Shown here: in pieces, positions 1-64,000 of the stretch
Numbering within the stretch: position 1 is the first letter of the stretch
How the letters are laid out: every line of letters begins with the position of its first letter
Assembly: GCA_903880095.1 (NCBI GenBank)
Contig: CAIRNX010000001.1
Location: 62,001 to 126,000, forward strand
Origin: an uncultured Micrococcales bacterium
GTDB taxonomy: Bacteria; Actinomycetota; Actinomycetes; Actinomycetales; Microbacteriaceae
DNA: 64,000 bases
Reading direction: 5' to 3'
Position numbers and translations under genes: made by a program
The notes under the pieces: generated by a model
Told to the model about the DNA's origin: nothing
Databases searched by the model: none
The model's input: the letters and a program-made list of their open reading frames with translations, nothing else

Positions 1-104
1 GCTTTGCCGGGTTGCTCGTGGTGATCATGCGAAGCGACGAGGTAAAGCAAATGCTGCTCGGTTTGGTCAAAAGTGCGCTCACATTTACGAACCCAAACGG
101 GTAG
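1..104 (+). CDS. DUF4244 / Flp-pilin-like small protein, C-terminal fragment
   Basis: The 5' end lies outside the window. Reading from base 3, about 33 residues run to a TAG at 102-104: a hydrophobic stretch (FAGLLVVIMRS) followed by VKQMLLGLVKSALTF. This resembles the C-terminus of the DUF4244 proteins that act as Flp/Tad pilin-like subunits in actinobacterial pilus clusters, just before TadE and TadG genes. The next gene starts inside this one, in another frame, by about 32 bases, consistent with translational coupling. Assignment rests on a short fragment plus context. Confidence 0.55.
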   Translation, partial: FAGLLVVIMRSDEVKQMLLGLVKSALTFTNPNG

Positions 105-387
105 TGTCACTGCTGAACTGGCGGTAGTTCTGCCAACGGTTCTACTTGTCGGTTCGACGCTCATTGGTGGCCTCGTTCTGGGTGTGCAACGCGTCCAAGC
201 CGTTTATGCCGCTGGCACCCTTTCGAGGGCACTGGCCAGAGGAGAAGATCTTGGCCCGCTTGCTCGGGAGCTCGGTGTAACCACAAAAGTGCAATACCTT
301 GCCGACTTCGTTTGCGTGCATGCCATTGCGCTCACGCAGCCAATCGAAATCGAGGAGCGAGCTTGCGCCCGAAAACTCGGTCTCTAA
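73..387 (+). CDS. TadE-like pseudopilin of the Tad/Flp pilus system
   Basis: A protein of 104 residues with the TadE pattern: a short basic N-terminus, then the GSVTAELAVVLPTVLLV segment in which a Glu sits just before one hydrophobic helix (residues 10-35), then a small extracytoplasmic domain. TadE proteins are minor pseudopilins processed at the membrane and needed for Flp pilus assembly or, in actinobacteria, for a related secretion machine. The GTG start lies inside the preceding DUF4244 gene and has no strong Shine-Dalgarno, so the exact start is uncertain, but no in-frame alternative precedes the conserved Glu segment. The end overlaps the next TadG-like gene, giving a DUF4244-TadE-TadG order typical of the actinobacterial cluster. 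Confidence 0.75.
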   Translation: MRSHLRTQTGSVTAELAVVLPTVLLVGSTLIGGLVLGVQRVQAVYAAGTLSRALARGEDLGPLARELGVTTKVQYLADFVCVHAIALTQPIEIEERACARKLGL

Positions 388-698
388 GCGAAACGGGTTC
401 TGGCACAGTTCTCGCCCTCGGCCTGATGGCGATGCTGGTGGCATTGTTCGCGCTCATGCAGTTGCCAATCCAGGCAATCGCTGAGAAGGCCCGCTTGCAG
501 GTGTTGGCTGATGAGGCTGCGCTCGCGGGTGCCGATTCTCTTCGAGGTTTGGCCACGGGAATACCTTGCGAGGTTGTGGCGTTGATGGTCGCTCAAAGCA
601 AAACCGAAATTGTCACTTGTCGCGTTGTCGCAAATAGCGTGTACGTTAGTCTCCGAATAAGTCCGCTTATAGTTGCTGAGGCACGTGCCGGCATTTAG
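363..698 (+). CDS. TadG-like (Rv3654c-type) secretion-neighbourhood protein
   Basis: I place the start at TTG 363, because GAGGAG at 352-357 sits five bases before it. The longer in-frame reading from 312 adds residues unlike the family. The 111-residue product reads ETGSGTVLALGLMAMLV, the Rv3654c/TadE-like signature (conserved G-S-G-T before a single hydrophobic helix), followed by QVLADEAALAGADSLRG, the stretch conserved in these proteins after the helix. It is a small membrane-anchored component of the actinobacterial Tad-like pilus/secretion locus. It overlaps the TadE gene by 25 bases and closes the operon. Confidence 0.72.
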   Translation: MRPKTRSLSETGSGTVLALGLMAMLVALFALMQLPIQAIAEKARLQVLADEAALAGADSLRGLATGIPCEVVALMVAQSKTEIVTCRVVANSVYVSLRISPLIVAEARAGI

Positions 699-710
699 AA
701 AGGTTAAACG

Positions 711-1202
711 ATGGCTAATTTCTGCTCAAACTGTGGCACTAAGCACAACGGAGCCAGCTTCTGCCCTAACTGTGGCTCTTCGCAAGCAAGCTCTACTGCA
801 GGTCAGCCAAGCGTCAACAACGCCACCTCTGGCGGCTATGCAAGTGGCGGTAGCAACAGCAACCAGCTGGCCATGTGGGCTCACCTTGGCGGACTTCTCG
901 CGTATTTCTTCGGCGGAACCCTGATCGGCTGGGTGCCACCACTAATCATCCGCGGTTCAGCCACGGCACAGCGCGACCCCTACGTTCGCGAACAGGCCAC
1001 CGAGGCTCTGAACTTCCAACTCCAGTGGCTGATCATTGATGCCGCTCTTGCGGTTCTCACGGTAATAACCTGCGGAATCGGCGGGTTGCTTTACATTCCT
1101 GCGGTCATTCTTGTTCTAATCTTTGGCATTATGGCTTCGATTGCCACGGCAAGTGGCCAGAGCTACCGCTACCAAATGTTGTTCATCAAGTTCGTCAAGT
1201 AA
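711..1202 (+). CDS. Zinc-ribbon DUF4870 membrane protein
   Basis: A 163-residue protein. Residues 4-24 form a zinc ribbon with two CxxC pairs (FCSNCG and FCPNCG), followed by a Ser/Gly/Asn-rich linker to about residue 50. A DUF4870 domain follows, with an AMWAHLGGLLAYFFGG start, the conserved EALNFQLQW segment and about three membrane helices. The family is widespread and its function unknown; the ribbon faces the cytoplasm in the usual model. GAAAGGTTAA precedes the ATG by a proper distance. It lies between the pilus genes and topA and is probably not functionally tied to either. Confidence 0.8.
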   Translation: MANFCSNCGTKHNGASFCPNCGSSQASSTAGQPSVNNATSGGYASGGSNSNQLAMWAHLGGLLAYFFGGTLIGWVPPLIIRGSATAQRDPYVREQATEALNFQLQWLIIDAALAVLTVITCGIGGLLYIPAVILVLIFGIMASIATASGQSYRYQMLFIKFVK

Positions 1203-1223
1203 AAACCACCTTTAGGAGAACCT

Positions 1224-3893
1224 TTGGCTAACAAGCTCGTAATCGTTGAGTCGCCTGCCAAGGCGAAAACGATCTCGAAATACCTAGGCAACGACTACAC
1301 GGTCCTTGCCTCGGTTGGTCACATTCGCGAGCTAGTCGAGCCTCGTGACCTGCCAAAGGAACTTAAAAAGGGTCCGTTCGGCAAATTCGCCGTCAACATC
1401 GAAAACGACTTCGAGCCCTACTACGCAATCAGCGCTGGTAAGTCCAAGACTGTTAGCGAGCTCAAGGCTGCTCTAAAAGGTGCAGACGAAGTGTTCCTGG
1501 CGACAGATGAAGACCGCGAAGGGGAGGCCATTGCCTGGCACCTACTTCAGGTCTTGAAGCCGAAGGTTCCAGTAAGCCGAATGGTTTTTCACGAAATCAC
1601 CAAAGAAGCGATCCAGGGCGCTCTAGAGCACACCCGCCCGCTAGACGACGACTTGGTTCAGGCGCAAGAGACTCGACGAATCGTTGACCGCCTATTCGGC
1701 TACGAGATTTCGCCGGTGCTGTGGCGCAAAGTAAACCGCGGGCTTAGTGCAGGCCGCGTTCAGTCACCGGCGGTTCGCCTGGTTGTGGAGCGCGAACGTG
1801 AGCGCATGGCTTTCGTTTCGGCGGCTTACTACGACGTAAAGGCGACTTTCGACACCGAAAAGTCTGGCGAAAACGAGTTCGAAGCGAAGCTGCTTTCGAT
1901 CGATGGCAAGCGAATTGCAACCGGTGAGTCGTTCAATGATCTAGGTCAATTGACCGCCGATGTGATGTTGCTCGACAAAGAGGCAGCGTTTGCGCTCGCC
2001 GGCGCTATCTCGAACCCAGCCGTGAAGGTTGTCGTCACCTCGGTTGAATCGAAGCCAAGCACTCGCCGCCCGGCAGCGCCTTTCACCACCTCGACTCTTC
2101 AGCAAGAGGCTTCGCGCAAACTTCGCATGTCGGCAAAGCAGACCATGGACACCGCGCAGTCGCTTTACCAAGAAGGTCACATAACTTATATGCGAACCGA
2201 CTCGCCAACCCTTTCGGGCCAGGCGATTGCCGCCGCTCGCAAGCAGGCTGCCGAAATGTTCGGCTCAGAGATGGTTGCCGACACACCTCGTGTTTACATG
2301 GGCAAGTCGAAGAACGCCCAAGAGGCTCACGAGGCGATTCGCCCAGCCGGCGAAGAATTCAAGCGCCCGAGCGAGCTTGCCAGTGTTTTGCATGGCCGAG
2401 CACTTGAACTTTATGACCTGATCTGGAAGCGCACTGTCGCCTCTCAGATGCAAGACGCCAAGGTTTCGACCACCACCGTGCGAATCGCTGTTGGCCCACT
2501 GGCCGATGGCCGCACCGCCGAGTTCACCGCCAGCGGCACTGTGATCACCTTCAAGGGGTTCCTTGCTGCTTACGAAGAAAGCCAAGACGAGGCCCGCAAC
2601 GCAGAAGACAGCGATGAAGCCAAGTTGCCAAACCTCCAGGTTGGTCAGGCCGTAAAAATCTCGAACATCTACGCCAAAGACCACCAGACCTCGCCACCAC
2701 CTCGTTACACCGAGGCCAGCTTGGTTAAGGCGCTAGAAGAGGACGGCATCGGTCGCCCATCAACCTACGCAGCGATCATGTCAAACATCATCGCAAAGGG
2801 TTACGTTTCGAAGCGCGGCCAGGCACTTGTTCCTGAGTGGATCGCCTTCACGGTCACCCGATTCCTCGAAGAAAACTTCGGCAAACTTATCGACTACAAG
2901 TTCACTGCCAAGATGGAGGAAGATCTCGACCTCATCGCCGATGGCGAAGTTGACCGCCTCGACTGGCTGAAGAAGTTCTACTTCGGCGGCGGCGACATGG
3001 TCGGGCTTCAGCCAACGGCAGAGAATATCCTCGACCAAGACCCTCGTGCCATCAACTCGATTTCGATCACCGACTCAATCACACTTCGCACCGGGCAGTA
3101 TGGCCCGTACCTTGAGGTGTTTGGAGTTCCAGAGGTTGATGGTGCCGACGAAAACGGTCGCCGAATCGTCAACATTCCAGAAGAGTTGGCACCAGATGAG
3201 CTAACGCCGGCCAAGGCGCAGGAGCTTGTTGACGCGCCAGTTGTCACAGATCGCGTCCTCGGCGTTGACCCTGAGACTGGGCTCAACATTCTGTTCAAGG
3301 TCGGCCGTTTTGGCCCATACATCGTGCTCGACGATGAGAAGGCAGCGAAGCCAAAGACCGCTTCGCTGTTCAAGACCATGGACCCTCACACGATTGACCT
3401 CGAGACGGCGCTCAAGTTGCTTTCGCTACCTCGCGTGGTTGGTGTTGACCCCGAGAGTGGAAACAACATTACGGCTCAGAACGGCAAGTTTGGCCCTTAC
3501 CTTCGTAAAGGAACCGACTCGCGCTCGTTGACCAGCGAAGACCAAATCTTCTCGCTAACCCTTGAAGAGGCAATCGAGATTTACGCTCAGCCAAAGTACG
3601 GCGGCCGCCGCACTGCTGCGACACCGCTTCGCGAATTTGGCGAAGACCCAGAGTCGAAGGGCATGGTCTACGCAAAGACTGGCCAGTTTGGTTCGTACGT
3701 GACAGACGGCTTCGTCAACGCAACCGTGCCGAAAGAGGAGTCTCTCGAAGAGATGGCTCCAGACCGCGCGTTTGAACTACTTGCCATTCGCCGTGAGAAA
3801 CTTGGTTTAGAGCCTGGCCAAGCGCCAGCGAAAGCCAAGAAGGTTCGCACCGCCACTCGCGTTGTTAAAGCCGGTTCGCGAAAGAAGAAGTAG
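1224..3893 (+). CDS. topA: DNA topoisomerase I (type IA)
   Basis: An 889-residue type IA topoisomerase that relaxes negative supercoils. It starts at a TTG preceded by AGGAG. The Toprim domain opens with KLVIVESPAKAKTISKYLG and carries the ATDEDREGEAIAWHL acidic motif. The catalytic tyrosine is Tyr322 in ITYMRTD. The C-terminal third has at least four Toprim_C repeats recognisable by GQYGPYLEV, GRFGPYIVL, GKFGPYLRK and GQFGSYVTD, in place of the Cys zinc fingers of E. coli TopA. It ends in a Lys/Arg-rich tail, as in other actinobacterial enzymes. The stop codon overlaps the tmk start by one base, so topA-tmk-holB is one transcription unit. Confidence 0.97.
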   Translation: MANKLVIVESPAKAKTISKYLGNDYTVLASVGHIRELVEPRDLPKELKKGPFGKFAVNIENDFEPYYAISAGKSKTVSELKAALKGADEVFLATDEDREGEAIAWHLLQVLKPKVPVSRMVFHEITKEAIQGALEHTRPLDDDLVQAQETRRIVDRLFGYEISPVLWRKVNRGLSAGRVQSPAVRLVVERERERMAFVSAAYYDVKATFDTEKSGENEFEAKLLSIDGKRIATGESFNDLGQLTADVMLLDKEAAFALAGAISNPAVKVVVTSVESKPSTRRPAAPFTTSTLQQEASRKLRMSAKQTMDTAQSLYQEGHITYMRTDSPTLSGQAIAAARKQAAEMFGSEMVADTPRVYMGKSKNAQEAHEAIRPAGEEFKRPSELASVLHGRALELYDLIWKRTVASQMQDAKVSTTTVRIAVGPLADGRTAEFTASGTVITFKGFLAAYEESQDEARNAEDSDEAKLPNLQVGQAVKISNIYAKDHQTSPPPRYTEASLVKALEEDGIGRPSTYAAIMSNIIAKGYVSKRGQALVPEWIAFTVTRFLEENFGKLIDYKFTAKMEEDLDLIADGEVDRLDWLKKFYFGGGDMVGLQPTAENILDQDPRAINSISITDSITLRTGQYGPYLEVFGVPEVDGADENGRRIVNIPEELAPDELTPAKAQELVDAPVVTDRVLGVDPETGLNILFKVGRFGPYIVLDDEKAAKPKTASLFKTMDPHTIDLETALKLLSLPRVVGVDPESGNNITAQNGKFGPYLRKGTDSRSLTSEDQIFSLTLEEAIEIYAQPKYGGRRTAATPLREFGEDPESKGMVYAKTGQFGSYVTDGFVNATVPKEESLEEMAPDRAFELLAIRREKLGLEPGQAPAKAKKVRTATRVVKAGSRKKK

Positions 3894-4513
3894 TGCCTGG
3901 ATTGTTCATCTCGTTTGAGGGAATCGACGGCGTGGGCAAATCGACCCAGGCCGATGCCCTCGAAGAGTTTGTGCGCTCAAAAGGTTTCGAGGTTGTGCGT
4001 TCGCTTGAACCCGGCGGCACCGAGCTCGGCCAAGAAATCCGCCACCTTTTGCTGCACCGCAAAGGTGATGTGGCTCCACGCGCCGAAGCGCTACTGTATG
4101 CAGCCGACCGAGCTCACCACGTAGCAACCAAGATTCGCCCGGCACTCGAGGCCGGCAAAGTCGTTATTCAAGATCGCTACCTCGATTCTTCAGTTGCCTA
4201 CCAAGGCGCAGGCCGCGAGCTAGACGCCAAGGAAGTTCGCGACCTTTCGCTCTGGGCCACCAACGGGCTGTTGCCGAAGCTCACCGTTTTGCTCGACCTT
4301 GACCCTGTGGCAGCAAGAGCTCGCCGTGACCAGACCGGCAATGAGCCTGATCGTCTTGAGCGAGAGAAAATCGAATTCTTCTCAGCCGTTCGCGAGTGCT
4401 ACCTGCAACTGGCAGCCGATGAGCCCGAGCGTTTCTTGGTCGTTGACGCAACTGCTTCGCGCGAAGAGATTCAAGAGTGCATTCGCGCAAGAGTAGCCGA
4501 GTTGCTTGCATGA
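3893..4513 (+). CDS. tmk: Thymidylate kinase
   Basis: A 206-residue dTMP kinase producing dTDP for dTTP synthesis. The P-loop is FEGIDGVGKSTQ at residues 8-19, the substrate-binding DR motif is in QDRYLDSSVAYQG, and the lid region carries the arginines of RARRDQTGNEPDRLE. The GTG start overlaps the topA stop (TAGTG) and the gene's own stop overlaps the holB start (ATGA), so the three genes are translationally coupled. Length and motifs are normal for the family. Confidence 0.96.
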   Translation: MPGLFISFEGIDGVGKSTQADALEEFVRSKGFEVVRSLEPGGTELGQEIRHLLLHRKGDVAPRAEALLYAADRAHHVATKIRPALEAGKVVIQDRYLDSSVAYQGAGRELDAKEVRDLSLWATNGLLPKLTVLLDLDPVAARARRDQTGNEPDRLEREKIEFFSAVRECYLQLAADEPERFLVVDATASREEIQECIRARVAELLA

Positions 4514-5655
4514 CCGAAGCTCCAATCTGGCACGAAATGGCCGGCCAAGAAGAGGCCGTTGCTCAGGTTGCCCTTGCGGTCAAAAAGCGTGACGAAGGCG
4601 TGTTTCACTCTTGGCTAATAACGGGGCCTCCCGGTTCTGGCCGCAGCAATCTTGCCTTGGCATTCGCAACCGCTTTGCAATGCCCAGATCAGGGCTGCGG
4701 CAAATGCCACTCCTGCACGCTGGCCAAGGCTGGCACTCACCCAGATATCGCTGTTTTGAGCACCGACAAAGTTCAGATCGCTGTTGCCGAAATTCGCGAA
4801 CTAGTGAAATCGGCCGCATTTGGCTCTGCGATGGGAAAGTTCAAGATTCTGATAATCGAAGACGCCGACCGCATGCACGCGACGGCTTCTAACGTTCTAC
4901 TAAAAACGCTTGAAGAACCTCCCGCCAACACAATTTGGATTCTTTGCGCACCGTCTGAGGTCGATATGTTGCCGACCATTCGTTCACGAGTTCGCCGAGT
5001 CGGGCTGAAGGTTCCGTCTGTCGACGAGGTTGCCAGGCTGCTGATTGAGCGCGATGGTGTTGAACCGAAGCTTGCCAGACAAGCGGCTGCCGAAGCGCAA
5101 AGCCACGTTGGCATGGCTAGAAGACTGGCAACCAGCCCGGAGGCGCGTGCCAGAAGGCGTGAAACTCTTGTGGCTGCGATCAAGATCGTTGACGTGTCAG
5201 ACGCGATCATCGCATCAGAGAAGTGGCTAGATCTTGCCCGAAAAGATGCCACTGCACTCGCCAAAGAGCGTGACGAAGAAGAAAAAGAGCAGTTGCTTCA
5301 CAGCATGGGTCTCACGGCAGCAGACACGGTGCCGCCCGCTTTGCGAAGCGAACTGAAGGCGCTTGACGATGCGCAAAAACGACGCGCTAGCCGAAGCCTG
5401 CGTGACGCACTCGATCGAATCTTTGTCGACCTTTTGGCGCTTTATCGCGACGTCCTGAGCCTGCAGCTTGGCGGGGGAGTTGAATTGGTGAACGAAGACC
5501 TGGCCAACGAGCTGATTGACCTTGCCAAAAACTCGACGTCACCAGCTACAATTGCGAAACTCGACGCAATCGAAGAGGCGCGTTTGAGAATCTCACGGAA
5601 TGTTAAAGACGCAACCGTTCTTGATGCTTTAGCAGCAAGCCTTCGAAGGGGATAA
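4510..5655 (+). CDS. holB: DNA polymerase III, delta-prime subunit
   Basis: A clamp-loader ATPase-fold subunit of 381 residues. I use the ATG at 4510, which overlaps the tmk stop as ATGA; the longer reading from 4477 lies wholly inside tmk. Seen features are a Walker A-like GPPGSGRSNLALAFA, a zinc-binding cluster CPDQGCGKCHSC near residues 57-68, and the sensor-like IIEDADRMHATASNVLLKTLEEPP segment, which is highly typical of delta-prime/tau subunits. It loads the sliding clamp together with DnaX and HolA. The tmk-holB adjacency is common in bacteria. Confidence 0.93.
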   Translation: MTEAPIWHEMAGQEEAVAQVALAVKKRDEGVFHSWLITGPPGSGRSNLALAFATALQCPDQGCGKCHSCTLAKAGTHPDIAVLSTDKVQIAVAEIRELVKSAAFGSAMGKFKILIIEDADRMHATASNVLLKTLEEPPANTIWILCAPSEVDMLPTIRSRVRRVGLKVPSVDEVARLLIERDGVEPKLARQAAAEAQSHVGMARRLATSPEARARRRETLVAAIKIVDVSDAIIASEKWLDLARKDATALAKERDEEEKEQLLHSMGLTAADTVPPALRSELKALDDAQKRRASRSLRDALDRIFVDLLALYRDVLSLQLGGGVELVNEDLANELIDLAKNSTSPATIAKLDAIEEARLRISRNVKDATVLDALAASLRRG

Positions 5656-7146
5656 ATGTTTAAGAAACTGTTTGGCGCAGTCGCTATTGCCGCCCTAGTT
5701 CTCACCACTGCAGCCTGCGCCCCGACTCCAAAACCTCTCGCAAGCAACGATCTGCCGGCGGTCTACTCGCAAACTCTAGCCACCCACAAATGCGGCGAGT
5801 TTCTTTGCGGAACAGTAAATGCACCAATCGACTGGGCTAAGCCAGATGGCGAAACCTTCAAGCTGGCTTTCAGTTTCAAGGCAGTCGAGGGTTCTGGTAA
5901 GTACCTTTTTGTGAACCCGGGCGGCCCAGGTGCCTCGGGAATCGACCTTGCCACGACAAACCTTGACTCGGTTGGCACTCCCAAACTTCGTTCGAATTAC
6001 AACATCGTAGGCTTTGACCCTCGGGGCACAAAAGGTTCGAGCCCTGTCAAATGCTTCAATGCCAAAAAAATGGACGATTTTTTGTACGGTGACACCGGGT
6101 TCCCTCCTGGCTCGCCACAGGATTTAGCCGCCAGTCGAAAGTCCATGGCCGAATTCACAGCAGCTTGTAAGCAGAACACCGGCGCGATTCTCGCGCACCT
6201 AGACACCGTTTCTGCTGCAAAAGATCTAGACCTTTTGCGAGCCGTTTTCGGCCAGAGCAAACTCAACTACCTCGGGTTTTCTTATGGCACATTCCTTGGC
6301 ACCACCTACGCCACCTTGTTCCCACAAAACGTCGGGCGCTTTGTGCTTGACGGCGCGATTGACCCAACCGTCAGTGATGAAGATCAAAATTTCAACCAGC
6401 TCAAAGGCTTCGATTTAGCGCTTCACAACTACATGAAGAATTGCATCGACACCCAAGCCGATTGTCCGTTCACCGGTTCGGTTGATCAGGGACTTTCGCG
6501 AATTTCACAATTCTTTAGTTCCGTCGAAAAGAAGCCTTTGGCAACTAGCGACGGACGTAAGGCTGGGCTTGCCGCTACTTCGACCGGTCTTTACCTTTCC
6601 CTTTATTCGAACGACTACTGGAAGTACTTGACTCAGGCTTTCAACCAGGCTTTTGATTCTCAAGACGGCTCGCTTTTCATGCAACTCGCCGACTTCTACA
6701 ATGACCGAAATGCCGATGGCACATACGCAGACAACATGTTTGAGGCGTTCATTTCGATCAACTGCCTCGACAGCAGATCAGACCCTAGCCCGGCTGCCGA
6801 AGCGAAACAGAACAACCGCATGCTTGCCGCCAGCCCTACCTTGGGCCGATTTTGGCAGTACGGGGCAGAGATGTGCGCGCACTGGTCGTACCCAATGGCT
6901 GAACACCCAGCCAGCTACGCAGCAGTGGGTGCACCGACCATTGTGGTTATCGGCACCACTGGCGATCCTGCCACCCCTTATCAACAGGCGGTTGATCTAG
7001 CTCACAAGGTTTTGGCCAAGGGTCTGCTTGTCACATACAAGGGTGAAGGCCACACAGCCTATGGTCGGTCTAACGCCTGCATTTCTGGTGTTGTCGACGG
7101 CTTCCTGATTTCTGGTCGCCTGCCGTCAAGTGAACCGACTTGCTAA
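5656..7146 (+). CDS. Secreted alpha/beta-hydrolase lipoprotein, tripeptidyl-aminopeptidase-like
   Basis: A 496-residue exported protein. The N-terminal signal ends in the lipobox LTTAAC, so it is probably lipid-anchored at Cys20. The hydrolase fold shows VNPGGPGASG (oxyanion loop), GFDPRGTKGSSPV, the nucleophile elbow GFSYGTFLG, then a catalytic Asp in GTTGDPATPY and a His in GEGHTAYGRS. The C-terminal region matches the TAP-like domain of actinobacterial tripeptidyl aminopeptidases (SCO7095 type). It likely trims peptides outside the cell. It begins directly after the holB stop, and its end overlaps the next start by seven bases. Confidence 0.85.
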   Translation: MFKKLFGAVAIAALVLTTAACAPTPKPLASNDLPAVYSQTLATHKCGEFLCGTVNAPIDWAKPDGETFKLAFSFKAVEGSGKYLFVNPGGPGASGIDLATTNLDSVGTPKLRSNYNIVGFDPRGTKGSSPVKCFNAKKMDDFLYGDTGFPPGSPQDLAASRKSMAEFTAACKQNTGAILAHLDTVSAAKDLDLLRAVFGQSKLNYLGFSYGTFLGTTYATLFPQNVGRFVLDGAIDPTVSDEDQNFNQLKGFDLALHNYMKNCIDTQADCPFTGSVDQGLSRISQFFSSVEKKPLATSDGRKAGLAATSTGLYLSLYSNDYWKYLTQAFNQAFDSQDGSLFMQLADFYNDRNADGTYADNMFEAFISINCLDSRSDPSPAAEAKQNNRMLAASPTLGRFWQYGAEMCAHWSYPMAEHPASYAAVGAPTIVVIGTTGDPATPYQQAVDLAHKVLAKGLLVTYKGEGHTAYGRSNACISGVVDGFLISGRLPSSEPTC

Positions 7147-8036
7147 AAAACAATCGCCTTCAAGAGTTTTTCTCAATAAGGTTTCGCAGACTCCTCTCAG
7201 GCGACCCCAAGGGCGTGCCACCTTGGCTTGAGACCATCGGCAAAGGCGACACCGGCGGACTTTTCGAACCGGGGGATGCCCCTTGGGTCGTTCATCGTGA
7301 TTTCGGCACCCTTGTCGGCGGCGTCCGCGCCCTTCTAATGCAAGCTTTGCACCCGGGTTCGCTCGCTGGAGTTGCTCAACACTCACGCTATGAGCAAGAC
7401 GCCCTAGGTCGCCTCTCGGGCACGATTCGTTGGCTCACGGTCACAACCTTTGGGTCTTTTGAAGCCGTTGCCGGTGAAGCGAGCCGAGTCAATCGTCTGC
7501 ACGAGCGCGTCAAAGGCGAGTACGTCAAAAAAAGTGAAACAGTTAGCTACAAAGCTGCCGACCAAGACCTGCTGCTCTGGGTTCACCTCGCCTTCACCGA
7601 ATCGTTTCTGGTCGCCCACAACACCTTTTGCGTGGAAACAGTCGACGCCGATCAATACGTCGAACAGTGGGGCCGCTCTGTCGCGCCTCTCGGTCTCACC
7701 AAGACACCAAAAACCTTTGTCGATCTTGAAGAGCAAATCGCCGCGTTTGATTGCCTAAGAGTCGACGACCTAACCAAGCGAGTCGTCTCGTTCATCAAGT
7801 ACCCACCACTACCTGTTTCGGTGCGGCCCGCCTACAAGCTTCTCTTCGCTGCAGCGGTGATCTCGCTGAAAGACGAGCAGAGAGAAATGCTTGGGCTTAA
7901 GAAGCCCAATCGCCTCGTTATTCCGGCGACCAGGTTCTTGCTAAAGGCCATTCGGTTGCTCATCGGCCCAGAGTCACCCATTGAACAGGCTGGCCTAGAC
8001 CGACTTGCCCGAATCAAAGCCCAAGGTTTGGGCTAA
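7140..8036 (+). CDS. DUF2236 (MpaB-like) oxygenase-family protein
   Basis: A 298-residue member of the DUF2236/MpaB family, recognised by GGVRALLMQALHPGSLAGVAQHSRY and the later LWVHLAFTESFLVAHNTF segment, whose histidines fit the family's haem- or metal-binding positions. Fungal MpaB is a membrane-associated oxygenase; the latex-clearing protein Lcp is a haem-containing relative. The bacterial role is mostly unknown. The start is a TTG at 7140 overlapping the preceding stop; no Shine-Dalgarno is evident, so coupling is assumed. Confidence 0.78.
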   Translation: MLKNNRLQEFFSIRFRRLLSGDPKGVPPWLETIGKGDTGGLFEPGDAPWVVHRDFGTLVGGVRALLMQALHPGSLAGVAQHSRYEQDALGRLSGTIRWLTVTTFGSFEAVAGEASRVNRLHERVKGEYVKKSETVSYKAADQDLLLWVHLAFTESFLVAHNTFCVETVDADQYVEQWGRSVAPLGLTKTPKTFVDLEEQIAAFDCLRVDDLTKRVVSFIKYPPLPVSVRPAYKLLFAAAVISLKDEQREMLGLKKPNRLVIPATRFLLKAIRLLIGPESPIEQAGLDRLARIKAQGLG

Positions 8037-8050
8037 ACTTTCTATGCCGC

Positions 8051-8126
8051 GCCACCCTAGCTCAGTCGGTAGAGCAGCTCCCTCGTAAAGAGCAGGTCAG
8101 GAGTTCGATTCTCCTGGGTGGCTCCA
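8051..8126 (+). tRNA. tRNA-Thr (anticodon CGT)
   Basis: A full cloverleaf of 76 bases with the 3' CCA encoded: acceptor GCCACCC/GGGTGGC, D-arm GCTC/GAGC, anticodon loop CTCGTAA, T-arm AGGAG-TTCGATT-CTCCT. The anticodon CGT reads ACG threonine codons. The anticodon stem GCTCC/AGAGC pairs at four positions but leaves a C31-A39 mismatch next to the loop. Confidence 0.95.
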
Positions 8127-8189
8127 AATGTTGTTGCAAACCCCTTATTTGGGGTAGTAATTTATCTCCTAAGCAAACTAGGGGGTCAA

Positions 8190-9383
8190 GTGTCTAATCT
8201 TCCGCCGCTCGACATCGTCATTCCTCCGAAGCCGAATGAAGCGCCGAATGCGCCAGAGACTCCGACTTCTGCGGCGGTTCCGCCTAGCAAAAAGGGCAAG
8301 GCCGGAAAAATCGTTGCCTGGACATGCGGTAGCTGCCTTGGAATCGTTGTCATTGGCATCTTGATCATTTCTGCAATGATCTCCGGATACACAAACAACC
8401 TCAACCAAGAGCCACCGCTTACAGAACAGGACAAAATAAATCAGCCCTTGGCTCGGGCCTACAACGAAGCTTTTACAGCCCAACAGGCAAACCTGCCAGA
8501 TTTCACCAATTGGATGGGTGCTCAGTTCTCCCAGGGAATTCCTTGTGCATCAAACGTCGACATCTGCATCATGGGCAACACTGGTTCAACTGCGGCTACA
8601 CCGAGCCTTTTGAGTCTCGAAGATGCCCCGAGAATCTGCGATGAGGTGTTGGCTGTTGCCCAAACTCTCGGTGCGGACCAAGACGCGGCATTGGGAGAAA
8701 CTTCTTACCAAGCGTTGACAGCAGGAGCTAAAGACCACTGCGTCGCAACCATGAAAGCGAATTCCAGAACAGTTGGCTTTGGTTGGTGGTCGCCGTCGTA
8801 TTTCATGCTTGGCAACACGGCCGAAGGCACACCTTTCGCCATTCAGCTGAACATGTATCGCGAATCACATGGTTCAGGAAACATTGCCAAAGATGGCGAA
8901 TACATTTCTTACGTCATTTCAACATCATCGGTGTTTGATTCACCGCAACCGCTTGACGATCCTGCCTACAAGTCCAACTGGAAAGACGGTCAAACCCAGG
9001 CCATGGCATTCTTGAATGCTCTCGCATACGTTCGCAGAGCGAATTACAGCACAACCTCTGCAAACAACCCGTCGCCATTTTCGCCAGAGACTGCAACTTG
9101 GGCGAAAGAAGATTTTGAAAAGTATTTCAAGGTCGATGCCAAGTTCGAATTCTTCAAGGGTTCAGACGGTCTGGTTCGTTGGTTCCACATCAAGGCGAAG
9201 GATGGCTTCGACGCATGTGTCTCAACTGGGACTGACAAAGAGTTGGTCACCAAAAATGATGACAGCATGGCTTCGCCGCTCGAGTCTGGCCTCACCGGAA
9301 TAACCATGCTTGGTGGCGAAATCACTGGCCCTAATGACCAGCACACTATTGGTTACTTCTACCGCGGTTCTTGTCACGAATAA
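8190..9383 (+). CDS. Unknown single-pass membrane-anchored protein
   Basis: I choose the GTG at 8190, because CTAGGGGG lies just upstream; a longer reading would begin inside the tRNA. The 397-residue product has a Pro-rich cytoplasmic N-terminus (about residues 1-35), one membrane helix around residues 40-62 (CLGIVVIGILIISAMI), and a large extracytoplasmic part with six or more cysteines that may form disulfides. I do not recognise the family; the N-terminal layout resembles DUF4190/DUF4352-type anchored proteins but the domain does not match from memory. Its 3' end overlaps the convergent MFS gene by 38 bases. Confidence 0.6.
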   Translation: MSNLPPLDIVIPPKPNEAPNAPETPTSAAVPPSKKGKAGKIVAWTCGSCLGIVVIGILIISAMISGYTNNLNQEPPLTEQDKINQPLARAYNEAFTAQQANLPDFTNWMGAQFSQGIPCASNVDICIMGNTGSTAATPSLLSLEDAPRICDEVLAVAQTLGADQDAALGETSYQALTAGAKDHCVATMKANSRTVGFGWWSPSYFMLGNTAEGTPFAIQLNMYRESHGSGNIAKDGEYISYVISTSSVFDSPQPLDDPAYKSNWKDGQTQAMAFLNALAYVRRANYSTTSANNPSPFSPETATWAKEDFEKYFKVDAKFEFFKGSDGLVRWFHIKAKDGFDACVSTGTDKELVTKNDDSMASPLESGLTGITMLGGEITGPNDQHTIGYFYRGSCHE

Positions 9384-10605
9384 AAAACATGGATGCGGCT
9401 GCGATTAGGCAAAGAACTGCTGCCGTGATCCAGGCGATGAAGTAGTCACCCTGGGTGTCGCGAATCATGCCGGCGTAGGCGGCCGCGACGGCAGCGCCAA
9501 TCATGTGGCTGGCAAAAACCCATCCGTAGACGACACCTGATTTAGCCAGGCCAAAGTATTTGCGGGTTAGTGCGATGGTTGGGGGAACCGTGGCGATCCA
9601 GTCGAGGCCGTAGAACACGATGAAGAACCAGAGCGGAGGCTCGGCGGTTGGGCCTAGAACGAATGGAACGGTGAACAGGGCGAGACCTCGCAGGCCGTAG
9701 TAGAAAACTAGGAGGAGCTTGGGGTCGACCTTGTCGGTGAGCCAGCCAGAGGCGATGGTGCCGATGAAGTCGAAGATTCCAACCACTGCGAGAAGGCTAG
9801 CTGCCGTGGTGGCTGGCATTCCGTGGTCGTGGGCGGCGGGAATGAAGTGAGCGCCGATGAGTCCGTTGGTCGTCCAACCGCAAACGAAGAATGTTCCTGC
9901 GAGAACCCAGAAGGCTTTGACCTTGAAGGCGTCTCTGAGGGTGCTGAGAGTGGCCTTGACTGTTCTCGGGGCTTGTTCTTCAACGCGCGGTTCGGTGGCT
10001 CCGTAGGGCAACAGGCCGAGGTCCGCCGGTTTCTCTTTGAAGATAAAGAAGAAGATCGGCATGATGGCGACAACGAATACCGTGACAACTAGCGAACCGA
10101 TTTGCCAGCCTGATTGCATGACCAGATTCGTGATTAGGGGGAGAAACAGGAGTTGGCCGGTGGCATAAGCGGCCGAGAAGATTCCGGTGATCAGCCCGCG
10201 ACGGGTTTCGAACCAGCGGTTGGCGACGATGGATGCAAACACAAGGGCGAGAGCGCCAGTCCCTAGACCCACGAACACGCCCCAATACAGCACAAGCTGC
10301 CAGACCTCAGTCATGAAAAGAGTGAGACCGGTGCCGAGACCTATCAGTGTGAGAGCAATCATGACTGTTCGGCGAATCGTGAAGCGCTCCATAAACACGG
10401 CGGCAAAAGGCGCGGTTAGTCCGTAGAAAATCAGGTTTACGGTTACGGCGAGTGAGGTGTCGGTTCGAGTCCAGCCGAAATGCATTTCGAGCGGCATGAA
10501 CAGCGCGCTCGTTGTTGATCTAAAGGCTGCAGCTGCAATGAGCGTGAGAAAAGTTACGCCGGCAATTAGCCAGGCGCGGTGAAGTTTGAAACCCTTAGTC
10601 GGCAC
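9346..10605 (-). CDS. MFS transporter, monocarboxylate/OFA-like
   Basis: A 419-residue major facilitator with 12 predicted membrane segments. Residues 12-100 contain FGWTRTDTSLAVTVNLIFYGLTAPFAAVF, typical of the oxalate:formate antiporter/monocarboxylate branch that carries organic acids. It is the last gene of a seven-gene minus-strand operon (15449 to 9346) encoding homoprotocatechuate-type degradation enzymes, so an aromatic or carboxylic acid intermediate is the likely cargo. The GTG start overlaps the preceding small gene by 11 bases. No separate copy of the cluster's operator is seen in front of it. Confidence 0.85.
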   Translation of the reverse strand: MPTKGFKLHRAWLIAGVTFLTLIAAAAFRSTTSALFMPLEMHFGWTRTDTSLAVTVNLIFYGLTAPFAAVFMERFTIRRTVMIALTLIGLGTGLTLFMTEVWQLVLYWGVFVGLGTGALALVFASIVANRWFETRRGLITGIFSAAYATGQLLFLPLITNLVMQSGWQIGSLVVTVFVVAIMPIFFFIFKEKPADLGLLPYGATEPRVEEQAPRTVKATLSTLRDAFKVKAFWVLAGTFFVCGWTTNGLIGAHFIPAAHDHGMPATTAASLLAVVGIFDFIGTIASGWLTDKVDPKLLLVFYYGLRGLALFTVPFVLGPTAEPPLWFFIVFYGLDWIATVPPTIALTRKYFGLAKSGVVYGWVFASHMIGAAVAAAYAGMIRDTQGDYFIAWITAAVLCLIAAASMFFIRDKNRGRSNQ

Positions 10606-10837
10606 TCAATAATGCTAGTTTGGCTCGATGCAGGCGGGTGACTAATTCGGATTGGCGTATGGCGAGTTCTTGAGACACGTCAGACATTGTGCGCTTCTCA
10701 ACTAGCAGCCCTTGGGCGACTGGGCGCAGAGCGGTTGGAAGCTTAGCCACCTTCGCTCGGAGTTCGGCTTCGGTGAAGTGCGAGACGTCCGGCTCTTGCT
10801 CTTCGAAGGTGACGTCTAGATCATATTCGCTGCTCAT
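10595..10837 (-). CDS. Stand-alone sigma-70 region 4-like DNA-binding protein
   Basis: The ATG at 10837 overlaps the reductase stop (ATGA), giving 80 residues. The first 25 are acidic. The rest, LPTALRPVAQGLLVEKRTMS through VSQELAIRQSELVTRLHRAK, follows the sigma-70 region 4 helix-turn-helix pattern (LPxxxRxV then a recognition helix ending in RLHRAKxAL). There is no region 2, so it cannot be a complete sigma factor. It may be a small regulator that touches promoter -35 elements or RNA polymerase, encoded inside the catabolic operon it might control. The family match is by pattern only. Confidence 0.6.
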   Translation of the reverse strand: MSSEYDLDVTFEEQEPDVSHFTEAELRAKVAKLPTALRPVAQGLLVEKRTMSDVSQELAIRQSELVTRLHRAKLALLSAD

Positions 10838-12009
10838 TTGAGTTCGAATTCCTTTCGGTAGCCCATTACGGTGGTTCGCATTCCGATGCCGCACACACCA
10901 ACCATTTTGCCTTCACGGTAGTAGCCGAAGACGCATTCGCCTTGGATGTCACCGGCAACCAGTTTCACCTCATCGGCAAGCGCGAGCAGGCCGTAGGCGA
11001 GGATGTGGATGTCGTACTGGTCGCTCCAGAACGAAGGAATCGGTGCGAACGGGCCTTGCGTCTGCCCGGCGAAAACTTGGGCGACTCGTTTAGCCGTGTC
11101 GGTGGGGATATTCCAGTGCTCGACTCTGCGGGCTTCGTCGTCGAAGAGAGGGTTAGCGAAGCGGGCAACGTCGCCAATCGCAAAAACGTTTGGCCATGCT
11201 TCGCCGCTGGTTTTCACAGCACGCATGTCGTTGTCGGTGAGCACGCCGTTCGAGAGTTCGAGGTCGTTGCCTTCGAGCCATTCGGTGTTGGTATGTGAGC
11301 CGATTGCTTCAACTAGTACGTCGCAGAGAATGATTTCGCCGCTATCTAGCACAACGCCCTCGACGGCGGTGGTGCCCACGAGATCTGTGACTGAGGTCTT
11401 CATGACGAACTTGACGCCCATAGCTTCGTGGCGGCGCTGAAGCTCTTTAGCGAGCTCAACACCAAGTGGGCGAGTAATGGGGTGGCTGCCGGGGGCAACA
11501 ACGGTTACCTCACAGCCGAGTTTGCGGGCGGTTGCCGCCACCTCGCAACCAATGAAGCCGGCGCCGAGCACTACGACTCTCGCACCTGGTTTGAGGTCTT
11601 TGCGAAGCCCGATTGCGTCGTCTAGGGTTCTGACAGCGTGGCGGCCAATGAGCTCGGCGTTTTGAACTTCAAGGCGCTTGGGTCTGAGCCCGGTGGCAAT
11701 GATCAATGTGCCGTAGGCGTGAGTTTCGCCCTCGGAGTCGGTGACCGTACCGTGCTCGAGGTCGGCGCTCTCAACTCGGGTGCCGAGCACCCAGTTGACG
11801 TCTGCTGTAGATTCTCGCTGCGGAAAAGCGACGGCTTCGTGGCTAACCTCTGCCGCCAAAACTTCTTTCGAGAGCGGTGGGCGGTTGTATGGAGCGTGGT
11901 GCTCCTCACCGATGACCGTGATCGGCCCGGCGTACCCGAAACGTCGAAGCGCCTCGGCGGCACGAAGGCCACCCATCGACGCCCCGACGATTATTACGGG
12001 TTTGGTCAT
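10834..12009 (-). CDS. FAD-dependent ferredoxin reductase
   Basis: 391 residues, starting at the ATG at 12009 that overlaps the ferredoxin stop; an upstream start at 12042 would intrude into that gene. The N-terminal Rossmann motif VIIVGASMGGLRAAEALRR binds FAD, the second dinucleotide fold VVVLGAGFIGCEVAATARK binds NAD(P)H, and ATGLRPKRL and VFAIGDVARF are the usual family motifs. It is the oxygenase-coupled reductase type (as with ThcD or putidaredoxin reductase) that passes electrons from NAD(P)H to a ferredoxin. Lying next to a 3Fe-4S ferredoxin, it most likely serves the P450 encoded at 16848. Confidence 0.92.
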   Translation of the reverse strand: MTKPVIIVGASMGGLRAAEALRRFGYAGPITVIGEEHHAPYNRPPLSKEVLAAEVSHEAVAFPQRESTADVNWVLGTRVESADLEHGTVTDSEGETHAYGTLIIATGLRPKRLEVQNAELIGRHAVRTLDDAIGLRKDLKPGARVVVLGAGFIGCEVAATARKLGCEVTVVAPGSHPITRPLGVELAKELQRRHEAMGVKFVMKTSVTDLVGTTAVEGVVLDSGEIILCDVLVEAIGSHTNTEWLEGNDLELSNGVLTDNDMRAVKTSGEAWPNVFAIGDVARFANPLFDDEARRVEHWNIPTDTAKRVAQVFAGQTQGPFAPIPSFWSDQYDIHILAYGLLALADEVKLVAGDIQGECVFGYYREGKMVGVCGIGMRTTVMGYRKEFELK

Positions 12010-12203
12010 TACTTGACGATGAAGATTGCCTGCATTGGGCAAACGTCAATCGCTGCCTCAACGTTGGCTAGCTCCGAGTCGTCTGCCTCGGCCGTGTATT
12101 CGAGCTTGTCGTCTGCGTTCAGACGAAAAATGTCTGGCGCTTCAAACACGCACTGACCGTAGTGCTGGCACTTGGTCATGTCGACTTCGATCTTGATTGT
12201 CAT
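12009..12203 (-). CDS. [3Fe-4S]-type ferredoxin
   Basis: A 64-residue single-cluster ferredoxin. The ligands are Cys12, Cys18 and Cys55 (CQHYGQC then CP). The position that would hold the fourth ligand is Tyr15, which indicates a 3Fe-4S rather than a 4Fe-4S cluster. Such ferredoxins are the usual electron donors of actinobacterial cytochromes P450. Its start overlaps the preceding stop by one base and its stop overlaps the reductase start, so ferredoxin and reductase are made together. Confidence 0.93.
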   Translation of the reverse strand: MTIKIEVDMTKCQHYGQCVFEAPDIFRLNADDKLEYTAEADDSELANVEAAIDVCPMQAIFIVK

Positions 12204-13078
12204 TATTTTTCCTCCACGGTAGATGGGTAAAGGTCTTTTGATGGGGTGCGAATGCCACGGAACTCCCAGTCGCCACCCATGGCGGTTGAGACAACCTCTT
12301 CGCTTTCGGTTGGCTGAGCGCCAACGTCGGTGCGAATCGGGGTTGGGCCTTCGACGATGTGGTTGGTGAGGCGTCCGAGGCCTTCGACCTCAACCTCGAC
12401 AATGTCGCCTGGCTGAACCGGGCGACTGAACGCTGGCGTGCCAGAGAACAGCATGTCGCCAGGCACCAACGTGATGGTGCGAGCGATGTCGGCAACCAGG
12501 TAGTGCATGTCCCACTCCATGTTGTCGGTGTTGTCTTCTTGTTTGACTTCGCCGTTCACGTAGGTGCGAATCATCTTGTTTCTGAAGTCCCAGTCGGTGA
12601 CGAGCCCAGGGCCAACAGGGGCCAAGGTGTCTGAGCCCTTGACGCGCAGCATCGAGCCGGCGTCTGTGTCTCTGAAGTCGTGTAGGCCGTAGTCGTTGCC
12701 AACCGTATAACCCGCGATGTAGTCGCCGGCTTCTTCTGGCGAAATGTTGCGAGCGGTCTTGCCGATCACGATGACGATTTCACCCTCGTAGTTGAGCCAC
12801 TTGCAGCCGGCCGGGCGCACAACAGCACCCTTGTGGGTGTTTAGCGCGGTGATTGGCTTGTGAAAGTAGGTTGGGGCGCTCGGGAGCTTGGTCATGAACT
12901 CTTGGGTGCGGCTGTCGTAGTTCAGGTGCACAGCGATGATTTTGGTTGGCTCACTTGGTGCTAGGTGCACGGCGTCTTCGATCGCGGTGATACGTCCGTC
13001 TGGGGCAATCAGGTTTTCACCCTGGCGCAAAACCTGCACCGGGTAGCCATCAAGCAGAATTCTTCGATACTCAGTCAC
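12203..13078 (-). CDS. FAH-family hydrolase, HpaG-like isomerase/decarboxylase
   Basis: A 291-residue fumarylacetoacetate-hydrolase-fold protein with the metal ligands Glu98, Glu100 (YEGEI) and Asp129 (GNDYG), and the C-terminal GDMLFSGTPAF and PGDIVEVEVEGLGRLTN motifs. Next to HpaD- and HpaE-like genes it most likely acts on the 5-carboxymethyl-2-hydroxymuconate product. E. coli HpaG carries two such domains (isomerase and decarboxylase) in one chain of over 400 residues; this one has a single domain, so one of the two activities may be supplied elsewhere. The GTG start overlaps the dioxygenase stop by eight bases. Confidence 0.85.
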   Translation of the reverse strand: MTEYRRILLDGYPVQVLRQGENLIAPDGRITAIEDAVHLAPSEPTKIIAVHLNYDSRTQEFMTKLPSAPTYFHKPITALNTHKGAVVRPAGCKWLNYEGEIVIVIGKTARNISPEEAGDYIAGYTVGNDYGLHDFRDTDAGSMLRVKGSDTLAPVGPGLVTDWDFRNKMIRTYVNGEVKQEDNTDNMEWDMHYLVADIARTITLVPGDMLFSGTPAFSRPVQPGDIVEVEVEGLGRLTNHIVEGPTPIRTDVGAQPTESEEVVSTAMGGDWEFRGIRTPSKDLYPSTVEEK

Positions 13079-13982
13079 GAGAGAGAGTCACGTCCTTAGG
13101 TTGTGGGAATCCACCCTCCGGCTTGTCGAACCAGATGTGAACCTGGCCGGTGCCGATCGAGTTTTCGTATTCAGAGTACAAGCGGCCAACCGAGGTGTTC
13201 GCCTCTTCGCCGAGTGCACCAGCCATGGCTAGGTAGTGGAAGAACCCGGCTTCTGGCTTGTATTTCTTGAAGTTGTCGAAGTCGTCTAAGACGGCCTTGT
13301 GGTTGCCTTCAGCGAACCAAGACATGACCTTCTTGTCGTACTCGTAGGCCTCAGGTGAATAAATGTGCTTCGGGTCGCTGGCTTCGTGCTTGCGAAGGTC
13401 GCGTAACTTGTGGAACGTGTGGCTTAGGGCGCCAGAAGCCAGTAGCAGCACCTTGCTGTCGCTGTCGCGAATTGCTTCGCCAAGAGCACGACCGGCTCGA
13501 ATGAAGTCTTCTGGGGTGCCGGTCTGGCAAACCGACATCGAGATCCACTTCTTGTCGTCGAGCCCACGGCCTAGGTAGTGCCAAAGGTTCACGGTCGCGT
13601 AGAAGATTGGCAAGTGTGGGTCGGCAATCGGGGTGATCCACGTGCCGTTCTTTTCGTCGTACTTGCTCAAAGAGTTTGCCAACTCAGGGTTGCCCTTCAT
13701 GGCGTAAGGAATCTGGCTCATGCCGCGAGGAAGCTCCTCTGAGGTGAACAGGCCAGAGCGTTCGGCAGCCGAGGTGATTACGAACTCAACCGTGGTTGCC
13801 CAGTGCGAGTCGAGAACCACTACTGTGTCGTAGTCGAGGGTTTCGAATACGTCTTTGCGAAGCTGCTTGAGACCGGGGACGAGGCTGAGTTCTTTGCCGT
13901 CGTTGAGGTCTTTGCGAACCGCTTCAGGCAGCATGATCGTTGGCACATGGGCCAGGATCGCTGCACCTACTACTTCACCCAT
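13071..13982 (-). CDS. hpaD: 3,4-dihydroxyphenylacetate 2,3-dioxygenase, LigB type
   Basis: A 303-residue class III extradiol dioxygenase. The N-terminal HVPTIML with His12, the DSHW with His60, and the SGALSH segment match the LigB-fold metal site and acid-base His. The stretch ELPRGMSQIPYAMKGNPEL and the C-terminal SIGTGQVHIWF closely follow enterobacterial HpaD. It cleaves homoprotocatechuate next to the hydroxyls to 5-carboxymethyl-2-hydroxymuconate semialdehyde. It follows the aldehyde dehydrogenase gene after three bases. Aminophenol dioxygenases share the fold, but the local similarity favours HpaD. Confidence 0.87.
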   Translation of the reverse strand: MGEVVGAAILAHVPTIMLPEAVRKDLNDGKELSLVPGLKQLRKDVFETLDYDTVVVLDSHWATTVEFVITSAAERSGLFTSEELPRGMSQIPYAMKGNPELANSLSKYDEKNGTWITPIADPHLPIFYATVNLWHYLGRGLDDKKWISMSVCQTGTPEDFIRAGRALGEAIRDSDSKVLLLASGALSHTFHKLRDLRKHEASDPKHIYSPEAYEYDKKVMSWFAEGNHKAVLDDFDNFKKYKPEAGFFHYLAMAGALGEEANTSVGRLYSEYENSIGTGQVHIWFDKPEGGFPQPKDVTLSRD

Positions 13983-13985
13983 TCG

Positions 13986-15449
13986 TTATTCCTTCCAACC
14001 GGTTGGTGAAACTACTGTGTTCTTTACATCTGCGTAGAAGTCGAAAGACCAGGTGCCGCCTTCGCGGCCGATGCCAGACTTGCGCGACCCGCCAAACGGG
14101 GCCTTCAGGTCGCGAACAAAGAAGCAGTTGACCCAGATGGTGCCGGCCACGAGCTGCTTAGAAACCTTGCTTGCGCGCTCGCGGTTGCCAGAAACGAGTA
14201 TCGCCGCAAGGCCGAACTCGGTTCCGTTCGCCATAGCCACAGCCTCTTCGTCTGACGCAAAGGTTTGCATGCAAAGCACCGGGCCGAAAACCTCGGCGGT
14301 GACGATCTCGCTGCCTGGGGTCGGGTTCTTCACGAGAGTTGGCTTGAAATAGAGGCCGCCGAGCTCTTCATTTGGCTCGCCACCCATGACGAAGTCTTGG
14401 CCTTCTGCCTTCGCGCGGTCAACGAAACCCTTGATGCGATCGAAGTGCACCTGGTGAATCTGCGGGCCGATGTCGGTTGCTTCGTCGCGAGGGTCACCCT
14501 GCTTGATCTGCAGCGCCTTTTCGCGGAACTTTTCGGCGAACGCATCGGCGATGTTTTCGTGAACCAAGATGCGAGTACCAGAGAGGCAAACCTGACCGGC
14601 GTTGTCGTATTGCTCGACGGCGAGAGTGACGGCGAGGTCGAGGTCGGCGTCTTCGAGAACGATGCAAGGCGATTTGCCACCAAGCTCAAACGAGACCGGC
14701 GTGAGGTTTTCGGCTGCCGAGCGGGCGATGACCTTTGCGGTTGGCACCGAGCCAGTGAAAGAGATGCGTGAAAGGTCGGGGTTAGCTACTAGCGCGGCAC
14801 CAACTTCGCGGCCGAAGCCCTGAATCACGTTGAATACGCCGTCAGGCAGGCCGGCCTGCTTGGTGAGGTCGGCGAAGAACGACGCCGAAAGCGGGGTCCA
14901 TTCGGCTGGTTTTAGAACCACCGTGTCACCGGCGGCAAGGGCTGGGCCAATCTTCCAGGTGGCAAGCATGAGTGGCGCATTCCAAGGCGTGATCAGTGCG
15001 GCGACGCCAGATGGGTCCCACGAAATGTTGTTGGTGTGTCCGCGGGTTTCAAATGCCTCGTGGTGCAGTTCATTGATCGCCCAGTCGGCGAAGAAACGCA
15101 TGTTTAGGGCAACGCGTGGCATCACTCCGCGACGATGCGAGCGCAGGAGCGAACCGTTGTCCATGGTTTCGAGCATTGCCAGGGTCTCGATGTTCGCCTC
15201 GACTAGATCGGCGATGCGGTGCAAAATCTCTCCGCGACCCTTTGGGCCAAGTGCTGCCCAGGCCGGAAACGCTGTTTTTGCGGCGGCTACTGCCGCCTCG
15301 GCCTCGGCCTGACCACCGCGAGAAATCTCGCCGAGGAACGTGCCATCGATGGGGGAGGTGTTGGTGAAGGTTTCTACCGAGCCAACGCGCTCGCCGTTAA
15401 TCCAGTGGCGGGTGTCTACCTTTGCGCCAGCAACTTCGATGGTGCTCAT
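13986..15449 (-). CDS. hpaE: 5-carboxymethyl-2-hydroxymuconate semialdehyde dehydrogenase
   Basis: 487 residues from the ATG at 15449, which has AAGGAAC upstream; a start 12 bases earlier is possible. It is an NAD-dependent aldehyde dehydrogenase with the ELGGKSP general-base motif and the nucleophile in GQVCLSGTR. The C-terminal WVNCFFVRDLKAPFGGSR is close to HpaE, the enzyme that oxidises the HpaD product. As first gene of the operon it is followed by hpaD, the FAH protein, ferredoxin, reductase, the sigma-like protein and the MFS carrier. A near-perfect operator copy lies 20 bases upstream. Confidence 0.86.
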   Translation of the reverse strand: MSTIEVAGAKVDTRHWINGERVGSVETFTNTSPIDGTFLGEISRGGQAEAEAAVAAAKTAFPAWAALGPKGRGEILHRIADLVEANIETLAMLETMDNGSLLRSHRRGVMPRVALNMRFFADWAINELHHEAFETRGHTNNISWDPSGVAALITPWNAPLMLATWKIGPALAAGDTVVLKPAEWTPLSASFFADLTKQAGLPDGVFNVIQGFGREVGAALVANPDLSRISFTGSVPTAKVIARSAAENLTPVSFELGGKSPCIVLEDADLDLAVTLAVEQYDNAGQVCLSGTRILVHENIADAFAEKFREKALQIKQGDPRDEATDIGPQIHQVHFDRIKGFVDRAKAEGQDFVMGGEPNEELGGLYFKPTLVKNPTPGSEIVTAEVFGPVLCMQTFASDEEAVAMANGTEFGLAAILVSGNRERASKVSKQLVAGTIWVNCFFVRDLKAPFGGSRKSGIGREGGTWSFDFYADVKNTVVSPTGWKE

Positions 15450-15468
15450 AAGTTCCTTCATATTCCGT

Positions 15469-15490
15469 AATCGTTCGGATACTAATGATT
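15469..15490. promoter_or_regulatory. Catabolic-cluster operator, copy 1
   Basis: A 22-bp imperfect palindrome, AATCGTTC-N6-TAATGATT, matching 14 of 16 arm positions of the perfect copy at 21168. It lies between the divergent hpaE operon and the PuuD-like gene. A further half-site (TAACGATT) is at 15532-15539. Predicted to bind the MarR protein encoded at 16229-16729. Confidence 0.72.
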
Positions 15491-15555
15491 TAGATTAGGG
15501 CATACTTGACCCTAGTTCCACCTAGTTTTCATAACGATTTGATTGGATTCTCGAT

Positions 15556-16257
15556 ATGACTAGACCTCGCATTGCGATCCTCGGCCGTTTCGCCGAAGGA
15601 ACAACCGTGACGCGCTCTCGCGGAGTGGTTACTGCTCGGGCCCTCGCCGATGCAGTTTGGGCTGCCGGCGGCGACCCTTTAACGTTCTTGCCGGTTGAAG
15701 ATAGCGACTGGAATGAGCGTATGGCCGGCATCGACGGCATCTTGATGCCTGGTGGCGGCGACCTCGACCCATCGCACTATGCGAGCGAGGTGACCACCGA
15801 CGAGATTTATGGCGTGGACGCAGTGCAGGACGCCGTTGATTTTTCTCTAGTGAAGTGGGCGATCGATAATGCGATTCCGCTGCTCGCCGTTTGCCGCGGC
15901 TGCCAGGTCGTAAACGTCGCTCTCGGTGGCACTCTGATTCAGCACATGGAAGACGATCACCGTCACAAGGTTCACTCAGTCAAGATCACCGAGGCAAAGT
16001 CGCTTGGTTTAACCGAAGACCATGTCGAGTCGTCTTGCTATCACCATCAGGCCATCGATCAGCTTGGTCGAGGCTTAGAGGTTGTTGCAACAAGTGGTGA
16101 AGGCGTCATCGAGGCAATCAAGATTCCTTCGAAGGCTTGGGCGTTTGGTGTGCAATGGCACCCAGAAGACAACTTTGCTTCGAACTCCCAGCAGCTCGCT
16201 ATTTTCGAGCGCTTCGTTTCAGAGGCGGCTAGTTTTTCTTCTCAACGCCAACGGTAA
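15556..16257 (+). CDS. PuuD-like gamma-glutamyl hydrolase (class I GATase fold)
   Basis: A 233-residue C26-family enzyme. The nucleophile is Cys113 in AVCRGCQ, and His202 and Glu204 (QWHPED) complete the triad; MPGGGDLDP is the family's N-terminal signature. Relatives hydrolyse gamma-glutamyl-GABA or other gamma-glutamyl amides. The GS-like ligase at 18881 would make such an amide. The ATG follows the shared regulatory region with hpaE, and the 3' end overlaps the convergent marR gene by 29 bases. E. coli PuuD acts in putrescine degradation; the actual amide here is unknown. Confidence 0.85.
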   Translation: MTRPRIAILGRFAEGTTVTRSRGVVTARALADAVWAAGGDPLTFLPVEDSDWNERMAGIDGILMPGGGDLDPSHYASEVTTDEIYGVDAVQDAVDFSLVKWAIDNAIPLLAVCRGCQVVNVALGGTLIQHMEDDHRHKVHSVKITEAKSLGLTEDHVESSCYHHQAIDQLGRGLEVVATSGEGVIEAIKIPSKAWAFGVQWHPEDNFASNSQQLAIFERFVSEAASFSSQRQR

Positions 16258-16729
16258 TTGCGCGAAGTAGGTCGGCAAGCTCTTTTTGCTTTGCCGCCGA
16301 AACAACGCCGGCGACTTCTTTTTCGTTCGCGTTAAATTCTGGGAACAAGGTGTCCATCATTTTGCGACCCTTGTTTGTTAGCGTCACCAAAACGAGGCGA
16401 CCATCGGTTTCGCTCTTCGCGCGAGTAACTAGACCGCGCCCTTCAAGAGTTGTTAGCACGCCGGTGAGTGTTGCCTTTGAGAAGCCGCCCTCGTCGGCAA
16501 TTTGCAGAGTCTCGATTGGCTCCCAGATCCATGAGACCCAAAGCACTACAAAGGCTGTCCAAGAAAGGTCGTGCTGGGCGAGCACCGTGCGCTCTAGGTG
16601 GTTGCGAACAGCGGTTGCCGCGCGGAACAGGTTTGACGTAACGGCCATGGACTGAAAGTCCAAAGTCATGTGCGAAAGTCGCTCGCTTACCTGACGCTCG
16701 GTCTCGGTAAGTGTGTGTGCTCCAGCCAT
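16229..16729 (-). CDS. MarR-family transcriptional regulator
   Basis: 166 residues from the ATG at 16729, which is preceded by AAAGGGGG at the right distance; the longer reading from 16774 has no ribosome site. The winged helix-turn-helix is visible as IADEGGFSKATLTGVLTTLE followed by the wing RAKSETDGRLVLVTLT. Such proteins are dimers that usually repress and are released by an aromatic or acid ligand. It sits in the middle of the catabolic cluster with a palindrome copy just upstream (16769-16790), suggesting autoregulation and control of the other five palindrome-bearing promoters. Confidence 0.88.
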   Translation of the reverse strand: MAGAHTLTETERQVSERLSHMTLDFQSMAVTSNLFRAATAVRNHLERTVLAQHDLSWTAFVVLWVSWIWEPIETLQIADEGGFSKATLTGVLTTLEGRGLVTRAKSETDGRLVLVTLTNKGRKMMDTLFPEFNANEKEVAGVVSAAKQKELADLLRAITVGVEKKN

Positions 16730-16768
16730 AGTGGCCCCCTTTGTTGCTAAATCGTAACCCCCATTGTC

Positions 16769-16790
16769 TTTCATTTAGTCCCGAACGACC
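16769..16790. promoter_or_regulatory. Catabolic-cluster operator, copy 2 (weak left arm)
   Basis: The right arm GAACGACC matches six of eight positions of the consensus arm GAACGATT; the left arm TTTCATTT matches four of eight. It lies 40 bases upstream of the marR start, in the short divergent region shared with the P450 gene. Weaker than the other copies, as would suit autoregulation. Confidence 0.5.
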
Positions 16791-16812
16791 TTAAATTTCC
16801 ACTAAGGTAAAA

Positions 16813-16834
16813 AATGATTCGTATCCAAACAATC
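16813..16834. promoter_or_regulatory. Catabolic-cluster operator, copy 3
   Basis: AATGATTC-N6-AAACAATC matches 11 of 16 arm positions of the perfect palindrome. It abuts the TAGGAG ribosome-binding site of the P450 gene, so a bound dimer would block initiation or early elongation. Confidence 0.58.
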
Positions 16835-16847
16835 TAGGAGCTTCTCA

Positions 16848-18086
16848 ATGAAGAGCATCAGCTTGGCAGATCTCGACCTATTCGCTAACGGCGCCCCTTG
16901 GGACGTCTTCAAGCAACTGCGCAACGAGTCGCCTATGCACTGGAACGAAGAGGAGTCACCGCAAAGTGGTTTTTACTCGGTAACCCGCTACCACGACATC
17001 GTCAAGGTGCTTCGTGACCCAGACACCTTCACCTCTGAGCGATTCACCAACCTCGAAGAGGTTGACGCCGAGCAAGAAGAAGCACGACGCTCACTCCTCG
17101 AGACCGATGGCACCCGCCACCGCGCGCTTCGACGCATCCTGCAAGGAGAATTCACTCCGCAGGCAGTCGCCAAATACGAGACATTTCTTCGCGGCCTAAC
17201 CGCAACCACGCTCGACAAGGCCTTCGCCAAGGGCACCTTCGATTTCGTCGAAGAGGTCGCAGCAGACTTTCCGATCAACGTCCTGGTCAAGTTGCTCGAT
17301 GTGCCCGCAGAAGATGCGGGCCAGCTAATCGACTGGGGTAACCGCATGGTTGGCTTCGATGACCCTGAGCACGCAGACGTTCTGATTAACAGCCCAGAGA
17401 GCGAGGAGTACCGCCTTGTGCCGTTCAAGTCACCGGCTGCTCTCGAAGTCTTCGAATACGGCGACGCCCTGGCTCGCCAGCGCAAAGGTAAAGACGGCAC
17501 CGACCTGGTCTCGCGACTCGTAAATACCATGCCTAGCGACGGCATCCCGCTAAGCGAACGCGACTTTCACACCAACTTCTTGCTGCTCGTGGTTGCCGGT
17601 AACGAAACCACTCGCCACACCATCAGCCACACCATGCGCAACCTGATTCAGAACCCCGATCAGCTTGCTTACCTGCAAGAGAACCCAGACAAGATCGAGT
17701 GGGCGGTCGAAGAGTTTCTTCGCTACGCGAGCCCGGTTTACCACTTCAGACGCACTGCGACGCGTGATGTCGAATTCAACGGAGTCAACATCAAGGCTGG
17801 TCAAAAGTTGGTTCCTTGGTTTGCTTCGGGCAACCGCGACGAAAATATCTTTGAGAACCCAGACAAGATGGACGTCACCCGCAGCCCAAACGAACACATG
17901 ACTTTCGGTCGTGGTGGCCCACACATGTGCCTTGGCAACGCGCTTGCTCGCATCGAGCTTCGCGTGATGTTCGAAGAACTGATTAGCCGAGTCGACAAGG
18001 TTGAGCAGGTTGGCGAAATCGACTACCTACGCTCAAACTTTGTTCACGGAATCAAGCGATTCCAGGTGAACGTAACTACTCGCTAG
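16848..18086 (+). CDS. Cytochrome P450
   Basis: A 412-residue soluble bacterial P450. The I-helix oxygen-binding motif is AGNETTR at residues 250-256, the K-helix is EEFLRYASPV, and the haem ligand is Cys361 in FGRGGPHMCLG. The AGNETT form recalls the CYP125/CYP142/CYP124 neighbourhood, but the subfamily cannot be fixed by eye. It needs a ferredoxin and a reductase, which are encoded in the divergent hpaE operon at 12203-10834. Likely a hydroxylase or C-N/C-O bond-cleaving enzyme acting on the cluster's substrate. Its 3' end overlaps the convergent amidotransferase gene by four bases. Confidence 0.93.
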   Translation: MKSISLADLDLFANGAPWDVFKQLRNESPMHWNEEESPQSGFYSVTRYHDIVKVLRDPDTFTSERFTNLEEVDAEQEEARRSLLETDGTRHRALRRILQGEFTPQAVAKYETFLRGLTATTLDKAFAKGTFDFVEEVAADFPINVLVKLLDVPAEDAGQLIDWGNRMVGFDDPEHADVLINSPESEEYRLVPFKSPAALEVFEYGDALARQRKGKDGTDLVSRLVNTMPSDGIPLSERDFHTNFLLLVVAGNETTRHTISHTMRNLIQNPDQLAYLQENPDKIEWAVEEFLRYASPVYHFRRTATRDVEFNGVNIKAGQKLVPWFASGNRDENIFENPDKMDVTRSPNEHMTFGRGGPHMCLGNALARIELRVMFEELISRVDKVEQVGEIDYLRSNFVHGIKRFQVNVTTR

Positions 18087-18787
18087 AGTTTTGCGATCTT
18101 GTCGATGAAAGCGTCGACAAGTTTGTAGGTGCGCTCGCGCGCAGCCTCTTCTTCGGCCACGGTTTGCTCAAGCATGATCTCTGGGTCTTGGCCGTCCTCG
18201 AGAACCTTGGCGTCGCCACCCCAGTCGAGCCAGCCTTTTAGGCCGGCGGCGTTGAGCTCTGGGTGAAATTGCACAGCGAGGCAGTTGCCATAAACGAATG
18301 CCTGTGAGGCAACCGGGTTGCGAGCAACCTCGATTCCACCCGGCGGCAATTGCCAACGGTCATAGTGAAACTGAAACCAGGGTCCGTTGCCAACTAGGTC
18401 ATGACGGTCAGACCAGATGTTCGTCCAGCCAATCTCGCCCTTCGGCCCTGGGGCAACCGAACCGCCCATGGCACGAGCAATGAGTTGACCGCCGAAGCAG
18501 ATGCCAAACACCGGCTTGCCGGCTTCAATGGCTGAACGCAACCAGGCGAGCTCGGGGGTTAGCCAATTGCCGATGCAGGCGTCGTCCCATGCTCCCCAAG
18601 GTGCTCCTAGCGGGATCAGAACGTCGTAGTCGTTGAAGTCAGGAAACTTGAATGCAACGTTTGGTTCATCAAAGTTTTCTTTTGTGACAACCAGCACCTC
18701 GGTGGTCTCGAAACCGCGTTCGCGAAAGCGCTCGCCGACCGGCCCCGTGGGTGAAACGTGGTCGTGCTGAATGAACAAAGCCTTCAT
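18083..18787 (-). CDS. Class I glutamine amidotransferase-like hydrolase
   Basis: 234 residues of the GMP-synthase-like GATase fold: nucleophile Cys97 in GICFGGQ, with His175 and Glu177 in VQFHPE. There is no synthase partner domain, so it acts alone, as do the GATase-like hydrolases of aniline-degradation clusters (AtdA2/TdnT type) that cleave gamma-glutamylated amines. It is divergent from the GS-like ligase, with an operator copy between them. It belongs to a different subfamily from the PuuD-like protein at 15556, so the cluster holds two distinct candidate gamma-glutamyl hydrolases. Confidence 0.82.
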   Translation of the reverse strand: MKALFIQHDHVSPTGPVGERFRERGFETTEVLVVTKENFDEPNVAFKFPDFNDYDVLIPLGAPWGAWDDACIGNWLTPELAWLRSAIEAGKPVFGICFGGQLIARAMGGSVAPGPKGEIGWTNIWSDRHDLVGNGPWFQFHYDRWQLPPGGIEVARNPVASQAFVYGNCLAVQFHPELNAAGLKGWLDWGGDAKVLEDGQDPEIMLEQTVAEEEAARERTYKLVDAFIDKIAKL

Positions 18788-18842
18788 GCGTTTCCTAACT
18801 TTTAGATAACGTGCAACATTTGCAACATTACCTAGGGTTAGT

Positions 18843-18864
18843 ATTCGTTTGAACCCTAACGATG
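18843..18864. promoter_or_regulatory. Catabolic-cluster operator, copy 4
   Basis: ATTCGTTT-N6-TAACGATG matches 12 of 16 arm positions. It lies between the divergent amidotransferase (start 18787) and GS-like gene (start 18881), four bases before the AAGGAG ribosome site of the latter. Confidence 0.62.
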
Positions 18865-18880
18865 TAACAAAGGAGTTGCA

Positions 18881-20227
18881 ATGGGAACCGACCTCGTTGC
18901 TCTACGCGAAAAACTAAAGGCCGATGGCATTGACGTGCTGCGCCTGATCTATTCTGACGTGCTCGGAATTACGCGATCTAAAGACCTACTGGTGAGCATG
19001 CTCGACAAGGCCGCCCACAACGGGCCAGCCTTCTGTCAGGGCGTTTGGGTAACCACCACCCGCGGCGACGTTCTCGAAGCAAACAACATCGCTTCAGACG
19101 GCCTTCAAGACCTCGTTTCTAAACTTGACCCTGAGACAATCACTCCAATGCCTTGGGAGCCTGGCGTTGCCTTTGTAATCGCCGACGCCTTCAACCCAGA
19201 CAAGACCGACAACCTGATGTCGCCACGCTCGGTGCTCAAAAAGATCATCGGTGAATACAACAAACTCGGCCTCCAGCCGATCGTCGGCCCAGAGCTCGAG
19301 TTCTACATTGCCGATCGCACCGAAGGTGGCGGCTACAAACGCGCACATGAGAAGAAAGGCTTCGTTTACACCACCGGCGCCGCCGTTGACCCTCACGGCA
19401 ACTTCCTCTACCTGTTGCGCATGCTCGACCAGATGAACATCAATGTGTTCGCCGGCAACGCCGAATTCAGCCCTTCGCAATACGAAATCAACCTCTACCA
19501 CTCAGAGGCCTTGGACGCCGCCGACCGCACCTTCTTGTTCAAGACCGCCATCAAAGACGTCATAACCCGTCGTGGCCAGCACGCAACCTTCTTGGGTAAG
19601 CCCTGGAGCGACGAGGGCGGTTCGGGCTTCCACCTGCACTTCTCGGTCACCGACCTTGCCGGCAAAAACCAAATGTTTGATGGCGAAGAGCTGAGTGAAA
19701 TCGCTCGCAAGATGATTGCCGGCCTAACTCATAACGCGATGGCGCTAACCGCCTTCACCAACCCAACGGTCAACGCCTTTAAGCGCCTTGGCCCAGACAC
19801 CCTCGCTCCTTACCGTGCCAACTGGGGTTACGACAACCGTTCAACCATGGTTCGAATCCCGCCAGAGCGTGGGCAGGGCACGCGCCTTGAGGTTCGCGTT
19901 GGTGATGGCGCTGCGAACCCATACCTAGTCATCGCAGGCATCCTCGCAGCTGCCCTGGATGGCATCAAGCGCAACCTGGTTTGCCCGCCAAACGCCGAAG
20001 GTATGGCCTACGACAATGAGTCGGCACCCGTCCTGCCGATGACCTTCACGGCTGCACTTGACGCCCTTGAAGCGAACGATGAACTGCGCGAGCAGATGAG
20101 TCAAGAACTTATCAACGTCTTTTTGGTAATGAAGCGCGACGAAATCGTTCGTTACGAAAAGGCTGTGCCAACGCCAACTCGCGATGTCACCCAGTGGGAG
20201 ATCGACGAGTACTTCGAGGCTTACTAA
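18881..20227 (+). CDS. Glutamine-synthetase-family gamma-glutamyl-amine ligase
   Basis: A 448-residue GS-fold protein with the metal and glutamate site residues of the family (GPELEFY, GNAEFSPSQYEINLYHSEAL, SGFHLHFS) and the ATP/glutamate loop NPTVNAFKRLGPDTLAPY. The C-terminus lacks the NLYDLPPEE-type loop that carries the adenylylation tyrosine of true GlnA. That and the location argue for a PuuA/GlnA3/AtdA1-type enzyme that joins glutamate to an amine other than ammonia. It is preceded by AAGGAG and an operator copy. The permease, two hydrolases and the P450 around it suggest an amine-catabolic role; the amine is not known. Confidence 0.85.
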   Translation: MGTDLVALREKLKADGIDVLRLIYSDVLGITRSKDLLVSMLDKAAHNGPAFCQGVWVTTTRGDVLEANNIASDGLQDLVSKLDPETITPMPWEPGVAFVIADAFNPDKTDNLMSPRSVLKKIIGEYNKLGLQPIVGPELEFYIADRTEGGGYKRAHEKKGFVYTTGAAVDPHGNFLYLLRMLDQMNINVFAGNAEFSPSQYEINLYHSEALDAADRTFLFKTAIKDVITRRGQHATFLGKPWSDEGGSGFHLHFSVTDLAGKNQMFDGEELSEIARKMIAGLTHNAMALTAFTNPTVNAFKRLGPDTLAPYRANWGYDNRSTMVRIPPERGQGTRLEVRVGDGAANPYLVIAGILAAALDGIKRNLVCPPNAEGMAYDNESAPVLPMTFTAALDALEANDELREQMSQELINVFLVMKRDEIVRYEKAVPTPTRDVTQWEIDEYFEAY

Positions 20228-21036
20228 ACCGTTGGGTTTGAGCGGTCGGCAACCAGGTTGCCGCCGTTGAAGGTAACGCCGAGTTCACGGTAGTAACCGG
20301 CAAGCACCTTGTTGACGGGCAGAATCGAGTTCAGCTCGTCCCACTGTGAATCGCCAAGGCTTAGTTCTGCATCGCCAACCCAGGTCGCACCTAGGTCGGC
20401 GTCAACGCCACCCATGGTGATTAGTTGGTCTAGCGAGTTGCCAGCACCAGGAGTGATCGAAGGCACCCAGCGCGAGTGAAGCATCTTGTGGCCGTTTACG
20501 AAACCATTGCTCTCTGAAGGCTCACGAAGCGTGACAATCGCCGAGGCGAGTCTGTGGTCGTAAGCCGAGAGCGATGCGCCAAGCTTTGCGCCGTTCTCGA
20601 GCTTGGGTGTTGCCTTGCCATGGTTGAAGACTCGGGTAACGTGCATCGAGCCGAGCTTCTTTGGGTAACCCTGAAACCAGCCACGAGCGATTGCGAAATC
20701 TTTGGTAACCCAGATTGCTACGCAACGGCTGTAGGTGACGCCTTCGTACTTGCAACGAACAACGACAAAGGTTTCGAGGTACTGCGAGCGCATTGGGTCG
20801 AGTAGCTCTGCCCCACCTTCTGAGCATGACTGCCAGTCGGCCCAGATGATCGCGACTGCGCCTGGCTCGTCGTCGGCTAGCTCAAGTTCAGGCGGCAAGA
20901 TCGCGCGAACGTTGGCTGGGTCGGTCAGGTATTCGACAGTCAGCAGCGTGCCCGAGTAGTACCAAGGCATGTTTGGCACAATTGCGCTTTTGCCGCTCGG
21001 GGTCTTTGGGGCTAGGAATCCATTGAGTTCGCTCAT
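20224..21036 (-). CDS. Acetoacetate-decarboxylase-family enzyme
   Basis: 270 residues with the ADC fold pattern. The catalytic pair Lys126-Lys127 in GYPKKLG corresponds to the Schiff-base lysine and its neighbour in clostridial acetoacetate decarboxylase, so Schiff-base chemistry is probably retained. Members also include aldolase- and dehydratase-like enzymes. In this cluster it could supply a decarboxylase or lyase step missing because the FAH protein has only one domain; that is speculation. It overlaps the end of the convergent GS-like gene by four bases and has its own operator copy upstream. Confidence 0.8.
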   Translation of the reverse strand: MSELNGFLAPKTPSGKSAIVPNMPWYYSGTLLTVEYLTDPANVRAILPPELELADDEPGAVAIIWADWQSCSEGGAELLDPMRSQYLETFVVVRCKYEGVTYSRCVAIWVTKDFAIARGWFQGYPKKLGSMHVTRVFNHGKATPKLENGAKLGASLSAYDHRLASAIVTLREPSESNGFVNGHKMLHSRWVPSITPGAGNSLDQLITMGGVDADLGATWVGDAELSLGDSQWDELNSILPVNKVLAGYYRELGVTFNGGNLVADRSNPTV

Positions 21037-21051
21037 TGAATTAGGCTAACG

Positions 21052-21073
21052 AATCATTCGCTTCCGAACAAAT
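21052..21073. promoter_or_regulatory. Catabolic-cluster operator, copy 5
   Basis: AATCATTC-N6-GAACAAAT matches 13 of 16 arm positions. It is 15 bases upstream of the ADC-family gene start on the minus strand. An additional TAACGATT half-site lies at 21092-21099. Confidence 0.68.
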
Positions 21074-21167
21074 AACGGCAAACCCCCTTTATAACGATTC
21101 GGAAAAGCCTTTCTAAAACCGCCTTATGAACTTGACCGCGCTCGCCGCACACGCCACGCTTAGAACC

Positions 21168-21189
21168 AATCGTTCATACCCGAACGATT
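21168..21189. promoter_or_regulatory. Catabolic-cluster operator, copy 6 (perfect palindrome)
   Basis: AATCGTTC-ATACCC-GAACGATT: both eight-base arms are perfectly complementary. It is 26 bases before the permease start and 10 bases before its GAGGAG ribosome site. This copy defines the consensus used for the others. Confidence 0.8.
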
Positions 21190-21215
21190 TCTAACTCAAT
21201 GAGGAGATATCCCTT

Positions 21216-22718
21216 ATGTCTAATAGCTCAACTGACACTGGCCTTCGAAAGGGGCGCCTCGGTGTCGTAGGCATCGTGTTCTTCGTGGTTGCAGCAGCTG
21301 CGCCACTACTAGGTATGACCGGTGCTGTGCCGGTAGCAATGCTTCTCGGCAACCAAGCCGGAACCCCAGGCACCTACCTCGCCGTTGGTCTGATCCTTCT
21401 AGTCTTCTCAGTCGGTTACGCCGCCATGAGCCAGAAGGTAACCAACACCGGAGCGTTCTTTGCATACGTGGGTAAGGGTCTCGGAAAGCATGCCGGTGTC
21501 GCATCGGCCTTTGCTTCGCTGGTTGGCTACATCACCATTCAGCTAGCAATCTACGGCTTCATCGGTGGAGTGCTCTCCGGCCAGATGCAAGTCAGCGCAG
21601 GTATCGCACTGCCTTGGTACACATGGGCAATCATCGTCTGGGTCCTAGTCACGGCACTCTCACTTCTCAGCGTCGACGTTGGCGCGAAGGTGCTCGGTGT
21701 TCTCATGATCGCAGAGCTTCTCACTCTCGTCATTACCTCTACCGCCGTATTCATGAACCACGGTTCGAACATGAACTTCGGCAACTCATTCGGGTTTGAC
21801 GCAATCTTCGCCGGCGGTTTCGGCGGCGGTGCAGGTATCGCAATTGCCTTCGCTTTCGCATCATTTATCGGCTTCGAAGCAACCGCAATCTATGGCGAAG
21901 AGTCGAAAGACCCTAAGAAAGTTGTTCCAAAGGCAACCTATTGGGCAGTTGGAATCATCACCGTTCTGTTTGCCTTCACCGCATTTGCAATGGCAACCGC
22001 CATGGGTGGCACATCTGAAGGCGTTGGCGGATTCGTCAACACCGCCAGTGATGGCCTCAAGAACCCTGCCGGCGTTATCTTCGGCATCGCCGATGACAAC
22101 CTGGGTGGAACCTGGATGTCGACCATCATGGGTTGGCTCGTTATCTCGAGCTGCTTCGCCGGAATCCTCGCGTTCCAGAATGCAATCTCGCGTTACTTCT
22201 TTGCTCTAGGTCGCGGTGGTGTTCTACCTAAGTCGCTTTCGAAGACCAACAAGTCGGGTGCTCCGGTAAACGGCGTGATCCTCACCTCGATCTTCGCAAT
22301 TGCCGTAATCGCCGTTTTTGCGTTGAACAACTTGGACGGCATCGCCAACCTGTTCACCTGGATGTCGGCCGTGACCGCAGTCGCGATCATGTTCGTTGAG
22401 ATTCTCGTGAGCATCGCGATTGTTGTTTACCTAGGAAAAGACAAGACCGTGAGCGTCTGGAAGTCGACCATTGCGCCGATCGTTGCCGCAATTGGACTCT
22501 CACTCGGTACCTACATGCTGATGAGCCGCTTCAACCTTCTCGGCAGCCTCGCACCGGCAAACGTTGACCCAACCACTCCAGAAGGCGCCTGGCAACTGAC
22601 CGGTTTCGGCTGGTTCCTAGTGCTACTGCCGTTCATTGCGGCAGTTGCTGGTTTGGTTCTCTCGTTGGTAAACAACAAGAACGAAAAGGCTGAGCTTCTA
22701 GAAGACATCCTTTCGTAG
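21216..22718 (+). CDS. APC-superfamily amino acid/amine permease
   Basis: A 500-residue transporter with about 12 membrane helices. The start KGRLGVVGIVFFVVAAAAPLLG is the glycine-rich first helix of the amino acid-polyamine-organocation family, and GFEATAIYGEESKDPKK is the conserved FExxAxxxEE cytoplasmic loop. It probably imports the amine or amino acid that the cluster degrades. GAGGAG precedes the ATG and the perfect operator copy lies just upstream, so it should respond to the same signal as the enzymes. A strong terminator follows, closing the cluster. Confidence 0.88.
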   Translation: MSNSSTDTGLRKGRLGVVGIVFFVVAAAAPLLGMTGAVPVAMLLGNQAGTPGTYLAVGLILLVFSVGYAAMSQKVTNTGAFFAYVGKGLGKHAGVASAFASLVGYITIQLAIYGFIGGVLSGQMQVSAGIALPWYTWAIIVWVLVTALSLLSVDVGAKVLGVLMIAELLTLVITSTAVFMNHGSNMNFGNSFGFDAIFAGGFGGGAGIAIAFAFASFIGFEATAIYGEESKDPKKVVPKATYWAVGIITVLFAFTAFAMATAMGGTSEGVGGFVNTASDGLKNPAGVIFGIADDNLGGTWMSTIMGWLVISSCFAGILAFQNAISRYFFALGRGGVLPKSLSKTNKSGAPVNGVILTSIFAIAVIAVFALNNLDGIANLFTWMSAVTAVAIMFVEILVSIAIVVYLGKDKTVSVWKSTIAPIVAAIGLSLGTYMLMSRFNLLGSLAPANVDPTTPEGAWQLTGFGWFLVLLPFIAAVAGLVLSLVNNKNEKAELLEDILS

Positions 22719-22734
22719 CAAACTCACAAGCAAC

Positions 22735-22770
22735 GAGCGTCGGGCCTTCGGGCTCGGCGCTCTTTGCTTT
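22735..22770 (+). terminator. Intrinsic terminator after the permease
   Basis: A 12-bp stem (22735-22746 with 22751-22762, two G-T wobbles) closed by a TTCG tetraloop, followed by TTTGCTTT. It lies 17 bases after the permease stop and separates the cluster from the PBP4 gene. Confidence 0.85.
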
Positions 22771-22782
22771 GGTTAGCCTTGA

Positions 22783-24063
22783 ATGATGCTGCGCAAATCC
22801 ATTTCTTCGGTTGTTGGGGCGCTAACTTTGCTCGCTCTGATGCAACCGGCTGGCGCTTCGACGAGTTGTCATCTTGCTGCTCTAACCAAGGCGCCCGAAC
22901 TCGGAACTTTCTACGGTCGAGTTGTCGATTCCGATACCGGCGAACAACAGGTGGCTTTCAGGGCTTCAGAGCAAACTCCTTCGGCTTCGGTTTTGAAGGT
23001 GTTGACGGGCATCTCGGCCTTGATTGCGCTTCCGGCTAAATTCACGGTCGAAACCAAGGTTTATTTGGTCGATAACCACCCAGACACTATCGTCCTCCAA
23101 GGCGCAGGCGACCCAACGCTTTCAAGGTTGATGCCCCCCAGTTACAGCACCTACCCCAAGCCCGCAAGGTTGCCAAGGCTGGCGGCTTTAGCCCTGGCTC
23201 ACATGGCTCAAGGCGCAGTGATCAACCACATCATTGTTGATGACAGCTACTTCAACGGCCCTGCGTTCAATCCGAACTGGAAGCAAAGTGATCGCACGAA
23301 CGGTTATGTTTCGCCGATTGTCGGTCTCGAGATCGATGGTGCCAGGCTGAATCCTGACCTTACCGATAAGCATTACAGCAGTGTCCGCGTTTCTGACCCC
23401 GAATCCCAGGCAGTTCAAGCGTTCAAGACAGCTCTCGGACAGCAAGCCGCAAATGCAAGTGTTGATGCTTTGCCAAAGTCGCCCTTGTCTCTAACCGAAA
23501 TTGCCTCAGTTACTTCTTCGCCGATCGAAAGTTGGGTTGACCACGCGATGAAGTTTAGTGACAACACCGAGGTTGAATTTATCGCGCGTCAGGTGAGTAA
23601 GTGGATGAATCTGGGAACGAGTTACACCTCGATTCAGCGCATGGTTGAGGAAACCATGGCAAACATGGGCGTATCGACCAGGGGTTTGGTTATGCACGAT
23701 GCCTCTGGTTTGGCAGCTAACGACCGTGTAACACCGAAACTAATCACCGATGCCTTGAGAGCCGCCGATGTCTTTGCACCCGCCTTGGGTGATTTCTCTC
23801 ACTATCTGGCGACTAGTACTTCGGCGGGCACACTCAGCACGCGTTTCAAAGGTGCAAACAAATTGCCCGATGGGGCAGTGCAGGCAAAGACAGGGTTTAT
23901 CCCCGGTCTTTACTCCCTAGCTGGCTACGTAAATTCTGCCGATGGCCATCGGCTGGTTTTTGCGTTCTTCGCTCGAGGTGGGCGCGTTGGCGGCGGTACT
24001 CGCACCAAACTCCACAGCCTCGTGGTTCGAGCTTTCGCATGCGGCGCAAGACTCACCAACTAA
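22783..24063 (+). CDS. D-alanyl-D-alanine carboxypeptidase/endopeptidase, PBP4 (DacB) family
   Basis: A 426-residue exported S13-family peptidase with a signal peptide of about 26 residues ending in PAGA. The active-site motifs are Ser69-x-x-Lys72 (SVLK), the SDN of SDNTEVEF, and the KTG of AKTGFIPGLY. The insert between SxxK and SDN is reduced compared with Gram-negative DacB, as in actinobacteria. It trims peptidoglycan stem peptides outside the membrane. A close paralogue lies at 26167, with aspA and a CopC gene between them. Confidence 0.9.
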   Translation: MMLRKSISSVVGALTLLALMQPAGASTSCHLAALTKAPELGTFYGRVVDSDTGEQQVAFRASEQTPSASVLKVLTGISALIALPAKFTVETKVYLVDNHPDTIVLQGAGDPTLSRLMPPSYSTYPKPARLPRLAALALAHMAQGAVINHIIVDDSYFNGPAFNPNWKQSDRTNGYVSPIVGLEIDGARLNPDLTDKHYSSVRVSDPESQAVQAFKTALGQQAANASVDALPKSPLSLTEIASVTSSPIESWVDHAMKFSDNTEVEFIARQVSKWMNLGTSYTSIQRMVEETMANMGVSTRGLVMHDASGLAANDRVTPKLITDALRAADVFAPALGDFSHYLATSTSAGTLSTRFKGANKLPDGAVQAKTGFIPGLYSLAGYVNSADGHRLVFAFFARGGRVGGGTRTKLHSLVVRAFACGARLTN

Positions 24064-24083
24064 TCGTTTGGCTACAAACGGGT
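24062..24083. promoter_or_regulatory. Possible seventh operator copy before aspA (tentative)
   Basis: AATCGTTT-N6-AAACGGGT matches 12 of 16 arm positions of the cluster operator and ends 19 bases before the aspA start. It overlaps the PBP4 stop codon. The site is outside the cluster, and the right arm is weak (five of eight). Chance is a real possibility; the same bases also form a small CGTTTG-GCTA-CAAACG hairpin. Confidence 0.25.
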
Positions 24084-24102
24084 TTCGTGTAAGACTAAAG
24101 GC

Positions 24103-25506
24103 ATGTCAGCAATGAGGCTAGAACATGACCTCCTCGGCAATTTCGAGGTACCCGCAGACGCCTACTGGGGCGTCCACACCGCTAGGGCGGTGCAAAATTT
24201 CCCTATCTCTGGCGTACCAATAGGTCACTACCGAAGCTTGATACGAGCTCTCGCGCTTGTGAAGCAGGCGGCGGCAGAAGCAAATCACGCGGTCGGTGAG
24301 CTAGACGCCAACATCAAGGACGCGATCGTCCGGGCTTGTGGTGAGGTCGCCGATGGAAAGTTTGATAACCAGTTCGTAGTCGACGCCATTCAAGGCGGCG
24401 CAGGCACCAGCACCAACATGAACGCAAACGAGGTAATCGCAAACCGCGCCCTAGAGTTAGCCGGGCATGCAAAGGGTGACTACGACTTCATTCACCCGCT
24501 AAACCACGTGAACATGTCGCAATCGACAAACGATGTTTACCCGACAGCTTTGAAGGTTGCGCTAATTCTTGAACTGCGCAACCTGATCGAAAGCATGGAA
24601 TACCTTCGTGGCTCATTCAGTCGAAAGTCATCGGAGTTTACAAACGTCATCAAAATGGGCCGCACGCAGCTTCAAGATGCCGTGCCGATGACCTTGGGTC
24701 AGGAGTTCGCCACCTTTGCTCGAATGACAATGGAGGACGAACAGCGTCTTCGCGAGGTGTTACCGCTGCTATGCGAGATCAACCTGGGCGGAACCGCAAT
24801 CGGCACCCAACTAAACGCCCCGGCCGGTTACTCGAAGCTCGCATGCGAGCGCCTATCGACCCTCACTGGAATCCCTTTTGTCGTTGCCGAAGATATGGTC
24901 GAGGCGACTCAAGACGCTGGGGTCTTCGTGATGGTAAGTGGTGTTCTGAAGCGCGTTGCCGTGAAGCTTTCTAAGACCTCAAACGATCTTCGCCTTCTTT
25001 CATCAGGCCCGCGCGCCGGCCTGGGTGAGATAAACCTGCCAGCGATGCAAGCAGGTTCATCGATCATGCCTGGAAAAGTGAACCCGGTTATTCCAGAGGT
25101 CGTAAACCAAATCGCATTTGCGGTCATTGGTTACGACATGACGGTAACAATGGCAGCTGAAGGCGGCCAGTTGCAGTTGAACGCTTTCGAGCCAATCATC
25201 GCCCGAGCCCTCATGATGGGCATTACTCAACTTTCGGCTGGCTGTCGAACATTGGCCGATCGTTGCATTGATGGCATCACTGCCAACGAAGAGAAGATGC
25301 GCCACGATGTCGAGCGTTCGATCGGTCTCGTAACTGCGCTTTCACCAACTCTCGGTTATGAAAACGCAACCGCGGTTGCCAAGAAGGCTCAGGTCGAAGG
25401 CAAAACCGTGCGCGAGGTTGTCATGGAGATGAAGTTGATGACACCAGTTGAGTTTGAAGAGATACTCGGTAACGTGGACGCATTGGTTCGCCCACTCGGC
25501 AAGTAA
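24103..25506 (+). CDS. aspA: Aspartate ammonia-lyase
   Basis: 467 residues of the fumarase II/aspartase family. The signature GSSIMPGKVNPVIPEVVNQ has the PEVVNQ ending of aspartases; fumarases carry PTQCE there. Other family blocks are GGAGTSTNMNANEVIANRA, HVNMSQSTNDVYPTA and GRTQLQDAVPMTLGQE. It converts aspartate to fumarate and ammonia. The start is either ATG 24103 or the ATG nine bases on. It is a possible entry route for amino-acid nitrogen and carbon. Confidence 0.92.
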   Translation: MSAMRLEHDLLGNFEVPADAYWGVHTARAVQNFPISGVPIGHYRSLIRALALVKQAAAEANHAVGELDANIKDAIVRACGEVADGKFDNQFVVDAIQGGAGTSTNMNANEVIANRALELAGHAKGDYDFIHPLNHVNMSQSTNDVYPTALKVALILELRNLIESMEYLRGSFSRKSSEFTNVIKMGRTQLQDAVPMTLGQEFATFARMTMEDEQRLREVLPLLCEINLGGTAIGTQLNAPAGYSKLACERLSTLTGIPFVVAEDMVEATQDAGVFVMVSGVLKRVAVKLSKTSNDLRLLSSGPRAGLGEINLPAMQAGSSIMPGKVNPVIPEVVNQIAFAVIGYDMTVTMAAEGGQLQLNAFEPIIARALMMGITQLSAGCRTLADRCIDGITANEEKMRHDVERSIGLVTALSPTLGYENATAVAKKAQVEGKTVREVVMEMKLMTPVEFEEILGNVDALVRPLGK

Positions 25507-26100
25507 CTACTCGTTATTTCGATCAGTTTTTTCGAGTCTGCGTTTTGTCTGAATTCCGCCGATGACCGAAAACACAACGATAAAGACAAGCCCAACGCCT
25601 AGGCCGATTAGACCGCCGTTCGAGTTATTGCCTTTGCTGGCATCGCTCGCGGGGGTGGGACTAACCACATCCATCTTTTCGATTCCGCAGAGGCTGCCGG
25701 TGCCCTGGTTCAGGCCGTCGGGGTTGGTCACGGTGAAGTCATAGCTTTCGCTTATCGGATGCCCGTCGTCGGCAACCGTGCGCCAGGTCAGAGTTACTGG
25801 GCCGTTCGCGAAAAGTGCCGCGCGCGCAATTAGGTGTGCGCCGTCTACGCGAACACAGTCCACGTTTACACGCTCTTTCGTGGTGTTGTCCACGATTTGA
25901 ATCTCGCTACCCGCGCTATCTGGCGACTGCAGTAGGTCTTCGTTGAACTCGATGTCGATGTCTACGTTGCCAGCTTGAACAGTGCTGCCAGCAGCTGGGT
26001 TGCTTGAGACGACCTCGGCGTGAGCGAAGCTAGCGGTTGGGGCGAAGGCAGTGGCAACCACGATGATTCCTGCTGCGATGAGACGAGTCAACTTGTTCAT
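25507..26100 (-). CDS. CopC-domain protein with C-terminal membrane anchor
   Basis: 197 residues: a signal peptide ending near SFAHA, then the CopC/PcoC beta-barrel domain beginning at the mature N-terminal His (HAEVVSSNPAAGS) and containing VTLTWRTVADDGHPISESYDF, and finally a linker and one membrane helix (residues 163-185) before a basic tail. CopC domains bind Cu(II) through the N-terminal amine and His residues. It is likely a periplasm-side copper-binding or copper-uptake protein; no CopD is seen beside it. It begins immediately after the convergent aspA stop. Confidence 0.85.
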   Translation of the reverse strand: MNKLTRLIAAGIIVVATAFAPTASFAHAEVVSSNPAAGSTVQAGNVDIDIEFNEDLLQSPDSAGSEIQIVDNTTKERVNVDCVRVDGAHLIARAALFANGPVTLTWRTVADDGHPISESYDFTVTNPDGLNQGTGSLCGIEKMDVVSPTPASDASKGNNSNGGLIGLGVGLVFIVVFSVIGGIQTKRRLEKTDRNNE

Positions 26101-26166
26101 AAGGCAAGTCTATAGGCGCGGCGGTAGACTCGACTCTGACGCAAAACAAGACTTTGGAGTTAAGCG

Positions 26167-27549
26167 ATGACTGAAGAAAAGGGCGGATTCCGCTATTTCA
26201 AGCAGGTTGGTATTGGGGCTCTCGGTGGCTTCCTAACCCTCGCGGTCATAATCCTCGGGCTTTCGATTACAGCTAAGTCTTCGCCTAAGGCAACCAACAC
26301 CCCAGCGCCAAGTAGTAGTGCTTCGCCGTCGGCAACCCCAACCACCACCATTGCTCGCGACTGCAAGGTTGGCGCTTTGGCAACCGATCCGCTCCTTGCC
26401 TCGATGCAAGCCGTCGTGATCAACGCAGACACCGATGAGGTGCTCTTCGACCGCGGAGCAGACACTCCTTCGGCCACAGCCTCCACCATGAAACTGCTCA
26501 CCGCCGGTGCCGCTCTGATGTCGCTTGGCCCTAATTACCGAGTAACCACAAACGTTTATGCCGACCCAACCGATCCGACCACGATCATCATCGTCGGCGC
26601 CGGAGACCCAACCCTTTCTCGCCTAAAGCCGGGTCAGCAATCGGTTTACAAGGACGCACCAAAACTCAGCGACCTAGCCGTGCAGGTGAATGCGTGGGCG
26701 ACCGCAAATAACGTCACCAAGATCAACAAGATCGTGCTTGATGCAACCCTGTTCAGCGACCCAAAGTGGGAGACGAGCTGGGAGCGCACAGAGCAGACTC
26801 AGGGTTACATGTCTGAAGTCGCAGCTCTGGAGGTTGACGGTGACCGCTCCAACCCTCAGGCCGAAACATCGCCGCGAAGCACGATGCCGGTAGCGAACGC
26901 GGGCAAGTATTTCAAGACCGCACTAGGAGCCATCGCTAAGACGGCCACCGTTTCTGAGGGCAAGCTGCCTGTCAACTCCTCGACGATTGCCACCGTTAGT
27001 TCGCAGCCGATCAGCGTTTGGATTAAGCACATGCTGCTTGTCTCTGACAACACCGAGGCCGAATACCTCGCTCGCCTGGTTGCTATCAAGAACGGTTTGA
27101 GTGCGTCTTTCGGCTCAATCGACCTCGCTACCAAGAAGTCGCTGCTCTCGACGAAGCTAGACACCACAGGAATCGTGATTAAAGACGGCTCTGGACTCTC
27201 AGACAACAACCGGGTTTCACCCATCTTCCTCGCGAAGTTCATGAAACTTGTTTTGAACGGTTTCGCTGACTTCGATGTGATTCACCAAGGACTCCCGATT
27301 TCTCACGAATCTGGTTCTCTTCAAACTCGATTTGGTGGCAAAAACCTAGACGCTGCTGGCCAGATTCTTGCGAAAACCGGTTGGATCAAGCACGGTTACA
27401 CCCTTGCGGGAATCATCAATGGCCGCGACCACACCACCCTTCTTTTCGCAATCTACGCACTGGGCGATGTAAAGCCTGAGGCGAAGGACGCAATAGATAA
27501 CCTCGCTACCGCGTTCTACCGCTGCGGCAACAAGCTTTCGAACGAGTAA
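26167..27549 (+). CDS. D-alanyl-D-alanine carboxypeptidase, PBP4 family (paralogue 2)
   Basis: 460 residues with an N-terminal anchor helix (about 14-36), a Ser/Thr/Pro-rich linker (37-62), then the S13 peptidase domain: Ser106-x-x-Lys109 (STMK), SDN in VSDNTEAEYLARL, and KTG in LAKTGWIKHG. Unlike the copy at 22783 it has a signal anchor and stalk rather than a short cleavable signal. It has the same likely role in stem-peptide trimming. Confidence 0.9.
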   Translation: MTEEKGGFRYFKQVGIGALGGFLTLAVIILGLSITAKSSPKATNTPAPSSSASPSATPTTTIARDCKVGALATDPLLASMQAVVINADTDEVLFDRGADTPSATASTMKLLTAGAALMSLGPNYRVTTNVYADPTDPTTIIIVGAGDPTLSRLKPGQQSVYKDAPKLSDLAVQVNAWATANNVTKINKIVLDATLFSDPKWETSWERTEQTQGYMSEVAALEVDGDRSNPQAETSPRSTMPVANAGKYFKTALGAIAKTATVSEGKLPVNSSTIATVSSQPISVWIKHMLLVSDNTEAEYLARLVAIKNGLSASFGSIDLATKKSLLSTKLDTTGIVIKDGSGLSDNNRVSPIFLAKFMKLVLNGFADFDVIHQGLPISHESGSLQTRFGGKNLDAAGQILAKTGWIKHGYTLAGIINGRDHTTLLFAIYALGDVKPEAKDAIDNLATAFYRCGNKLSNE

Positions 27550-27551
27550 GT

Positions 27552-27568
27552 AACAATCTAGGATTGTT
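27552..27568. repeat. 17-bp inverted repeat between PBP4 and the aldehyde dehydrogenase
   Basis: AACAATC-TAG-GATTGTT: perfect seven-base arms, starting two bases after the PBP4 stop and ending 32 bases before the next start. It has no following T-run, so an operator is more likely than a terminator, but no regulator is indicated. Confidence 0.4.
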
Positions 27569-27600
27569 AGCATCCGAAAGATTTATCGATAGGAACAGCA

Positions 27601-29067
27601 ATGGCGCTTTCTGAGCAAGATCTACTAGCTAAAGTCCCAACCGGTCTATTCATAGCCGGCAAATGGGTGAGCGGTTCTGGCAGTCTGATTGCCGTAGAAG
27701 ACCCAGCGACAGGTAAGACCCTGCTCGAAATTGCCAACGCTTCGGCCGAGGACGGCCTCGCAGCATTGACGGCTGCCGACGAAACTCAAGCATCGTGGGC
27801 AAAGGTTGCTCCGCGTGAACGCGGCGAACTTCTTCGCCGCACCTTCGAACTGATTCGCGAACGCTCAGAAGAGTTCGCAACACTCATTTCGCTCGAAATG
27901 GGCAAGCCGATCGCCGAAGCACGTGGCGAAGTAACCTACGGCAACGAATTTCTTCGCTGGTTCAGCGAAGAGGCCGTTCGAATTTCTGGCCGCTTTGGCA
28001 CCTCACCAGAGGGCACCGGGCGCATGCTTGTCGCCCAGCGCCCAGTTGGCCCCGCATTTGCAATCACCCCTTGGAACTTTCCGCTCGCCATGACCACTCG
28101 CAAGATTGGCCCAGCGATCGCTGCTGGTTGCACGATGGTGGTTAAGCCGGCCGAGCTAACCCCCTTGACCACGCTCCTGCTCGTGAAGACCATGGAAGAA
28201 GCGGGTTTGCCTGCCGGTGTGATCAACGTGATTACAACGAGCACCTCGGCCGCTACCTCGGCACCTATCATCGCCGATAACCGTTTGCGCAAGATCACCT
28301 TCACCGGTTCAACTCAGGTTGGCCGCAAGCTGCTCGAACAGTCTGCTCAGAGAATTCTGCGCACATCGATGGAACTCGGTGGCAACGCACCGTTCGTAGT
28401 GTTTGAAGACGCCGACATCGACTCAGCCGTAAATGGCGCGATGCTCGCCAAGATGCGCAACATCGGCCAGGCTTGCACCGCTGCCAACCGTTTTATAGTG
28501 CACGACTCGGTTGCCGACGACTTTGCTTCAAAGCTCGGTGACCGCATGGGCGCATTAAAGCTTGGGCGAGGAGTCGACGCAGACACCACCTGTGGCCCTG
28601 TAATCAACGAGAAGGCTCGTGAAAACATGCAGCGCCTTGTCGACGCAACAGTTGCCGAAGGTGGCGACGTAGTCGTGGGTGGCGAATCGGGCTCGGGTGA
28701 CGGCTACTTCTTCAAGCCAACCGTCCTAGCAAACGTAAAGCCCGGATCGACGATTCTTAAAGAAGAAATCTTTGGTCCAATTGCTCCAATCGTTCGCTTC
28801 AAGACCGAAGAAGAGGCGATTCGCCTAGCCAACGACACCGAATACGGCTTGGTTTCTTATGCTTTCACCGAGGACTTAAAGCGCGGAATGCGATTGATTG
28901 AGTCACTCGACACCGGCATGACTGGCCTAAACACTGGCTTGGTTTCAAACGCGGCCGCACCTTTCGGTGGCGTAAAGGCCTCTGGTCTTGGCCGTGAGGG
29001 TGGCGCTGAGGGCATTCACGAGTATTTGGAAACCAAGTACGTCATGATTCCAGACCCAAGCCTCTAA
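27601..29067 (+). CDS. NAD(P)-dependent succinate-semialdehyde dehydrogenase-like enzyme
   Basis: A 488-residue aldehyde dehydrogenase. The cofactor region TPWNFPLAMTTRKIGPAIAAG, the general base in MELGGNAPF and the nucleophile in GQACTAANRF are canonical, and the overall pattern is that of GabD-type succinate-semialdehyde dehydrogenases. It would feed succinate into the TCA cycle from GABA or from aromatic meta-cleavage products, so it could serve the catabolic cluster 5 kb upstream, but no operator copy precedes it. GATAGGAAC precedes the ATG. Substrate assignment is approximate. Confidence 0.82.
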   Translation: MALSEQDLLAKVPTGLFIAGKWVSGSGSLIAVEDPATGKTLLEIANASAEDGLAALTAADETQASWAKVAPRERGELLRRTFELIRERSEEFATLISLEMGKPIAEARGEVTYGNEFLRWFSEEAVRISGRFGTSPEGTGRMLVAQRPVGPAFAITPWNFPLAMTTRKIGPAIAAGCTMVVKPAELTPLTTLLLVKTMEEAGLPAGVINVITTSTSAATSAPIIADNRLRKITFTGSTQVGRKLLEQSAQRILRTSMELGGNAPFVVFEDADIDSAVNGAMLAKMRNIGQACTAANRFIVHDSVADDFASKLGDRMGALKLGRGVDADTTCGPVINEKARENMQRLVDATVAEGGDVVVGGESGSGDGYFFKPTVLANVKPGSTILKEEIFGPIAPIVRFKTEEEAIRLANDTEYGLVSYAFTEDLKRGMRLIESLDTGMTGLNTGLVSNAAAPFGGVKASGLGREGGAEGIHEYLETKYVMIPDPSL

Positions 29068-30149
29068 ATAACGTCTCGCAACTGGCCAGCGGTCTTTTCT
29101 GGCGGAAAGTCTGCGATGAATGCTCCCATTGCCGACTCTGAGCCAGCAAGGTACTTGAGCTTGTCTGCCGCACGTCTAGGCGAAGTCAGTTTGAACTGAA
29201 GTCTGAAGTTTTCGCCGCCATCAAAACTAGGCGCCTGGTGCCAGCCGGCAACGTAAGGTGTCGGGCTGTCGTAAATCGCATCGACTCCACGCAGCACCCT
29301 CGAGTAGATCGAGGTCAATTCTTCTAGTTCGTCACCGGTCAGCTCGGTGAGGTTTTGCACCTGGCGGTGAGGCATGATTGTCGCCTCGATTGGCCAGCGA
29401 GCTGCGAATGGCACAAACGCAGTGAAGTTTTCGCCGCGAATCAACTCGCGCTCAGAGCCTTGCTCAAACTCGAGAATGTCTTGAAATAGGTCTTTGCCAT
29501 GGCGGGCAAGCGAAGCAAAAATCTTTTCTTGATTCGGAGTCACATAAGGGTATGCGTAAATCTGGCCGTGCGGGTGATGAAGGGTAACGCCAATTTCTTG
29601 CCCGCGGTTTTCGAAAGGAAACACGGTTCGCACGCCGGGCATGCGCATGATCGCATCGGTGCGGTCGGCGAGTGCATCGAGAATCGTGCGAACGCGCGTG
29701 AGGCTCTGTCTCGCAAGTGACCCGTTGTGCTCTGGCGAGAACACGACAACCTCACAGCGGCCGATTGAAGGCTTTATTGCCCCAAGTGGCAGGTTTGGCT
29801 CAATCCAGTAGCTCGGGTCGTCAACGGTGCCGGCGACCTGGGCAAATGACGGGTTTCGGTTTTCAAAAACGGCAACATCGAAGTTGTCTGGAACCTCTGA
29901 TGCAAAGGCCGAGTGGCTTGGGCAGAGTGGGCATTCATGGGCAGGTGGCAAGAAGGCTCGTCCGTGGCGGTGGGCGGCAACCGAGATCCATTCGCCGCTG
30001 AGCACATCGAGGCGCATCTCGGCAAGCTCTGGGCGAGGCTCTGCAGAGCGGGTGTCGGCAAGGCGGCTGGCTCCTAGCTTTGAATCGGCATCGTCGAAAT
30101 AGAAGAGGTCGCGGCCATCGGCAAGTTTTGCCTCATGCTTGGTGGTCAT
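29064..30149 (-). CDS. galT: Galactose-1-phosphate uridylyltransferase
   Basis: 361 residues of the HIT-like GalT fold. The active-site HPHGQIYAYP has the nucleophilic His before Gln, and the zinc-binding region CPLCPSH is present. It transfers UMP between glucose-1-P and galactose-1-P in the Leloir pathway. No galK or galE is adjacent in this window. Its stop overlaps the end of the convergent dehydrogenase gene by four bases. Confidence 0.9.
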   Translation of the reverse strand: MTTKHEAKLADGRDLFYFDDADSKLGASRLADTRSAEPRPELAEMRLDVLSGEWISVAAHRHGRAFLPPAHECPLCPSHSAFASEVPDNFDVAVFENRNPSFAQVAGTVDDPSYWIEPNLPLGAIKPSIGRCEVVVFSPEHNGSLARQSLTRVRTILDALADRTDAIMRMPGVRTVFPFENRGQEIGVTLHHPHGQIYAYPYVTPNQEKIFASLARHGKDLFQDILEFEQGSERELIRGENFTAFVPFAARWPIEATIMPHRQVQNLTELTGDELEELTSIYSRVLRGVDAIYDSPTPYVAGWHQAPSFDGGENFRLQFKLTSPRRAADKLKYLAGSESAMGAFIADFPPEKTAGQLRDVI

Positions 30150-30214
30150 CGCTGAATCCCTTCGTCTGCAATAAGTATATTCCCGCTGGCGTTAGTCTGG
30201 GCATTGGAGGCAAA

Positions 30215-31174
30215 ATGACTAAGCAGGCATTGGCGGCGGGAAGCGTTCGCGCATTCCGCATTGGGCTCGTCGCAGCACTCACTCTTTTGATTGGCAGCGG
30301 CTACACGCTTCAATACACCAACACGGCGCTGGCAACTGAACTAGCCAATAACGCGCCGTCACAGACGCATACGCCAACGCAAACCGCAAGTGTTCCAGAC
30401 CCAGACCCAACGACTCCCGCACCTACCGACCCGGTGCTAGCTGCGATTCAGGCGCACCAAACCGCTACCGGCTGTCACTTGCACCTCGACGTAGCAGTTG
30501 CTGTTCAGGCGCTCGGCACCTGCAAGCTTCTTTTGGTCGGCGACTCACTGGGTAACAACCTCGGATACGGCATGATTGGCCAACTCACGGGATACAAGAA
30601 CCTCAAGTTTGCTCTGCGCGCCAAGGCTTCAACCGGTCTTTCAAACTCATGGTTCTACAACTGGGAGACCAATCTCAAGACGTATCTGCGAACCGAAAAG
30701 CCAAACATTGTCGTGGTCTTTCTTGGTGCGAATGACCGTCAAAATATGCGAGTTAGTGGCCAAATTCTCACCTATGGCACCGCCAAGTGGGTTTCCGCCT
30801 ACGCAGCCTCCGTTTCGCGCATGACCAAGATGGCAACCGATGCGGGCGCTTATGTGCTCTGGGTCGGGCTGCCAATTTGCAAGCCATACAACTACAACAA
30901 GGGCATGGAGCTGATCTCTGGCATCGATGCGAGCACCATCAGGCACAATGCGGGTGCGCGCTTCATCGCACTTCACGAGCTGACCTCAGACGCCAAAGGC
31001 AACTACACGCAATACCAAGTGGTGAACGGCAGTCGACAAAAGACGCGTGGCGATGACGGGATTCACTTCACTGCGAACGGTCAAAGCGTGATCGGCAGTT
31101 ATGCAATCGGCAAAATTGCCAGCCTATTTAGGGTGACTCTAAAGTCAAACCATCCACGCGTAGTCACGAAGTAG
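30215..31174 (+). CDS. Secreted SGNH/GDSL hydrolase
   Basis: 319 residues from the ATG at 30215, which has GGAGG four bases before it; the long upstream reading is excluded because it runs back into galT. A signal anchor (about residues 14-38) is followed by a Thr/Pro-rich stalk. The SGNH domain shows block I LLVGDSLGNNLG, block III FLGANDRQNM, and a C-terminal DGIHFTANGQ carrying the Asp-x-x-His pair. It probably acts as an esterase or acetyl transferase/hydrolase on a cell-envelope glycan. It is convergent with, and overlaps by 11 bases, an acyltransferase-3 gene, a pairing common in O-acetylation systems. Confidence 0.85.
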   Translation: MTKQALAAGSVRAFRIGLVAALTLLIGSGYTLQYTNTALATELANNAPSQTHTPTQTASVPDPDPTTPAPTDPVLAAIQAHQTATGCHLHLDVAVAVQALGTCKLLLVGDSLGNNLGYGMIGQLTGYKNLKFALRAKASTGLSNSWFYNWETNLKTYLRTEKPNIVVVFLGANDRQNMRVSGQILTYGTAKWVSAYAASVSRMTKMATDAGAYVLWVGLPICKPYNYNKGMELISGIDASTIRHNAGARFIALHELTSDAKGNYTQYQVVNGSRQKTRGDDGIHFTANGQSVIGSYAIGKIASLFRVTLKSNHPRVVTK

Positions 31175-32321
31175 CGCGAATACTCAGCTGTTCGACAATC
31201 AGCGAAGCGTTCCACACCAGTGCAACCGAAATTAGCAGCAGCAAAAGAGTCGCAACCAAGTCGTTTTTGAAACGCCCGGCTCTCATCAGCGGTTTCTCGA
31301 TTAGGTGGTGACTCAAAACCGAACAAACCAAAGCGCCAAAGAGTTGCACAGGCAGCCAGTTCGGGCTTGGCGGGTTAACCATCTGCGACGGCAGCATCAG
31401 CCAGATGTAGTGCCAAAGATAAAGGGCATACGAAAAGTCGCCAAGGTATCTGAGCGGGCGCCATCTCAGCCAGCTTGCCGGCCCAAACCGCACAGAGTGT
31501 TCATTAGCCCAGAGCAAGGCGGCGACTCCGAGCGCCGGCCACCAAGCCAGGACGCCTGGGTATGGCTTAGTCGAATCAAGGAATACCGCCGAGGACGCGA
31601 TTGCGGCAAGTCCGATTACAGAAACGGTGGTTGTGACCAAAAGCGGTGTGCGATTTGCCGCAGCCGACGGAATCAGCCCAATCAGGCAACCGAGAGCAAT
31701 CTCCCAAACACGCGTCCAGGGTGAGTAATAGGCAACGGTGGTATCTGTCGCAGTTTGAACATAGCTCCACAAGCCCGAGGTGGCCATCGCCAATATGGCA
31801 ATTGCCGCCAACGACGGTCTCCGAAAACGTTCGGGGGTAAATCTCAAAACCGTGAAAAAGACCAGCGGAAAAACCAGGTAAACCTGCTGTTCGATGGCGA
31901 GATACCAGTAGTGGTTTAGGAGCGATTGGTCGAGCCCCTGAATAAAGTAGTTTGCCCCGACTGAGATGAACCGCCAGTTGGCCGCGAACATCGAAGACCA
32001 CCTTGAGTCTTCGATCAGGTCAGTGTTGAAGGCTGGGCCAAGCAAAAAATACGCTGCGAACAATGTGACAACGATCACAATCGCCGCAAGTGGCACGAGG
32101 TGCATAACTCGCTTGATGTAGAAAGTTTTTAGGTTTGCACCGAGCGACCGAGGGTATTTTCGCAGAGCGCTATCGGTAACCACATAGCCGCTCAACACGA
32201 AGAACAACTCAACGCCGACGAAGCCACCCTGAAATCCGGCCAAACCCGCGTGCAACAAGACCACTAGGGCTATTGCGATACCGCGAATGCCCTGAATGTC
32301 TGCGCGAAAGCCTTGGCTCAC
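31164..32321 (-). CDS. Acyltransferase-3 family membrane O-acyltransferase
   Basis: 385 residues from the GTG at 32321, preceded by GAAGGGG; a start at 32390 lacks such a site. About ten membrane helices. The family signature RADIQGIRGIAIALVVLLHAG includes the essential His, and GVELFFVLSGYVVT and FYIKRVMHLVPL are the RxxR-region equivalents. OafA-like enzymes acetylate surface polysaccharide or peptidoglycan, often with an SGNH partner such as the convergent neighbour. Confidence 0.88.
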   Translation of the reverse strand: MSQGFRADIQGIRGIAIALVVLLHAGLAGFQGGFVGVELFFVLSGYVVTDSALRKYPRSLGANLKTFYIKRVMHLVPLAAIVIVVTLFAAYFLLGPAFNTDLIEDSRWSSMFAANWRFISVGANYFIQGLDQSLLNHYWYLAIEQQVYLVFPLVFFTVLRFTPERFRRPSLAAIAILAMATSGLWSYVQTATDTTVAYYSPWTRVWEIALGCLIGLIPSAAANRTPLLVTTTVSVIGLAAIASSAVFLDSTKPYPGVLAWWPALGVAALLWANEHSVRFGPASWLRWRPLRYLGDFSYALYLWHYIWLMLPSQMVNPPSPNWLPVQLFGALVCSVLSHHLIEKPLMRAGRFKNDLVATLLLLLISVALVWNASLIVEQLSIRATS

Positions 32322-32391
32322 AGCACCCCTTCGGTTGTCTAACGCAAGGCTAGCCGAAGCGCGATAAGTTTGAATCAACGAAAGGCTCACG

Positions 32392-32763
32392 ATGTCTCAG
32401 CCAGTGCTGATCTTTGATGGCGACTGTGGTTTTTGCACGACGACCGCCAATTACATCGTCAAGCGCTCGAAGACTCCGATTGTTGCTCACGCCTGGCAAA
32501 TGGTCGACGTCACAGAATACGGAATCCTTCAGCAACAGGCGCAAAAGCGCGTCTACGTTATCGACGAAGGTCACGCCTTTGGTGGGCACGAAGCTTTCGC
32601 CCAGTTGCTAAGACTTCAGAAGAACTGGCTGCTCACGGCGATTGCCTGGGTAATGGTTGTGCCACCGATTTGCTGGTTGAGCAGAATCGCTTACGCACTC
32701 GTCGCGCGCTACCGCCACAAGCTTCCGGGCGGCACCCCAGCCTGCAAGCTGCCCACTAACTAG
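32392..32763 (+). CDS. DCC-family thiol-disulfide oxidoreductase-like protein
   Basis: 123 residues of the DUF393/DCC family, named after the motif seen here as FDGDCGFCTTTANYI, a thioredoxin-like CxxC near residue 12. The rest includes a hydrophobic segment AIAWVMVVPPICWL and a basic tail. Function in bacteria is poorly known; a thiol redox role is assumed. It overlaps the convergent secreted-protein gene by four bases. Confidence 0.82.
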   Translation: MSQPVLIFDGDCGFCTTTANYIVKRSKTPIVAHAWQMVDVTEYGILQQQAQKRVYVIDEGHAFGGHEAFAQLLRLQKNWLLTAIAWVMVVPPICWLSRIAYALVARYRHKLPGGTPACKLPTN

Positions 32764-33545
32764 TGCAGGCTGCCGGCAACCCAGTTGATGGTTGACTTGG
32801 CCGAGGCTGTTCCGCCATCGATCTTCACCGAAACGACACTTGAGCCTTTGCTCTTGGTGAGGTTGCAGAGATAGACAGTCACCAAGCCTTTGGCGTCAGA
32901 GGTTGCAACAGCGGTTGAAAGAAATGATCCAACTCCCTTGAAGGTCACCGCAACTCGAATTCCAGCGGCGACCTTGCCATCTTGAGTCACTTTGAACTGG
33001 GCGAAACCTGCGCCACCTAGCATCGCCTTAGACGTTGCCGAAACGGCGACCACCTTGTTTGTTGGTGCTACGAACAAGACCTGAGCGATGCCAGATTCCT
33101 GAATGTTCGGACCGGCAAGAATCTTGAACTTGAATGCACCGTCTGAGGTCACATTGCTTAGAGTCGCGTGAATGGTCGCCTTGCCAACGCCATCAAGTCT
33201 GAAAAAGCAGGTGTGGGTGTCTGAAGACAAAACCTGTGGGTCGCACCCGGTCGAACTGGTTCCGCTAGCGTTCGCAGCCAAATTGATCCCGAGCGAACCG
33301 GTGACATCGAACATGTTGATCTGCGCAAACTTGCCACCGTTGCCGGTAGGTGCGGTGTAAACAAAATCGAAACCAGTCGATTGGGTCGAAAGTGCGTAAC
33401 CGGTTGAAAGTGTTTTGGCGTTCGTCGCTACAACTTTGACAGCAGTTAGCTGCGGCGAAACTATCCAGGTGTTGTTGTAGGCGTGAGCCGGCAGAGCAAC
33501 AAGGGTGAGTGCCAAAGTGGCAATGATGGTGGTAATTTTGCGCAT
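32760..33545 (-). CDS. Secreted protein of unknown function
   Basis: 261 residues from the ATG at 33545 with AGGACG upstream; the longer reading adds a non-signal extension. It has a clear signal peptide ending ALPAHA. The mature part is Ser/Thr/Val-rich with two cysteine pairs (around residues 107-118 and near the end) and beta-rich repeats reminiscent of immunoglobulin-like adhesion modules (VTFKGVGSFLSTAVATSDAK resembles Big_1/invasin-type repeats). I do not recognise the family; a surface or secreted beta-sandwich protein is the best guess. Confidence 0.65.
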   Translation of the reverse strand: MRKITTIIATLALTLVALPAHAYNNTWIVSPQLTAVKVVATNAKTLSTGYALSTQSTGFDFVYTAPTGNGGKFAQINMFDVTGSLGINLAANASGTSSTGCDPQVLSSDTHTCFFRLDGVGKATIHATLSNVTSDGAFKFKILAGPNIQESGIAQVLFVAPTNKVVAVSATSKAMLGGAGFAQFKVTQDGKVAAGIRVAVTFKGVGSFLSTAVATSDAKGLVTVYLCNLTKSKGSSVVSVKIDGGTASAKSTINWVAGSLH

Positions 33546-33665
33546 TTGGCGTCCTGTTCGAATCGAGGACGTGCGCACACACGTTCTCTGAACCATAGCA
33601 CCATTCACAGGTAAGGCGCGTAAAGTAAGGGCATAGGCCAAGTCGGCCTCGACGAGGAGGCCATC

Positions 33666-33782
33666 GTGGCTCAGAAGAACCCATCAAAGAATTCAGCCAA
33701 GACCGCTCCGGCAAAGAACCTCAAAGAGAAGCGCCTCGAAAAGAAAGCCAAGTCTGCTGCCAAGGACAAAAAAGGTGATTAA
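33666..33782 (+). CDS. Small lysine-rich protein (38 aa)
   Basis: The GTG at 33666 has a perfect GAGGAGG five bases before it. The product of 38 residues is about one third Lys (KNPSKNSAKTAPAKNLKEKR and on to KDKKGD) with no hydrophobic core. It is probably a disordered, nucleic-acid-binding or ribosome-associated peptide; similar Lys-rich mini-proteins containing LKEKR occur in other actinobacteria, as far as I recall. Its last eight bases overlap the start of the lipoprotein gene. Confidence 0.68.
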   Translation: MAQKNPSKNSAKTAPAKNLKEKRLEKKAKSAAKDKKGD

Positions 33783-34392
33783 GAAATTTTTTGCCGCAGC
33801 TTTGATTGTGGCTTCGGTCTCTTTCACTGCAGGTTGCGCAAACCCCGGTGACCCAACCATCTCGGCCTCGCCGACTGCAACACCTTCGCCAACGGCCACT
33901 TTTACCGCCAAGACGCCCGCGCAGGCTAAAGCAGCCTACAAGCTGATAGCCAAAGCGAGCTGTGACGAAGCGCAGCTTAACGGCGTTGTCGAAACCGTCG
34001 GCCCAACCACCGTTGTGATGACCCCGAAAGCCAAAAATTACAAAGACTACAACGCTGCATATTTCACCAAGCCAGACAAATACGAGGTCATCTGGGAGCT
34101 CACCGGTTTAGCTTCTTGCGCCGACTGGTACACCTTCAGCATGTCTGACGAAGCTGGCAAAGAAGCCGAAATCGACGTCACGTTCAATAAGGGCGATGGC
34201 ACTTACGAAGTAAACCAGTCTTTCGATGACGTCAAGTACTCCTATCGGGTTACCGTTGTCGACGGCAAGATGGGATCTGAGGTCGAAATAAAGACAGGCG
34301 CGACAACCACGCTTCGCTATGGCAACCAAACTGCCGCCGATCAGTTGATTCTGACCACCGCGGTTGATCGCTATTTAGCCACGATTGGCTAG
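33775..34392 (+). CDS. Lipoprotein of unknown function
   Basis: 205 residues. The signal peptide ends in the lipobox FTAGC (Cys21), followed by a Thr/Pro-rich linker and a domain of about 150 residues with two further cysteines near residues 62 and 115 that may pair. No family recognised. The GTG start overlaps the preceding small gene (GGTGATTAAG), so it is probably translated by coupling. Convergent overlap of 18 bases with the esterase gene. Confidence 0.7.
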   Translation: MIKKFFAAALIVASVSFTAGCANPGDPTISASPTATPSPTATFTAKTPAQAKAAYKLIAKASCDEAQLNGVVETVGPTTVVMTPKAKNYKDYNAAYFTKPDKYEVIWELTGLASCADWYTFSMSDEAGKEAEIDVTFNKGDGTYEVNQSFDDVKYSYRVTVVDGKMGSEVEIKTGATTTLRYGNQTAADQLILTTAVDRYLATIG

Positions 34393-35007
34393 TGCGCTTT
34401 CGAGGTAGTCGGCAACATCGGCCATAACTCGCTGATCGATCGAATGGCCAAGGCCGTCGTAAGTTCTTGTGACCGCGCGAGTGTGCTGCTGCAGCCATAC
34501 GTTGAGGCGAGCCGTAGCTTCTCTAGAAACCACTTGATCTTGCAACCCTCGGCAGTAAATGACTTTGGGTTTGTTTGCCAGTAAGGTCGCGTCACCAGGC
34601 AGCTCGCCACCGTAGATGAAGCCGGCCAAAATAACCGTTGCCATGACTCGAGACGGACGCGTGCGAAGGAGTTGTGTGGCCATCAACGCGCCCTGCGAGA
34701 AGCCAAGCAAAATCAACGGCGAATCTTCTGGCAGGTTTGCGTCGACCCAGCTCCAAATCTTTTCGGTGGCCTCTTTGATCTCGGTTTCACCTGGGTCTAG
34801 AGGATTCTCAACCGAATACCAGGCGTAGCCTGGAAACTGCGAAGGTTCGGGAGCCCTAAGCGAAACCCAAGGGAGTTTAGGTAAAAATTTTATGAGCTCT
34901 GGTAAGTCACGCTCGTCTGCACCGTAACCGTGCAGAAACAAAACCAGAGGCTTTCCTGGTTCTAGCGAACCGAGGTTTCCTGAAACATGGTGGGTAATTT
35001 GAGCCAT
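34375..35007 (-). CDS. Alpha/beta-hydrolase, carboxylesterase/phospholipase family
   Basis: 210 residues of the YpfH/carboxylesterase-2 family: HGYGADERDLPEL (oxyanion), nucleophile GFSQGALMA, an Asp in CRGLQDQVV and a His in GLGHSIDQR. Cytoplasmic esterase of broad specificity; the physiological substrate is unknown. Confidence 0.88.
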   Translation of the reverse strand: MAQITHHVSGNLGSLEPGKPLVLFLHGYGADERDLPELIKFLPKLPWVSLRAPEPSQFPGYAWYSVENPLDPGETEIKEATEKIWSWVDANLPEDSPLILLGFSQGALMATQLLRTRPSRVMATVILAGFIYGGELPGDATLLANKPKVIYCRGLQDQVVSREATARLNVWLQQHTRAVTRTYDGLGHSIDQRVMADVADYLESALANRG

Positions 35008-35045
35008 GAGACAAATCTAGGTCAGTCGCTTGCTAGGGTGAAGCC

Positions 35046-35609
35046 ATGAGCGAGCAAAACCCAGTACTTATCGTTATCGATATGCAGAACGGGTTTCAAA
35101 ACCCCGCGATGCCACCTAGCAATAACCCAGCCTGTGAAGGTAACGTGTTGAGTCTTCTGGCAACTTGGCGAGAAAAGGGCCTGCCGGTAGTTCTAGTTCG
35201 TCACGACTCGAAGAACGCTGGCTCAGTCTTAGCGCCAGGCCAGAGCGGTAACGACCTTCAGGCGGGCATAGACGGCCCCCACGACTTATTGGTGACCAAG
35301 TCGGTGAACTCTGCCTTCTATGGCGAACCAGATCTAAAAACCTGGCTGGACGCATCGAATTACAAGAAACTTGTCATTTGCGGAATCCAGACCAATTACT
35401 GTTGCGAAACCACAGCTCGAATGGCTGGAAACATGGGCTTCGAAGTCGAGTTCGTTCTAGACGCCACAAGAACCTTTGACCTCAAAGACAACGAAGGCAA
35501 CGTGGTTTCGGCTGAAACGCTATCGAAGATCACCGCAGTAAACCTCGATGGTGAATTCGCAACGGTGGTTTCGACCAAAGCGGCAATTGCGGGCATCAGC
35601 GCTCTTTAG
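35046..35609 (+). CDS. Isochorismatase-family cysteine hydrolase
   Basis: 187 residues. The catalytic triad is Asp12 in VIDMQNGF, Lys in VTKSVNSAF and Cys in CGIQTNYCCETTAR. Family members are nicotinamidases, amidases and related hydrolases; lacking the nicotinamidase metal motif, this one cannot be assigned further. Monocistronic, with a divergent esterase upstream. Confidence 0.87.
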   Translation: MSEQNPVLIVIDMQNGFQNPAMPPSNNPACEGNVLSLLATWREKGLPVVLVRHDSKNAGSVLAPGQSGNDLQAGIDGPHDLLVTKSVNSAFYGEPDLKTWLDASNYKKLVICGIQTNYCCETTARMAGNMGFEVEFVLDATRTFDLKDNEGNVVSAETLSKITAVNLDGEFATVVSTKAAIAGISAL

Positions 35610-35691
35610 CTTCATTCACAAACCGCTCAAACTTTGTTGGAATAAAGTGGCTTGCCTTTGATTGATTTCCACGCACCAAGAAAGGAAACAA

Positions 35692-36675
35692 ATGCCTGCA
35701 GTAACCGCTAGTGCACTCACTCTTCCGAGACTTTCACCGGCGCAAGGTGTTGCCCGACCTGTGAAATCGGTGACAGTTGGGCCAAAGGCTTTTGAAGGTG
35801 ACGGGTTTCCGGTAACCAGAGCATTTGCCGGGGTTTCTTACCAAGACCTTGACCCGTTCATTCACATGGACCAAATGGGTGAGGTTGAATACGCCCCATA
35901 CGAACCGCGAGGAACCTCTTGGCACCCGCACCGCGGTTTTGAGACCTTCACTTACATGATTGACGGAACCTTTCAACACCAAGACAACCACGGTGGCGGC
36001 GGCGTCATTCAAGACGGTGCTACTCAATACATGACCGCAGGATCAGGTGTGCTTCATATCGAGACCCCTCCAGACGACCTTGTTATGGCAGGCGGACTCT
36101 TTCACGGCATCCAGCTTTGGATCAACTTGCCATCTGATAAGAAGATGAGCAACCCTAACTACCAAAACCTCGAAGGCAACGACGTTAAGTTGATTGCTAG
36201 CCAAGACGGCGGTTCGCTCATCCGCGTAATCGCTGGTTCGATTGATGGCCATACCGGCCCTGGTGTCTCGCAAACCCCCATCACCATCGCTCATGTAACG
36301 ATCGCACCTGGGGCGTCGGTTTCGATTCCATGGAACCCGGAATTTAATGCTCTGGCTTTTGCCCTTGCCGGAACGGGAACCGTTGGGGAAAACTCCTTTG
36401 GTGGATCAGTCGCGGAGTTCCCGACCTCTTCGCTAGCCGTTTTTGGGCGTGGCGATCGAATCGTAATTTCTGCAGACAAACTCCAAGATTCTCGCAATGA
36501 AGCACTCGAAGTGTTTCTTATTGGCGGTCAGCCCATCAAGGAGCCGGTTGTTGCATACGGCCCGTTTGTGATGAACACTAAAGAAGAAGTGATTCAAGCC
36601 GTGGAAGACTTCAACTACGGACGATTCGGGCAGATACCCGATGACGCACTGCAACCGTTTCACCACAGGAGATAG
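35692..36675 (+). CDS. Pirin-family protein
   Basis: 327 residues from the ATG at 35692, preceded by AAGGAA. The bicupin pirin fold is visible in FAGVSYQDLDPFIHMDQMG, PHRGFETFTYMIDG and FQHQDNHGGGGVIQDG, whose His/Glu residues form the iron site. Bacterial pirins can be quercetinases or redox-sensing regulators; neither can be chosen here. One base separates it from the following DUF998 gene. Confidence 0.9.
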   Translation: MPAVTASALTLPRLSPAQGVARPVKSVTVGPKAFEGDGFPVTRAFAGVSYQDLDPFIHMDQMGEVEYAPYEPRGTSWHPHRGFETFTYMIDGTFQHQDNHGGGGVIQDGATQYMTAGSGVLHIETPPDDLVMAGGLFHGIQLWINLPSDKKMSNPNYQNLEGNDVKLIASQDGGSLIRVIAGSIDGHTGPGVSQTPITIAHVTIAPGASVSIPWNPEFNALAFALAGTGTVGENSFGGSVAEFPTSSLAVFGRGDRIVISADKLQDSRNEALEVFLIGGQPIKEPVVAYGPFVMNTKEEVIQAVEDFNYGRFGQIPDDALQPFHHRR

Positions 36676-36676
36676 C

Positions 36677-37276
36677 ATGAAACCAATTTCTAAGGTCGCC
36701 GTTGTCGCTGCGATCATCGGCCCAATTCAGTCGGTCTTAGGTTGGGCGATCTCTGGAGCCCTAACACCGGGCTATGACGCAGGCCGACAAACGATCAGCG
36801 AACTGGCGTCACTTGATGCACCGACCCATGTTTTGCAGTCGAGTTTCTTTATCCTCGGTGGGACATTAACGATTCTGGCCGCAATCTTCGCGCGCACTTT
36901 TGCAATGCCTGGGCGCCTCGCCCTCTTCATCTCGGGGCTTTGCACCTACGGGCTGACCATCTTCCCAACACCACTTATTGGGCACTCGGCCATGCACCTC
37001 CTTTTTGCGATTACATCATTCGTTTTATCTGCTGGCTGGTTGCTCGCTGCGATGCGTTTTCGCAAAGACGCCCCAGAAATCATTCGCCCAAAGTGGGCAA
37101 TTCTTCAAACCGCCTACCAGGCAGCAATAGCAATCATTTTTCTAATTGTTTGGTCAGACCCACTGGCAACCAACATTGGCATCTGGGAGCGAGTCGTGAC
37201 GACGAGTCAGGCGCTCCAAGTTTCGGTTGTTGTGTTGGTTATCTACTACGGGCAAAGAAAAAGACAGCTGAGCTAA
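36677..37276 (+). CDS. DUF998 membrane protein
   Basis: 199 residues from the ATG at 36677 with AGGAGA upstream. Six or so membrane helices. The opening PISKVAVVAAIIGPIQSVLGW and the TISELASLDAPTH loop fit DUF998 proteins. Function unknown. Apparently co-transcribed with the pirin gene. Confidence 0.8.
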   Translation: MKPISKVAVVAAIIGPIQSVLGWAISGALTPGYDAGRQTISELASLDAPTHVLQSSFFILGGTLTILAAIFARTFAMPGRLALFISGLCTYGLTIFPTPLIGHSAMHLLFAITSFVLSAGWLLAAMRFRKDAPEIIRPKWAILQTAYQAAIAIIFLIVWSDPLATNIGIWERVVTTSQALQVSVVVLVIYYGQRKRQLS

Positions 37277-37285
37277 AGTTTTCTT

Positions 37286-37654
37286 ATGACCGAACTGCAA
37301 AGACCAACCCTTGAGCCAATGTTTGAACCGGCTCCGGAAGAACTAACCATCCTCGAGGTGCACGAAGGCACTGGTATCGAGGCACCAGCTGGCGCAACCG
37401 TCAAGGTGCACTACCTGGGCGTTGACTACGAAACCGGTGAAGAGTTTGACTCATCTTGGGGTCGTGGCACACCGATCGAGTTTCCTCTAAACCGCCTGAT
37501 TAAGGGCTGGCAAGAAGGCATTCCGGGCATGAAGGTTGGCGGTCGTCGCACCCTTATTTGCCCACCGATTTATGCCTACGGCGAAGCCGGCGCAGGTCAT
37601 CACCTCTCAGGCCGAACCTTGGTATTTGTTATCGACCTGTTGGGTGTCGTTTAG
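37286..37654 (+). CDS. FKBP-type peptidyl-prolyl isomerase
   Basis: 122 residues forming one FKBP domain: VKVHYLGVDYETGEEFDSSW, the IEFPLNRLIKGWQEGIPGMKVGGRR core and PPIYAYGE. It has no signal peptide, so it is cytoplasmic and assists folding around proline. The region before residue 25 is a short extension. Convergent four-base overlap with the YCII-domain gene. Confidence 0.93.
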   Translation: MTELQRPTLEPMFEPAPEELTILEVHEGTGIEAPAGATVKVHYLGVDYETGEEFDSSWGRGTPIEFPLNRLIKGWQEGIPGMKVGGRRTLICPPIYAYGEAGAGHHLSGRTLVFVIDLLGVV

Positions 37655-38007
37655 TTCACTGATTCCGGGTCGTCGATAAATTCGCGCACCTCTTGCGGGC
37701 AGCGGCAACCTTTAGCAATCTTTGCAGCCCAGTAATACGCCTCTTCACGATTGGCAACCTCGAGCACTGAAAACCCACCTAGGACTACGTCGCTCTTGGT
37801 AATCGGCCCCAGCGTAACATTGCCGTCCTCGCTCACAACCACTGGCTCGTAGGTGTGAAACCCGCCACCAAAAATCCAAACACCGGCTTCTTTGGCCTCG
37901 CGCACAACCGCGTGTGATTCTTCTGCGACGAGCTCCCACTCGTGGTCGGCAACCCGCATGTCGCCGTCGTTGAAAGAGATGATGAACCTAGCCAAGGAGT
38001 GCCACAC
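37651..38007 (-). CDS. YCII/DGPF-domain protein
   Basis: About 118 residues with the DGPF/YCII pattern: LARFIISF start, EEAYYWAAKIAKGC and the conserved GGFSVLEV strand. These are dimeric alpha-beta barrel proteins, often encoded near ECF sigma genes, of unknown enzymatic role. The start is uncertain: the GTG at 38007 or the TTG at 37995, which aligns better with relatives beginning MARF; neither has a clear ribosome site. It overlaps the upstream membrane-protein gene. Confidence 0.75.
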   Translation of the reverse strand: MWHSLARFIISFNDGDMRVADHEWELVAEESHAVVREAKEAGVWIFGGGFHTYEPVVVSEDGNVTLGPITKSDVVLGGFSVLEVANREEAYYWAAKIAKGCRCPQEVREFIDDPESVN

Positions 38008-38353
38008 TTAGGGCCACGAAGATGCCAACGAAAATCGCCGGGGTCAGATACTTGGCAACATGCAACCAAGAAGCAGTCTTGGCGATGGTTTTCGAGATCG
38101 CGCTATTACCGACCGCTGCTAGATCTCGTGCCACAGCCTGAGCCTCATGCGCGGCCGAATACTCGACCAGTGCGCCGAGGATACCCGAGGCAAGCAAAAT
38201 GCCAAGCACCGCCCACGTAGTGAATGGGCCCGCTGACCTGACGGCAGGCACGAGACTCGCGGTGGTGATCAATAAAAAGGTTGGAGCAAACTGGGCAACA
38301 ACAAGCTGGGTGCGGTTGCGGTTCCAAAGCTCAATCAGATCTTTTTCGTTCAT
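37988..38353 (-). CDS. Small membrane protein of unknown function
   Basis: 121 residues with three predicted membrane helices (about 22-40, 47-67 and 99-119) and a charged amphipathic loop (HEAQAVARDLAAVGNSAISK) between the second and third. No family recognised. It probably shares a transcript with the YCII-domain gene it overlaps. Confidence 0.6.
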   Translation of the reverse strand: MNEKDLIELWNRNRTQLVVAQFAPTFLLITTASLVPAVRSAGPFTTWAVLGILLASGILGALVEYSAAHEAQAVARDLAAVGNSAISKTIAKTASWLHVAKYLTPAIFVGIFVALSVALLG

Positions 38354-38413
38354 AACTTAAATGAAATCATGTCGGGGTAGTTTTAGTTCAACGATGCGAA
38401 ACAAAGGAGCTCG

Positions 38414-38773
38414 ATGAAGGTATCGAATCGAATACTCACCGGCATCTTCATCGTTAGCGGCCTACTACATCTGATTAGCCCTTCGGCTTTCGAATGGCTA
38501 ATGCCGCCTTGGTTGCCGCAGCACATATTGCTCATTTATGTCAGTGGCGTATTCGAACTTGCCTGCGCATTTGGGTTCCTGCTCAAACAGCGGTGGGCGG
38601 GCTGGCTCTCAACGTTGCTTCTGCTTGCTGTTTGGCCCGCAAACATCTGGTTCGCAATCAACGTCTCGAGTTCAAACGAGTTCTGGGTGATTTTTGCAGC
38701 CTGGCTCAGATTGCCGTTGCAACTACCTCTGATGTATTTCGCCTGGAAGTCTTCGCGAAGACTCAGCGCTTAA
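38414..38773 (+). CDS. DoxX-like small membrane protein
   Basis: 119 residues, four membrane helices. The pattern of FIVSGLLHLISPSAFEWLMP and SGVFELACAFGFLL with a WPANIWFA stretch matches the DoxX/MauE-like superfamily. Role unknown; some relatives are quinol- or thiol-linked. AAAGGAG precedes the ATG. Convergent overlap of 11 bases with the next gene. Confidence 0.75.
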   Translation: MKVSNRILTGIFIVSGLLHLISPSAFEWLMPPWLPQHILLIYVSGVFELACAFGFLLKQRWAGWLSTLLLLAVWPANIWFAINVSSSNEFWVIFAAWLRLPLQLPLMYFAWKSSRRLSA

Positions 38774-38996
38774 AAGGGCAGTGGCGGCAAAGGTTCGCGC
38801 AACATTTGCCTTCATCGGCCAAGGTCTTGGCATTGAAAACGAAATAGCCAGTCTCGGGGTCTAGATATCCAGCCTGACCGAGCGTGATCGAAAGATTGTG
38901 TTTAAACATGATCTCTTCAAAGCGCGGGTTTTCCTCGTTCAAGCGGTCAGGGTGTGGCTGGCCCAGGTCGCGGGGGAGAATTCTTAGCTTTGGCAT
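38763..38996 (-). CDS. DUF5522 Cys-rich small protein
   Basis: 77 residues ending in CCANLCRHCPFKR. The CC-x3-C-x2-CPF cluster is the signature of DUF5522 proteins (usually CCxxGCRHCPY), preceded by the YFVFNAKTLADEGK helix. Probably a metal-binding protein of unknown role, widespread in bacteria and eukaryotes. Confidence 0.75.
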   Translation of the reverse strand: MPKLRILPRDLGQPHPDRLNEENPRFEEIMFKHNLSITLGQAGYLDPETGYFVFNAKTLADEGKCCANLCRHCPFKR

Positions 38997-39060
38997 CGAA
39001 CCGCAATGCTAGGACAAACCCGGGCTCGAATGTCTGAGGCGCGCAAAGCTTAAAGCAAGA

Positions 39061-39083
39061 ATGCACCTCGAAATGAGGTGCAT
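39061..39083 (-). terminator. Intrinsic terminator of tRNA-Lys
   Basis: A perfect nine-bp stem, ATGCACCTC with GAGGTGCAT, around a five-base loop. Read on the minus strand it lies seven bases beyond the tRNA 3' end and is followed by TCTTGCTTT. Confidence 0.75.
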
Positions 39084-39089
39084 ATCTTG

Positions 39090-39163
39090 TAGGCCCCGTC
39101 GGGATCGAACCGACGACCCACGGATTAAAAGTCCGTTGCTCTAACCAACTGAGCTAGAGGCCC
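39090..39163 (-). tRNA. tRNA-Lys (anticodon TTT)
   Basis: A complete cloverleaf on the minus strand: acceptor GGGCCTC/GGGGCCT (with G1-T72 and T6-G67 wobbles), D-arm GCTC/GAGC, anticodon stem ACGGA/TCCGT around CTTTTAA, T-arm GTCGG/CCGAC. The CCA end is not encoded (ACAA follows), unlike the tRNA-Thr of this window. Confidence 0.95.
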
Positions 39164-39188
39164 ATGAGCCCTGAGGCACTAGACAATT

Positions 39189-39605
39189 CTAGCGCAGGTC
39201 GGCGAATTGACTTTCGATGAGTTCGCGGTCTCTTTTGTCTTTAATGTTTTCAATTGCAGTTTTAGCTCTGGTTCGAAGTTGTGCAAATGCGACTGTTCCT
39301 TGAGATGCTCGAGCGAGCCCTTCTAGCCCCGAGGCGATTAGCCAGTCTGCGCCGACAAGCTCGGCTAGTTTCACCGATTCGGTTGCATGCATTATTGCTA
39401 AATCTTGGGCGCCGGCTTTGTATAGCGCACGTGAATAAAGCCATAGGCCAATTGCCCAATTTTGTTCGTTGCCGACTTTTCGCCAAAGATTGAGGCTCGA
39501 CGCTGCTAACTCCAGGCCTTCTGCAACATCGCTCTCGGTTCCCTCGACAATAAGTTCAAAGGCTCTGTTGTAGTTTTGCGCTGCTAAATCTCTCAACTCG
39601 TTCAT
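39189..39605 (-). CDS. TPR-like helical protein of unknown function
   Basis: 138 residues, almost wholly alpha-helical. Spaced motifs such as YNRAFELIVEG, NWAIGLWLYSRALYKAGAQD and LIASGLEGLARASQG resemble degenerate tetratricopeptide repeats. It may mediate protein contacts. No family name can be given. The gene follows a divergent intergenic region with an inverted repeat. Confidence 0.6.
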   Translation of the reverse strand: MNELRDLAAQNYNRAFELIVEGTESDVAEGLELAASSLNLWRKVGNEQNWAIGLWLYSRALYKAGAQDLAIMHATESVKLAELVGADWLIASGLEGLARASQGTVAFAQLRTRAKTAIENIKDKRDRELIESQFADLR

Positions 39606-39627
39606 GGTTGGTCAATTTACCTGAGGA

Positions 39628-39662
39628 ATGCTCGACCTCAAAATGAAGTGCGGGTTGAGCAT
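39628..39662. repeat. Inverted repeat between divergent genes
   Basis: Ten-base arms ATGCTCGACC (39628-39637) and GGTTGAGCAT (39653-39662) pair with one G-T wobble around a 15-base loop. It lies 23 bases from the TPR-like gene start and 28 bases before the beta-propeller start. It could be an operator or a leader hairpin. Confidence 0.4.
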
Positions 39663-39690
39663 AGAATCGATTTGACCATGGAGGTTAAAA

Positions 39691-40815
39691 ATGAAGAAGT
39701 TTTTTATGCTGATCGCAACTGCGTCACTCACCTTCACCGCTATAGCAATCGGCGGTGCGACGAACGCGGCCACCCCAACCACTTCAGCCGTAAATTTTGG
39801 GGGCGACCCAACAGGCATCGCTATTACCTCTGATGGCTCAAACGCCTACATTGCCGACTGCGCAAATAATTTACTCAAGGAAGTCTCGCTCAGTACCAAC
39901 CTGGTTTCTAACATTGCCACGGTGGGTACTTGCCCAATGAGCGTTGTTCTAAGCCCTGACGGCAAGACCGCGTATGTTCCAAACTATTGGTCTCAAGACT
40001 TATCAGTAGTCGACCTAACCTCAAAAACCGTAACCGCAACAGTTCCGCTTACTGGCTCGCTATTCTCGATCTCAATCACCCAAGACGGAAGCAAATTGCT
40101 GGTCCCGAACTCAATAGGTGATGTCTTCATTATTGATACCGCTACAAACACGATTCTTCAAACCGTTGCCGTCGACGGAGCGCCGGTTTATTCGGCTTTT
40201 TCTCCTGATGGTTTGACTGCTTATGTGACCTCAGCAAACACACCTACTTTGAGCGTGATCGATGTCGCGACTGGCACCGTCTCTCACACATACACGTTCA
40301 ACGTTGGTCAGTTGTATGGCGTGACTCTTAACTTTGATGGTTCTAAGGCTTTCGTGGCCGAGTTTGATGGGGGATCTGGAACTAGCGTCCTTCAGATTGA
40401 CACTGCTAGCGGGGTGCTCGATAAAACCATGACGGTCTGCGCTGGACCGCAGAACAGCTCGTTTGCTCCAGACTCGAGCTTGCTTTTGGTTGCATGTGTG
40501 TCTGGCAACCTCAACGTTTTGAATGTCGAGACAGGCGTTGTAGCTTCAACGGTTTCAACGGAGTCCGGATCGCGCTACGTTGCCATTACTCCCGACGGCA
40601 GCAATGCAGTCGTTGGCAACCTTGACAGCCACTCGCTAACCGTAGTGAGCTTTGACCCAGCCCTTGTTCCGCCAGTTGAACCAGGCAAGGTTGTCGACAA
40701 AAATGCCGGTGGCCTAGCTGCAACCGGAGTCGAATCTAACCCAGCACTTCTGCTCGTCGGTTTGGTTCTTATGGCAGTGGCCGCGGTGTTTGGCTTGAAA
40801 TCAAAGCTTCGCTGA
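39691..40815 (+). CDS. Cell-wall-anchored YncE-like beta-propeller protein
   Basis: 374 residues. A signal peptide (about 1-26, ending TNA) is followed by seven or so repeats of about 42 residues with ITSDGSNAYIAD, LSPDGKTAYVPN, FSPDGLTAYVTS and ITPDGSNAVVGN, the YVTN/YncE beta-propeller pattern. The C-terminus has LAATG at residues 342-346, a hydrophobic helix and a basic tail KSKLR: a class E (LAxTG) sortase signal. It is therefore covalently displayed on the wall. GGAGG precedes the ATG. The stop overlaps the alpha-amylase start by one base (TGATG), which suggests a joint surface function. Confidence 0.85.
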   Translation: MKKFFMLIATASLTFTAIAIGGATNAATPTTSAVNFGGDPTGIAITSDGSNAYIADCANNLLKEVSLSTNLVSNIATVGTCPMSVVLSPDGKTAYVPNYWSQDLSVVDLTSKTVTATVPLTGSLFSISITQDGSKLLVPNSIGDVFIIDTATNTILQTVAVDGAPVYSAFSPDGLTAYVTSANTPTLSVIDVATGTVSHTYTFNVGQLYGVTLNFDGSKAFVAEFDGGSGTSVLQIDTASGVLDKTMTVCAGPQNSSFAPDSSLLLVACVSGNLNVLNVETGVVASTVSTESGSRYVAITPDGSNAVVGNLDSHSLTVVSFDPALVPPVEPGKVVDKNAGGLAATGVESNPALLLVGLVLMAVAAVFGLKSKLR

Positions 40816-42248
40816 TGCCTCTCAAGCTAGCAAAGCGTAGATCACCGTTTTTGTTTGTTGCCGCTCTTGCGGCGGTTATTGCCATAGTTGCACCTACTAA
40901 CGCTGGGACAGGGGCTTCGGCAACGATGCGTTACCAGGGATCCGTGGCCAACCCACAAATTGGGACTCCGAAACCTGTTTTGCCGACCTGGGCAAAGAGC
41001 GCTTCGATTTACGAGGTAAATCTTCGACAGTTCTCGTCGGGTTCAAAAAAGTTCAACGGGTTGAAGGCGCAGCTCCCAAGGCTCAAAGCGCTTGGTGTGC
41101 AAATTCTTTGGTTGATGCCAATCTTTCCAATTTCTCACCAGGGCAGGTTGGGCTCACTCGGTTCACCTTACGCGGTGCAAAACTACACAGCGGTTAATCC
41201 CGAATTCGGAAGCGCAGCAGAGTTTAAAGCTCTCGTAAAAGAAGCCCATAAGCAGGGTTTTCACGTGATTCTTGACTGGGTCGGAAACCATTCTGGCTTG
41301 GACAACGTTTGGACAATCTCACACCCAGACTGGTACACCGTGGTCAACGGCCAGATTCAGGCGAACCGCGACTGGTCTGATGTCGCCGATCTCAACTATG
41401 ACGTGCCTGAACTTCGAACCGCGATGTTCAACGCCATGAAGTACTGGGTAACCAGCGACGACATTGACGGCTTCAGGTGCGACTACGCAGGTGGCGTGCC
41501 AACTGATTTCTGGGAAGACACCAACACTAAGCTTCAGGCGATCAAGCCGTTGTTTATGCTTTCTGAAAACCAGTCGGACTTCTCTCACCTGAACAGCGCA
41601 TTCGTGGCCAACTACGGGTGGAGCCTGCTATCGGCGATGAATGGTTTTGCTAGCCGCGGAGGAGATGCAAACTCCTTCACTAGTCAGATCTACTTGACTC
41701 AGAACGTTTACCCCAATGGCACCTTCCCGCTCAACTTCATTACCAACCACGACGAGAACTCTTGGAACGGCACAGAGTATGAGCGCCTAGGTGCTTATGT
41801 GAAGCGCTTCTCTGCTATCTACTTCACTCTTCCTGGAGTTCCGTTGATTTATAACGGCCAAGAGATTGCCTTGAACCGCCGACTGCCATTCTTTGAGTCG
41901 AGCCCGATTACCTGGACAAAGTCAGCGATGACGGATTTTTACCGCAAACTTGTTGCCTTGAAAACTAAGAACGCGGCCCTTTGGAACGGCAATGCAGGGG
42001 GTGCAATCAACCAGATTGATGGCAGCACCGAAGACGTGTTGACATACACCCGAATCAAGGGTGCAAGCAAGGTGGTTGTGGTTATCAACCTCAGCAACGC
42101 GAAGGTTACCGACACAGTTACTCTCGGGGCGGCCAAAGGTAACTATTTCAAATACTCCAATGGAGCCAAGACCACGCTTGCCGCAACTCAGAAGTTTGTA
42201 ATGCCAGCTGGTTCTTTTGAGGTCTATTCAACCACTCAGGTTAAATAG
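40815..42248 (+). CDS. Secreted GH13 alpha-amylase
   Basis: 477 residues with an N-terminal signal or anchor (about 10-32). The GH13 blocks are seen in order: LDWVGNHSG (region I), DGFRCDYAG with the nucleophilic Asp (II), MLSENQ with the acid Glu (III) and FITNHDENSW (IV). An all-beta C-terminal domain follows. It should hydrolyse alpha-1,4-glucans outside the cell, with sugar uptake by ABC systems. It is translationally coupled to the propeller protein. Confidence 0.9.
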   Translation: MPLKLAKRRSPFLFVAALAAVIAIVAPTNAGTGASATMRYQGSVANPQIGTPKPVLPTWAKSASIYEVNLRQFSSGSKKFNGLKAQLPRLKALGVQILWLMPIFPISHQGRLGSLGSPYAVQNYTAVNPEFGSAAEFKALVKEAHKQGFHVILDWVGNHSGLDNVWTISHPDWYTVVNGQIQANRDWSDVADLNYDVPELRTAMFNAMKYWVTSDDIDGFRCDYAGGVPTDFWEDTNTKLQAIKPLFMLSENQSDFSHLNSAFVANYGWSLLSAMNGFASRGGDANSFTSQIYLTQNVYPNGTFPLNFITNHDENSWNGTEYERLGAYVKRFSAIYFTLPGVPLIYNGQEIALNRRLPFFESSPITWTKSAMTDFYRKLVALKTKNAALWNGNAGGAINQIDGSTEDVLTYTRIKGASKVVVVINLSNAKVTDTVTLGAAKGNYFKYSNGAKTTLAATQKFVMPAGSFEVYSTTQVK

Positions 42249-43656
42249 CCTTAGCTGCTGCGACCCAGCGTTCAATCAAGTCGGTGTCTTTGGCGCCTGG
42301 GTTAAAGGTCGCTCGAACCGGGTTCAAGTTTTCTAATTCAGTTTGGCTTTGCCAGAAGCCACACCCGAGACCCGCGAGATAGGCGGCGCCGATTGCGGTT
42401 GCCTCTACATGCGCTGGGCGTTCTACCTTAGTTTGGAGTAGGTTGCTTTGAATTTGCATGAGCAGGTTGTTGGCGCTAGCGCCACCATCGACTCTGAGTC
42501 GAGTCAGCTGGCCCATTAGGTCAAAGACACAGAAGATCTGCATTGCGATGCCTTCAAGCGTGGCTCTCGCGATATGCCGCTTGGTCGAACCTCGCGTCAG
42601 TCCAAGGAGTTCGCCGCGAGCATCTGGCTTCCAAAATGGAGCGCCGAGCCCGGTGAGCGCCGGCACAAAAATTACTCCGTCAGAAGTTTCGGAGGCAAGT
42701 TGTTCAACCTCATTTGCTTCTTGAATGATGCCAAGGCCATCGCGCAACCATTGCACCGCTGCCCCAGCGACAAAGGTTGAGCCTTCGAGAGCGAATTGGC
42801 GTTTGCCGTTTGGATGTTGCCAAGCCACGGTGGTCAATAGCTGCGGCACGATTTGTATTTCGTTGCCCGTGTTTTTCAATAGAAAAGCACCCGTACCATA
42901 GGTGCACTTTGCGTCGCCAGGTTCGAATGCGCACTGGCCAAACAGTGCTGCCTGTTGGTCACCAGCAATGCCGGTTATTGGCAGTTCAAGACCCAGAAAG
43001 GCCTCAGGCATCGTTTCGGCTAACCGACCGTAGCTTGCCACGATTTGAGGAAGGGCGACTTTTGGAACCTCAAACATTTTGAGGAGTTCATCACTCCATT
43101 CACCGGTTTCTAGGCTGTAAAGCTGCGTTCTTGAGGCGTTGGAAGCATCGGTAATGTGGTGGCGACCGCCAGACATGCGTGCGATCAGATACGAATCGAC
43201 TGTGCCTACGGCGGTTCGTCCTTGTTCAATACCAGCCCAAACCTGCGGTTCGTTTTGCCTGATCCACACCAGCTTGGATGAGGTGAAATAGGGGTCAAGG
43301 GGAAGCCCGCTAAGTTGTTTGACCCTATCGCCGTCGAGGTCGAGCTCGACGCTACGGCGATCCTGCCAAACGATCGCTGGCCTTGGTGATTGAAGAGTTG
43401 TTTTGTCCCATAGCACTAAAGTTTCGCGCTGGTTTGTGATACCGATGGCAGTTGGGATTTGGTCGGTTTTTGACAACGCCTGCTTGACCGAGGTGAGAGT
43501 CGCGGCCCAAATCTGCTCTGGCAGGTGCTCAACCCAACCCGGTTGCGGGTAATGCTGTTCAAACTCCTGATAGCCCTGTGCAACTAGCTCGCCTCCGTGG
43601 CTTACGACAACCGTGGTTATGCCTGTCGTGCCTGCGTCAATTGCGAGAATAGCCAT
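42241..43656 (-). CDS. glpK: Glycerol kinase
   Basis: 471 residues of the FGGY family: AIDAGTTGITTVVV (phosphate loop), GWVEHLPEQIW, AIGITNQRETLVLWDK and VDGGASANNLLMQIQSNLL are glycerol-kinase signatures. It makes glycerol-3-phosphate from glycerol. It is the last gene of the minus-strand operon from 49023, nine bases after a DMT transporter gene. No glpF or glpD is adjacent. Convergent overlap with the amylase gene. Confidence 0.92.
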   Translation of the reverse strand: MAILAIDAGTTGITTVVVSHGGELVAQGYQEFEQHYPQPGWVEHLPEQIWAATLTSVKQALSKTDQIPTAIGITNQRETLVLWDKTTLQSPRPAIVWQDRRSVELDLDGDRVKQLSGLPLDPYFTSSKLVWIRQNEPQVWAGIEQGRTAVGTVDSYLIARMSGGRHHITDASNASRTQLYSLETGEWSDELLKMFEVPKVALPQIVASYGRLAETMPEAFLGLELPITGIAGDQQAALFGQCAFEPGDAKCTYGTGAFLLKNTGNEIQIVPQLLTTVAWQHPNGKRQFALEGSTFVAGAAVQWLRDGLGIIQEANEVEQLASETSDGVIFVPALTGLGAPFWKPDARGELLGLTRGSTKRHIARATLEGIAMQIFCVFDLMGQLTRLRVDGGASANNLLMQIQSNLLQTKVERPAHVEATAIGAAYLAGLGCGFWQSQTELENLNPVRATFNPGAKDTDLIERWVAAAKAI

Positions 43657-43665
43657 GCGAAAAGG

Positions 43666-44565
43666 CTAATGCGTCATCGGGTCGGTGCCGAGTGTTACCC
43701 GTTCGAGTTTCGACTTTTTGGTTGGCCACTCAACCAGAAGCATCGCGCCAATCATTACGAGACCACCGACCACTGTCAGAGCTTTCACCGGCTCCTGACC
43801 GATCGCGTAGGCAAAACCGGCGGCGAACACGACCTCGCAGGTGAGAATAATGGCGACCCTCGAGGCGTCCATTATTGATTGGGCCCAGGTTTGAATGAAG
43901 AATGCGGCCGCGGTGGCGAAAAGCGCGCAGAAGACCACAGCACCCCAGACGTTTGCATTTGGCGGTGGGGTGAATCCGTCTGGCAAAGCACCAAACCAAG
44001 AGACGATTGCTACGGCCGCCATTTGAACCACGGTTAGCGCGTAGCTGTCTAGGTTTTTGCTCCATGCCCCAAGGCCGACAATGTGCAGAGCGTAGAGCAG
44101 AGCACAGATTAGTAGTGGCAAGATTCCGTTAGACCAGCTGAGGCCGTCTAGCGAAATCAGCGCCAAGCCTGCCGTCGCCAATACGACGCCCACTAGAACT
44201 TTTAGGTTGAGGCGCAGTTTTAGAAGCACGAAGGCCAGCAGGGGAGTAAGAACCACGTAAAGACCCGTGAAGAAACCGGTGACCGCTGCGGTTGATTGTT
44301 CGAGGCCGATTGTTTGAGCGATATAGGCGATGCCCAAAATCACACCAAGAATCCCGCCGCGTAACAGCAGCCCGCGATTCATTTTGAAAATCGTCTTTGG
44401 GCGAATTGCGAGCATCACAAGCGTTGCAATGGTGAACCTCACGGCCAAGAAGTCATTGAAAGGCTCTTGGGTTATAGCGTCTTTCATCCATACGAAGGCA
44501 ACGCCCCAGCTTGCGGTAACCGAGAGTAGGGCGATAGTCGCTAGGCGACTAGTACGCAATGACAC
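43666..44565 (-). CDS. EamA/DMT-family transporter
   Basis: 299 residues, ten membrane helices in two EamA halves; the start SWGVAFVWMKDAITQEPFNDFL and the AAVTGFFTGLYVVLTPLLA segment are typical. Substrate cannot be told from sequence; relatives export or import amino acids and metabolites. Overlaps the DUF1684 gene by 17 bases. Confidence 0.87.
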   Translation of the reverse strand: MSLRTSRLATIALLSVTASWGVAFVWMKDAITQEPFNDFLAVRFTIATLVMLAIRPKTIFKMNRGLLLRGGILGVILGIAYIAQTIGLEQSTAAVTGFFTGLYVVLTPLLAFVLLKLRLNLKVLVGVVLATAGLALISLDGLSWSNGILPLLICALLYALHIVGLGAWSKNLDSYALTVVQMAAVAIVSWFGALPDGFTPPPNANVWGAVVFCALFATAAAFFIQTWAQSIMDASRVAIILTCEVVFAAGFAYAIGQEPVKALTVVGGLVMIGAMLLVEWPTKKSKLERVTLGTDPMTH

Positions 44566-45313
44566 CGTCGGCCGTGCTCTTGATCTTCGGGGTTTTCTCG
44601 CCTGCTGAAATCTCTACCTTGATGTGGTTTTCGATTGGGGCTACCGGGCAGGTTGCGAAGTCGGTGTAGGCGCAAGGGTAGTTAGCCGACTTGTTGAAGT
44701 CGATCTCCCACCTGTCACCTTCTACGTGAATCGCATTAACGTTTCGGCCGGTGCCGTAGGTTTCTTTGCCGCTGGTGCCGTCACGGAAGATAATTTGTAA
44801 CACCTCTGGGTTAGACCTTGTGAACGCGGTGAGTTGAACAGTCTCTTCGCCAATCTTGAAAACTAAAGTTCCCGCAGATTCCATCGAAAGTCCGATATCG
44901 CCTATCACCGAGCCGATTGCAACTTCGCGAATGTTCTTTACCAGTGTTGCGACAACCTTAAAGCTCGGGTCGTAGTCGAAGGTGATGACGCCATCGAATA
45001 GGTCAAACATCTTGCTGTCGCTGTGGCGAGGTCGCAGCGCCAGGTTGCCTCCTCGGCTGGCAATCTCAAGAGCACCACCAGTCATCGGAATCTGTATCTC
45101 GCTGCCTGATTCGATATTCCAGCTTTGCTCATCTAGGTTGCCTTCGTAGCCGCGCGCGTGAACTGTGTGGCCAATCGCCCACCACTGGCCAGTGACGTCG
45201 CTAAAGCTCTGTGGCTGCTCTGAGAGCCAATGCATGCCGGTTACGGCTAGGAAGCCGGTTGGGTTGCGCCACTGCTTGTTGCGGCTTTCAATCCACTCTG
45301 CGAAATCGTTCAT
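44549..45313 (-). CDS. DUF1684 protein
   Basis: 254 residues. FLAVTGMHWLSEQPQSF near the N-terminus and the C-terminal ADYPCAY-like stretch NKSANYPCAYTDFATCPVAP are the hallmarks of DUF1684. The family is predicted to be a beta-rich enzyme or binding protein; its function is not known. It is embedded in the glnR-ppk operon with four-base and 17-base overlaps on its two sides. Confidence 0.82.
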   Translation of the reverse strand: MNDFAEWIESRNKQWRNPTGFLAVTGMHWLSEQPQSFSDVTGQWWAIGHTVHARGYEGNLDEQSWNIESGSEIQIPMTGGALEIASRGGNLALRPRHSDSKMFDLFDGVITFDYDPSFKVVATLVKNIREVAIGSVIGDIGLSMESAGTLVFKIGEETVQLTAFTRSNPEVLQIIFRDGTSGKETYGTGRNVNAIHVEGDRWEIDFNKSANYPCAYTDFATCPVAPIENHIKVEISAGEKTPKIKSTADGVIAY

Positions 45314-46251
45314 TTTGCCTCCAATGGGCCATAGGTCTCGACTGAGACGATTTGTCTATTTTTGCCGGGTTCTTGGCGAGTTAGGTGAGCCACAACAAAG
45401 TGCCCCGGTTTGATTCCTCGGGCATTTTCTAGAAGTTCCAATTTTTCTAATGGGTTGTATTTCGCAAGTTCTTCGAGGACGGTTGGAAGCGCCGGGCGAT
45501 GGGTGCAAACCACCGTGGATCTGCCGTCCTGGATCAGTTTGTGAATCACCTTCAGCGTGGTCGAAGGCGCAGCCTTGTTGCCAGATTCGGTTAGTGAATC
45601 CTTGTATTCAACCGGAATGCCTCGAACCATTGCGTATGGGGCAACCGTTGCCTTGCAACGTTCCCAAGGGCTAGAAACGACTCTTTTCGGGCCCCAGCAG
45701 GCTAGTAGTTGTTTGAGCTGTTTCGCCTGCATCTTGCCTGGTGCCAAGAGCGGTCTAGATTCTTCACCCTTCGACCAGTCGGTCCGCGGAGTGGCTTTGC
45801 CGTGGCGAAGAACGATAAAAGGTTTTGTGTCTAGCTGCTCTTGAGCGTGCAACATTACGAGTTTTTCAAGAAACTCTTTGTCGTGTTCGTAGGTCAAAAG
45901 CAAAGCGGCTTCATCGGGCGTTAGCCAATCAACTTTTGCCACTTCTTCTGAAGGTTTGAAACGCGAGGCCTTCAAAGCGCGTGCAGTGACCTTGGCCGCC
46001 CAATAGTGGACCTCTTTTTCGCGGCCGTTCGAGAGCGGGTATTTCTGCACTCCCAGACTCATGCCCAGTCGAATGGTTAGGCCGGTTTCTTCAAGAATTT
46101 CGCGAACAGCTGTTTCTGGCAGTGTTTCGCCCGGGTCAACCTTGCCCTTTGGCCAACTCCAGTCGTTGTAACGGGCTCTGTGAATCACGGCCACGAGAAG
46201 ACGACCTTTATCTTCACGCCAACAAATGGCGCCTGCTGCGTAAACGGTCAT
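45310..46251 (-). CDS. MutT1-like Nudix hydrolase fused to a histidine-phosphatase domain
   Basis: 313 residues in two domains. Residues 1-135 form a Nudix domain with GKVDPGETLPETAVREILEE, fitting GX5EX7REUXEE. Residues 145-313 form a SixA-like histidine phosphatase with IVLRHGKATPR and the later VCTHRPALP. This is the architecture of mycobacterial MutT1, which removes 8-oxo-dGTP and hydrolyses diadenosine polyphosphates. It follows ppk1 by two bases, the usual actinobacterial arrangement. Confidence 0.9.
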   Translation of the reverse strand: MTVYAAGAICWREDKGRLLVAVIHRARYNDWSWPKGKVDPGETLPETAVREILEETGLTIRLGMSLGVQKYPLSNGREKEVHYWAAKVTARALKASRFKPSEEVAKVDWLTPDEAALLLTYEHDKEFLEKLVMLHAQEQLDTKPFIVLRHGKATPRTDWSKGEESRPLLAPGKMQAKQLKQLLACWGPKRVVSSPWERCKATVAPYAMVRGIPVEYKDSLTESGNKAAPSTTLKVIHKLIQDGRSTVVCTHRPALPTVLEELAKYNPLEKLELLENARGIKPGHFVVAHLTRQEPGKNRQIVSVETYGPLEAK

Positions 46252-46253
46252 GC

Positions 46254-48356
46254 TTAGCGAGCAACCTTTCGACTTGCCAGCTCACGCATGAATTCGTCCT
46301 GAACGTCAATCGGGGTTTTGTGTCGCACCCACTGGCCAGAGGGCTCTAGGTGCCACGATGAGGAGTCATCGCTCATCGCCAAGTCAAACATACCCTCGAG
46401 GTCTTTGATCTGGTCGGGTTGCGTGATTCGAACCAAAGCCTCTACTCGGCGGTCGAGGTTGCGGTGCATCATGTCGGCGGAGCCAATAAAAACTTCTGGG
46501 TTACCGTCGTTGGCAAAGGCAAAAACTCGAGAGTGCTCAAGGTAACGGCCCAAAACGCTGCGCACGCTGATGCTTTCGCTAAGGCCAGGCACACCTGGTT
46601 TTAGAGCGCACATGCCACGAACGAGAATCTCCACCGGCACTCCAGCGCGCCCAGCGTGATACAGCGAGTCGATGATTTGTTCGTCTACCAGCGAGTTCAT
46701 CTTGATTTGAATCTTCGCAGGTTTGCCTGCCTTCTTGTTCTCGATTTCGCGCTCGATGCGCTCAACGAGGCCTGGGCGCACACTGCCTGGCGAAACCAGT
46801 AGTGACTTGAAGGTTGCGTCTGGAGCATAGCCCGATAGCTGGTTGAACAAGCGCGTTAGGTCTTCGCCAACGCTCTCGCGAGCGGTTAGTAGGCCGTAGT
46901 CCTCGTAGTAACGCGCGGTCTTCGGGTTGTAGTTACCCGTGCCGATGTGGCAGTAGCGGCGAAGCTGGTTGCCCTCTTGGCGAATAACCAGCGAGAGCTT
47001 GCAGTGAGTCTTTAGGCCGACGATTCCGTAAACCACATGAACGCCAGCCTGCTCGAGCTTGCGAGCCCAGGTGATGTTATTTTGCTCATCGAAACGAGCC
47101 TTGATCTCAACGAGTGCTAGCACCTGCTTGCCGGCCTCGGCTGCATCGATCAGGGCGTCGACGATTGGTGAGTCTCCCGAGGTTCGGTAGAGAGTCTGCT
47201 TGATAGCCAAAACCTTTGGGTCGGCTGCTGCTTGCTCTAAGAATGCTTGGACGCTTGTTGCGAAAGACTCGTAAGGGTGGTGCAGCAGTATGTCGCGTTC
47301 GCGAATCGCCTTGAAGATGCTGGTCTTCTCATCTTCGTTTGGAACCAGGTAGCGGTTAGTGATGACTGCGTGTGGAGGGTATTTGAGGTCGGCCTTTTTG
47401 ATCGCCGCGATTTGACTCAACCCGGTTAGGTCGAGGAGCGAAGGCAGGTGGTAGACGTCATCTTCGCTGATGTCTAGTTCGCGCACCAAAAGGTCGAGCA
47501 CCTCAGGGTTCATGTCTTCGGCGACCTCTAGGCGGACCGGTGGGCCAAAGCGGCGGCGCAACAGCTCGCGCTCGAGAGCAATCAGCAGGTTCTCACCCTC
47601 GTCTTCGTCGACGTCAAGGTCTTCGTTTCGAGTTACTCGAAACAGGTGATGGTGGAGCATTTCGGTGCCGGGGAATAGCTCGCCAAGGTTCTGGCCAATA
47701 AGCTCCTCAATTGGCAAGAACCGGTAATTACCGGTGCCTGATTCACCTGGGATGCGAACAAAGCGCGGTAGCAGCGGTGGAACCTTGACGCGTGCAAACT
47801 GCTCGGTGCCGTCTTCGAGTTTGCGGAACACCACGGCGATGTTGAGTGAAAGCCCCGAGATGTAAGGGAATGGGTGAGCCGGGTCTACGCCTAGCGGCGT
47901 GAGCACCGGGTAAATCTGGTTGTAGAAGTACTCATTTAGGCTCTGCTGCTCGGTTTCGTTGAGGTCGGCCCATCGCACAACCTGAATGCCATGCTGGTGA
48001 AGAGCTGGCTCGATTTCGTCACGAAACAAGGTCGCTTGGCGCATCTGCAAGGCGTGAGCAGTTTCGCGAATCGAATCGAGCACGTCTTCTGGGCTTCGGC
48101 CAGAGGCTGCGATTGTGGCGAGACCCGTTGCAATGCGGCGCTTCAGTCCGGCAACTCGAACCATGAAAAACTCGTCGAGGTTTGAAGAGAAGATGCTCAA
48201 GAAGTTGACGCGCTCGAGAAGGTAAAGGTCTTGGTCTTCAGCTAGTTCAAGTACGCGCTGGTTGAAAGCGAGCCAAGAAAGTTCGCGATCGAGAAAGCGG
48301 TCGTTTGGTAAACCACTCGGCTCCGGCAGAGTGATCACCATGGTTTCGTCAGACAT
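46254..48356 (-). CDS. ppk1: Polyphosphate kinase 1
   Basis: 700 residues with the four-domain PPK1 layout. Clear blocks are [22 protein letters not shown] (N), [30 protein letters not shown], the active-site region [15 protein letters not shown] with the phosphorylated His, and [20 protein letters not shown]. It builds polyphosphate reversibly from ATP. It starts inside the 3' end of the regulator gene (eight-base overlap). The genes for phosphate signalling (phoU, SenX3/RegX3) lie 5 kb away. Confidence 0.96.
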
Positions 48357-49023
48357 AACTCTCTTCGTCTTTCAGCAAGTTGAATCGGTAGCCGCGACCG
48401 TATTCGGTGCCGATTAAGCCACCGCGGTCACCGAGCTTTGCTCGCAAACGCCTGATATGAACATCGACCGTTCTGGTTTCTCCAGCGTAACCGTAGCCCC
48501 AAACTTCGCTTAATAGTTGTGCACGAGAAAAAACTCGACCGGGGTGCTGCATAAGGTACTTGAGCAGTTCAAACTCGATGAGCGTGAGGTCCATCGGGCG
48601 GCCGTCGACCCTTGCAGAGTAGCTTGCCTCGTCGATTACTACTCCTGCCGAGGTGATTAGTTCGTCGTTCGACTCGGATTTATCTCGGCTTAGGGCTAGG
48701 CGAATTCGAGCATCAATCTCGCCTGGGCCAGCGGTTTCGAGCACGATGTCGTCGGCTCCCCACTCGCTCGACATGGCGGCAAGGCCACCCTCTGTGATTA
48801 CCACGATCATTGGAACAGAGAGTCCTGTGGTGCGCATGATGCGCGCAAGCGCCTTAGCGCCGGCTAGATCGCGTCGGGCATCCAAAAAAACTAGGTCGTG
48901 CGAAGGCGCGTTAACAATGTTTGCTGGCGAGGCCTCGATCTCTCGAATCTTGTGAGGCAACAGGCTTAGGGCAGGCAAAACCTCGCTACCGGCGTTTGCC
49001 GACAAAACGAGGAGGTGGGCCAT
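48349..49023 (-). CDS. GlnR-type orphan response regulator
   Basis: 224 residues from the ATG at 49023 preceded by AGGAGAG. The receiver-like half ([51 protein letters not shown]) lacks the N-terminal acidic pair of true receivers but matches actinobacterial GlnR nearly block by block. The C-terminal half is an OmpR-type winged helix ([35 protein letters not shown]). GlnR controls nitrogen assimilation without a cognate kinase. Here it heads an operon with ppk1 and mutT1. Confidence 0.8.
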
Positions 49024-49082
49024 TTCTCTCCTAAAAGACCTATTTATCAAGTCTAAAGGCAGACGTTTGGCACAATGTAACT

Positions 49083-49343
49083 GTGAAGAGTGGATGGATT
49101 GAGATCATCAGCATTTGGTTGCTGGTAGCTATTGCCACGCTAGTGGTCACAATTACAGCTCGAGGTGAAATGGCTTTGGCAAGCTTTGGTGCTATTTTGG
49201 CTGGTTCTTGCGCCCTTGTCTCAATGATTCACCTGTTTTTGACCGGGCACGTGGGCTTCGTGAAGAAGCTGGTCTACGTTGCCGGTGGTTCATATCTGAT
49301 GTTGGCAATCGCTAGCCTCTACGTCTTGTTTATCCAAAGGTAA
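49083..49343 (+). CDS. Small membrane protein (86 aa)
   Basis: GTG start, 86 residues, three hydrophobic helices with little else. No family recognised. It heads a tight plus-strand series (a 36-residue peptide, nitrobindin-like, YgfZ, FUSC) and is divergent from the GlnR-type regulator. Confidence 0.65.
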   Translation: MKSGWIEIISIWLLVAIATLVVTITARGEMALASFGAILAGSCALVSMIHLFLTGHVGFVKKLVYVAGGSYLMLAIASLYVLFIQR

Positions 49344-49352
49344 AATGTAGTC

Positions 49353-49463
49353 ATGGTCTTTTCGGCAGATATTTTCTTCACCGGCTTGTTGGTTCTTGCA
49401 TCTCTAGCAATCGCCGCGGTTTCAGTGCTCGTGCTTTACAAACTTTTTAAGGGTCAGAAGTAG
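49353..49463 (+). CDS. 36-residue single-helix membrane peptide
   Basis: ATG at 49353 to TAG at 49463, abutting the next start. The product is one hydrophobic helix (FFTGLLVLASLAIAAVSVLV) with a basic end LYKLFKGQK. The nine-base spacing from the previous gene and the zero-base spacing to the next favour a real gene over chance; no ribosome site is evident. Confidence 0.5.
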   Translation: MVFSADIFFTGLLVLASLAIAAVSVLVLYKLFKGQK

Positions 49464-50048
49464 TTGTTCGAACTCCCCGAAGGTTTGCCGATTGAGCTAA
49501 CCCCGCTGTCTTTTCTTATCGGCAAGTGGGAGGGTTCTGGCGTTATCGTCGCGAACGACAAAGAGTACGAGTTTCACCAGCGCATTGAGTTCTCTCACGA
49601 TGGCCAGGGCGCACTAACCTACGTTTCTTCGGCGAGCCTAGATGACGAAGCCAAAACCGTTTTGCCCAGTGAGCTCGGTTACTGGAGCATTGCCCGCCCG
49701 CGCGAAGCCTTCGACCACGGGCCTGCTCTGGTGCCCGGTGTCGGCGAAACCACAATCAAGTCGCACGAAGACCTCGAGCGTTATCGCAACGAAACCAAGG
49801 GCTTCGACATTGAGGTTTCAACCTTGCATCCAGGGGGTGTAGCCGAACTCTACAAGGGCTACGTGAAGCAAGGGCAGATCCACCTGGCAAGCGCCCATGG
49901 CGTTGCTTTTGAGGGCGCAAAGGCATATCGCCACAGCACCAGGATCTACGGTCTTGTTGAAGGTGCCCTGCTTTGGGCGTGGGACATCGCGTTGCCAGGT
50001 GGCGAACTAAAGTCACACGCGTCTGCCCGCCTCGAACGAGTTGGCTAA
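49464..50048 (+). CDS. Nitrobindin-like (DUF1794/THAP4-type) beta-barrel protein
   Basis: 194 residues. The GKWEGSG motif near residue 22 opens a FABP-like ten-stranded barrel, and the C-terminal LKSHASARLERV contains the His that ligates haem in nitrobindins. These proteins bind ferric haem and isomerise peroxynitrite or sense NO. The TTG start immediately follows the stop of the 36-residue peptide; the stop overlaps the YgfZ start. Confidence 0.85.
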   Translation: MFELPEGLPIELTPLSFLIGKWEGSGVIVANDKEYEFHQRIEFSHDGQGALTYVSSASLDDEAKTVLPSELGYWSIARPREAFDHGPALVPGVGETTIKSHEDLERYRNETKGFDIEVSTLHPGGVAELYKGYVKQGQIHLASAHGVAFEGAKAYRHSTRIYGLVEGALLWAWDIALPGGELKSHASARLERVG

Positions 50049-50989
50049 TGCCAAACCCGTTACTCGAACAAAAGGCGCTCGCCGAGGGCAAAGCCCTTTC
50101 GCTGCTGAGCGACCGTTGTGTCATTTCGATTGACGGTGAAGATCGACTCAGCTGGCTGAACTCAATTCTTTCGCAGGAACTCCGAGCCCTAGCACCTGGC
50201 GAAAGTGCCGAGGCTTTGCAACTCGACCCGCACGGACACATCGAATATGTTCTGCACCTCATCGAAGATCACGAGCGCACCTGGGCAATCGTTGAGTCGG
50301 CCACAGTTGATGCGCTCGTTACTTGGCTAGACAAGATGATTTTCAGAAGCAAAGTCGAAATCGTTCGGCACCCAGAGCTCTCGGTCTATTTTGGGGTCGG
50401 AACAGACTTTGGCCTCACCTGGGTTGATCAATGGCCAAACGTCGTCGCCGGTGGTGTGCGTTACGCCCAAGAAGCTCCAGAATTCAACGGCAGAGAGCAT
50501 ATTCTCGCCGCCGCGCCAGCCATTGAATTAGTGCCGACGGATGCCGCCGAGGCTTTGCGAATTGCTGCACATCGACCAAGACAAATCACCGAGGTAGACG
50601 ACCGAACTCTGCCGCACGAACTTGACTGGCTTTCTACCGCAGTGCACCTGCGCAAGGGTTGCTACCGCGGGCAAGAGACCGTTGCAAAGGTTCACAACCT
50701 TGGCCACCCTCCTCGCCGATTAACCTTTTTGCACCTTGATGGTTCGAACCACCTTTTGCCAGAAGAAACCGAAGTAACGCTCGACGGCAAGACTGTCGGG
50801 CGCGTGACTTCAGTCGCCCAGCACTTCGAGATGGGCCCGATTGCGCTCGCTGTGCTTTCTCGCTCGATTCCTGCAGATGCAATTCTGATGGTTGGCAGAG
50901 TTTCGGCTTCGCAAGAGGTCATCGTGCCAGCCGATGCCGGCAAGGCTGCGAAGCTGCCACCGAGAAGTGAATTGAACTCTCGCCGATGA
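50048..50989 (+). CDS. ygfZ: YgfZ-like folate-binding protein
   Basis: 313 residues from the ATG at 50048 that overlaps the preceding stop. The family signature KGCYRGQETVAKVHNLGHPPRR contains the conserved Cys of the K-G-C-Y-x-G-Q-E motif. YgfZ/IBA57 proteins use tetrahydrofolate in Fe-S cluster assembly or repair for a subset of enzymes; the window holds candidates such as the ferredoxin. A start at 49973 would lie inside the nitrobindin-like gene and was not used. Confidence 0.9.
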   Translation: MPNPLLEQKALAEGKALSLLSDRCVISIDGEDRLSWLNSILSQELRALAPGESAEALQLDPHGHIEYVLHLIEDHERTWAIVESATVDALVTWLDKMIFRSKVEIVRHPELSVYFGVGTDFGLTWVDQWPNVVAGGVRYAQEAPEFNGREHILAAAPAIELVPTDAAEALRIAAHRPRQITEVDDRTLPHELDWLSTAVHLRKGCYRGQETVAKVHNLGHPPRRLTFLHLDGSNHLLPEETEVTLDGKTVGRVTSVAQHFEMGPIALAVLSRSIPADAILMVGRVSASQEVIVPADAGKAAKLPPRSELNSRR

Positions 50990-52053
50990 ACATCAAGTGG
51001 AGCCTTAAAGACGCGCTTGCTCGCCTGCTCGATTCGATTGTGCCCATTCTCCAGATCGTCTTTGCGGCAGGCTTGGGCTATTCGTTCTCGCACTGGGTGC
51101 TAGGCCATCAGGTTCCACTACTTTCGGTAACAGTGACGATCACGGCTCTCGGTTTTACCAGAGACGCCAGACCTCGGCGTGTGCTCGAGACCGCGCTCGG
51201 AATGATCACCGGCATCGCTCTCTCGGAGTCCATGCTTCTTGGCTTTGGGCCAGGGCTTTGGCAAATGGCTGTCACGCTTTTGCTCTGCCTGATGCTTGCA
51301 AGATTCATCAGCGGCAGTGCGTCTTTCGCTCTCACAGTTGGTATTCAGGCGATCTTGGTTCAGCTTCTGCAGGCCCCTGTCGGCGGTGTCTACACCCGAT
51401 CGATTGACGGACTCGTCGGTGGTGCGATTGCCCTTTTGATCACAGCGCTGATTCCTCGCGACCCAAGGGGTATCGCCCGCAAGGATGCCGGCAAGTTGTT
51501 TGAGGTTTTCATCGACAGCCTCGAGGCTTTGAAGACCGCAACTCGCGATGTGAACATTGCCGTAGCCGACGAAACCTTGAAGCAGGTTCGCCGGACCCAG
51601 CCACTGATCGACAACTGGCGCCTTTCGCTTGACAGCGCAATCTCAATCAGCCGAGTTTCGCCATTTTTGATCAAGTACCGAGACGAGCTTCGCGGCCAGG
51701 TGCGCCTGATGCGCGGAATGGATCTCGCCACCAGAAATCTTCGTGTAGTCGCAAGGCGCATTGACTTCTTGCTTCGTGACGGCCAGAAGCGCCCACATCT
51801 CGCCGACCTTTTTGAACAGTTGCTAATAGGTGCGAAGTCGCTCCAGCGAGGGCTCTCGGAGCCAGAAGCCCTGGGCGATGCTCAAGAGGTTTTTCTTGAG
51901 GTCATTCACCAGCTTGACCCGAAGAAGTTCGGCATCGCCGACCAAATTCGTGAAGCCTCAGTTTTGTTGCTGCTACGCCCGATGCTTGTCGACTTGCTGT
52001 GCGCTAGCGGTATGAGCGAAGAAGACGCTCGCGAAGAGCTACCCGAAATCTAG
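50986..52053 (+). CDS. FUSC/aromatic-acid-exporter-like membrane protein
   Basis: 355 residues. Five or six membrane helices in the first 160 residues (SVTVTITALGFTRDARPRRVLETALGM is the typical FUSC loop), then a cytoplasmic helical domain of about 190 residues. FUSC proteins include aromatic acid exporters such as AaeB; whether this one serves efflux from aromatic catabolism is unknown. Start overlaps the ygfZ stop as ATGA. Confidence 0.82.
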   Translation: MNIKWSLKDALARLLDSIVPILQIVFAAGLGYSFSHWVLGHQVPLLSVTVTITALGFTRDARPRRVLETALGMITGIALSESMLLGFGPGLWQMAVTLLLCLMLARFISGSASFALTVGIQAILVQLLQAPVGGVYTRSIDGLVGGAIALLITALIPRDPRGIARKDAGKLFEVFIDSLEALKTATRDVNIAVADETLKQVRRTQPLIDNWRLSLDSAISISRVSPFLIKYRDELRGQVRLMRGMDLATRNLRVVARRIDFLLRDGQKRPHLADLFEQLLIGAKSLQRGLSEPEALGDAQEVFLEVIHQLDPKKFGIADQIREASVLLLLRPMLVDLLCASGMSEEDAREELPEI

Positions 52054-52826
52054 GGTTTTACGGCATTCCAATCAAGAGTCACTTCGCCGAGTCTCCATCG
52101 CTTTCGGTCGAGCTTTATCGGCCAGCCCTCGGCAACCAATTGATCGCAAGTCGCAACCCAGCGTTGAATAGCTCCAAAGGTCGAAAGTGGAGCCTGCATC
52201 GCCCAGGCCTTATCGATCGCGGTTAGCCAGTCGTGAATCCTCTCGCCAGGCACATTGTGGTGAATCAGGGCCTTCGGTAGGCGCTCGGCAACCTTGCTCG
52301 GTGTTTCGAGCCCGCTAAGTCGCAGCGAAATCGTGAACCAAAGCGGTCGATCAGAATCGAGCGTGATCCAAGAACTTAGTCGGCCAATTTCGTCGCAGGT
52401 GCCTTCAACCAACAAGCCGCCAGGTGCAAGGCGCGACTGCATGAGTTGCCATGCTGCAGCTACCTCGGACTCGTCGTATTGCCGAAGCACGTTGAAGGCG
52501 CGAATAATCGTGGCCGCCTGCAAGCCTTTTGGTAGGGGAGTCTCGAACCCGCCATGGGTGAAGTCGAGACCTGGTTCGGCGACTGCTAAACCTCGCTCAA
52601 CACGTTCGCGTTCAATTTCTACCCCGACAACATGAACCGCTGGGTTTACTTTTTTGAGTCTTGCGTGAAGCTCTACCGCCGTAATCGGGCTCGCTCCAAA
52701 GCCAAGATCGACCACGACCGGGTTTGGTGTTTTCAGAATCGGCAAAGCCGCGATATAGCGATCGACTCGACGCAACCGGTTTGGGTTGGTCGTGCCACGC
52801 GTCACGGTGCCGATTGGTTTAGCCAC
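52050..52826 (-). CDS. SAM-dependent class I methyltransferase-like protein
   Basis: 258 residues. The Rossmann motif I is PVVVDLGFGASPITAVELHARL, followed by the acidic end of motif II at VVGVEIERERVERG. Residues 95-155 (ATIIRAFNVLRQYDESEVAAAW) form the post-core. Substrate unknown. The GTG start is 16 bases from the divergent gpmA start. Confidence 0.8.
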   Translation of the reverse strand: MAKPIGTVTRGTTNPNRLRRVDRYIAALPILKTPNPVVVDLGFGASPITAVELHARLKKVNPAVHVVGVEIERERVERGLAVAEPGLDFTHGGFETPLPKGLQAATIIRAFNVLRQYDESEVAAAWQLMQSRLAPGGLLVEGTCDEIGRLSSWITLDSDRPLWFTISLRLSGLETPSKVAERLPKALIHHNVPGERIHDWLTAIDKAWAMQAPLSTFGAIQRWVATCDQLVAEGWPIKLDRKRWRLGEVTLDWNAVKP

Positions 52827-52842
52827 GCAATAAACTTAGGTC

Positions 52843-53595
52843 ATGGCTCACAAATACACTCTCATCCTGCTTCGTCACGGCAACAGCGTCTGGAACCAGG
52901 AAAACCTTTTCACCGGCTGGGTTGACGTAGACCTAAGCGATCAGGGTCGCGCAGAAGCCCATCGCGCTGGTGAACTGCTGGCCGAGAGTGGCCTCAAGCC
53001 AGACCTTCTTTACACCTCGCGCCTAAAGCGTGCAATCAACACGGCTCACATCGCCTTGAATTCGGCCGAGCGTTCGTGGATCGACGTAAAGCGCGACTGG
53101 CGTCTAAACGAGCGTCATTACGGTGCGCTTCAGGGCAAAGACAAGGCCCAGACCTTGGCAGAGTACGGTGCCGAGCAGTTTCAGATTTGGCGCCGCTCAT
53201 TCGACGTGCCACCACCGCCGATTGACGATGCCGACAAGTTCTCGCAAGCTCACGATGAGCGTTACGCGGGTTTGAGTGAGATTCCAAAGACCGAGTGCCT
53301 AAAAGATGTTTTGATTCGCATGATGCCGCTCTGGGACGACGAAATTAAGCAAGACCTGATCGGTGGCAAGACCGTGTTGGTTACCGCTCACGGCAACTCG
53401 CTTCGCGCGCTCGTTAAGCACCTCGATGGCATCAGCGACGAAGACATTGCTGAGCTAAACATTCCGACGGGTATTCCGTTGGTTTACAAGCTCGACGAAA
53501 ACTTCAAGCCGTTGGTTGCCGGCGGCGAATACCTTGACCCGGAGGCCGCGGCAGCCGGTGCGGCTGCGGTAGCTGCTCAGGGCGCTAAAAAGTAG
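52843..53595 (+). CDS. gpmA: 2,3-bisphosphoglycerate-dependent phosphoglycerate mutase
   Basis: 250 residues: [24 protein letters not shown] carries the phosphorylated His, [18 protein letters not shown] the family loop, and [18 protein letters not shown] the second catalytic His. A glycolytic enzyme. The C-terminus has an Ala-rich tail ([16 protein letters not shown]), common in actinobacterial copies. Confidence 0.95.
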
Positions 53596-53598
53596 TTT

Positions 53599-54243
53599 TT
53601 ATTCAGACCACTCGCCGGTGGTCAGGTAGCTGACCTTGGCAGAGATGTCGACCACGTGGTCGGCGAAACGCTCGTGGTAACGGCTGGCGAGAGTCACGTC
53701 GACGGTATACATCGCGTTCTCCTTCCACGAGTCGGATAGCACTGTCTCAAAAACGCCGCGGTGAAGCTCATCAACGCGCTCGTCCTCGGCCTGAATTGAG
53801 CGGGCTACATCAACGTCGGGGTTTGCGAGCAACTTAGTGATCTTGTTTCCGAGTTCAACATCGAGTTTGCCCATCTCGACAAAAACGGGCATGAGACTTT
53901 CTGGCACCGCAGAACCAGGGAACCTGAAGCGCGCAATCTGAGCAATGTGTGAGGCAAGTGCGCCCATGCGCTCGAGCGAAGCACTCATGCGCAGAGCCGA
54001 AACCAAGATTCGCAAGTCGCGAGCGACCGGTGACTGGCGGGCAAGAATGCGAATAACAAGTTCGTCGAGGGTTAGTGCCTTATCGCTGATGGCGTCGGCG
54101 CTGGCGATTGCCTGGTCTGCCACGGTGACGTCAGAGGTGGTGAATGCAATGGTTGCGTTCTTCATGACGTTGGTAACGTCGGTTGCGATCTCAACTAGGC
54201 GGTCTTGAACCTCTTTGAGTTCATTCTGAAAAACTTCGCGCAT
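53599..54243 (-). CDS. phoU: Phosphate transport regulator PhoU
   Basis: 214 residues forming two PhoU three-helix repeats; MREVFQNELKEVQDRLVEIA and DELVIRILARQSPVARDLRILVSALRMSASLERMG are the family's metal-binding E/DxxxD blocks. PhoU restrains the Pst transporter and the phosphate sensor kinase. It is divergent from the SenX3-like kinase, the usual actinobacterial arrangement. No pst genes lie in the window. Confidence 0.95.
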   Translation of the reverse strand: MREVFQNELKEVQDRLVEIATDVTNVMKNATIAFTTSDVTVADQAIASADAISDKALTLDELVIRILARQSPVARDLRILVSALRMSASLERMGALASHIAQIARFRFPGSAVPESLMPVFVEMGKLDVELGNKITKLLANPDVDVARSIQAEDERVDELHRGVFETVLSDSWKENAMYTVDVTLASRYHERFADHVVDISAKVSYLTTGEWSE

Positions 54244-54353
54244 CTGGAAATCCTCTGTTAGGTAACTAAAAGGCTGTCATCGGGAGGTAAACGCTTATAA
54301 AACAAACACTTAACCCCGAACTAAATACTTCACTCAAAGGATAACCTTAGGGA

Positions 54354-55496
54354 GTGAACTTCTGGTGGTTAGTGTTGGCATTTTCGCTGGGCGTCCTCGC
54401 CCTTGCGCGACCGCTTTACCTTGCCCGAAAAGCTTCGAAAATCACCCCAGATGAATCGGTCTCAATCGCCGATGGCGCTGCAGAAATCCTAGAAGCGCTG
54501 GCCGAAGCTGGCGTAGTTTTGGGAACCCAAAATAAGGTTTTAAAAGCTACGACGGCCGCTCTTGCGATGGGCCTCATCAGCGGGCGTGCAGTCGTAAATT
54601 TTCAACTCATCGACTTGATTTCGCTCGCTCGATCAACGGGCGCGATCCAGCAAGCGGAGCTGGAATTCGAGTCTGGTGTTCAGGGTGCGAAACCTTTATT
54701 CATCAGAGCTCGCGCAGTTTCACTCGGCGGACAAACCGTACTTCTGATAGTTGAGGATCGCACAGAAGCGCAGCGCCTCGACGAAACCCGCCGCGATTTC
54801 ATGGCCAACATCTCTCACGAGTTGAAGACTCCGGTTGGCGCGATTGGTCTTCTGGCCGAAACCATCAGCTCGAGCCCCGATGACGCCGAGCTTGTCGCAA
54901 AATTTTCTAAGCGAATTTTGAAAGAGTCGAAGCGCCTAACCGCTCTGGTTCAAGATGTGATTCAGCTTTCCAGAATTCAAGCTTCAGAAACGGTTCAGAG
55001 TGCTGAGCTTTTGAACATTGAGGACGTCTTGAGAGAGGCCATCGAACGCAACGCCTTTAAGGCGGAGCGAAGGAAAATAAATGTGAATTTTGCGCCCGAG
55101 AAGGGGCTGAAGATTATTGGCGATGAAGAAATGCTTGCCGTGGCCTTCAAGAACATTATCGAGAATGCAATCGACTATTCTCCGGAGGGCTCAAATGTCG
55201 CTGTCACTACCGAAAAAGACGGCTCCCAGGTTTCAGTCAAAGTTGTGGATAGCGGCGTTGGTATCGCCAAAGATGACCTCGAGAGAATTTTTGAACGTTT
55301 CTACCGAACGGATCCTGCTAGATCGCGCCAAACAGGTGGCACTGGCCTTGGTTTGAGTATCGTCAAGCATGTAATCACCTCTCACCTAGGTGAAATCCGC
55401 GTGGCATCGAAAGTAGGTGTTGGCTCCACGTTCACGTTGTTGTTACCTTTAGCCGATAAAAAGTTAGTAGCGAAGAAGAAGGTAACTAATGGCTAA
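54354..55496 (+). CDS. senX3: SenX3/PhoR-type sensor histidine kinase
   Basis: 380 residues with one N-terminal membrane helix (about 2-20), a PAS-like segment, then HisKA with DFMANISHELKTPVGAIGLL (phospho-His), and HATPase_c with NIIENAIDYSPEG, DSGVGIAKDD and TGGTGLGLSIVKH. The design fits SenX3, which senses phosphate through PhoU/Pst. GTG start. It overlaps regX3 by eight bases. Confidence 0.92.
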   Translation: MNFWWLVLAFSLGVLALARPLYLARKASKITPDESVSIADGAAEILEALAEAGVVLGTQNKVLKATTAALAMGLISGRAVVNFQLIDLISLARSTGAIQQAELEFESGVQGAKPLFIRARAVSLGGQTVLLIVEDRTEAQRLDETRRDFMANISHELKTPVGAIGLLAETISSSPDDAELVAKFSKRILKESKRLTALVQDVIQLSRIQASETVQSAELLNIEDVLREAIERNAFKAERRKINVNFAPEKGLKIIGDEEMLAVAFKNIIENAIDYSPEGSNVAVTTEKDGSQVSVKVVDSGVGIAKDDLERIFERFYRTDPARSRQTGGTGLGLSIVKHVITSHLGEIRVASKVGVGSTFTLLLPLADKKLVAKKKVTNG

Positions 55497-56169
55497 AATC
55501 TTGGTCGTCGAAGACGAAGCGTCATACCGCGAAACACTTGCGATTCTGCTACCTAAAGAAGGTCACGAAGTTATTGTGGCCGCTGACGGGCACGAGGCTC
55601 TAGCTCGTTTCGCGGATTCGAATCCAGACCTCATTCTTCTTGACCTTATGCTTCCTGGAATCAGTGGCAACGAGGTTTGTCGCACGATTCGCCAAACCTC
55701 AAACGTGCCGATCATCATGCTCACGGCTAAAGACTCAGAAACCGATGAAGTTGTTGGGCTCGAGATCGGCGCCGACGACTACATAACCAAGCTGGCTTCT
55801 TCTTCAAAAATCATCGCCCGCATAAACAAGGTTTTGAGTCGGCGAATCGATCCAGTTTTCGAAGACGGCGATGTTCTCTCGGCTGGCCCAGTGACGTTGG
55901 ACATCGAACGTCACATCGTTACTGTGGACGGTGCGAAAGTGGCTTTTCCGCTAAAAGAGTTTGAACTGCTTGAACTTTTGATGAGGAACGTGAACCGAGT
56001 TCTGCCGCGACACTTAATTATCGAAAGGGTTTGGGGGTCGAACTACTACGGTGACACCAAGACCCTTGACGTTCATGTCAAGCGACTGCGAACGAAGATA
56101 GAACCTGATTCTGAGCGACCGCAGTACCTTGTGACCGTTCGCGGGCTCGGGTATAAGTTCGAAGCGTAG
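55489..56169 (+). CDS. regX3: RegX3/PhoP-type response regulator
   Basis: 226 residues: an OmpR-family regulator with receiver acidic pocket VEDEASYRE, phosphoacceptor Asp in LILLDLMLPGISG, and an HTH from FPLKEFELLELLMRNVNRVL to TLDVHVKRLRTKI. It should activate phosphate-starvation genes. One oddity: after the conserved receiver Lys (ADDYITK) the next residue is Leu where Pro is almost universal, which may alter signal relay. Confidence 0.93.
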   Translation: MAKILVVEDEASYRETLAILLPKEGHEVIVAADGHEALARFADSNPDLILLDLMLPGISGNEVCRTIRQTSNVPIIMLTAKDSETDEVVGLEIGADDYITKLASSSKIIARINKVLSRRIDPVFEDGDVLSAGPVTLDIERHIVTVDGAKVAFPLKEFELLELLMRNVNRVLPRHLIIERVWGSNYYGDTKTLDVHVKRLRTKIEPDSERPQYLVTVRGLGYKFEA

Positions 56170-56179
56170 TTTTTATAGG

Positions 56180-56656
56180 CTAGTTCTTAAAGTACGGTGC
56201 GTACTGGTCTAGTTTTCCGTCAAGCACCGGAACAGTAAGTTGTTGTCCTGTTTGGCCGTCTACCGATATCCAGATGGTCACGTTTGTGCCGGGTGCACCA
56301 GCAATGCTCACACCTAAGCCCGCAGTATCGCTACCTGCGCCGAGGCCAAGAGTCTCGCCCGCTGAAACGACGATGGGATCGGTCTTGGTGCGAACATCAA
56401 AGTCCGTGTACTCGAACTGCACCGTGATGTCTTTAGCGTTGTCGTTGACAACGGAGCCGATCAGCTTGCCCCCGTCTGTGCCATTGCTTAAGTAGATGAA
56501 GTTGCGAAGCTTTACGTTGCCGATGTTGAGCTGGCTACCGTCGCTTGGAGCATAAGCCAGCATGCTGTCAACGTGACTGTTTAGGCTGCAGCCGGTGGTG
56601 CCGACTAGCAGAGCAGCAGAAATGGCGATGGTCGATACGATTTTGCGCAAGTTCAT
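56180..56656 (-). CDS. Lipoprotein of unknown function
   Basis: 158 residues from the ATG at 56656, with GGAGGAATA in front. The signal ends in the lipobox LVGTTGC (Cys23). The mature domain has the VKLRNFIYLSNGTDGGKLIG and NDNAKDITVQFEYTDF strands of a small immunoglobulin-like or FxLD-type beta sandwich seen in actinobacterial DNA-modification-independent lipoproteins; no name can be given. Convergent with regX3. Confidence 0.7.
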   Translation of the reverse strand: MNLRKIVSTIAISAALLVGTTGCSLNSHVDSMLAYAPSDGSQLNIGNVKLRNFIYLSNGTDGGKLIGSVVNDNAKDITVQFEYTDFDVRTKTDPIVVSAGETLGLGAGSDTAGLGVSIAGAPGTNVTIWISVDGQTGQQLTVPVLDGKLDQYAPYFKN

Positions 56657-56747
56657 TATTCCTCCATGAGCAACAGACCACTCCAGTTTACCCTTTAGAA
56701 ACAGCGGGGTCTGTGGTAAAATCGTTGTTTCGAAGGGAATTAACTCC

Positions 56748-57263
56748 ATGGCAACCCCAGCTCACCTCAAAAAGGGCAAGACAGTAATGTACCCGCACCA
56801 CGGTGCGGCAAAAATTGTCGAAATTGCCGACCGCCCGTTCCGTGGACAGGTCGAAACTCACCTTCGCCTCGAGGTAGCAATAACCTCGCTCCAGATTTGG
56901 ATTCCGGTCTCCAAGATCGGCACCGACGAAGGTCAGGTGCCGGTTCGCAAGGTAATCGATGACGAACAACTCAAAGAGGTTAAGAAGTGCCTCCGCGAAG
57001 AATTCGTCGAAGAGCCAACCAACTGGTCACGCCGTTACAAAGCAAACAACGAAAAGCTTGACTCGGGCGAGGTCATGAAGGTGGCACAGGTTGTTCGTGA
57101 CCTTTGGCGTCGCGATCAAGACAAAGGCCTTTCGGCCGGTGAAAAGCGCATGCTTGCAAAGGCGCGCCAGGTTCTTGAGTCTGAGTGGGCTCTGGCTCGC
57201 GGAATCACTGAAGAAGCCGCAACCGCCGAGGTCGAAAAAGTTCTTTCAACCAAGAAGGACTAA
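56748..57263 (+). CDS. carD: CarD-family RNA-polymerase-binding regulator
   Basis: 171 residues: an N-terminal Tudor-like RNAP-interaction domain (KKGKTVMYPHHGAAKIVEI) and a helical C-terminal DNA-binding half (NWSRRYKANNEKLDSGEVMKVAQV, GLSAGEKRMLAKARQVL). CarD stabilises the open complex at rRNA promoters and is essential in mycobacteria. It begins the carD-ispDF-cysS-rlmB series. Confidence 0.95.
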   Translation: MATPAHLKKGKTVMYPHHGAAKIVEIADRPFRGQVETHLRLEVAITSLQIWIPVSKIGTDEGQVPVRKVIDDEQLKEVKKCLREEFVEEPTNWSRRYKANNEKLDSGEVMKVAQVVRDLWRRDQDKGLSAGEKRMLAKARQVLESEWALARGITEEAATAEVEKVLSTKKD

Positions 57264-57269
57264 CCTGCC

Positions 57270-58406
57270 ATGACGCCGGATCTAGCGGTGGTTTTGGTAG
57301 CCGGCGGTCTCGGTGTGCGCCTTGGTGCGGGCAAGCCAAAGGCTCTGGTTGAGTTTTCAGGCAAAACCATTCTCGAACATGCTCTCGTTGGTGCTTCGCG
57401 CGCCCGCGGTTTAGCGCAAATAGTCGTAGCCGCTCCGGCCGACCATCTCGCCGAGGTTTCTGAGCTTGTCGCCGGCTCGGTTGGTGATGTCGACTTCACC
57501 GTCGTCGCCGGAGGCGAAACTCGTCAGCAATCAATTGCAAATGCTCTGATGCATGTCGAAGCCCCCGTCGTTTTAGTTCACGATGCTGCGAGGGCTTTGG
57601 CCCCCGCGTCACTTTTTAACCGCGTTGCCGACTCGGTTCGCGAAACCGGAGTTGGCACCGTGCCTGTGCTTGAGGTTTTCGACACCATAAAGCGTGTTGA
57701 GGGTGACTTGGTTCGCGAGACAGTTGACCGAAGCGCTTTGCGTAAGGCGCAGACCCCTCAAGGTTTTTCCACCAACGCTCTGAAGGCTGCCTACGAAGGC
57801 GCGCAAGCCGAATACACCGACGATGCAGCCCTCATGCAGGCAACCGGGGCAACCATTCGATTCGTTGACGGTGACGCCGCTGCATACAAGATCACGACAC
57901 CAGAAGACCTTGAAACCGAGACGCGCACCGGAATAGGAACCGACACCCACCGATTCACCGAAGACACCTCGAAGCCGCTTTACCTTGGCACCGTGGTTTG
58001 GGAAGGCGAACGGGGGCTCGACGGGCATTCAGACGGCGATGCGCTGAGCCACGCAATCGTAGACGCACTGCTATCGGCTGCCGGTTTAGGCGACATCGGT
58101 TCAAACTTCGGCGTTGATCGCCCCGAATTCGCCGGAGCAAACGGCGCGGTTTTCTTGGCCGAGACTCTTCGCCTGCTTAGTGAATCGGGTTGGCAGGTTG
58201 GCAACGTATCTGCACAGGTCATCGGAAACCGTCCAAAGGTCGGCCCGCACCGAGCTCGAGTCGAAGAGGTTCTCAGCAACATTCTTGGCGCTCCGGTCAC
58301 GATAAGCGCAACAACCACAGACGGATTGGGTTTCTTGGGCAACACCGAAGGAGTCGCCGTCGTAGCCTCAGCGCTCATCAAAAAGCGCGCGGATAGGCTG
58401 AACTAG
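57270..58406 (+). CDS. ispDF: Bifunctional IspD/IspF, non-mevalonate isoprenoid synthesis
   Basis: 378 residues. Residues 1-215 are IspD (VVLVAGGLGVRLGAGKPKAL, VVLVHDAARALA, RKAQTPQGF); residues 218-378 are IspF (GIGTDTHRF, LDGHSDGDALSHAIVDALL, the zinc residues DxH/H). The two steps of the MEP pathway are fused, as in many actinobacteria. The gene's stop overlaps the cysS GTG start. Confidence 0.95.
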   Translation: MTPDLAVVLVAGGLGVRLGAGKPKALVEFSGKTILEHALVGASRARGLAQIVVAAPADHLAEVSELVAGSVGDVDFTVVAGGETRQQSIANALMHVEAPVVLVHDAARALAPASLFNRVADSVRETGVGTVPVLEVFDTIKRVEGDLVRETVDRSALRKAQTPQGFSTNALKAAYEGAQAEYTDDAALMQATGATIRFVDGDAAAYKITTPEDLETETRTGIGTDTHRFTEDTSKPLYLGTVVWEGERGLDGHSDGDALSHAIVDALLSAAGLGDIGSNFGVDRPEFAGANGAVFLAETLRLLSESGWQVGNVSAQVIGNRPKVGPHRARVEEVLSNILGAPVTISATTTDGLGFLGNTEGVAVVASALIKKRADRLN

Positions 58407-59740
58407 TGGCCCTAAGCATCTATGACTCAAAGAGCGCCGGCATTCGTGCGTTCGAGCCGCTCACACCCGGCAAGGTTGGCATCTACGTATGTGGCCCAAC
58501 GGTTCAGTCGGCCCCGCACGTTGGGCACCTTCGAAGCGCTGTTGCGTTCGACATCATTGCCAACTGGTTGCGCGTCGGGCACGGCCTAGACGTGAAGTTG
58601 GTTCGCAACGTCACCGACATCGACGACAAGATCCTCGCCAACGCCAAAGAGCAGGGCAAGGATTGGCGCGAACTTGCGGTTGAGGTTGAGGCAATCTTCA
58701 ACGGGGTTTACGAATCAATCGGTGCCGGGGTGCTAACAAGACCTCACGCAACCGAGCACATTGCCGACATGGTTGCCATCATCGAAGAACTGATCAACCG
58801 CGGGCACGCTTACCAAGCCGAGGGCAGCGCAAACGTATTCTTCGATACCGCATCTTGGGCTGGATATGGCGAACTAACCCGCCAAAAGCTCGAAAACATG
58901 GAGGGCGAGGCTATCGGGGGAGGCCGCAGAGCTGCTCATGACTTTGCTCTCTGGAAGGCGCCGAAGCCTGGGGAGCCTGAATCCGCTTCATGGGATTCAC
59001 CTTGGGGCAAGGGTAGGCCGGGTTGGCACATCGAGTGCTCGGCTATGACCTTCGCTGAGTTTGGCGAATCGTTCGACATTCACGGTGGCGGTCTAGACCT
59101 CAGGTTTCCGCACCACGAAAACGAGCTCGCCCAGTCACGTGCAGCCGGTTACTCGTTTGCTAACTTTTGGATGCACAACGGCTTGGTCACGGTTTCGGGG
59201 CAGAAGATGTCCAAGTCGCTTGGCAACGGTGTTTCGGTTGACGAGTTTTTTGACCAGGGGAGCCCGGCAGCTGTGCGCTACTGGCTTGGTTCGGCACACT
59301 ACCGTTCTACCCTCGACTATTCGCCGAACGCCATAGCCGACGCCGAGGCCGCTGTCTCACGCATTCAAAACTTCATGGGCCGCAACCTTGATGTGCCTGC
59401 AGGTGAAATACCTAAAGCCTTCGCCGAAGCCATGGACGCCGATTTCAATGTGCCCGCAGCGCTCGCCGTTTTACACGACGCGGTTCGTGCCGGTAACTCT
59501 GGAGACTCTTCGGTGGCTGGTGGCGTGGCTGCTATGGCTGCCGTCCTAGGCATCGAAGCAGAAGTTTTCGAGGCAAGCCCCGAACTTGCGGCTAAGGTTG
59601 AAGCGCTGCTTGAAGAGCGCAAAATGGCTCGCGCCAACAAAGATTTCTCGCGATCAGACATGATTCGCGAAGAGCTAAACCAACTAGGTGTCACCATCGA
59701 AGACACCGCAAACGGAACGACTTGGAGCATCAATGGCTAG
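58406..59740 (+). CDS. cysS: Cysteine-tRNA ligase
   Basis: 444 residues of class I CysRS. VCGPTVQSAPHVGHLRS contains the first Zn-Cys and the HIGH-like sequence HVGH; WHIECSAM and HHENE complete the zinc site; KMSKSLGN is the KMSKS loop. The C-terminal domain is slightly short for the family (typical 460-470 residues). The gene overlaps rlmB by eight bases. Confidence 0.96.
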   Translation: MALSIYDSKSAGIRAFEPLTPGKVGIYVCGPTVQSAPHVGHLRSAVAFDIIANWLRVGHGLDVKLVRNVTDIDDKILANAKEQGKDWRELAVEVEAIFNGVYESIGAGVLTRPHATEHIADMVAIIEELINRGHAYQAEGSANVFFDTASWAGYGELTRQKLENMEGEAIGGGRRAAHDFALWKAPKPGEPESASWDSPWGKGRPGWHIECSAMTFAEFGESFDIHGGGLDLRFPHHENELAQSRAAGYSFANFWMHNGLVTVSGQKMSKSLGNGVSVDEFFDQGSPAAVRYWLGSAHYRSTLDYSPNAIADAEAAVSRIQNFMGRNLDVPAGEIPKAFAEAMDADFNVPAALAVLHDAVRAGNSGDSSVAGGVAAMAAVLGIEAEVFEASPELAAKVEALLEERKMARANKDFSRSDMIREELNQLGVTIEDTANGTTWSING

Positions 59741-60749
59741 CAAAGGCAAGCGCCCCGGCACAGCAAAAGGCAAAAAGGGCCCGACCGCCGGCACCGGTGG
59801 CCACAACAAGGCACGCCTAGAAGGTCGTGGGCCAACACCTAAAGCTGAAGACCGCAAGGGCCACAAGGCGTTTAGGGGCAAGCGTGCCGAAGAACGCCGC
59901 ACTGCGACCGGCAAGGGCGAGTTCTTAGCGCCTTCGGCTCGCACCGCGGGTGTCAGTGGCGCTGCCCGAAACAACTCGAAGCCTGTTTCTAAGGCTTCAG
60001 ACGCCAACGAGGTTCTTTCTGGCCGCAACTCTGTTGTCGAGGCTCTTCGCGCGAAGGTTCCGGCAACCGCTCTCTACCTAGCGAACCGTATTGAGGTTGA
60101 TGACCGCGTCAAAGAGGCAATCACTCTTGCAAACTCGAGGCAGATTCCTGTTCACGAAGTCACCCGCCCAGAGATCGACCGCCTAACCGGCTTTGACTCA
60201 ATCAACCAGGGCATCGCACTAGCCGTGCCGCCTTACAACTACCTGCACCCAATGGACCTCCTAGACAAGGTGGTCGCTCGCGGCCAAAAGCCACTTTTTG
60301 TCGCGCTTGATGGAATAACCGACCCTCGCAACCTAGGAGCAATCATTCGCTCGGTTGCCGCCTTTGGTGGTCAGGGAGTTATTTTGCCTCAGCGACGATC
60401 AACCGGTGTAACCGCCTCAGCTTGGAAGACCTCGGCCGGAGCCGCGGCTCGTATTCCTGTCGCGCTCGCAGCCAACCTAAACAACACTCTCAAAGAGTTC
60501 AAGAAGCGCGGACTTTTCGTGGTCGGCCTTGATGGCGATGGCGATATCAGCCTGCCAAACTTTGATCTGGGTACCGAGCCGGTCATTCTTGTGATTGGCT
60601 CTGAAGGCAAGGGGTTAAGTCGACTGGTTCAAGAAAACTGCGACGCAATCTTGTCGATTCCAATTACCGGCCACACAGAGTCGCTCAACGCGGGTATTGC
60701 AGCCAGCGTTGCTCTCTACGAGGTTTCGCGCAGACGCGGCACAAACTAA
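59733..60749 (+). CDS. rlmB: 23S rRNA (guanosine-2'-O-)-methyltransferase RlmB, SpoU family
   Basis: 338 residues from the ATG at 59733. The N-terminal 90 residues are Lys/Gly-rich and probably disordered. RNA-substrate domain from GRNSVVEALRAKVP; the SPOUT trefoil knot domain has DGITDPRNLGAIIRSVAAFG, VILVIGSEGKGLSRLV and IPITGHTESLNAGIAASVALYEV. It methylates the ribose of a 23S rRNA guanosine. The four-gene series carD to rlmB is transcribed together. Confidence 0.93.
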   Translation: MASKGKRPGTAKGKKGPTAGTGGHNKARLEGRGPTPKAEDRKGHKAFRGKRAEERRTATGKGEFLAPSARTAGVSGAARNNSKPVSKASDANEVLSGRNSVVEALRAKVPATALYLANRIEVDDRVKEAITLANSRQIPVHEVTRPEIDRLTGFDSINQGIALAVPPYNYLHPMDLLDKVVARGQKPLFVALDGITDPRNLGAIIRSVAAFGGQGVILPQRRSTGVTASAWKTSAGAAARIPVALAANLNNTLKEFKKRGLFVVGLDGDGDISLPNFDLGTEPVILVIGSEGKGLSRLVQENCDAILSIPITGHTESLNAGIAASVALYEVSRRRGTN

Positions 60750-62050
60750 ACGAGGTCTCGCCAGTCCACTTCGCCGTCTTCGTTGTCGACGGTGATCGTG
60801 CCCGAAGGAATCGGGTTAGGCATGGTTATTGACTCTGTAGGCAGCTCGAGTAGCGATTCTTCGTCGCGTCTGTGCACCAGCACGGTTGAGATGTAACTCG
60901 AAACAGCCTCTTCGATTGGCACGTCGCGCAATTCGTTTTCACTTCTATACCAACGGTGTTCAAGAACCTGGTGGTAAATTTCGGCCTGCTCAAGCTTGCC
61001 TGCGAGTTCCTTTGGTATGGCCGTAACCACTGGTTCGAATGCGTGACTCAACCATTCGTGCGCGAGAACCTCTTCGTCGGCACCCGGGCGTGGGTTGTCA
61101 ACTCGATACTCGTCCAAATCGTTCAGAAGGCGTCTTGCCTGATTCTCTTCGACATCCAAGCCGGTCAGGCGCATCAACCTTCTCGAATGGTGGCCAGCAT
61201 CGACCACCTTTGGTTGGATTTTCACGGTTGATCCGCTGCCGTCGGTGCGAATGGTCATTTCTTCTATGTCGAAACCGAGGGCGTTGAGGCGGCTAACCCG
61301 CTTGTTGATCTTCCAGCGTTCCTTAGTGGCGAAAGACTCGACTCCGGTGAGTTCGCTCCAGAGTTCGCGATACTTGAGCATTATTCGGTCGCTGATCTCG
61401 TTTGCGTCAACGCCGTGTGTGGCGTTGCCAGAGGCTATTAGATCGAGAAGCTCACCTGCAATGTTGACTCGAGCGATTTCGAGGTCGTTTTCGCGCTGGC
61501 CGTTAGAAAGCCCACCTTCGTAAAGTTGGCCCGTTTCGGCGTCAACAAGGTATGCGGCGAACGCTCCGGCGTCTCGACGAAAAAGGGTGTTCGAAAGCGA
61601 TACGTCGCCCCAGAAGAATCCGGCGATATGTAAACGTACGAGGAGTACGGCGAGGGCGTCTACGAGCCTTGTGGCAGTTTCTGGGCGTAAACCTTGGGAC
61701 CACATGGCGCGGTATGGAAGCGAAAATTTGAGGTGGCGCGTGATCAGAACCGAAAGTAGCTCTTCGCCTTCGGCTGTGGTTCGGTTGTTGATGATCGCGA
61801 AAGGTTCAACGCAGGGCACGTCGAGCGCTTGCAGTTTCTTCAGCATCTCGTATTCGCGACGAGCCAGCTCGGGCAGAGTCTCTTTGATTGCGATCACGTG
61901 ATCGTTCAGGTGCGCGAACCTAACGGTGTGTCGGCTGAGCCCTTTCGGGAGGGCCGCAATCTTTTCGGATGGCCAGTGCTCTAAAGGCAACTGCCACGGT
62001 AGATCCAGAAGTTCTGGCTCTACCGCGGCAGTCGTTATGTCTAGTGACAA
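60746..62050 (-). CDS. DUF4032 protein with kinase-like fold
   Basis: 434 residues if started at TTG 62050, five bases after the ATPase stop; a longer reading from 62104 overlaps the ATPase gene by 50 bases and was not preferred. The N-terminal two thirds resemble the Kdo/lipopolysaccharide-kinase or RIO-like fold (VRFAHLNDHVIAIKE lysine, HIAGFFWGDVSLSNTLF catalytic HxD-like loop, YLVDAETGQ). The C-terminal part is the DUF4032 domain. Function unknown; widespread in actinobacteria. Coupled to the sugar-ABC ATPase. Confidence 0.78.
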   Translation of the reverse strand: MSLDITTAAVEPELLDLPWQLPLEHWPSEKIAALPKGLSRHTVRFAHLNDHVIAIKETLPELARREYEMLKKLQALDVPCVEPFAIINNRTTAEGEELLSVLITRHLKFSLPYRAMWSQGLRPETATRLVDALAVLLVRLHIAGFFWGDVSLSNTLFRRDAGAFAAYLVDAETGQLYEGGLSNGQRENDLEIARVNIAGELLDLIASGNATHGVDANEISDRIMLKYRELWSELTGVESFATKERWKINKRVSRLNALGFDIEEMTIRTDGSGSTVKIQPKVVDAGHHSRRLMRLTGLDVEENQARRLLNDLDEYRVDNPRPGADEEVLAHEWLSHAFEPVVTAIPKELAGKLEQAEIYHQVLEHRWYRSENELRDVPIEEAVSSYISTVLVHRRDEESLLELPTESITMPNPIPSGTITVDNEDGEVDWRDLV

Positions 62051-62054
62051 TGAA

Positions 62055-63128
62055 TTAGTTAAGACGCAGGCCCGACTCAACGTCGAACAAGTGAGTAACG
62101 CCACCCTGAGGTGCCAACGTAACCTTCACACCGGCCTTAGGGTGATCAATCTCAGAAACGCGGGCAACGATGTCGGCATTTGTGCCTTCAATCTTCGCGT
62201 TGCCGTATAGGAACGCATCTGCACCTAGCTCTTCAACTACGTCAATGTGTACTTCAAGACCTTGCTTTGAGATAACTAGGTCTTCAGGTCGAAGTCCCAC
62301 AGTGATGGTCTTCGCTTTGGTCTTTGCCAAGATTGCCGAGTCAACAGGAAGAACCTTGTCGCCGAACTTGACGCCGCCGTCTACGATTTGGAGCTGTAGA
62401 AGGTTCATGGCCGGCGAGCCAATGAAGCCGGCAACGAAAACGTTGGCTGGCTTCTCGTAAAGTGCGCGAGGAGTGTCGACCTGCTGAAGAACGCCGTCCT
62501 TTAGTACTGCCACGCGGTCGCCCATTGTCATAGCTTCAACCTGGTCGTGGGTTACGTAAACGGTTGTCACACCGAGGCGGCGCTGTAGCGACGCGATCTG
62601 GGTGCGGGTCTGAACGCGGAGCTTCGCGTCAAGGTTCGAAAGAGGCTCGTCCATTAGGAAGACCTGAGGCTTACGAACGATTGCGCGGCCCATGGCAACA
62701 CGCTGACGCTGACCACCCGAAAGCGCCTTTGGCTTGCGGCCTAGGTACTCTTCTAGGTCAAGAAGCTTTGCCGCCTCTAAGACGCGCTCGGCACGCTCTT
62801 CTTTAGAAACGCCAGCAATCTTGAGGGCGAAACCCATGTTTTCAGCCACAGTCATGTGTGGGTAGAGAGCGTAGTTCTGGAACACCATCGCGATGTCGCG
62901 GTCTTTTGGTGGGATGTCGGTGACGTCGCGGTCACCGATCAGGATGTGGCCTTCGTTGACCTCTTCGAGGCCGGCGAGCATGCGCAGGGTGGTTGACTTA
63001 CCGCAACCCGATGGGCCAACGAGTACTAGGAACTCGCCATCTGCGATCTTCAGGTCGATTTGGTCAACTGCTGGGCGGGTGCCACCTGGGTAAAGGCGAG
63101 TTGCCTTCTGGAATGTTACTGATGCCAT
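62055..63128 (-). CDS. Sugar ABC transporter ATPase, UgpC/MsmK type
   Basis: 357 residues from the ATG at 63128 with AGGAGAAAAG upstream. Walker A GPSGCGKST, signature LSGGQRQRVAMGRAIV, Walker B VFLMDEPLSNLD, and a C-terminal TOBE/MalK regulatory domain. Such ATPases often serve several carbohydrate importers, so it may energise uptake of maltodextrins released by the amylase at 40815. No permease genes are adjacent. Confidence 0.93.
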   Translation of the reverse strand: MASVTFQKATRLYPGGTRPAVDQIDLKIADGEFLVLVGPSGCGKSTTLRMLAGLEEVNEGHILIGDRDVTDIPPKDRDIAMVFQNYALYPHMTVAENMGFALKIAGVSKEERAERVLEAAKLLDLEEYLGRKPKALSGGQRQRVAMGRAIVRKPQVFLMDEPLSNLDAKLRVQTRTQIASLQRRLGVTTVYVTHDQVEAMTMGDRVAVLKDGVLQQVDTPRALYEKPANVFVAGFIGSPAMNLLQLQIVDGGVKFGDKVLPVDSAILAKTKAKTITVGLRPEDLVISKQGLEVHIDVVEELGADAFLYGNAKIEGTNADIVARVSEIDHPKAGVKVTLAPQGGVTHLFDVESGLRLN

Positions 63129-63142
63129 TTCTTTTCTCCTCA

Positions 63143-63160
63143 CCGGCAGGTACGTGCCGG
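63143..63160. promoter_or_regulatory. 18-bp palindrome upstream of the sugar ATPase
   Basis: CCGGCAGG-TACGTGCCGG: outer six-base arms and the central GTAC are self-complementary; only positions 7 and 12 mismatch. It sits 14 bases before the ATG and just upstream of the ribosome site. A LacI/ROK-type operator or a 5'-leader hairpin are both possible. Confidence 0.5.
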
Positions 63161-63280
63161 ACGATCCATAGTGATAGAGCCTCTGGTCGGTTGACTCGAG
63201 GTAACTTCATTATGCCAGCAGGCGACCCTGTTCTAGACTAGAAAACTGCTTAGTCACCCAATCGTGATAAAAGGAATTCA

Positions 63281-64000
63281 ATGTCAAACACTCCACGACC
63301 AACACGCAACGAACAGCGCGAAGCCGCTCGAGCCAAGGCTCGCGAGATGCGACTTGCCCAAAAACGCAACGATTCGCGTAAGCGCACGATTCTGATTGCC
63401 TCGATTGTCACGGTGGTTGCGATTTTGGTGACCGCAGTGGTCTTGACCATAAATAACGAAGTAAATAACCCGGTCCCGACCGCGGCGACTCCGGCAAACA
63501 TGGCTTTCGACGGTGGTATCAAAATTGGTAAGGGACTCAAAGCCATCACCGACCCGGCCGAGCAGGCCGGCACCCCGAACATAATCGTCTACGAAGACCT
63601 GCAGTGCCCTAACTGCCGAGACTTCGAAGTACCGAATGCGGCTCAGCTTCGCGATTGGGTTTCCACCGGAAAATACACTGTGCAAATCCACCCAATTTCA
63701 TTCCTTGATGGCAACAGCCCGAACCAATACTCAAGTCGCGCTGCAAGCGCAGCTATCTGTGTAGCTAACGGAGATCCGAACAAATTCTTCGATTACAACT
63801 CAGCGCTTTATTCACACCAGCCTGACGAAGGCACCGTGGGTCCGAGCAACGAAGAACTTGCAACTCGAGCTCAGTCTGTTGGCGTGAATAACAAGCCAGT
63901 TCTTGATTGCATTAAAAATGGCACTTACCAGACCTATTCTCAGAGCTATACCCAAGACACCGTTTTCAAGCGCTACATTCCGGGAACAAAGTTGAAGGTT
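63281..64000 (+). CDS. Membrane-anchored DsbA-like thioredoxin-fold protein (3' truncated by the window)
   Basis: The ATG at 63281, with AAGGAA upstream, opens a frame that runs to the window end (240 codons, no stop). A basic 37-residue N-terminus, a membrane helix (about 38-60), then a thioredoxin_4/DsbA domain with CPNC in YEDLQCPNCRDFEV. It is like the Ser/Thr-kinase-neighbour DsbA proteins of actinobacteria, which oxidise or isomerise extracytoplasmic disulfides. Confidence 0.85.
   Translation, partial: MSNTPRPTRNEQREAARAKAREMRLAQKRNDSRKRTILIASIVTVVAILVTAVVLTINNEVNNPVPTAATPANMAFDGGIKIGKGLKAITDPAEQAGTPNIIVYEDLQCPNCRDFEVPNAAQLRDWVSTGKYTVQIHPISFLDGNSPNQYSSRAASAAICVANGDPNKFFDYNSALYSHQPDEGTVGPSNEELATRAQSVGVNNKPVLDCIKNGTYQTYSQSYTQDTVFKRYIPGTKLKV

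Follow-up and report, generated by a model that had tools for sequence, protein, structure and literature searches.

A conserved Rhodoluna gene cluster combining a GS-like ligase, a cytochrome P450 and HpaD/E/G-like enzymes, a candidate regulon for arylethylamine catabolism

The window analysed here, a stretch of 64,000 nt in all (forward-strand positions 62,001-126,000 of contig CAIRNX010000001.1, assembly GCA_903880095.1), comes from an uncultured Micrococcales bacterium. The host is a tiny freshwater actinobacterium and the window belongs to Rhodoluna. Genes were called from open reading frames (ORFs) together with Pfam and NCBIfam profile matches. On the minus strand lie an MFS carrier (9346-10605), a ferredoxin-NAD(P)H reductase similar to HcaD and AndAa (10834-12009; Pyr_redox_2, 9.5e-62), a 64-aa ferredoxin (12009-12203), an FAA-fold enzyme of the HpaG C-terminal type (decarboxylase/isomerase; 12203-13078), an HpaD-like extradiol dioxygenase of the LigB type (LigB/HpaD_Fe; 13071-13982) and an HpaE-like semialdehyde dehydrogenase (13986-15461). 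A small ORF resembling sigma region 4 (10595-10837; 80 aa counted from the ATG) is found between the carrier and the reductase. These are followed by a PuuD-like gamma-glutamyl hydrolase (15556-16257, plus strand; Peptidase_C26, 1.7e-44), an HpaR-like MarR regulator (16229-16774, minus; HpaR model 62.5 bits, cut-off 121), a cytochrome P450 (16848-18086, plus; p450, 5.6e-27), a hydrolase of the class-I glutamine-amidotransferase fold (18083-18787, minus; GATase, 1.1e-10; best PDB match 7d54, 197 bits), a putative GS-like gamma-glutamyl-amine ligase (18881-20227, plus; Gln-synt_C, 5.3e-87), an ADC-fold enzyme of the ADC/MppR family (20224-21036, minus; PF06314, 1.8e-58) and an APC-family permease (21216-22718, plus; AA_permease, 5.9e-29), the gene of which has a terminator-like hairpin at its 3' side (22735-22762, plus; 12 pairs, 9 of them G-C). 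Further along the plus strand are the aspartate ammonia-lyase AspA (24103-25506; PRK12273, 724 bits, above the cut-off of 510) and an SSADH-like aldehyde dehydrogenase (ALDH), tentatively the last step of the pathway (27601-29067; TIGR01780, 554 bits, cut-off 646). The inventory that an earlier note had given for 9346-22718, from MFS carrier to terminator, is borne out by these profiles and ORFs, but it was incomplete, having missed the ADC-fold gene, the MarR regulator and the sigma-region-4-like ORF.

A single type of palindromic operator is predicted in each of the four divergent gaps and also 5' of aspA. Candidate sites were scored with a PWM trained on relatives, and mismatches were counted against the palindrome. 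Sites with one mismatch occupy the HpaE/C26 gap (15470-15489; 26.5 bits) and the GAT/GS gap (18844-18863; 24.6 bits), and the ADC/APC gap holds a perfect site (21169-21188; 28.3 bits) as well as a weak one (21053-21072; 13.5 bits). Two weak sites with three mismatches each lie in the MarR/P450 gap (16770-16789, 15.2 bits; 16814-16833, 13.8 bits). The remaining sites stand 5' of aspA (24063-24082; 16.3 bits) and, as an operator-like sequence, 5' of the SSADH-like gene (27563-27582; 15.9 bits). Sites of at least 12 bits number eight in the 64-kb window, all in cluster gaps or before aspA or the SSADH-like gene, against 0.5 expected. Of 14 distinct same-genus loci, 13 have such a site some 36 bp 5' of aspA (12.8-18.8 bits), and by this conservation aspA is a member of the regulon. 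The SSADH-like gene is perhaps another; its site is present in two relatives (L053, near-identical, and L046) and absent from two more (L071, L074). The protein binding these predicted operators is likely the MarR regulator. Beyond the terminator, which the earlier note had given as a bound and which is present as a hairpin, the regulon extends to aspA and perhaps to the SSADH-like gene.

Of 296 genomes sampled across the class, 21 have HpaD, and all 21 also carry the P450, 19 of them on one contig; the P450 was found at E<=1e-100 in 25 genomes of this sample. The corresponding numbers among 299 genomes of the family are 32 for HpaD, 35 for the P450 and 30 for the ADC-fold enzyme at E<=1e-150. 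The MarR and ADC-fold genes occur in each of 32 well-flanked named loci, followed by HpaE and the APC permease (30 each), HpaG (29), reductase and ferredoxin (28 each), GATase (26) and C26 (21). The MFS carrier, which had been taken as a part and a bound of the set, is not conserved: it is present in none of these 32 loci and in one of 20 same-genus regions, at least four of which (L025, L026, L028, L031) stop short of that place. Reordered sets are found in Streptomyces, Embleya and Thermocatellispora, also on an S. canus plasmid, and in a second phylum on a Novosphingobium plasmid, there without amidotransferases or APC carrier. These comparisons argue that the genes almost certainly form one unit. 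Two separate systems, one for amine nitrogen and one for homoprotocatechuate, that adjoin by chance or by hitch-hiking are improbable: one group (g12, L083-L085) does carry the amine module alone, with all four genomes P450-positive and HpaD-negative, but the 21/21 co-occurrence, the recurrence in another phylum and the predicted operator common to both modules speak against it. The same evidence upholds the proposal of the earlier note that ligase-plus-P450 logic is joined here to ring cleavage; the genes are co-conserved in relatives, a lack of which it had listed as counter-evidence.

The Hpa models are the top models for the three ring-cleavage proteins, yet all scores are below the curated cut-offs (HpaG-like, TIGR02303, 208 bits vs 276; HpaD-like, TIGR02298, 126 vs 316; HpaE-like, TIGR02299, 507 vs 638), and "HpaD/E/G-like" is therefore the proper wording. 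The S. canus homologue of the HpaD-like protein (63% identity) bears the PGAP name 3,4-dihydroxyphenylacetate 2,3-dioxygenase, and ring opening by these genes is very probably of the homoprotocatechuate type. None of 14 genomes yielded HpaB (PF03241), which was detected in 4 of 14 control genomes. A PF03328 protein, possibly HpaI, exceeds the cut-off in 10 of the 14 (not in G000, G020, G046 and G132), and 13 encode at least two FAA-fold proteins (PF01557), the second possibly HpaH, G124 having only the cluster HpaG. By these profiles, HpaI or HpaH may be missing from a few genomes that carry the full set.

The GS-like protein retains neither of the residues by which true GS handles ammonium, D50 being replaced by C and E327 by L. 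Both positions, as residue numbers were mapped here to alignment columns, are changed in all 24 cluster rows (3 of them duplicates), with C in 23 and S in one at D50', and L in 22, T in one and M in one at the flap residue E327. Among the references, GlnA1 shows D in three and a gap in three and E in 6/6, and GlnA2 shows D and E in 9/9. The same change is described for organic-amine ligases in PMC11335346, and by this loss the protein matches the glutamyl organic amide synthetases (GoaS; AtdA1, NpaA1, PuuA). In the tree, the window protein and its cluster relatives form their own clade (support 100/99 for the actinobacterial part), apart from GlnA1 and GlnA2, which join at 100/95. With the references used, neither tree position nor residues place it with true GlnA. 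Nor does it group with PuuA, falling outside the PuuA and puu-like groups in a tree with a single PuuA on a long branch and no IpuC, named GlnA3 or named GlnA4. Grouping with GlnA or polyamine ligases, which had been named as an argument against the earlier proposal, was thus not observed for the GlnA or PuuA references, and the protein is a strong candidate for an amine ligase. Polyamines or ethanolamine as its substrates (Puu/GlnA4 type), with the aromatic genes serving free 4-hydroxyphenylacetate-type acids, would suit the PuuD-like hydrolase and the permease, whose top NCBIfam match is a weak one to ethanolamine permease (69 bits, cut-off 382). However, the tree position and the Streptomyces arrangement, where the P450 gene comes immediately after the GS gene (at a distance of 17 bp in S. 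canus), render this very improbable.

The best solved relative of the P450 is CYP125MRCA (354 bits), and the cluster P450s form a clade of 23 rows (support 100/99) in a tree without CYP151 references. The ferredoxin, which has a C-x5-C pattern and a distal C-P, is by this motif presumably of the [3Fe-4S] type, and the reductase would be the electron supply of the P450. Cleavage of a C-N bond by the P450 has about an even chance. It is favoured over ring hydroxylation because of the neighbours of related GS-P450 pairs: Ruegeria and Tritonibacter carry a GATase-P450-GS set next to paa genes and an ALDH, and the phenylacetate route needs no P450 ring hydroxylation. The Ruegeria P450 and GS each branch as sister to their Novosphingobium counterpart with 100/100 support, Tritonibacter joining them in the P450 tree only; both genera represent one lineage and the paa argument therefore counts as a single case. 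If the P450 instead made the catechol, gamma-glutamyl-tyramine would be hydroxylated on the ring and hydrolysed by an amidotransferase-fold enzyme, and an oxidase or aminotransferase with its gene elsewhere would deaminate the resulting dopamine. Such a route would fit the catechol requirement of HpaD together with the lack of HpaB in all 14 genomes, the two hydrolases of the cluster and the second P450s of some loci. Nevertheless, the conserved genes include no amine oxidase or aminotransferase and the paa neighbours point the other way, so that we consider it rather unlikely. Still less likely is a methylated substrate (3-methoxytyramine, homovanillyl-type or N-methyl amines), the P450 being a demethylase that passes C1 units to folate. 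In S. canus, purU, folD and a gene for an aminomethyltransferase flank the set, four loci have a PurU-like family (c30) as neighbour, and five have genes for a VanA-like Rieske protein (c23) and a reductase (c15); but no such C1 or Rieske genes are present in the Rhodoluna window, and since those loci often carry an extra P450, the C1 genes may belong to an additional function. A case against the main reading is S. lunaelactis, where the GS, ADC and HpaD/E/G-like genes are present with no P450 within 35 kb.

The ADC-fold enzyme has MppR as its PDB relative (4jm3, 166 bits). It shares with the MppR/Sbi00515 aldolase-dehydratases of the ADC superfamily the fold, the Schiff-base lysine position (K126, invariant in 12 of 12 rows), Q122 and R118. 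It differs at the position of Sbi00515 Tyr252 and MppR Glu283, which we take to be the catalytic acid-base residue and which is Val254 here (T in L032). Induction of ADC-family genes during archaeal phenol meta-cleavage is described in PMC7820114. The enzyme could tentatively be assigned as the hydratase-aldolase of the lower pathway, replacing HpaH/HpaI, with odds lowered because two genomes (G483 and G595) have P450, GS and ADC but no HpaD match. The PF03328 gaps (4/14) and the single FAA-fold gene of G124 speak for a replacement; Val254, PF03328 in 10/14 and a second FAA-fold protein in 13/14 speak against it.

From the computed gene content, conservation, operators, GS residue loss and HpaB absence, we infer the reactions and the substrate as follows. 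The cluster would be a single regulon for the catabolism of an arylethylamine, with a dopamine-type catechol amine as the most likely substrate, a reading to which we give a probability of about 0.45; that the substrate is some arylethylamine is, by itself, probable. The amine would be imported by the APC permease and coupled to glutamate by the GS-like ligase. The P450, with ferredoxin and reductase, would hydroxylate the carbon adjoining the nitrogen of this gamma-glutamylamide, and the hydroxylated amide would yield an arylacetaldehyde and glutamine, the latter storing the amine nitrogen. An aldehyde dehydrogenase (none is assigned in the window for arylacetaldehyde) would produce 3,4-dihydroxyphenylacetate, whose ring HpaD would open, before HpaE oxidises the semialdehyde and HpaG decarboxylates. 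The ADC-fold enzyme may then take over hydration and retro-aldol cleavage from HpaH/HpaI. Of the products, pyruvate and succinate semialdehyde, the latter would be finished by the SSADH-like enzyme, and the carbon of the ring would thus enter central metabolism. The two amidotransferase-fold hydrolases would undo surplus gamma-glutamylamide and MarR would repress all genes via the common palindrome. Of the earlier suggestion of "tyramine or a related phenethylamine", the arylethylamine type stands, whereas a catechol amine is more likely than tyramine, since a single oxygenase of the window would have to cover two tasks and none of the 14 genomes yielded HpaB. Of 72 distinct loci, 19 have group-II PLP decarboxylase genes next to the cluster, which may be the source of the amine. 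Their solved relatives include DOPA and tyrosine decarboxylases, but aromatic specificity is putative because the best NCBIfam match, L-2,4-diaminobutyrate decarboxylase, is far below cut-off. The window's own genome has a decarboxylase homologue at only 30%. A broader route across two phyla, in which gamma-glutamyl-arylethylamides are N-dealkylated by the P450, nitrogen is banked as glutamine, lower modules are exchangeable (homoprotocatechuate here, paa in Ruegeria) and an ADC class-I hydratase-aldolase replaces HpaH/HpaI, is conceivable although doubtful.

In aniline, chloroaniline and 1-naphthylamine systems (AtdA, DcaQ, NpaA1), GS-like gamma-glutamylation is followed by oxygenation of the glutamylated amine, as outlined in PMC11335346. 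The present set would resemble them in both steps and in the GATase-fold partner (also in the Achromobacter locus). It differs in having a P450, ferredoxin and reductase rather than a Rieske dioxygenase (no Rieske gene is among the 20 listed window proteins), a ligase of another clade and homoprotocatechuate-type ring cleavage. With morpholine, piperidine and azepane clusters (MorABC, PipA, Gulosibacter bioI) it shares the grouping of P450, ferredoxin, ferredoxin reductase and GS genes, as given in PMC9477822, but here this grouping is joined to aromatic ring cleavage and the P450 is CYP125-like by its best solved relative, with CYP151 outside the comparison. The hpa pathway for 4-hydroxyphenylacetate has similar HpaE-, HpaD- and HpaG-like enzymes and an HpaR-like regulator, whereas the present set is without HpaBC, HpaF, HpaH and HpaI, has an ADC-fold enzyme instead, and would be entered via gamma-glutamylation and a P450. 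The Puu and GlnA4 ethanolamine pathways also combine a GS-like ligase, a PuuD-like hydrolase, an APC carrier and an ALDH; here, in contrast, the ligase is outside the PuuA group and the cluster is without PuuB. Searches of an open-licence library listed no description of this gene set; the earlier note knew of none either.

If this reading is true, streamlined freshwater Actinobacteria (1.2-1.6 Mb), some Streptomyces and alphaproteobacteria could use dopamine- or tyramine-like amines by a route that involves no amine oxidase, free ammonia or hydrogen peroxide. The common operator would make regulon members predictable in other genomes, and a P450 clade, a GS-like clade and an ADC-fold subfamily would together be given a function.

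The region at 9346-22718 of the window holds 14 ORFs and lies in a genome of 1,435,215 bases (42 contigs, 92.18% complete). Divergent gene pairs create four gaps in the cluster: between HpaE and C26 (a PuuD-like hydrolase), MarR and P450, GATase (a class-I glutamine-amidotransferase-fold hydrolase) and GS, and ADC (an acetoacetate-decarboxylase-like, MppR-related enzyme) and APC. Solved relatives were identified by sequence. The best for the P450 is CYP125MRCA (354 bits), followed by CYP268A2 (240 bits); for the GATase it is 7d54 (197 bits), and for the ADC-fold enzyme MppR (4jm3, 166 bits), then 4zbo/6eej (152 bits). Searches of open-licence PMC papers listed no description of this gene set.

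The set is conserved as a neighbourhood. Scanning named genomes with the P450 profile gave 80 loci, 32 of them well flanked (at least 8 kb either side of the P450), in which gene presence was scored at identity thresholds of 30-55%, set per gene. GS, ADC and MarR are found in all 32, HpaD, HpaE and APC in 30, HpaG in 29, ferredoxin and ferredoxin reductase in 28 each, GATase in 26 and C26 in 21. Streptomyces, Embleya and Thermocatellispora have a different gene order, with GS then P450. Among 20 same-genus regions, GS occurs in 16 and P450 in 18; in the rest, the contigs end first. The MFS carrier, which bounds the region in the earlier note, is rejected as a member of the set, being present in one of these 20 regions and in none of the 32 well-flanked loci. 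Some 1.2 kb to the left of this carrier's gene is a tRNA-Thr(cgt) (8051-8126); the ORF called at 8118 begins within it, so that its real start is probably further right. An 80-aa protein resembling sigma-factor region 4 (10595-10837, minus strand) scores 21 bits against PRK11922, for which the cut-off is 204. Its ORF adjoins the ferredoxin reductase gene in many same-genus loci and occurs in 12 of the 32 well-flanked ones.

Co-conservation in relatives, which the earlier note had proposed to check, was observed in the class sample (n=296): all 21 genomes with HpaD (E<=1e-30) also carry the P450, which is detected in 25 genomes at E<=1e-100 (23 of these at E<=1e-170). The two genes share a contig in 19 of the 21 and lie on separate contigs in genomes G400 and G482. 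The family sample (n=299) contains HpaD in 32 genomes, P450 in 35 and ADC in 32 at E<=1e-20 (30 of these at E<=1e-150). HpaD and P450 occur together in 31, with HpaD alone in G103, while P450 without HpaD or ADC is restricted to four genomes of one genus (G077, G268, G312, G349; 77-89% complete). Fisher values, which ignore the relatedness of the genomes, are below 1e-29 for three co-occurrence pairs.

A shared operator also links these genes. The palindrome ATCGTT-N8-AACGAT was first spotted in the gap between ADC and APC. The window contains 3 matches with up to one mismatch, including the defining site (0.10 expected), 8 with up to two (2.15 expected) and 33 with up to three (22.9 expected). 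Scored with a weight matrix built from 36 distinct sites of relatives, with the window excluded, eight sites in the window reach at least 12 bits (in rank order 21169, 15470, 18844, 24063, 27563, 16770, 16814 and 21053), ahead of a ninth at 36854 (11.5 bits). Twenty first-order Markov sequences gave a mean of 0.5 such sites per 64 kb, one reaching 20.6 bits. The ranked sites place an operator in all four divergent gaps, and many relatives have sites in the same gaps. The palindrome is presumably bound by the MarR protein. On the strength of co-occurrence and operators, a chance neighbourhood is rejected. To the right, aspA (24103-25506) has a cluster operator at 24063-24082; 13 of the 14 distinct loci of the genus keep a site there, roughly 36 bp upstream of the gene (the exception is L052). 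The site of the SSADH-like gene recurs in loci L053 and L046 and is absent from L071 and L074. Two Peptidase_S13 genes (PBP4-like D-Ala-D-Ala carboxypeptidase; 22783-24063 and 26167-27549) also lie among these right-hand genes. The presence of aspA in the regulon may perhaps reflect nitrogen or C4 balance.

The GS-like protein was placed in a tree of 60 rows, from which the partial rows L188, L189 and L191 were omitted. It groups with neither GlnA1/GlnA2 nor PuuA, placements of the kind that the earlier note would have taken as a refutation; its clade is also separate from glnT and from an aniline-type Achromobacter protein, called DcaQ-like from its gene order. A polyamine ligase is thereby ruled out with respect to the references included. 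The proteins of Novosphingobium and Ruegeria form a sister pair (100/100), and the node uniting this pair with the 24 actinobacterial cluster rows has support 91/79. In all 24 rows (three duplicates) the ammonium-handling Asp of true GS is replaced by C or S and the flap Glu by L, T or M. One report (PMC11335346) describes organic-amine ligases that have lost these two residues, as well as reversal of the ligase reaction by AtdA2/NpaA2, a GAT-like partner. Second GS genes of Nanopelagicales and Aurantimicrobium group apart. Sagittula, where a P450 adjoins GS, was rejected as support: its GS falls outside the clade, on long branches.

For the lower pathway, all 30 family-sample genomes with a strong ADC match have HpaD, and ADC occurs in 30 of 31 genomes carrying both P450 and HpaD but in none of the four with P450 alone; HpaD without ADC is seen in G103 and G176. 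A strict dependence of ADC on HpaD is broken by two genomes, G483 (locus L172) and G595 (L173), where P450, GS and ADC occur together and no HpaD was found; moreover, the four negatives are all of one genus. ADC presence may thus tend to track HpaD. HpaB was found in none of 14 genomes. The HpaI family PF03328 is above cut-off in 10 of the 14, the exceptions being the window's genome (G000), G020, G046 and G132. The FAA family PF01557 has at least two copies in 13; G124 (one contig) has a single copy, the cluster HpaG. K126, Q122 and R118 of the window ADC-fold enzyme are matched in MppR and Sbi00515, whereas the Tyr252/Glu283 position of Sbi00515/MppR is Val254. ADC-family proteins are suggested, in another report (PMC7820114), as aldolases of archaeal phenol degradation.

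A possible amine source is a group-II PLP decarboxylase family: 19 of the 72 distinct loci, belonging to two sub-lineages, have a member beside the cluster. A DOPA decarboxylase (7xin) and tyrosine decarboxylases are among its solved relatives. In NCBIfam the family matches the L-2,4-diaminobutyrate decarboxylase model best, scoring 180-198 bits where the cut-off is 900. Within the genus, close copies (>=65%) occur in G005, G006 and G056; the window's own genome offers no more than a 30% homologue. Plasmid pSLUN1 of S. lunaelactis carries GS, MarR, ADC, C26, ALDH and HpaD/E/G-like genes, with no annotated P450 within 35 kb; its PLP enzyme is 28-30% identical to the cluster-linked decarboxylases.

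The set extends to another phylum. A plasmid of Novosphingobium sp. EMRT-2 (L220) encodes homologues of HpaG (75% identity), HpaD (54%), ADC (53%), HpaE (50%), P450 (42%) and GS (34%), together with a second ALDH and a 2Fe-2S ferredoxin; GATase, C26, APC and the window-type ferredoxin and reductase have no match at this locus. In Ruegeria sp. TM1040 (L217), GATase, P450 (39%) and GS (30%) adjoin paaABCD and an ALDH gene, and Tritonibacter (L221) matches it in P450, GS, paaA and ALDH. Novosphingobium is sister to these two in the P450 tree (46 rows; 100/100). Since the phenylacetate route requires no ring hydroxylation by a P450, this neighbourhood, which represents one lineage, leans towards C-N cleavage as the P450 reaction.

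Other loci show further combinations. On Mesorhizobium pML2037, GS, an APC carrier and a 2Fe-2S protein are again neighbours of a P450. Nanopelagicales-type loci (L098, L101, L102, L104) contain, within the cluster, an additional set of GS, GATase, P450 and ferredoxin, whose P450 groups with the GS-linked one of Mesorhizobium (100/99). VanA-like Rieske oxygenase and VanB/BenC-like reductase genes beside the P450 in five loci (L152, L154, L157, L166, L171) suggest either O-demethylation or a different redox partner for the P450. Sixteen loci outside Rhodoluna (e.g. L158:4327-5280) have a gene for an F420-dependent LLM-class oxidoreductase (TIGR03619 type) beside the cluster. A Streptomyces canus plasmid (L215) carries the full set with adjoining aminomethyltransferase, purU and folD genes (1-2354), pointing to one-carbon release.

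That the cluster forms one unit and one regulon, with an amine ligase and homoprotocatechuate-type ring cleavage, is well supported; its substrate and the P450 and ADC reactions are what we infer from these comparisons. Its HpaD-like gene occurs in 30 of 67 same-genus genomes, partial matches counted, which indicates that the set is an accessory trait.
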